A DNA stretch of 23,930 nt from Sistotremastrum niveocremeum HHB9708 (lineage: Eukaryota; Basidiomycota; Agaricomycetes; Sistotremastrales; Sistotremastraceae), in NCBI GenBank assembly GCA_001630475.1, contig KV419447.1, positions 47,044-70,973 of the forward strand, written 5' to 3'. The notes under the pieces are model-generated. The model was not told where the DNA came from and ran no database searches. It worked only from the letters and a program-made list of their open reading frames with translations. Below are positions 1 through 23,930 of this stretch, one piece after another; within the stretch, counting starts at the first letter, position 1, and each line of letters begins with the position of its first letter. A program made the translations under genes and the position numbers.

Positions 1-374
1 CAGTCATCAAATGACCAGTCACGACCAGTTGCCTGCCTTATAAATGTAATATTTTAATGATTAATATATTGTTTTACCCTCTTATATATAGTCTAATGGT
101 GTCTATTGATCATATATATACTGTATATACATCATATACCATGAATACATGCTCATACATGGGGAAAATACCACTACATGACCCTCTGAACACCCTGGTT
201 GGGGACCCTTAAGGGTCTTCCCTGAGCATCGGTTGCGACCGTGGTCACGACTGGTCATGACTGCGGTTGCCGGTTGCCTGATTTTCAGAAACTGAGGCAA
301 CCGGCAACTGCAGTCCAGTCGCGACTTCGGTCCGGTTGCCCAATACGACCAGTCACGTGGACTGGACCTTGGAA
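1..374 (-). repeat. Left copy of hairpin-rich repeat element
   Basis: This is an interspersed repeat whose inner boundary is near 374. It aligns throughout, in opposite orientation, with the repeat at 23623-23930: both share the terminal GTTCCAAGGTCCAGT (read on the - strand), repeated CGGTTGCC and GACCGGTC-like words, a CTTAAGGGTC block near 207-216, and an AT-rich part ending AATATTTT near 48. A perfect 14-bp stem is formed by arms 266-279 and 295-308. Bases 1-47 again carry GACCAGT/GTTGCC words, so the element runs off the window. No coding potential is seen. It is probably a non-autonomous DNA element, but its class is unknown because only one end is visible. Confidence 0.7.
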
Positions 375-376
375 CT

Positions 377-637
377 CTAGTCGAGATACATTGCGGGAGA
401 CTCAACGAGAGTGTCGATAAGAGCATTTACTTGATCAGCGTTCATGATACTTGGGCGAGACTGTGAGGGATTGTAGGGTGGTTTTACGTTGCCATATCTT
501 TCCAAGTTTTCCGCCCATCGCTGTAGACTTCGCAGGGATACACCTTGAATCTCGCAGACCTGAGCCTGAGTATAATCGTCGTCGACTAGGAAGAGAGCGC
601 GTTCTTTGAGATCAGAGCTGATCTTCCGGAAGGGCAT
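377..637 (-). pseudogene. Truncated HTH N-terminus of a mariner-like DDE transposase
   Basis: An 86-codon frame starts MPFRKISSDLKERAL and contains a helix-turn-helix pattern (roughly residues 22-45, including QVCEIQGVSLRSLQRW), then a basic/polar linker and NALIDTLVESPAMYLD. This layout (MP-[FY]-R-[KR]-IS..LK.RA, HTH, then a second helical segment ending in YLD) is that of the N-terminal DNA-binding region of the Tc1/mariner-like DDE transposases common in agaricomycetes. In the family a long DDE catalytic domain follows; here the frame stops directly at the border of the repeat at 1-374. The gene is therefore cut by that insertion or at a rearrangement border. No catalytic residues are present. 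Family assignment is from memory of the pattern. Confidence 0.65.
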
Positions 638-860
638 GATGTATAAGGTCAGGAAAGAGGTAATACGGCAAATCTACAGGTTGCAGTCGCGTCTACAAGA
701 CACGGTGAGGCGCATCGGTGGTACTACTAGGCGCGGGAACGTGTCACGTGGCCTTTGGAAAAAATCGACACGCGTCAAGGTTTTCCGGATAGGCTGTAAG
801 AAATATCTTCTCAAGGGCGAGTTTGAGGCTGCCAACGAATACTTACGAGTCGTACTCAAC
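638..860. other. Junction between transposase fragment and array
   Basis: This 223-bp stretch is the 5' side of the transposase fragment and the left border of the array. Open frames exist on both strands but overlap each other and have no recognisable motif. No inverted repeat or target duplication marking the transposon's outer end was found by eye. Confidence 0.3.
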
Positions 861-1198
861 GCGTTACGTCACGTCACACACACTCTTCGCTCTACACTCA
901 TCTGGTCCCTCACTGAATCATACGAAGATCCATTACCATCAATGCATTGCGAAGGAGGCTCAGTATACCGATGCAAGAGACATGAGGTTGAAATCAGATG
1001 ACCTTTTATGTATGGGATACAGTATAGAAGAGCGGTGAAGTTGCAGCTCGTAATCCTGACCTGCAGGGATGAAGCTGGGCGATTTGGGTTGTCTAGGACT
1101 GGTGCGTCGTCGAATACTCAGCTCTCACTTGGAGCTAATTCGTCAAACAAGACCGCCCACGCTGAAGTCATGTCACTTCGTGGGATGACGTGGCAGCC
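861..1198 (+). promoter_or_regulatory. U1 upstream module: CRE box, spliced leader, TGACGTGG box
   Basis: The CRE-type box GCGTTACGTCACGTCACACA lies at 861-880 with two overlapping ACGTCA cores, the binding core of ATF/CREB-type bZIP factors. A consensus intron follows at 1102-1151 (donor GTGCGT, branch GCTAATT, acceptor AAG), 241 nt after the box. The near-palindrome GGATGACGTGGCAGCC follows at 1183-1198. This suggests that the CRE drives its own spliced transcript upstream of the TATA promoter. No convincing coding frame is seen in it. Confidence 0.6.
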
Positions 1199-1389
1199 AA
1201 ATCGACGACTACCTTTTGCCCCTCCTCACGCTCTTACTTGCTTACGATCTCAGACAATCAATATCCTAGTCAACACACAATTCCCAATGTCCTCCTTTCG
1301 CCGCCACCTTCTAGTCCATTCAATCCCCCCTCCACACCCCAGCACTTCTTCATCTCGATTCGCAACCAACAGATGGCGTCCGCCGCTCC

Positions 1390-1760
1390 CCTGACTCCGA
1401 TCGGAAAGGATCTCGATCAGCGGATGATGCGATCACAATCGAAAAAGATAGTTCCGACGATCGAGTTAGATCTACTCCGATCGCGATCATATCTCTCTTC
1501 GTGGGCGCTTCCTTTACTCGATCTCATCCGACTGCATTCAAACAAGTAGAACGACTCTATCCTTTGAGGACCTCCTTTCCGACTTCTTCACAGTTCCTCT
1601 TGAGCTCTCCCGATTGACACCTCGATCTTCGGATGCCAAGACTTCATCCTCCGATCGCTCCCGTCACCCCCGAGAATGTGTAGGCGTCCGAGGGCGTATA
1701 AAAGGGGACCGCTTGAACATCGAATCCTTATCTCATTCCTATCTATCTCATCTCTAACGC
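1390..1760 (+). promoter_or_regulatory. U1 TATA promoter with GATC-rich block
   Basis: The region 1395-1500 contains eight GATC words by hand count. GATGCCAAGACTT is at 1632-1644, TATAAAAGG at 1697-1705, and the start region CCTATCTATCTCATCTCT at 1738-1755. The spacing between GCCAAGA and TATA (61 nt) is the shortest in the array because the A/T tract with TTCCG seen in other copies is missing or altered. Confidence 0.75.
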
Positions 1761-2595
1761 ATCGTCTTACCTTACTTCTTGAATCGACACTTCTAGATCC
1801 ACCAGCCTCCGACAGCATTCGCTGATCGACATACACAACACTCTCATAATCCAGTATCTCCCTACGTCTTTGTAGCCTGGGATTTGAGATCTTGAAGCTT
1901 CAAAGTATTGGCTCTTGATGATCACAGCGTCTTCGTCATGCGTGTTTGAGGTAAGAACATCCCCCTCTATTCTCTCTTCTATTGACTTTGAGCCTACCAT
2001 AGAGATCAGGTCATAGCAGTGACCCGATGCGCTGCATAATGTGGGCTGGTGCTCGCTCGATGAACATTATCAGGTTCGTATCCCACTTTGTGCACAGGCT
2101 ACATTATTGATAGATCGTCAGATTGACGCTTGACGGGCTTTATCCTTGCCTCGTATCCGCGGCAAAAGCCTGGAAATTTCGTGGTTGGGAGGAGAGTCCG
2201 AAATTTTCGGTGTGTACTTATTTTCACTCTTTGTACTTGGGTCTGACATCCATTCGTTAGCGGATACGCGCTATTTCAATGGATCGACTGGCAACGCCGA
2301 CTGCGTGAGATGTCCAAGATCATCTGGCAATTTCCTTGCACCAATGGGTTCCGTAAGCTACCAATACAACGACCATAATTATGGTACTGATTCGTAGCAG
2401 TGAGGTCCGCGTGGCACTGTCAACAAATCTGTTGCATGAGGTGGCCTTACCACAAACCATGTTCGAGACCTCTGATAATACGAATTTGAGAGGGTGTAAA
2501 TGCTCTGGTGCATGGGGACGCAAGCGTAGAGAGCTTCTTTTATTGTATTCTTGCATAGGAATTCCAGGTGATTACTGAAAACGAGGGACTTCGAG
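1738..2595 (+). other. U1 transcribed body with four introns
   Basis: The predicted transcript runs from the start region to the 3' block. Introns with consensus donors and acceptors are seen at 1951-2002, 2074-2121, 2210-2260 and 2353-2397. The 3' block is diverged: TTGTATTCTTG near 2543 and ATTACTGAAAACGAGGGACTTCGAG near 2571-2595. The body does not resemble the other units' bodies. A possible spliced frame is listed separately. Confidence 0.55.
1918..2308 (+). CDS. Candidate 79-aa spliced small protein of U1
   Basis: The first ATG downstream of the U1 start region (1918) opens a frame that stays open through four exons (1918-1950, 2003-2073, 2122-2209, 2261-2308) and three canonical introns of 48-52 nt, ending at TGA 2306-2308. 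The product begins MITASSSCVFE and ends MDRLATPTA. It has no signal peptide, membrane segment or known domain that I recognise, and no similarity to candidate products of other units. Support comes from first-ATG use and intron phases that agree. Against it: the frame was found by choosing introns, an overlapping read-through frame exists at 2146-2397, and sister units do not give matching proteins. It may be chance within a non-coding RNA. Confidence 0.3.
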
Positions 2596-2617
2596 ACGGT
2601 AGTTGAGACGTCTCAAC

Positions 2618-2886
2618 CAAGGGTACGTCATCGGCAAATGCCGGTATATCAGGTAGGTGTGGTGGGTTGTCGAAGAGGTCCTTAAAGTGGCGATAAGCTA
2701 AGGTCCGGGATCGGCAGCATTTCAATCTCCGACGGCATCTCGGAGATAAAGGACATAAGCGGACATAACCGTCGGCTACGGAGATAAGGCCTCCTAAATA
2801 GGCTAATCGCCGAGGTGGGTAGTCGCCGAGGGGCTTAATAAAAAAAAAGACCTGATATACAAAAAAAAAAAAAAAAAGGCCCCTTG
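2618..2886. mobile_element. hAT-like MITE copy 1 (269 bp) with 8-bp target duplication
   Basis: The element starts CAAGGGTACGTC and ends GGCCCCTTG, giving a short terminal inverted repeat CAAGGG. It is flanked by a perfect 8-bp duplication GTCTCAAC (2610-2617 and 2887-2894). Eight-bp duplications and short terminal repeats of this kind fit the hAT superfamily. It has no transposase, so it is non-autonomous. The right part carries two A-tracts and CCGAGGTGGGTAGTCGCCGAGG. Its first 69 bp differ from copy 2 at one position by eye, so both are recent. The poly-Phe open frame on the - strand is only a reading of the A-tract. Confidence 0.85.
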
Positions 2887-3011
2887 GTCTCAACGCAATT
2901 TCAGATACAACTCAGGGTATCTCGCTCTTCTCTCATATCGGGTGTATTCCTGGAATCGCCGTCTTCGTTGACGAGTTGAAGCGAAAAAGAGAGACCAAAC
3001 GATCACGAAAC

Positions 3012-3363
3012 GCGTTACGTCACATCACACAACTTCTTCTCCACCGTCGTTCAGCTCTTGGATTCTCAATTTCCTCTACGACGTGAATGGTCATGATATC
3101 GATTCTGGCTCTCATAACATTCCTTCTGATAGGATACGCGTTGGAAAGGGTTTTTTTGGCTCTCGCGACTAAATGGAATATCGGAGACGATTTTTTTGGA
3201 GGCGTGTTCGATGGATTCTTGGGTTCGGAGAGATAGGCGGCGCACGTCTTCTCTTTTCTTCTGTTTTTAACCCTTTAAAAACCCCTATTCCACCTTCAGG
3301 CCTGTGTAACTGATGGCACAACGCCTTGTTCGCCGCCTTGGACGTTCGGATGACGTGGCATCC
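3012..3363 (+). promoter_or_regulatory. U2 upstream module: CRE box and TGACGTGG box
   Basis: The CRE box GCGTTACGTCACATCAC is at 3012-3028, followed by the pyrimidine-rich CTTCTTCTCCACCGTC seen after several other CRE boxes. The near-palindrome GGATGACGTGGCATCC is at 3348-3363. No GTGCGT donor is seen at the position where U1, U3, U6 and U10 have one. Confidence 0.55.
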
Positions 3364-3499
3364 ACCATCCGTTCTCTTACTTTCGACCCGCTGTTCTATA
3401 ATCGCCTCCATACATCCATTCTACCTGGCGAATGACTACGAGATCCTGATATTCTCGCCTTTCTCTGTGCCTGCTGAACCAGCCGAACCTCGTCCGTTC

Positions 3500-3900
3500 T
3501 AATTGATCCAGCTTCTCATCACCCGCCTCCGTCGATCGTCGATCTCACCCTAGTGCGCCTCTTGATCAACTGAGAAGCTCCGATCGACATCTTCTGTGAT
3601 CTCCCTTCAAAGACTTCCGACCCGATCAAGCTCGAGCGACGCCGATCCCGATGACAGCTCTCTTCTTCGGCGTCTCCCTTCCTTCGAGTTTCCATTTTCA
3701 CCCAGGTCTCTCCCATCTCCGGACGGTATCATCGCCATTTCAATCGATCTCTGTGGACGCCAAGAATTGAATGCAAACTTCTTCCGACTCCTTCCTCCGA
3801 TCTGAGTTTCCCGATCCGGATCTCCCTCTCGAATGAAACGTATAAAGAGACGAACAAATTGAGGACGTTTCTTCATCTCCCCCGCATCTATCTGATCTAT
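3500..3900 (+). promoter_or_regulatory. U2 TATA promoter with GATC-rich block
   Basis: About twelve GATC words lie between 3500 and 3830. GACGCCAAGA is at 3756-3765, TATAAAGAG at 3841-3849, and the start region CATCTCCCCCGCATCTATCTGATCT at about 3874-3898. The TCGGCGTCTCCC..CTTCGAGTTTCC block at about 3666-3693 recurs upstream of U3, U5 and U6. Confidence 0.75.
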
Positions 3901-4768
3901 CATCTTCTTGGCTCCTTTTGTCTTTGAACACACCGCCACATGTTCTAGCGGAGCAAACTCCGCATTCCACTTATCGGCCGCTCTCGCCACACCGTTTTGG
4001 GCAGCCTTTGTAGTATCGGCCTGGGTCATTGTGCTCCCGTCGCATATCCTCAAGATGGAAATGGGTCTGCAAAGCGATCGTGCAACACCTCTAATGTTTC
4101 CGGTGAGTTTATTCCCAGCTAGGTCGTACATGTAGTCTTACTGATCTATTGATAGTGATGCTTGTAGAATCGCAAAATCCTGCGGTGAGGTTGGATTCCG
4201 AAGGCACCGCGTTTGAGTTAGGAAATTTCAGTAAGCAACCCGTACGCCTCGGTGATCGCCAAAGTCTCATTGAATCTTCACTCAGTTGACGTAGCCTCTC
4301 TAACCACCTATGTTCCGTCCCCCTCTATTCTCATGGGCGATCCCTTCGCTCTCGAATGTTGATCAACTTTCAAATGAAAGCATCGTTGGCGTGAGTCTCT
4401 ATTGCTCTCGCTCTGGATAAGATTCACGCTGATAAACGTTGCGCGCGGTGGCTAAAATAGCGTCTCGAACATCGCCACTCGTGCATCTCTCTCACGCCTC
4501 ATGCTGCGGAGTCGGTAGGCCTGGGTGTAATGATTGTTCATCTCGCGACGAATCTGTCGGGTGCGTTGTTCTCTGAAAAGCCTGGATATTTCGCGTCAGT
4601 ATTCCTGGTTGCACTACTCTTCTTGACAAGAGCTCTCGATTGTTCCGGATGGTTTGACATCTGTGAGCTAATTCTGTCGTATGTGTTGGTATATTCTTGG
4701 TTGGAGTCAGTCTTTGTGTATTCTTGGGTTCATTAGAGAATAGATTGTCTGAAAACTCTGGTGTGATC
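3873..4768 (+). other. U2 transcribed body with three introns
   Basis: Introns with good signals are at 4103-4155 (branch ACTGATC), 4231-4285 and 4391-4460. The first ATG opens only a two-codon frame. A later ATG (4054) opens MEMGLQSDRATPLMFP, which reaches the first donor in phase and then stops. The 3' block is ATTGTCTGAAAACTCTGGTGTGATC at 4744-4768, one of the best copies. No product is recognised; it could be non-coding. Confidence 0.5.
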
Positions 4769-4884
4769 GGAATAATAATATAATACGCTACGCTACCTGG
4801 GAACGGATTCCAATCGTCTTGTTGAGTTTTGGGAGCCCATTGTGAAAGCTAGAGAGATCGCGGTCACGGAAAGAGACTGAGAAC

Positions 4885-5250
4885 GCGTTACGTCACGTCG
4901 GACAATTTTCTTCGCTCCCTCAGGACACTCCTGTCATCTGTTTGTTTCGTCTGTCGAACGCACGACGCACCGAAGACTGAGATACTAGTATGACAATGGA
5001 GTCACTCTTGGACTAGCAGGGATTCGCTGTCGTTCTTGAGGCCGGATCCAAATATTCGGACAGCCATGAAAACTTCAGTCAAGGGACTCGATATTTGCTC
5101 TCACCCGGCTTGTGTTCGTGACGTGGTCTGGGACTGGGTACGTACCGTCATCATTCTCCTCTGTCAAGTTCCTACATCTCTAAATATTGATCATAGTCCA
5201 GCTCTTCAACCTCGTCTATCACTTCGCTCGCGTTGGATGACGTGGCCTCC
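4885..5250 (+). promoter_or_regulatory. U3 upstream module: CRE box, spliced leader, TGACGTGG box
   Basis: The CRE box GCGTTACGTCACGTCGG is at 4885-4901, followed by ACAATTTTCTTCGCTC. An intron at 5138-5196 (donor GTACGT, branch TCTAAAT, acceptor CATAG) lies 253 nt downstream. The near-palindrome GGATGACGTGGCCTCC is at 5235-5250, 39 nt after the acceptor. A long open frame (5036-5629) runs across this intron and the promoter behind it and is not accepted as a gene. Confidence 0.6.
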
Positions 5251-5479
5251 GTACCCCTTGACTTCTTCCGTCCTCATAACGCTGTCTATTCTACTGTGGA
5301 ATAAAGTCTACCGTCAAGGAAGCAGCAAATCCCGATTTCGCAGAACTCTGAACCGCCAAATTGGATCTACCGTCCGAAATCCCGCGTCATCGTCGTTCGT
5401 CACCATCGCATCCCATCTGTCATCTGCTCCCCCGGCTGAAAGAAGCTCCCTATACTTCCGTCGAGTTCCCTATCACAAT

Positions 5480-5776
5480 GGGATCAATTCTCGATCGACC
5501 GCGATCTGCGTCGATCACGATGACAGCTCCGTCCAACGGCGCCTAATTTCCTCTGAGCTTCGATTTCCCTCCCGAGGCTCACCTTGCGGTCCTCGACCCC
5601 ACCCCGATCTTCTCGGAAGTATAGAATGAGCGCGCCGAATGCCAAGCATTTGACTGGCCTTATTCCGATCTCTTCCTTCGATCTGACTTCTCTGCTCGAT
5701 TCTATCTGAGTCGAAATGGATAAAGAGGCGAGAGCCTCGAACGGTTCTGCATCTCATTTCTATCTCCCTGATCTCA
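5480..5776 (+). promoter_or_regulatory. U3 promoter with weakened TATA box
   Basis: A GATC-rich block is at about 5480-5610. CGAATGCCAAGC is at 5636-5647. At the TATA position the sequence reads GATAAAGAG (5719-5727) instead of TATAAAGAG. The start region CATCTCATTTCTATCTCCCTGATCTC is at 5750-5775. The spacing (78 nt) is normal, so this is a TATA variant in an otherwise intact promoter. Confidence 0.65.
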
Positions 5777-6680
5777 CCTCTATTTCATTCGTTAACATAT
5801 CTTGGATAAACCTGCGCTTTTTGGACTGCGGATTCATCCGTCCTCTACCTCCATACCCAGTACAGCTATCGTATCACCAGCTTCCCCATCTAGTTGTGCA
5901 TGTCTTTTTCCTTCCCGCTGTCGGCGTATACTTCGTCCTTTGCGATCCCCACGGGAAGCGATATTTTGGCGAGTATTCAGTGAGTGAATTGATGTTCTAA
6001 CTCTGTCTTCATCGGCTGACCTCGTCGCGCAGGGTTCCTATCTTGCTGATGTCGGTTAGCGAAAGGTCATAAGCGGGAACGTCTGTGGAAGAGTGTATCG
6101 CAGATCGGTAAGTCGTTCATGACTTTCACTATATCGGATTGTCTGATTGAATACAAAACTAGCCGTGCATTGAGGCATGTATTCTCAGACTATATCTAGA
6201 CTTCTTCCGTATTGATTTTTTCAGAGGCCCCATCAAGTCTCTCGATGCTTCCGGGGACAGAGTAGGGAAAGTATGGTATGGAATCCCCTTTGGTAAATTC
6301 CGCTTGCTCACGTCGAGTACTTGCCGCTAATTGGTCTTCAGACCCGGAAACTGAGGGCATTATCGGAGAGGTTTCTTTGTTTTGCAGTTTCGCCAGCACG
6401 TCCTTGAATGTGTTCCGTTGAAGGCTTGTGAGTCTGACTGGTTCATCATTCGGTGTCCGTTCTCTCATTATTTCCTGCTGTCAGGATATCCACCGCATAT
6501 ATGCGCATTTGATCTCTCAGTATCTTCGACTCCGAGTCTGCGGTGCGAGGCGTTGGAACGTGGCAGTAAAAGTCTCAGATCTTCGTCTCACGCATCTGCC
6601 AAACATCGCATGTCGGCAGTACTTGATGACAGGGCAATATATAGTGTGTAGCTCTTGAATAATAAAATGTTTCTTTGTCC
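5750..6680 (+). other. U3 transcribed body with at least two introns
   Basis: Introns are at 5980-6032 (branch GCTGACC) and 6108-6162 (branch TCTGATT). The first ATG after the start region (5900) opens a 39-codon frame across the first intron (5900-5979 joined to 6033-6072) that begins MSFSFPLSAYTSSFAIP and ends SVSERS. It is short and unlike other units' frames. The 3' end has AATAAA at 6661-6666, then TTGTCCAGAATACC, a weak copy of the TTGTCTGAAA block. Confidence 0.45.
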
Positions 6681-6699
6681 AGAATACCCCTGTCAGAAG

Positions 6700-7047
6700 G
6701 ATGGAATGAATGTTCTTGATCAGCTGATTCTGTCGCTCATCAAGCGATAGTACCCCGCTCCGAAGATGAGATTCGTCGATCTGACAGGACTTCTTTGGCG
6801 CTCAAAACCTCAACAGTCGTCTACGATCCACGATCGTGCCGATCTCACTCGGTGCTCCGTCCTCGATCTCTCCCGCGATGTTTACAGATCCTCCCGAATG
6901 CCAAGCTTTTCTGAAAATAGCTTCCGCTTTCTCCTTTCTATTCAACCGCTCACGATCTCCGTGACCCAGGATTCCTCTGCTGCAACGTATAAAGAGAGGA
7001 CCATTTCAGTCGTTTCCCCCCATCTCGTTCTTATCTATTTCGATCTA
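6700..7047 (+). promoter_or_regulatory. U4 (short unit) TATA promoter
   Basis: A GATC-rich block begins right after the U3 3' end (about 6716-6890). GAATGCCAAGCTTTT is at 6896-6910, CTGAAAATAGCTTCCG at 6911-6926, TATAAAGAG at 6988-6996, and the start region CCCCCATCTCGTTCTTATCTATTT at about 7016-7040. There is no CRE module between U3 and U4. Confidence 0.75.
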
Positions 7048-7671
7048 GTAGTTCAACAAATCGGGTTGATTACTTGTATGTGCAAAGACGGCTGGGCCGT
7101 GAGTTCCGCTCTTCTTCTTTTCTTTTTTTCATTTCAAACCGCACTGATGCTTTCTCTCGTCTTGCAGTGTCTACGGGGTGCTGGTCAGCCTACGTAGATC
7201 GTTCTTGGTGTTCTGTGTGAGGGGTATGGCTTTTTTAGCGGTAGACCTCTGAAAGGGTGAGTATTTTCACCGATTTTACTTCGTGATCGAACATCACAGT
7301 AACGTCTGAATCTCGCATAGATAAATCCCCGGTTTCAGGGCGGCCTGACTTATCGTTCGTTCACCTGCTTCAATGTCGAGGCTATAGGGTCAGAATCGAC
7401 TGAAGTATGTTCTTTCTTTCTCTATTGATCTATAACCCCTCATATTCTTTGCTTATAGGGCGACGTGTGATCTTTACCGTGCACACCTTGATCATGGGAG
7501 GATTTCGTTGCTCTCCTCCTCTTCAATTCCTGGGGAGGTGAAAGTTATTGTTCGCCTTGATTGGTATTCGTGCGTTGTGTCGCTATTAGATGGGGCCTCC
7601 ACCGGCATCTTGTATCGTACTATTGGATAGTGATAGTGGAACTGTGTGTGTGAAATATCTCGCGTGAGATT
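7016..7671 (+). other. U4 transcribed body with three introns
   Basis: Introns are at 7099-7167 (pyrimidine-rich, branch ACTGATG), 7257-7299 and 7405-7458. The first ATG (7078) opens a 16-codon frame across the first intron: MCKDGWA joined to CLRGAGQPT, with a stop at 7195-7197. This is too short for a confident protein call and favours a non-coding RNA or a micropeptide. The 3' block is GTGTGTGTGAAATATCTCGCGTGAGATT at about 7644-7671. Confidence 0.45.
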
Positions 7672-7830
7672 TTGCTTGCAAGTTCTTACTCAAACCTTCC
7701 CGATCTTGAGATCGTCTGTTCCGGCTCTGATGTGTTCATTATAATGATCGAATGTGGATCAAGTGTCAACGCTGCTTATATTTCCATTCCAATTAACCCA
7801 ACAAACTCGAATCGCTAGATTCAGAGCGGT

Positions 7831-8033
7831 GCGTTACGTCACGTCCCGCTCACAATTTTCAGCTTGCCATCGTCGACATCCACGGGTCCTGTGATCCAAG
7901 GCACGGAATTGAGTCGTTACGAGTCCTATGAATCGCTGCTGTCCTCAGGATTTCAACTCCTGTGTCAGATGATGTTCATACAAAAGACTCAGCTCGTTGA
8001 GAAGACAGAGGGCTAGCAGATGACGTGGACGCG
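7831..8033 (+). promoter_or_regulatory. U5 upstream module: CRE box and TGACGTGG box
   Basis: The CRE box GCGTTACGTCACGTC is at 7831-7845, preceded by AACAAACTCGAATCGCT, which recurs before the U8 CRE. AGATGACGTGGACGCG is at 8018-8033, a weaker copy of the TGACGTGG box and closer to the CRE (187 nt) than in U1, U2, U3 and U6 (322-352 nt). Confidence 0.55.
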
Positions 8034-8630
8034 TCAGCGTGGACCATATCTCTCTTTACAATTTTTATTGATGAGTCGATCAATTGGCTCTGTCATTGAA
8101 GTTGATTGATTCGAGATTAGCTAACCCTGAAAGTCGGTCACTATTTCTACTCAAATGCGTTGAAAATATCTGCATCGGACGATTTTCGGTATGGAGGCAT
8201 TGCCAGCCCCTTGCGAGCAGAGATTCCATTTGACGGTTGTGCTGGATGATGCTGGAAAGAGAAGGATGTGGGTCAGAGGATGACATCTAACCTCAACTGG
8301 TGTGTCCTTCGTGCTCATGTGCTCAATAAGCTCTGCTGACACCCCAACCTTAGATATCCTTCGTACCTTTCGATATTCAAGGCACCCATCTCCCTACTCT
8401 TGATGAAATCGAACATTGGTCAGCGTCATCATAAAGCCATGTATCTTGGTCCCCTGAACGCTCCCTCCGTACTCTCGACAATTCAATTCACACATTTAAA
8501 TCGTCGCGTTGGATGTCTTCCTCTCCCATAGCAAGTAATGATCCAAATGTCAGTTGAACGAGGAAGCGAAGCTCAATCTTTCATATGGTGATCTGTTCAT
8601 GCTCCCCCCGTCTTCGTGCGGCCTCTTGAA
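8034..8630. other. U5 intermodule stretch, no gene seen
   Basis: About 600 bp lie between the TGACGTGG box and the GATC-rich promoter block. Overlapping short frames occur on the - strand (8080-8342), with no motif. Nothing else is supported. The U5 unit is longer here than its relatives, so extra sequence may have been inserted. Confidence 0.3.
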
Positions 8631-8639
8631 ACCTGAGTT

Positions 8640-9070
8640 CGATCAAAACCGAAATCGAGCTCGGATCTCACCTATCATCTCAATCTCCCGATCCACCCGC
8701 ACTCATTGACATGCCTTCTTCCAATGATCTCCTCCGGAACGAATTCAGTCCCCGGCGATCGAACTTGTCCCGGCTTGAGGCTCTGATCGAGGAGAAGCGA
8801 ATCCTGAGACAGAGGATCGACGAGCGCTACGTGGGCGTCTAATGCACTTCTGGCTTCGATTTGCTTCCGCATTCTTCCCTTCATCGTTGATGTCCAATCC
8901 TGTGAACGCGATCTCCGTGAATGCCAAGAGTTTTCTAAATATACGTTCCGATACCGCCCTTCGATTCAGTTGAATCTCGATCGTGATTCTGATTTCTTGA
9001 GCCGCTCGTGTATAAAAGGACAGAGATTACGAGGTAATCCCCCATCTTTCCCCCATCTATCTTTATCTCA
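8640..9070 (+). promoter_or_regulatory. U5 TATA promoter, close to consensus
   Basis: A GATC-rich block is at about 8640-8915, including GAGCTCGGATCTC shared with U8 and U12 and GGGCGTCTAAT shared with U12. GAATGCCAAGAG is at 8919-8930, TTTTCTAAATATACGTTCCG at 8931-8950, TATAAAAGG at 9011-9019, and CCCATCTTTCCCCCATCTAT at 9041-9060. This copy is among the best for deriving the consensus. Confidence 0.8.
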
Positions 9071-10094
9071 GCTGTATCGAGAGTCGTCGCTTCAAAACCT
9101 CTTCTCCTGTTCTTGTTTGGAACACTTCTAAGGCCCTCAAGCGAGCTGGTGCGAATGGCTTGAGCGCGGAGCATTCTGGTCTGACTCTCCGACGCTGGAT
9201 GGACTTACATCTTGTGCCTCTGTCTTCATTGTCCAAGTCCATCATGGTTCATCTGGGTGCTACACACGGTGAGTTGGGTCTTCGCAGTGACTGCATCGTG
9301 CTAAGTATATGTACAGTCCTCGTAGCAAAATAGGGTCATCGCTGGTCGATAAAGCGCATCCCTTCGCTACCTGCGATGGTTTCTCGTAAGAATCACTTTT
9401 TTTTGCTTCCGATACTTAAACCCATCGACCCACTGATGCCTTTGACTAGGCTGAAATCGAGATGACTATAATATTCTCGGTAACTTTGCGGATGGAGCAA
9501 TCGGTATGTGAACTTCTTTTGCTACGCGATACTAGTATTAGTGACGCTAACTGTCTCGCCTTTAGCGTCACCCGCTGTTTTCTTGAAGGACAACATAGCG
9601 GTCACACACACACACACGCCTGCAGTAAGACCCCGTCCAGCCGCAGAACCTCGATCGCCGCCTATCTTGCTAAGTTCGGTATGGATATCCAAAACTATTC
9701 TGGCTTGTGATACATCGACTGATATGTCAAATAGACCCGTCATTCCTCGAAATATTCTTGACGGATGGTATTACGATGCTTTTATATACGAAGTATATTC
9801 CTATTTCGTCGCATTCCTATTTGTTCTTGACGATTTCGTAGATACAGAGCTCCGAGCGACATGAGATCTCTGTACCCACGTATACGGGTCTGTCTCGTGG
9901 GGATGAAGGGGTTTAGCCTGGTTGTAGACGGTTGGAGCGTCTCAGAAGCCACGGCGCGAATCGGGCTTAAATCGAGAGTGGTAAGTGTGCTGTTGCCGGG
10001 TGTTTGTGGGTCCTCTTCGGTTTCTTGTGTTAACTGGGGCCGATCTTGATATTGAATATAAGTAAATTGTCTGAAAAATCTCGAGTGCGAGATC
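9039..10094 (+). other. U5 transcribed body with three or more introns
   Basis: Introns are at 9269-9316 (branch GTGCTAAG), 9387-9449 (branch ACTGATG) and 9504-9565 (branch GCTAACT). The first ATG frame is two codons. The next (9199) gives about 28 codons across the first intron, starting MDLHLVPLSS. A CA repeat lies at about 9602-9617. The 3' block AAATTGTCTGAAAAATCTCG is at 10064-10083. No product is recognised. Confidence 0.45.
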
Positions 10095-10309
10095 GATTCG
10101 TCTTGATTGGAATTTAGCAGGCTTCCGCGAAGAACATGAGACCGAAGAGTCAAGCGAAGAGCATGGCACCAGAATCGTTTGGCGTTTGATTTCTTGCACA
10201 AATCCCAACGGAAGGTTCATTAAATTTCACCATTGTATCAACGGAGATATGAAAACCTGGCAATTCGAGCAGAAGCCGTCAAATAAACAAACGAAAGGTG
10301 TCACGGAAC

Positions 10310-10672
10310 GCGTTAGGTCACATCACGTCAGGTTCCTCTTATTTTCGTCTCGTCATCTGCTGCTTGTTCTGATGGTTCCGACGGATCTGCCAGTGCGAAG
10401 AATCAGTCAACGCTTTCGCTTCGTCCAATATGGTGGCTCGATTGTAACTGATGGCTTCTGTGCGTCTCTGTCTCAGTGCCGTGGACACCGAAGAAGAGGT
10501 TTTGAGATTCGAGAAGTTGTGGGCTGAGTGAATGTCTGCTTTGGAAATAGAGACAAAGGTGCGTCATTGGCGTACTGCTCTTCGGCCCTTCATATGATTG
10601 ACTCTCACCTCCTGAAGCTCTCGATACGATGAACTCATCGTCAGCTTCTCTTTTTTGGATGACGTGGCGTCC
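10310..10672 (+). promoter_or_regulatory. U6 upstream module: CRE box, spliced leader, TGACGTGG box
   Basis: The CRE box GCGTTAGGTCACATCACGTCAGG is at 10310-10332, mutated in the first core. An intron at 10559-10617 (donor GTGCGT, branch TTGACTC, acceptor GAAG) is 249 nt downstream. GGATGACGTGGCGTCC is at 10657-10672, 40 nt after the acceptor. A 51-codon frame starts at ATG 10372 (MVPTDLPVRR) and stops before the donor. It has no counterpart in the other leaders. Confidence 0.6.
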
Positions 10673-10849
10673 AACACCTTTCGTTCTCCATACAAGGAAC
10701 GCTCCATCGACGATGAGACGGAAGACTCTATCTATACTCGCCACGTTGAGATCGTCGCGAATAATCTCCTCTCAGCCCCCCTCCATCCGTAACACTGGTG
10801 CCAGGCCCCAACATCTCTCGGCATGTGTCCAGATCTCATCCCTCCAACC

Positions 10850-11197
10850 CTCTTGATCAACAGAGTCCCCCGATCACAGTCTTCTGAGAGCTTCTGAGTT
10901 GCTCCGGATGCAAATCCTTGAGCTCCCGATCGACCTTAATCCACGTCGATCGCGATGATCCCGCCCTCTTCCTCGGCGTCTAATTTTCCTGGAGCTTCGA
11001 TTTTCCTCCCGCGTCTCTCGGACCGCTGTCAACGAATCTCGTCCGATCGATCGATTCCCGGGAGTGCCAAGCATCTTCTTCGCGTCCGCCCCGATGCTCC
11101 CGAACGCGGTCTTCGGTTTTTTTGCCTGGCGGAAATATATAAAGAGACGAAGGTTCTGAGGGGATTTGCTTCATCTTTCTCTCATCTACTCTATCTC
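10850..11197 (+). promoter_or_regulatory. U6 TATA promoter
   Basis: A GATC-rich block is at about 10850-11055 with CGGCGTCTAATTTTCCTGGAGCTTCG (about 10973-10998) shared with U3. GGAGTGCCAAGC is at 11061-11072, TATATAAAG at 11136-11144, and the start region TTTCTCTCATCTACTCTATC at about 11175-11194. Confidence 0.72.
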
Positions 11198-12114
11198 GCG
11201 AGCACTGTTCCAGTCCACCTTTTCTTGACTACATCTTGGAACCTGTCTTTATTGATAGCTCTGTCTCACTCACACCTACTGTTCCGCGCTTCTCGACTCA
11301 TCCAGCCAATCTCTTCGGAACAGCGATCGATCACCTGTTGTCGTCGAGCACAGTATCATGTTTCTCCGGTTACATAAGTGATGGGGCTTCATGCGTTCGT
11401 GAGTACTCTTATTCTTTTCTTCTATCTTTCTCTGATTGAGAATTATACAGGTGTGCTAAGTTGGGGTTTGATGCGGTCATGTTGCGACGACGGCTGTATG
11501 CAATCAAGACATCGCTGAACCTCGGTAAAACTTCTTTATGATCGAGAATGTCTAGCCATCTCACTCGTGTTTCGATTACTTCGATTTGGTCCAAGAAAAG
11601 GCATGTGTTCTCTTGATCGTCATTCTGTTTCGGTTCTAATCTCGTCTTCAGTCTTGGTTGAGTCGGATTGCTTCGCCTGTCAAAGATGCGTAAGCTGGGG
11701 ATTCGCTCGGGATCGATGCCATGTCCGTTACCCTTTCTTCTCTTCGCTTCCTGACTAATCATGCTCAGGTCCTACAACATGCTCAGCTTTTGCTGCGCCT
11801 GGACTGCCTTGGTGCCTGCGAACGCATGCGACATGTACCACCCGTCCGTTTCGATCAACGTATCGGATCTCGTCCTTTGGGGGCGTTTTTTCTCTGAGCA
11901 TTGGCTGGGTCTTTCGCTGCTTGATGAGGTGCAAGGAGTTGTCAGATGGTGCTGATGTGTGCCGGTAGTGTGTGTCGGGGTTGGTTATTCCTCCAATGAC
12001 TGGAATATGCGATGGAACGGCCCATATAATCGTCGATGTAGAACTTTGGACGATTTTGTATTTTAGTTTTGGATATTTATATCCGCTCGAGTCGTGAAAT
12101 ACTCCTGTGTGATG
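11171..12114 (+). other. U6 transcribed body
   Basis: One clear intron is at 11399-11450 (donor GTGAGT, branch TCTGATT, acceptor ACAG). The first ATG frame is seven codons, and the frame across the intron (MGLHAF) ends two codons later. The 3' end is diverged: TTTTAGTTTTGGATATTTATATCC then GTCGTGAAATACTCCTGTGTGATG at 12091-12114. No coding case can be made. Confidence 0.4.
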
Positions 12115-12129
12115 CCTCTTGAGCACGAA

Positions 12130-12485
12130 AGATTCCACCGTAAATGGGGGGTTGGATCGAATTGTTTTGATCGGTCTGCAAAACCGACGATCGATCGTCG
12201 CCTCTCCAGAGTTACGATCCTCCGGTCTGGTCGGTCTTATAAATGGCGCCCAGGAACTTCGAACGGGATCGCTCCTCAACAGAGGCGATCGTCCCGGTCC
12301 CTCCGAATGATTGAATGAGTCCGATCTTGCTTCTCCGATGCCAAGAGGTTTCTAAAAATACTTCCGTTCTCCCCCGCTCGATTCGATCCTTGCCACATGA
12401 TTCCTCATTCCGATAGACCGTGCTGCACATATATAAGGAGGACGTTTCTGTGCGATTCCCCTCATCTCACTCCCATCTATCTTAA
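12130..12485 (+). promoter_or_regulatory. U7 (short unit) TATA promoter
   Basis: A GATC-rich block follows the U6 3' end directly (12150-12330). CGATGCCAAGAGG is at 12336-12348, TTTCTAAAAATACTTCCG at 12349-12366, TATATAAGG at 12430-12438, and CCCCTCATCTCACTCCCATCTAT at about 12458-12480. No CRE module is present. Confidence 0.75.
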
Positions 12486-13149
12486 TATCGCTCGATCTTC
12501 GAGCCTCTCCTTTCTTGGTTTTCAATACCGCATTTCATCCCGGTCCGAGTCCCCTCTTTCCTTCACTTATCATTATAATGATGATACTGAATCATGATGA
12601 TTAGCTCTAGGAAACATTATCCTTCGCTTGGTGTGGGCAATGATGCCGTTTAGTTTCCTCCCTTCACGTGCCTCCCGGTCTCAGAGCGGTACGATTCTTC
12701 TGTTTTCATGAATATTGTCATCACCTCACGTATCGTGGCCAATTTTAAGATGGCGTGTCTCGACGACGAGTGCTGAAGTGGAGATATAGCAAGTGATACC
12801 TCTTCCGCGAATTGGGTTGCAGGATAATAGCTTCGGCTATACCTGAGACCAAATACATCGGGTACGTCATCTTGCGCTTTGCTACTTATATCGTCTTCTC
12901 CTAAAGCTCTATGATTAAGCTTTCACTTCGAGTCGCAATCATCAAGGTCTCCGCAAAGTTTTTAGTCCAGTGTGGTCCTGGTTTCATGAATCTGAGTCGG
13001 ATGTGGGGGGTGCTTTGGGTGACAACAAAAGCTCTGGGATCTATGGGTGACAGCACATTACGTTGTGCCTCTCTCCAAACTCTTTATATGTTCTTGTATT
13101 GTAGCATTGGATAATAAATCAGAAAGATAGTTGTCGAAATATCGTGTGC
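12461..13149 (+). other. U7 transcribed body
   Basis: This is the body of the short U7 unit. Only one intron looks convincing (12862-12919, donor GTACGT). The first ATG frame is eight codons. The 3' end is one of the clearest: TTCTTGTATTGTAGCATTGG at about 13091, AATAAA at 13113-13118, then TTGTCGAAATATCGTGTGC at 13131-13149. It is most easily read as non-coding. Confidence 0.45.
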
Positions 13150-13322
13150 TATTTCCGAGTCGGCCGATCATGATCGATAATAATCATGGCTGACGGTCTT
13201 GCTTACGCAAATCAAGAGGATGTATAATCACAAAAAATCCGAATATATTCTGCAGACTTGGGGTCATCATGAGCCTAATGTCACAAAGTCAACAAACTCG
13301 AAACGCTCAATTGAGCGACGTC

Positions 13323-13870
13323 GCGTTACGTCACGTCACGCTCAACTCTCTCCCGCCGTCTTGCATGCTTTCGCCGTGCCCTTTCATCTGGATATCAGGT
13401 CTTATGTTATCTGGCTCCCATTCATTAACCGCGAAGCAGGACATCGTTCCCAGGCTCAGATGAAGTCGATCCGGATTCAATCAATTTTTCCTACGACGAC
13501 ACGTCAGCGCAAGACCTCAATCGTCAGCAGTTTGCTTGTTACCTACATCACAATAAATCTAATCGAGGTTTCTCCTTGAACATATTGAAGACGTCCTTTT
13601 AATTGCTGTGGATATCCTACTCCGAACCTCTACCCCGTTCGAGTCTCTGAAATCCATCAAGTTGCTCCGCCCCAACCGACGCGTCTCATTCTGTTCGGCA
13701 ACCAGGGAACAGATTTGAGAATTGTGTCAGTATTTGATGAGGACTTGAAGCGGAAGAGAAGAGCGATGTGGAGGGTGGAGGTTCAGGTGCGTTCATTGAC
13801 TTCTTCTGTCACCTCTCGGCTCGTGCTAATACATCCTCAGCAGCCATTATTAATAATAATACTTTACCTT
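13323..13870 (+). promoter_or_regulatory. U8 upstream module: CRE box and spliced leader
   Basis: The CRE box GCGTTACGTCACGTCAC is at 13323-13339. An intron at 13787-13840 (donor GTGCGT, branch GCTAATA, acceptor CTCAG) lies 464 nt downstream, so this leader exon is longer than in the other units. In place of the TGACGTGG box an AT-rich ATTATTAATAATAATA follows at about 13846-13861. U10 has a similar tract in the same place. Confidence 0.55.
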
Positions 13871-14059
13871 TCCACCCTCTGAGCACGCCCTCTCCATCAA
13901 CGTCGGCATTGCATCCAACACAGTCTCAAATCATCTCTGTTGTCCTTACGCCTGCAATCGATCATTGGATCCTCCTCTGCGATATCGCCCACCCCCCTTG
14001 AATTTTACTTTTCGCCTTCAACATGACCTCCGCCTTCTCAAATCACGAAACGAGTTCCA

Positions 14060-14550
14060 ACCTGTCGATAAAGAGCCCGATGCTCACGGCTTTCAAACGA
14101 TACTAAGGACACGATCGACATGCTGAACTGAGCTCGGATCTCCATTCCACTCCCCTTGAACATCTCGATCTCGATCCCGATCCAATCCCTTTCTCCGGTG
14201 CCACAACTTCTATTGAACATTATATACCCCGCTCCGTAATCGAGCAGAGGCTCACGATCGAGAGAATCTGTATGCTCGACACGTTCTTCTCCGGCGCTTA
14301 TTGGGCGCCTCCTGCAGAATTCATCTCGATTTCCTCCCGAATTGGTGTCTGCTGTGTATCCTTTCTCGAATGTATGCTACGTCTCTCCCAATGCCAAGAC
14401 CTTACCTACATAACCGTTCCGAGTCCCTCCTTCAATTCAGTCTGCTTCTTCTCAGACCCGATTTGATCCTGCCTCGCGCCAACGCACGAATATAAAAGGA
14501 CAATGACATCGAGACGGCTCCTCATCTCCCCCCCATCTATCTCTATCTAG
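14060..14550 (+). promoter_or_regulatory. U8 TATA promoter, near consensus
   Basis: A GATC-rich block is at about 14100-14270. CAATGCCAAGACC is at 14389-14401, TATAAAAGG at 14491-14499 (98 nt, the longest spacing), and CATCTCCCCCCCATCTATCTCTATCTAG at about 14523-14550. A weak second GCCA-like site with ATTATATA near 14199-14228 is not counted as a promoter. Confidence 0.8.
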
Positions 14551-15590
14551 TCTTTGATTATAGAGGATGCTATCTTGTTTTGTGTCGGCTTCGTTTCGCA
14601 TCTTCTTGATTGCTCATCCTCGTCACTCCTCAATACGGCTATGTCATCAGTTCTCTGGTGCCTGAGTTTCCCTCAAAAATGCTTCTGCGCATTCCTGGAA
14701 GACATGCATCGCTGTAATGAGGACATGCTGATGATCGGAGCAGGGTAGAAGTGAGTTCTTGAGTGGTCTTGTCGCTGACATGTGGCTGAGTCCATGAACA
14801 GTGCCCCCTATATATGAGCTTTGCGATATAGGTAATTTCTTCAATTCTATGTCGCCTTCTATTGTGTTTGATAATCTTCGAGAACTGGGGTTTCGTTGTT
14901 GGACTTGCAAGAAGTAGAAAGACAATGGCTTTCAGTACGTATTTCTGCTTGTGTATGGACTGTACAACTGATTGTTGAATCATGCCTCTGCTTCAGTGGC
15001 TTCGCACTTCTCAAGAATCCTCAAGCCGCAAGGTCATCTGGCATTCGTATCCGTGAGCTAAAATTCCTTATCGTTCTGCCGGAATACTGTGATTGACCTA
15101 TTATTAAAGTATGGCGATGTTATTTGGTCCATGCTCAAAGTCTTGTGTTCGAAGGTACGTGATTCGCTCAACGTCGCTTCTCTCGAGATTCTGAATCCAT
15201 TCATTCATAGCCAATGGGCTCTGGTCAATCCACAGGCATCGAATTTTGGCGCAGAATCTCGCCTGCCTCAAGGTGTGTCCCGTGCTTCGATTCATTAACC
15301 AATATTTAACCGTCATTCAGTTCGCTTCGAGGAGTCGGAGTGGCTGCTGAGGACATTGGGCTAATTTTCACGGGCGACCTCGGGCGTCATTCGAGAGGCA
15401 AGTGAAGGAGGGTACGGTGTCTACCTGCGTCAGTGTTCAGATGCCGCAGTGCAGGTATTCGGGTTTGTCGAGGTCAACGAGGTGATACAGTCCCTCTTCA
15501 ATCTGATTCGTGTGATTTTTGTTGGCTGTCAGTTCTTGTATTGTAGTCTTGGTTTTCAAAAAGTTTTCTGCGTCTGAAATCATCGGTTAT
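14521..15590 (+). other. U8 transcribed body with five introns
   Basis: Introns with good signals are at 14751-14801, 14935-14996, 15053-15109, 15155-15210 and 15273-15320. After splicing the last four, two different frames stay open for about 70-80 codons. One includes SRILKPQGHLAFVSYGD and ends GDLGRHSRGK. The other includes PMAMLFGPCSKSC and ends SEWLLRTLG. They cannot both be real and neither joins cleanly to an upstream ATG. The 3' block has TTCTTGTATTGTAGTCTTGG (about 15533-15552) and GCGTCTGAAATCATCGG (about 15570). Confidence 0.45.
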
Positions 15591-15599
15591 GACGCACAG

Positions 15600-15946
15600 A
15601 AAAATATTCAATGTTCAAGAGATCGGCAACTTGAAAACCGATGACGATATTGTCCCTATTGGCTTCCCCAGATTCCTCTTCATTTCCTCAACTCGATCGA
15701 CAGCTTCACTCGATCATCCGTTTCGATCGGAGTCCTGAGCTCCCGGTGATTAAGCTCCCGATGCTTCTGACATCTCGATCGTTGAACCAATTCCTCCCGG
15801 ATGCCAAGACATTTCTTAAAATACCTTCCGTTCCTTCCCTTCTATTCAATCTTCTCCGGATACTCGATTCAATACTACGAGTGGTGAGGGGTATAAAAGG
15901 AGCACCGTCGCATTCGGTTTCCACATCTCACCCCATCTATTGACGT
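15600..15946 (+). promoter_or_regulatory. U9 (short unit) TATA promoter
   Basis: A GATC-containing block is at about 15690-15785. GGATGCCAAGAC is at 15799-15810, ATTTCTTAAAATACCTTCCG at 15811-15830, TATAAAAGG at 15892-15900, and CATCTCACCCCATCTATTG at about 15924-15942. There is no CRE module. It is very similar to the U11 promoter, including GAGGGGTATAAA before the start region. Confidence 0.8.
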
Positions 15947-16819
15947 CCCACTTCACTCCGGACTCTGTAGCTTTCTTGGTTTTCCCATGAACATCTATCC
16001 CGTAAGTAATGATTGACCGTGACTATATTTGTCTGACAACCACCTCATTCGCAGTGCTCTCTCCCCAGTCCTTGTCCACGTTCTCTTCGGCGCTTTCGAC
16101 ATTACGACTTTCTCGGTTAGCTTCGAAATCAATTTTCTCCGGTGAGATATATCTGAATCTTCTTGCGAGTATTGAGATTGATATGACCGTAGATTTGCAT
16201 CAGGACGATCTAGATTCAGGGCCTTTTGCTTGGTTGATCGAAGTGCTGAAGTTGGGTGTTTCCTCTTGAGAGCCGACTCTGAGCTGATTCGTACTTCAAG
16301 GACTTTCTGTGTCTTGAATCTTGCCGCCACTCATTTTCGCTGTCCCGGATGCTATGTGTGAATGGAGCTTCGGAAGTGGAAGACAGTGAGTTTTTACGAT
16401 TGTCACATTTCGATTGCTACTCACACGGGTTTCTTTTCTTCCTAGGCCATCATTCGACTACCTGCTCTCGGACGTTCATGTATGGATGTGAGTGAACCAA
16501 CATGATGAAAGTGTCGGAGTATTACTTATCTCATTATCATTTTAGCCATTTATGACTCCCAAGATTGATGTTCATCAGTCGTGAGACCCATTGGAAATCG
16601 ATCTAGAAATAGGCTTAGCATCGGGATGCGAAGAGGGTGAGGTTGGGTTTCCGGAGTTTCGTGTGTGGGGTGAAACGTAATCGTATTGTGGACTTCGTTT
16701 GCTCGGAGCGACTAGATAGTTGCTGGAATTAGTAGGGGACCTTCAGCTCGATGTATTTCCTGTAGATCAGTCTTGAATACGGAAAAGCAAGTATTTGTCT
16801 GAATTGTTTCGCGTGAGAC
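15923..16819 (+). other. U9 transcribed body with several introns
   Basis: Introns are at 16002-16054 (branch TCTGACA), 16386-16445 and 16498-16545, with another possible at 16142-16192. The first ATG (15987) opens MNIYP before the first donor. With the first acceptor the frame ends after 26 codons. With a second acceptor at 16068 it stays open to TGA 16267-16269 (about 54-71 codons, ending EVLKLGVSS). The choice cannot be made from sequence. The 3' block ATTTGTCTGAATTGTTTCGC is at 16793-16812. Confidence 0.45.
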
Positions 16820-16860
16820 ACTACCCGGCAAACAAACTCAATAGCCGATTAAGTCAGAAC

Positions 16861-17190
16861 GCGTTATGTCACGTCACACCACATTTTTTCCCCACCGTCT
16901 CACACACCACCACTACCCCAGGATGTCGGCTCAGTTCACTTCATCCAGCACGGATGCGAAGCCAGGAACATATTCTCAAATGAATGAAGATGGTCAATAG
17001 GTCGAGAAAGCCGCCACATCGCTGATTTCTGGGGTGGATGCCGACGCATAGAATTCGTCGAGGGAAAGACATGGACATCGGGGTTCAGATTGTTCAAGTG
17101 CGTTGCCCTTTCGTTGCCAAGAGAGTTCGGAGGCTCACGCTGATAATTAGCTGAAATTAGAATAATATTATCATCGATCCACGACTGGTG
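16861..17190 (+). promoter_or_regulatory. U10 upstream module: CRE box and spliced leader
   Basis: The CRE box GCGTTATGTCACGTCACACC is at 16861-16880, 68 nt after the U9 3' block. AGCACGGATGCGAAGCCA (about 16948) is shared with the U12 leader. An intron at 17098-17150 (donor GTGCGT, branch GCTGATA, acceptor TTAG) lies 237 nt after the CRE. GAATAATATTATCA follows at about 17160, similar to U8. Confidence 0.6.
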
Positions 17191-17279
17191 GAGGACGCAT
17201 CAGCAACAGCAGCCTTTCTCGTCGTCTCTGGAGAAGAATACCGTCGCTCTTTCTACGTCATCATCTCCACCCGTACTAA

Positions 17280-17745
17280 TCCTCGGTCTCTCCAAACTCG
17301 ATCTTCAAGGATCCGCGTCTGATCGACATTTCGAATCGAGCTCGCGTCTCAATTCTCGAGCGCGGATCCTTGCTTGTCTCGATCGCGATCCACACGGCCG
17401 CGCCGATCCCTCCTTTCAGGATTGCGGAGTCCCCTTCAGCGCAATGTTCCTTCTCCTCCACGATCAGGAGCGATCGAACTAAACTTTCGGGATCTGGGGG
17501 AAGCGCTTCTTCGGCGTCTGATGCGACATCGATCGTCGTCGTCGTGCGGATCTCTTTCAGTGCCATCGTAGAACATGTCTCCCGTATCTGCCTCGCATCC
17601 CGATGCCAAGAGTTTCTATAAATATACGTTCCGGCTCCTTCCCTCAATTCAATCCAGCGGAACACAAATCATCTTGGCGACTTGTATAAAAGGTCGTGGC
17701 CATCCAGACGCCCCTCCATCTCTCCCTCCTCTATCTCTATCTAAT
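17280..17745 (+). promoter_or_regulatory. U10 TATA promoter with densest GATC block
   Basis: About twelve GATC words are in 17283-17560. CGATGCCAAGAG is at 17601-17612, TTTCTATAAATATACGTTCCG at 17613-17633, TATAAAAGG at 17685-17693, and CCATCTCTCCCTCCTCTATC at about 17716-17735. Confidence 0.8.
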
Positions 17746-18778
17746 CTTCTCTTGGAATGAATCTCGTCCCATTATCATCTCATTTCCTGTGTTACCAGCT
17801 GGAAGATTTCTTACTAATTGGACGATAGCTGTCTACTTCTCCGACGCTCTATCGACCAACGGCTTCTTGCATCATCATCATTCATTAAGGGTTCTACGGG
17901 TCCTCCTGCGACATTGATTGGTGAGCATCTTGACCTTTTGCACGCTGGATCCTGCTCAATATATGCCTAGGAATTGCCTCTCAGCGCCGACGAACTCATC
18001 CGATCTACGTGACTCTGAAGACCGTGTCGGGTACGGAGACTCGTAGTAAGAACTTTCCTTCGCCTTTGCTGTCCACAACATTTCATACTTAATCAAGAAC
18101 TCTCCAAGCAACGTTTTGCGGTGCGTGCTCTCTCTATCATTGTGGTTAATTAACTTGATGTACTGATCTCTAATGCAGGGACATTTCATGAGTAGCCGCT
18201 CACTGGGCGTTACTTCTTCCGGGAACGAAATCGGACAAGCTCGTATCGCGTGAGTGAGAGTTACTCAGCTGCCAATGAGACGCCGAGATTGACTGCTTAT
18301 CATGTTAGGTGCGGCGGTTCTCGTCGAATTCGTACCCTCGCACCCATTGTCCGAGAGTATCAGCACGGTGATGTTCTGTGTCCCCGTGAGTCATTCATAC
18401 GATAATGTTTCTGTTGCGACGCTGAGTTTGGCAATCTCCAGGCTGCATCGCAGCTACACCGCCAGACTTTCGGCTTCAGGTAAGCTTCATTCGTGCGCTT
18501 TGAGTCTCATGACTGACATCCTCGAAGGTTTATAAATGACTAAAAGTGGGAACCAGTGGCCTGGCTTGCCATGTTGCCTGCCGATTCTCTAGGGACATTG
18601 CAAGACTCGACGTCATAGGTCGCCAGTCGGTGTGTATGTGTGTGTACTCCTCCACGATGCCGGTGATTTGTTCCCGGTGTTGTTGATGCGTGACGGGTGA
18701 ATTTAGCTCTTTCACTTCTTGTATGCTACTTTTGGATATAATGAAATGTCAGTTGTCTGAAAATATCCGGCTGTGCTC
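17714..18778 (+). other. U10 transcribed body
   Basis: This is the transcript span containing the candidate frame at 17757-18539. After the stop come about 180 bp without a clear intron, including a TGTGTATGTGTGTGT tract near 18631, then CTTCTTGTATGCTACTTTTGG (about 18715) and AGTTGTCTGAAAATATCCGG (18751-18770), the 3' block. Confidence 0.55.
17757..18539 (+). CDS. Candidate 139-aa protein of U10, eight exons
   Basis: The first ATG after the start region opens a frame that continues through eight exons: 17757-17788, 17829-17920, 17971-18045, 18098-18120, 18179-18249, 18309-18385, 18442-18479, 18528-18539. The seven introns are 40-59 nt with GT-AG ends, and most have a clear branch site (for example TTACTAATT, TACTGATC, ACTGACA). 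Phases agree at every junction. The product starts MNLVPLSSHFL, has a basic patch SQRRRRTH near residue 45, and a Cys pair VLCPRC near residue 120. No known domain is recognised and no sister unit gives a similar protein. It is the best coding candidate in the array, but choosing introns to keep a frame open inflates the evidence. Confidence 0.4.
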
Positions 18779-18789
18779 GCCGACTCGAA

Positions 18790-19140
18790 CGACAAGAATG
18801 CTGAGCTTCGTCGAGTAACCAATTGAAGGGCTCCTGTCGATCAGACTCGATCTTCGCCAATGTTGTCATCGGGAGAATCCTCCCGATCCAGTCGGCTCGA
18901 TGAGAAGCTTGTCTCGATTTTCCAAATGACAGGACTTCCGAAGGGCAAGAGTATCCTCCCAAAGATCTCGATCGTCGAAGAAAATCCTCCCGAACGCCAA
19001 GACGGTTCTTAAAATAGCCTCCGATCCCTTCCTTGCATTCAATCCTGTCCGGGTGGTCGATGCGATGTTCCGAGTGCTGAGGGGTATAAAGGGATGGTCC
19101 TCGCCTTCGCTTTCCTCCATCTCCCCCCCATCTATCAACA
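18790..19140 (+). promoter_or_regulatory. U11 (short unit) TATA promoter
   Basis: A GATC-containing block is at about 18838-18975. GAACGCCAAGAC is at 18992-19003, GGTTCTTAAAATAGCCTCCG at 19004-19023, TATAAAGGG at 19085-19093, and CCATCTCCCCCCCATCTATC at about 19117-19136. It is strongly similar to U9, 3193 nt upstream, and to U13. Confidence 0.8.
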
Positions 19141-19788
19141 TCTTGGCTATCTGCGAAGACCCGTGCTTCTTGATTTTCAGTTTCAGAGCTACAGCGTGAG
19201 AGTCTCAGTGTTCAGGGCCGGAACGAGTACTGATTGTTATCGCTTCATTTTTCAGCTCTCTTGCGCAAAGTCTCATTTTCGGGTCGACTATCACTTACTA
19301 CACCACCTCTGCGACTTCGATTCAGCCGCCTTGAAGCCGGGTGTCCTCTTCCTCAGGAATGGGCCAGGCTCAATGATGTGAGTGACGGTCTTGATATCTT
19401 TTCACACTCTCGCTGAGACTTCTCAACTATTAGTACCGACTATTACATGGTGTGGGTAAGTAATTGATTATTCTCTTTTGGAGGCAGCTTAGTGTTGTTT
19501 AGATAGGCGTAAAGGAATCAGGACATCGATTATACCCGTGTTTCAGGCTGGTTAAACCGTGTGGGTATTCTGAGACGAGCAGGAGTTCGAGTACATGTGA
19601 TGACGAGTTCGGTGCTGGCGTATGTTCGGGACAGGCTGGTGACTGCACAGGAAAGTAATCGGGCGGTGGATCATTGCGATATGGAAGGGATTTAGCTCAA
19701 ATGTGAGCGCGTCTGCCTCGTGACTATTTTATTTGTAGTTTTGGATGATAAAAAGCGAATATTTGTCTGAAATACCTCGTGCGATGTG
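19117..19788 (+). other. U11 transcribed body with three introns
   Basis: Introns are at 19196-19255 (branch ACTGATT), 19378-19433 (branch TCAACTA) and 19456-19502. The first ATG opens only a five-codon frame; the second is listed as a candidate gene. The 3' block is GTAGTTTTGGATGATAAAAA then ATTTGTCTGAAATACCTCG at 19761-19779, interrupted shortly afterwards by the hAT-like element. Confidence 0.5.
19373..19658 (+). CDS. Candidate 60-aa cysteine-containing small protein of U11
   Basis: The exons are 19373-19377, 19434-19455 and 19503-19658, split by introns of 56 and 47 nt, ending at TAA 19656-19658. The product starts MITDYYMVW, and the second half holds five cysteines (YPCFRL, KPCGY, STCDD, GVCSG, GDCTG). 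No signal peptide precedes it, so it does not look like a standard secreted cysteine-rich effector. The ATG is the second in the transcript. A 51-codon uninterrupted last exon with regularly spaced cysteines is suggestive but can occur by chance. Confidence 0.28.
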
Positions 19789-19794
19789 TGACAC

Positions 19795-20210
19795 CAAGGG
19801 TACGTCATCGGCAAATCCCGGTATATCAGGTAGGTGTGGTGGGTTGTCGAAGAGGTCCTTAAATAAAAAAAAGTTATGATTTTTTTAATTGTTTCTACAG
19901 GCTTTTAACTAGGTTTGGTACTATATATGAGTCAACCCAGCGTGTTTTGCGTCCCTTCGTCATGTCCGTAGTGGTAGGCACCTCAATTGACTCTTATTTG
20001 GACCATCGGGTGACGGCAAACCAAGTATCCTAGCTCGGCAGATTTTCAATGTCCGACGGCATTTCGGAGATAAAGGACATAACCGGACATAACCTTCGGG
20101 TTCGGAGATAAGAGCTCCTAAATAGGCTAATCGCCGAGGTGGGTAGTCGCCGAGGGCCTTAATAAAAAAAAAGACCTGATATACAAAAAAAAAAAAAAAA
20201 AGGCCCCTTG
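19795..20210. mobile_element. hAT-like MITE copy 2 (416 bp) with 8-bp target duplication
   Basis: The ends CAAGGGTACGTC and GGCCCCTTG are the same as in copy 1. It is flanked by a perfect 8-bp duplication TGTGACAC (19787-19794 and 20211-20218), different from that of copy 1, so the insertions are independent. The two ends match copy 1 closely; the middle carries about 150 bp more (about 19865-20030), including TTTTTTTAATTGTTTCTACAG. Copy 1 may be an internally deleted form, or the middle of copy 2 an addition. No transposase frame is present. Confidence 0.85.
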
Positions 20211-20360
20211 TGTGACACTTTTGGTGATAATTTACTAACCACTTTCTCAGCACGGCTTCGGCTCCGAGATTCCATGAACATGAGCATATATCCAAAATAA
20301 TCTCTCATCCCCTCCAAGACTTGTGGAAATTGAAGCCGTGGAGACAAACGAACCGATGTC

Positions 20361-20560
20361 GCGTTACGTCACGTCACGCAATATTTTCTTCTCTCCACCA
20401 CATCGATTTGGACCATCACCGAAAGCACGGATGCGAAGCCAAGAGCCTCTGATTCGACGACGCAGGTTCCCACGGATACTATTCAAGTTCAATCGTGTCG
20501 ATCTGGAGGATGGATGTTGGATTCTCTTGAAGGCAGGTGGTACTGGATGACGCGATGGAT
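20361..20560 (+). promoter_or_regulatory. U12 upstream module: CRE box
   Basis: The CRE box GCGTTACGTCACGTCAC is at 20361-20377, followed by GCAATATTTTCTTCTCTCCACC. GCACGGATGCGAAGCCAAGAG (about 20427) matches the U10 leader. GGATGACGCGATGG at about 20544 is a mutated TGACGTGG box. The GTGCGT donor is not conserved (AGGTGGTACT near 20535). Confidence 0.55.
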
Positions 20561-20789
20561 GTAGGATAGGCTTGGGAGACGGGATTATTCGTGTACGTGG
20601 TTCTTTCCATTCGCAGTGCTTCATGTTCGCTGATAGTTGTAGTTTGATATGTATCTGATGAGAAGCTCGATCCGTCTAAGATGTACCGAAGACGCGTCAG
20701 CCCCCGATCCTGCACTGTTCTCCCACTCCTCGCTCCTGATCAACCCCTCTGCATTGCCTTCACTATGTAACCCAAATCCCGGATGTAAA

Positions 20790-21206
20790 CTTCCACGATC
20801 GATCTGTATCTTGAATCGAGCTCGGATCTCGAAGCTTATGCCTGGGCCTTCTCGATCCCGATCCACGCGCATCTGACGATACCTTCTCCAAAGTCACTGA
20901 GTCTTCTCCCGGAAGATCGTGGAGCTATCCTTCTGGGATCAAATTGGATCTGCGTCCAGCTTGGGATCGGGAATATCAAACATGAAGGGCGATCTTCGAC
21001 TTGCTTCTGGGCGTCTAATCTCTTTCCACCCTTCATGCGCCTCCGGTGTCCATCGAATGCCAAGAGCTCTGTCAAACATATCCTCCGATTCTCTCCTTCC
21101 ATTCAAATCTATTTATGGAGCCAAGACATCTGCCTGCCGACTCGCTAGTATATAAAGGACAGGGTATCGACTTCGTATCCTCATCTTACCCGCATCTATC
21201 CCCATA
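20790..21206 (+). promoter_or_regulatory. U12 TATA promoter
   Basis: A GATC-rich block is at about 20798-21000, including GAATCGAGCTCGGATCTC shared with U5 and U10. GAATGCCAAGAG is at 21055-21066, CAAACATATCCTCCG at 21073-21087, TATATAAAGG at 21149-21158, and CATCTTACCCGCATCTATCC at about 21182-21201. Confidence 0.78.
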
Positions 21207-21915
21207 TTCTGGGAAATTCTTCTTCGTGTTTTCTTGGATTTTCTAACAAATATTGGAGAGAATGAACTCGACGTGCTACCGCATTTCCGGACCCAATGCT
21301 TTGCTCTCCGCCCATGTACTCCTCGTTCGAGGCCGTCGAGGTTCACGTGTGAAGCAAACATGTGTACGCATTTTGTTCTTTATTCAGCCGTGGATTTGCT
21401 GAGATTAGTGCGTAGGAGTCCTGCGATGACTCGGTTGTGGATCATCGGTCCGGCGGCATTAGGGTCTCCCACCATCCGTTCGTCTTCTGAGCAAGATACT
21501 GCGGCTGCTTACATTCATACCTCGCCAGTGGGGATTGCATAAATCTCGTACGTTGGTCGTATATGGATCCATGATACCACTGAGTATTCACCACAATTTG
21601 GTGAGTTTCGGATTGTTTCGTTGACTGGGTTGCTTACTAGTAATGACTCCTTTCAGGTCGGTTATATCACATTGTGCCTGTTGGCCGAACAGCCTAGCAG
21701 CAAACTCACGTTCGCACTGAAGCGTCTAGTATGACAGCAACGGGATGTATAGGGGATTGAGCTCGGAAGGATGCCAGGTGCTGGGAAGAACTTTCCGATG
21801 GATTCTTTTGGGCTCTAGAAACCGGTTGCGTTCATCGAGTGCGAGAGCTTTGGTAGTCATGCTGAACAGTAATTTCTTGTCGCGTAGTCTTGGGTAATAA
21901 ATTGAGCGCGTACTC
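21180..21915 (+). other. U12 transcribed body
   Basis: One clear intron is at 21601-21656. Upstream, either 21362-21408 or 21408-21462 can be an intron, and each keeps a different frame open: from ATG 21262 (starts MNSTCYRISG, about 77 codons, ends TSPVGIA) or from ATG 21360 (starts MCTHFVLYSAVDLLRL, about 88 codons, ends ALKRLV at 21731-21733). As in U8 the two readings exclude each other. The 3' end GTAGTCTTGGGTAATAAATTG is at about 21885, with ACTCTGAACATTGCC near 21911. Confidence 0.42.
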
Positions 21916-21949
21916 TGAACATTGCCTATACCTCTCGGGATAAACAATC

Positions 21950-22308
21950 ACCAAGATGAGTCAGAGAACTGTGATGCAATGCACAGACTCCAATCGCCGA
22001 ACCTGGAGCGGATCGCTTTGGCGATGAAGGCCGGTTCGATCGCACTCTTTGACGGGACTTCTCAAGACGATCAACGTTTTATGCCGCCGATCGTTCGCCG
22101 AGTATGAATTCTATAGAGATCTTCGCGGATCCCTTTCGATCGGCATTTCTCTCGATCGTCGGGAGAAAATCTCTCGAACGCCAAGAGATTCTCAAAATAG
22201 CTTCCGTATCCTCCCTTCAATACAATTCCTTTCCGCGTCCTCATTCGTCACCTCATGTCCTAGAGGTCTGCTCGTTTTCCCTCCATCTTTCCCCATCTGT
22301 TTTAATCT
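21950..22308 (+). promoter_or_regulatory. U13 (short unit) promoter remnant without TATA
   Basis: A GATC-containing block is at about 22010-22160. GAACGCCAAGAG is at 22176-22187, ATTCTCAAAATAGCTTCCG at 22188-22206, and the start region CCATCTTTCCCCATCTGTTTTAATC at about 22282-22306. At the expected TATA position (about 22258-22270) the sequence reads CCTAGAGGTCTG, so the TATA box is lost. It is followed by TTTCTTGGTTT (about 22333) as in U7 and U9, then the array ends without a 3' block. Confidence 0.7.
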
Positions 22309-22417
22309 AAGTCATCCCCACATTTTGAACTTTCTTGGTTTCGCATCATTTATCTAGTTTGTGAGTTCCTCGGCTAGTCCCGAGTTGAATATATGGTAGC
22401 AAGGTCAGTGCGAAGAG

Positions 22418-22425
22418 TGACGTCA
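22418..22425. promoter_or_regulatory. Perfect CRE palindrome TGACGTCA at array end
   Basis: This is a full 8-bp TGACGTCA. It lies just past the last recognisable array sequence and 373 bp upstream of the ATG of the gene at 22791. It may belong to that gene's control region rather than the array, whose CRE boxes have the different form GTTACGTCACGTCAC. Confidence 0.4.
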
Positions 22426-22680
22426 TCTCCGCACATCCGAAAACCAGCTCCGCCCGGCCGATCCATGCCTAAGACCGTGACATGCCCAGACCAGCCCCAC
22501 GCACGCTCTCACGCTCCGCCCTCATGACCGACTGACAGCTGGCGCTCCCGCCGTCGCCGCCGCCGTTAGATAGAAGCACGGCGCGACGATCAGCGTCTGT
22601 TCCTTCGATGCCACTCGTCCTAAGGCCGCGCCAGTAAGTGAATACTTTTATTTGATAAAAAACTTGTCGCTCACCGCTTT
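22426..22680. other. GC-rich spacer without gene
   Basis: The composition changes abruptly here: CCGCCGTCGCCGCCGCCG and many GCCC words, unlike the GATC-rich array. No frame with a motif, no repeat copy and no promoter element is seen apart from a possible donor GTAAGTGAAT at 22633, which would fit a 5' UTR intron of the following gene. Confidence 0.3.
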
Positions 22681-22686
22681 AACCTG

Positions 22687-22694
22687 CTATAAAG
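22687..22694 (+). promoter_or_regulatory. Possible TATA box of the right-end gene
   Basis: CTATAAAG lies 97 bp upstream of ATG 22791, followed by a pyrimidine-rich stretch. It is not preceded by GCCAAGA or a GATC block, so it is not an array promoter. Confidence 0.4.
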
Positions 22695-22790
22695 TCCTGC
22701 GCTCGAGTCGCCAACTCAGTGTCCCAACGACCTCCAACGCTCACTTTTCCCCTTCCTTTCCTTCACTTGCCATCCCGCCGCCCCTCCAAT

Positions 22791-23622
22791 ATGCCTCGTT
22801 CTTCCTCGTATCATGTCCTTCATCCTCCGCCCGACGAAGACGCGATTCTGGCCGCCGCTCTCTCGCATCAAGCATCCAACGAGCATTCGAAGGACCCGCG
22901 TTTCATATGGACCCATGCTTATGGCAAGCCCCCGACTAAGTGGTATTGGTGAGTTTCTCTGGTTCAGTTTCTCATTGATTGACTAAATCATATGCCCAGG
23001 CCGAAGAAAAACGGTTCAAAAATCACGCCAGCCGAACTCATCGCTTACGTTTGCTCTCAGTGTTCTATGGTTCTCATCGTAAGATTAATCTACCAGACGC
23101 GAAAAAGGACAAGGCAGCAGCGGAGTTGAAGGCACAGAGAGGTATGTTGTATCAACGTCTGTCTTTGATCTCATTCGCTGATGGTCCTCGGGTGTAACAG
23201 TTCATTCTCCAAAAGCTCGTACGCCTAAAAAGACTGTGAGGAAACCGGAAACATTTCCTGTCACCCTGGATCCCGTCCCCGCCGCTAATTCTGTCCCAAG
23301 TAAGTGTCACAGTTGCGTCGAGACTGTCTTTCAAAAGCTCACATCTACACGTGACAGATGTTCTCAGTCGTCGAGCCGGCTGCCCCAGTCGCATTGTGAA
23401 CTCGTTCTTCGGTGGCGATATGCACAAGAACATCGACCTCGTCCCCATTCCCGACAACGCTTTCGACCTCTATCTCTCGCTTCGTGGAACGGACGGGCTA
23501 TCAGCCAAAGATTTTCTCAGGATTTTTGATCGTTGTATCAAGTGCCATCGCGTGTTATGTCGGGATTGGATGCGCCATCATGTCGAGGAATGCGAAGGAG
23601 TTATTGATTTGTCTGATTTAGT
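22791..23622 (+). pseudogene. Unrecognised multi-exon gene with Cys/His motif, 3' end cut by repeat
   Basis: Exons: 22791-22948 (MPRSSSYHVLHPPPDEDAI to KWY), 23000-23141, 23201-23299 and 23358-23622, with introns 22949-22999, 23142-23200 and 23300-23357. The last two junctions agree in phase. Exon 1 joined to 23000 reads WPKKNGSKITPAELIAYVC and would hit a stop. A further intron starting at GTAAGA 23079 and ending at one of several AGs (for example 23125 or 23137) restores the frame of exon 3. Otherwise there is a frameshift. The last exon has CIKCHRVLC..HHVEEC, a CX2C..HX3C zinc-finger-like pattern. The repeat at 23623 interrupts the frame, so the C-terminus is lost or altered. Function unknown; probably a lineage-specific fungal protein. 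Confidence 0.5.
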
Positions 23623-23930
23623 GTTCCAAGGTCCAGTTGCCGTGACCGGTGGCAACCGGCAGTCGCGACCGGACCGTGACCGGACCGCAGTTGCCGGTTG
23701 CCTAGGTTCCTGGAAAATCAGGCAACCGGCAACTGCAGTCATGACCGGTCGTGACTGTGGTCGCAACCGAGGACCCTTAAGGGTCCCCAACCAGGGTACC
23801 CAGAGGCTATTTTGGGTCTCAAATGGGTGTTTATGGTGACATATCTGCTATATATTGGTCTCTATATGCATGTACCACATCATATGAGGTGTATATACAG
23901 CATATATAATATAATAATGATTAAAATATT
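23623..23930 (+). repeat. Right copy of hairpin-rich repeat element
   Basis: This is the inverted counterpart of the repeat at 1-374, starting GTTCCAAGGTCCAGT and running into the window end with TTAAAATATT. A perfect 17-bp stem is formed by arms 23687-23703 and 23720-23736. It shares GGACCCTTAAGGGTCCCCAACCAGGG-type sequence (palindrome near 23770-23787) with the left copy. The two copies differ at many positions, so they are not a fresh duplication. Confidence 0.7.

Follow-up and report, generated by a model that had tools for sequence, protein, structure and literature searches.

The 23,930-nucleotide stretch of Sistotremastrum niveocremeum HHB9708 DNA analysed here (the window) is best interpreted, with a probability of roughly 0.6, as a tandem array of spliced noncoding RNA genes that would be retained because their regulated transcription and splicing matter, not because of the sequence of the RNA. 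Judged from promoter matches elsewhere in the assembly, it is one of many tandem arrays in the genome. The proposed repeating unit would consist of an optional distal element (P1), often with an intron-bearing segment of its own, followed by a region rich in GATC, a TATA promoter (P2) whose start region is pyrimidine-rich, and a body that would close, where an end was found, with a TTGTATTGTAGT-type 3'-end motif.

Thirteen head-to-tail promoters anchored on GCCAAG were located in the window, with anchors at 1634, 3758, 5640, 6899, 8922, 11065, 12339, 14392, 15802, 17604, 18995, 21058 and 22179, and a TATA box is present in all except that at 22179. GCCAAG, the ATA of the TATA box and ATCT are invariant across the 12 aligned TATA promoters, and a profile built from these recovered 13 of 13 with E values of 1e-36 to 8.5e-11, the weakest score being that of the thirteenth promoter, which was not among the 12 used to build the profile. 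Promoter 13 is decayed and interrupted by a repeat, the end of which (22395-22431) starts ∼215 nt downstream of the anchor. The region upstream of the anchors is rich in GATC, with 101 of the 200 occurrences in the window falling in the 300-nt stretches that precede the 13 anchors. Both the 13 head-to-tail promoters and the GATC block had been proposed in an earlier note on this DNA, and both were recovered here. A division into two promoter classes, belonging to short and long units, is weakly suggested, 67 of 1287 relabellings being as good or better. The promoters are as follows.

1620..1790, + strand: P2 promoter 1, with GCCAAG, TATAAAAGG and a pyrimidine-rich start region
3744..3930, + strand: P2 promoter 2, from anchor and promoter alignment
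5626..5800, + strand: P2 promoter 3, from anchor and promoter alignment
6885..7065, + strand: P2 promoter 4, short unit without P1
8908..9090, + strand: P2 promoter 5, relatives on contigs C33, C37 and C96
11051..11230, + strand: P2 promoter 6, relatives on C33, C37 and C96
12325..12500, + strand: P2 promoter 7, short unit without P1, relatives on C33, C37 and C96
14378..14570, + strand: P2 promoter 8, from anchor and promoter alignment
15788..15970, + strand: P2 promoter 9, short unit without P1
17590..17765, + strand: P2 promoter 10, from anchor and promoter alignment
18981..19160, + strand: P2 promoter 11, short unit without P1
21044..21230, + strand: P2 promoter 12, from anchor and promoter alignment
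22165..22320, + strand: P2 promoter 13, TATA lost, from anchor and profile match

Genome-wide, a strict form of the promoter pattern returned 85 rows compared with 2 for a reversed control, and these matches represent 59 distinct sites on ten contigs, with one run covering 110 kb. Over the fetched contigs, 41 units scored at least 30 bits, a 20.8-bit promoter fragment at C54:113140, on the window's contig, having been left out before the counts were made. Four consecutive copies of TTAGGG, looked for as a sign of a telomeric position, were not found in the assembly.

The second, distal element, P1 (GCGTTACGTCACGTCAC), lies upstream of the promoter in eight of the 13 window units. It comprises TTACGTCA with a tandem TGACGT, which we take by consensus to be a CREB/ATF-type bZIP site, and control of the array by a bZIP factor is presumed. 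TGACGT occurs 27 times in the window against 13.1 expected, a count reached in 0 of 100 shuffles, much of this excess being the P1 element itself. The window copies are listed below.

861..877, + strand: P1 element 1, GCGTTACGTCACGTCAC, with two TGACGT on the - strand
3012..3028, + strand: P1 element 2, from element search
4885..4901, + strand: P1 element 3, from element search
7831..7847, + strand: P1 element of unit 5, from element search
10310..10326, + strand: P1 element of unit 6, from element search
13323..13339, + strand: P1 element of unit 8, then an intron-like site at 13787-13840
16861..16877, + strand: P1 element of unit 10, then an intron-like site at 17098-17150
20361..20377, + strand: P1 element of unit 12, then an intron-like site at 20593-20642

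P1 is often followed by an intron-bearing segment of its own, and 16 P1-P2 segments contain 18 intron-like sites on the + strand and 3 on the - strand; this count omits three of the 19 listed segments, namely that at C96:12524, which has three intron-like + sites, and those at C37:6377 and C68:919, which have none. P1 was not found near the promoters on contig C9.

The bodies of the window units, as read from sequence, span ∼0.6-1.1 kb and contain several introns of ∼50 nt. Intron calls, here and in all intron counts, were made with a simple ad hoc score; at a score of 3.5, positions 1701-22330 yielded 28 intron-like sites on the + strand and 7 on the - strand, in keeping with the intron-rich bodies described in the earlier note, and across 36 units the corresponding densities are 2.39 and 0.67 per 900 nt. 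A TTGTATTGTAGTNTTGGATAATA-like 3'-end motif is present in eight of the 13 window units when up to 7 mismatches in 23 are allowed, a figure that carries no chance estimate, whereas at 3 mismatches there are 2 sites against 0 expected. The previous claim that twelve units keep their 3' ends was not confirmed in that form. A Pol II-type promoter, introns and, in those eight units, a 3'-end signal are present at the level of sequence.

1735..2560, + strand: body 1, 3'-end motif at 2538, start approximate, followed by an inserted repeat at 2616-2886
3875..4745, + strand: body 2, 3' end placed only by eye
5750..6669, + strand: body 3, 3' end placed only by eye
7015..7632, + strand: body 4, 3'-end motif at 7610
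9045..10062, + strand: body 5, 3' end placed only by eye, with three intron positions, each of them called in three of four copies
11170..12078, + strand: body 6, introns 11399-11450, ~11601-11651 and 11723-11768, 3'-end motif 12056-12078
12470..13116, + strand: body 7, 3'-end motif 13094-13116
14520..15558, + strand: body 8, 3'-end motif at 15536
15935..16785, + strand: body 9, intron-like site 16002-16054, 3' end by eye only
17715..18741, + strand: body 10, 3'-end motif at 18719
19115..19750, + strand: body 11, 3'-end motif at 19728
21180..21899, + strand: body 12, 3'-end motif at 21877

The body 6 intron at ~11601-11651 is GC-AG in the window and in three copies overall, and GT-AG in the C96 relative. 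Comparison of the window units by blastn revealed similarity in the promoter, P1 and upstream regions, together with one inserted repeat common to two units. Translated comparison of the bodies, the check proposed for paralogy at the protein level, listed four of 78 pairs, one of which is the inserted repeat and three of which have E values of 0.005-0.01. The description of the bodies as mutually unrelated is consequently upheld within the window, that repeat apart, but fails beyond it, where units 5, 6 and 7 have body relatives in other arrays.

These relatives are collinear, lie in three other arrays (C33, C37 and C96) and could be traced for these three units alone, all within four related arrays. 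Identity across the relatives is 66-91% for promoters and 52-79% for bodies, and the promoter exceeded the body or exons in 18 of 18 pairs, which derive from three units and the six pairings of four arrays and are non-independent; the prior observation that promoters are better conserved than bodies is borne out to that extent. Promoters of the same unit in different arrays are 77% identical (18 pairs), whereas those of different units in the same array are 53% identical (12 pairs), which indicates that promoters have probably been inherited with their unit rather than homogenised within an array, and disfavours gene conversion. Intron sites occupy common positions across the arrays despite the low identity of the bodies, an observation made without a shuffled control. 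Introns are more similar than exons in 14 of the 18 pairs; since the intron interior without splice signals is 63% identical compared with 60% for exons, and above exon in 12 of 18 pairs, this conservation appears to reside mostly in the splice signals, and the idea that the introns are themselves the product is unsupported. The exons of unit 6 diverge about as fast as the 77-nt spacer that follows the 3' end, and no faster.

Capture of new bodies by a promoter array, as suggested in the earlier note, is disfavoured, since in units 5-7 each body shares a collinear descent with its promoter and no donors were reported; genome searches with 861-19790 and 20220-23620 returned, beyond the locus itself, nothing but relatives in arrays, inserted repeats and repeat-like hits shorter than 60 bases. 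Nor was there a convincing signal of structured RNA. Rfam gave three matches, all below the gathering score and all in inverted repeats at the window ends, and of 108 windows folded, six on the + strand and five on the - strand fell below z -2, with a single window at z -3.8. Alignment windows folded below column shuffles in unit 5 (z -2.3) and unit 7 (z -3.2), lower values at ragged alignment ends being discounted. Introns of ∼50 nt are too short to hold a snoRNA, and Rfam found none, which argues against snoRNA host genes.

An unlikely alternative is that the bodies diverge quickly because the RNAs, or small RNAs cut from them, act as targeting molecules, as in piRNA clusters. Cryptococcus has a splicing-coupled siRNA pathway, and multi-intron RNAs could feed one of this type. 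The combination of a common promoter with divergent bodies at many clustered loci also resembles the Ruby-motif layout of C. elegans, as far as that is set out in the part of the source consulted (PMC4015492). However, in the same searched stretches neither transposons nor other genes were matched apart from the inserted and short repeat-like sequences, the predicted transcripts look long and multi-exonic, and the unit 6 exons drift no faster than spacer. That drift also fits a selfish or decaying repeat array, in which segmental duplication would multiply the units while their bodies were dead sequence of no cellular role. Plavaka transposon sequence on the window's contig (C54:107086), the repeats inserted in the array, and loss of the TATA region in unit 13 and in two related C33 and C37 units all point the same way; yet dead repeats would decay evenly, while here divergent copies retain their promoters and splice sites, and no homogenisation of promoters is seen within an array, such that this explanation is judged rather improbable.

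The coding potential of the bodies was assessed in several ways. The longest spliced ORF averages 59.6 codons over 36 units (five of 41 being too short for the test), compared with 66.1 in dinucleotide shuffles and 62.3 on the unspliced - strand. Two of the 36 have a spliced ORF rarely reached by shuffles (fractions 0.05 and 0.07); one of the two belongs to unit 13, where other sequence interrupts the body. Gaps between related bodies, introns included, are multiples of three in 34 of 267 cases over the 18 pairs and in 5 of 26 in the closest pairs. No ORF of more than 10 codons common to at least three of four relatives was found in the units with relatives, and 12 array ORFs (two plus ten) gave no Pfam match above the curated cut-off. 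In the translated comparison, from which two of 41 units were left out, related pairs numbered 24 in sense frames and 28 in antisense frames. For unit 6 of C33 and C37 the E values are 5e-35 in sense, 1e-30 in antisense and 8e-22 and 9e-12 in reversed-letter controls; the sense match passes through two stop codons. An ORF at 5036-5629, upstream of promoter 3, is the largest on the + strand (197 aa); it lacks a Pfam match and was taken as chance, and a genome search of the stretch that holds it reported nothing there. Conservation of a coding part at least equal to that of its flanks, as in tandem protein genes, was not seen, and the bodies appear, like lncRNAs, to be devoid of coding signal; a very short or unusually translated product may be made. 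Hence the hypervariable family of small proteins envisaged earlier is very improbable, whether the peptides that evolve fast and are encoded in short exons are taken to be effectors, pheromones or toxins: TATA promoters, many introns and a tandem layout would suit a secreted-protein family, some single units have ORFs of at least 100 codons and the two closest pairs score best in sense frames, but ORF lengths overall are not above chance, most gaps break the frame, no ORF above 10 codons is shared, no Pfam family was matched and sense frames show no excess.

The preferred reading, then, is of spliced noncoding RNA genes. RNA polymerase II would start most likely at P2, and perhaps also at P1, and the transcript would be spliced and polyadenylated with no conserved translated product. 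Being transcribed and spliced would matter, and exon sequence hardly at all. By way of example, the locus could be held open, with read-through from P1 to P2 priming P2, or the array could supply a sequence-indifferent RNA pathway. Of the spliced regulatory RNAs that had been put forward at the outset, the spliced noncoding part is favoured by the noncoding pattern of the bodies and the kept splice sites; a regulatory role is hypothetical.

More tentatively, the fungus may keep perhaps at least 100 tandem noncoding RNA genes in which selection acts on a two-part promoter and splice sites and not on the RNA. It would then be either a dedicated system that exists to transcribe and splice, as an array that opens chromatin or supplies introns, or an RNA repertoire with rapid turnover, and nothing comparable appeared among the papers found. 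No array of this kind was found among the titles and abstracts searched, and a 2025 review of fungal lncRNAs has 'tandem' once and 'basidiomyc' never (PMC12566771). Whether a noncoding RNA gene acts by the sequence of its RNA or by being transcribed and spliced has long been debated, usually locus by locus. Here one genome appears to provide dozens of paralogous loci that share their promoter and splice architecture while their exons drift freely, and since some exist as collinear copies at several levels of divergence the question becomes approachable by comparison, while the constant promoter allows bodies to be deleted or swapped.

Among known systems, the lncRNAs of the Agaricomycetes Coniophora puteana and Serpula lacrymans are likewise noncoding and of low sequence conservation, but are mainly single-exon (60-65%), whereas the window units are multi-intron, and no common-promoter family is described in the sections consulted, the word 'tandem' being absent from the main text (PMC6525899). 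The C. elegans piRNA clusters likewise group many loci that have one upstream motif in common but differ in their bodies; their precursors, by the account consulted, are capped and 28-29 nt in length, in contrast to predicted window bodies of ∼0.6-1.1 kb with introns and a 3'-end motif (PMC4015492). The common upstream motif of the array differs from the Ruby sequence, and the array's bodies do not have the appearance of short (∼28 nt) intronless precursors. In fission yeast, the product downstream at fbp1 is that of a protein gene. The fbp1 mlonRNA cascade, as described in the portion consulted, resembles the array in having an Atf1-type TGACGT upstream, which was found here, and noncoding transcription towards a downstream promoter, which here is presumed (PMC7935937). 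It differs in that the mlon-box consensus is neither enriched in the window (7 matches against 6.9 expected) nor located at P1, in that the downstream product here is apparently another noncoding RNA, and in being a single locus as opposed to arrays. Finally, vertebrate lncRNAs, from what could be seen of the source, show the same low conservation of bodies, with promoter conservation as a mark of function, but are dispersed mammalian genes, whereas the window presents a tandem family within one genome (PMC5853149).

All 13 promoters claimed in the earlier note were found in the window, where the TATA promoter of each unit (P2) is anchored on a GCCAAG motif. The P2 consensus runs from CCGAATGCCAAGA through a TTCT.AAAATA..TTCCG block to TATAAAAGG, which sits ∼85–100 nt past the anchor in most units, and on to a pyrimidine-rich region, CATCT..CCCATCTATC. 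TTCTTGG or TTCTTGT is clustered just 3' of this region, where the 50-nt bin that follows position 150 holds 13 copies across 26 units, versus 0–4 in later bins. The GATC block described with the promoters was borne out, since 101 of the 200 GATC sites in the window lie within 300 nt upstream of anchors. Twelve kept 3' ends had been claimed also, whereas the 3'-end motif, by the criterion used, was located in 8 of the 13 units, and on account of the 3' ends the observation is regarded as partly confirmed. Promoter 13 has lost its TATA box, and a repeat end starts ∼215 nt downstream of its anchor. This and other features that accompany the array are listed below; a Plavaka transposase (E 5e-83) lies ∼36 kb past the right end of the window, on the same contig (C54), and together with the ∼50-nt introns it would suggest an Agaricomycete.

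Repeats and neighbouring genes in the window
183–379 and 23619–23806: inverted pair at the window ends, 79% identical over 199 bp, rich in CAACCGGCAACTGC; probably a transposon or MITE family; an ORF on contig C96 (L041) resembles it by eye
381–637, minus strand: short ORF, helix-turn-helix transposase-like; Pfam HTH_23 just under cut-off
2616–2886 and 19793–20210: interspersed repeat in two copies, bounded by CCAAGGG...CCCTTGG and containing an A-rich stretch; part of the interior of the second copy is missing from the first; relatives on more than 10 other contigs
22395–22431: repeat end downstream of promoter 13, recurring elsewhere in the genome as inverted pairs 0.85–0.9 kb apart
22791–23650: right-end gene, spliced, for which no Pfam family exceeded the cut-off; at a guess, probably transposon-associated

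The window spans G000:C54:47044-70973, and the genome that holds it (34.7 Mb, 111 contigs) contains further arrays. A promoter profile identified 41 units of at least 30 bits on seven contigs, a count that covers the sequence of those contigs, while a strict promoter pattern applied to the whole genome returned 85 rows, equivalent to 59 distinct starts, versus 2 with the reversed control.

Promoters by contig
Profile, units of at least 30 bits: C54 18; C68 5; C74 5; C96 4; C37 4; C33 4; C27 1
Strict pattern, distinct starts: C9 22; C74 10; C54 9; C68 6; C80 5; C42 2; C45 2; C8 1; C27 1; C67 1

Lone strict-pattern sites, for example those on C8 and C67, may be due to chance. Since the strict pattern picks up 18 of the 41 units known from the profile, the true total may, by extrapolation, exceed 100. 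A looser pattern gave 153 rows versus 12 in the control; about 40 of 100 rows among the matches listed lie outside arrays, and these look like background. One run is on C9 (G000:C9:217075-327227), where at least 22 promoters of array type occupy one strand over 110 kb, with eight neighbouring pairs spaced 1.1–1.5 kb apart. Analysis of this run covered promoter positions and matched starts, and its bodies are assumed to be noncoding.

Units 5, 6 and 7 were found by window searches to have collinear relatives on C33, C37 and C96, which made possible the test of coding constraint in bodies that the earlier note had wanted. Body evolution was traced in these three units alone, giving 18 non-independent comparisons (three units by six pairs of four arrays), in all of which the promoter was more similar than the body (66–91% versus 52–79% identity), as had been proposed. 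With introns separated, mean identity was 78% for promoters, 67% for introns, 63% for intron interiors and 60% for exons, introns exceeding exons in 14 of the 18 pairs. Promoters of the same unit in different arrays share 77% identity, compared with 53% for different units within one array, indicating that promoters are inherited rather than homogenised. Unit 6 can be aligned from promoter to 3' end across all four copies, and the 77-nt spacer past its 3' end shows 43–74% identity, similar to the exons. In this unit the exons drift about as fast as the spacer, which suggests that exon sequence is of little importance.

Intron-like sites in the window are ∼50 nt long, and were called with a simple score for which the minus strand served as control. 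Unit 6 has three intron positions that recur in at least three of its four copies. At the second, one copy has GT-AG where the other three have GC-AG; the third has lost its end in the C37 copy. Unit 5 has three positions, each common to three copies, whereas unit 7 has one common to two copies and a second apparent by eye.

In the coding-constraint check, no ORF of more than 10 codons was common to at least three of the four relatives, and unit 6 had no ORF of any length so shared. Unit 7 has a 9–10 codon ORF in three of four relatives, and the other three shared ORFs are of 2–5 codons, two of them within the promoter; the total of four with real start and stop codons compares with 1, 1, 3 and 2 in four permuted sets. 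Predicted splicing left a longest ORF of 59.6 codons on average across 36 units, versus 66.1 in dinucleotide shuffles, and 62.3 on the unspliced minus strand; in two units the ORF length was reached by 5–7% of shuffles. Body gaps, introns included, were divisible by three in 34 of 267 cases over the 18 pairs, and in 5 of 26 between C33 and C37. In a first translated comparison, 17 of 20 pairs at E ≤0.002 were found also with reversed letters. A second, run on 39 bodies with further controls, gave 24 related pairs in sense, 28 in antisense, and 21 and 19 with reversed letters. The sense frame was best for the two closest pairs (5e-35 versus 1e-30 antisense; 2e-30 versus 3e-26), and the best sense-frame matches of both pass through stop codons. 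None of 12 array ORFs matched Pfam above the curated cut-off. Separately, a 197-codon ORF (5036–5629, plus strand) upstream of promoter 3 overlaps a predicted intron, has no family match and is probably due to chance.

Conserved promoters and splice sites, free exons and the lack of an ORF form a pattern that fits noncoding RNA genes. Folding z averaged 0.16 on the plus and 0.08 on the minus strand, with 6 versus 5 of 108 windows below −2 and one at −3.8. Column-shuffle scores on alignments were mostly about zero, apart from −2.3 in unit 5, −3.2 in unit 7 and very low scores where alignments end raggedly, which were discounted. The predicted array RNAs may alternatively constitute a piRNA-like repertoire. 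For such putative noncoding RNA genes with free exons and kept promoter and splice sites, a function that lies in transcription and splicing themselves is favoured.

A distal element, P1 (GCGTTACGTCACGTCAC), lies 0.7–1.1 kb upstream of 8 of the 13 promoters. Its pattern, with up to three mismatches, gave 11 matches versus 0.04 expected, of which eight are distinct places and the other three repeat some of these, through overlap or on the opposite strand. Units 4, 7, 9, 11 and 13, which are devoid of P1, are the short units, 1.1–1.4 kb from the preceding anchor; the pattern used for P1 did not find it in the C9 array. Exact P1 15-mers (GCGTTACGTCACGTC) occur at C8:685978, C10:859633 and C45:56722 with no array unit found nearby; ordinary genes that share this control may lie at these places. 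In 16 segments between P1 and P2 (17.6 kb, score 4.5; three further segments excluded), intron-like sites numbered 18 in sense versus 3 in antisense, with at least one present in 12 and 3 of the 16 segments, respectively. Full-form P1 holds two TGACGT motifs on the opposite strand, and we infer that P1 would be a bZIP-controlled distal start or enhancer. The nearest model is the fission yeast fbp1 locus (PMC7935937), which combines TGACGT-type sites with noncoding transcription towards a downstream promoter, although its mlon-box shows no enrichment in the window.
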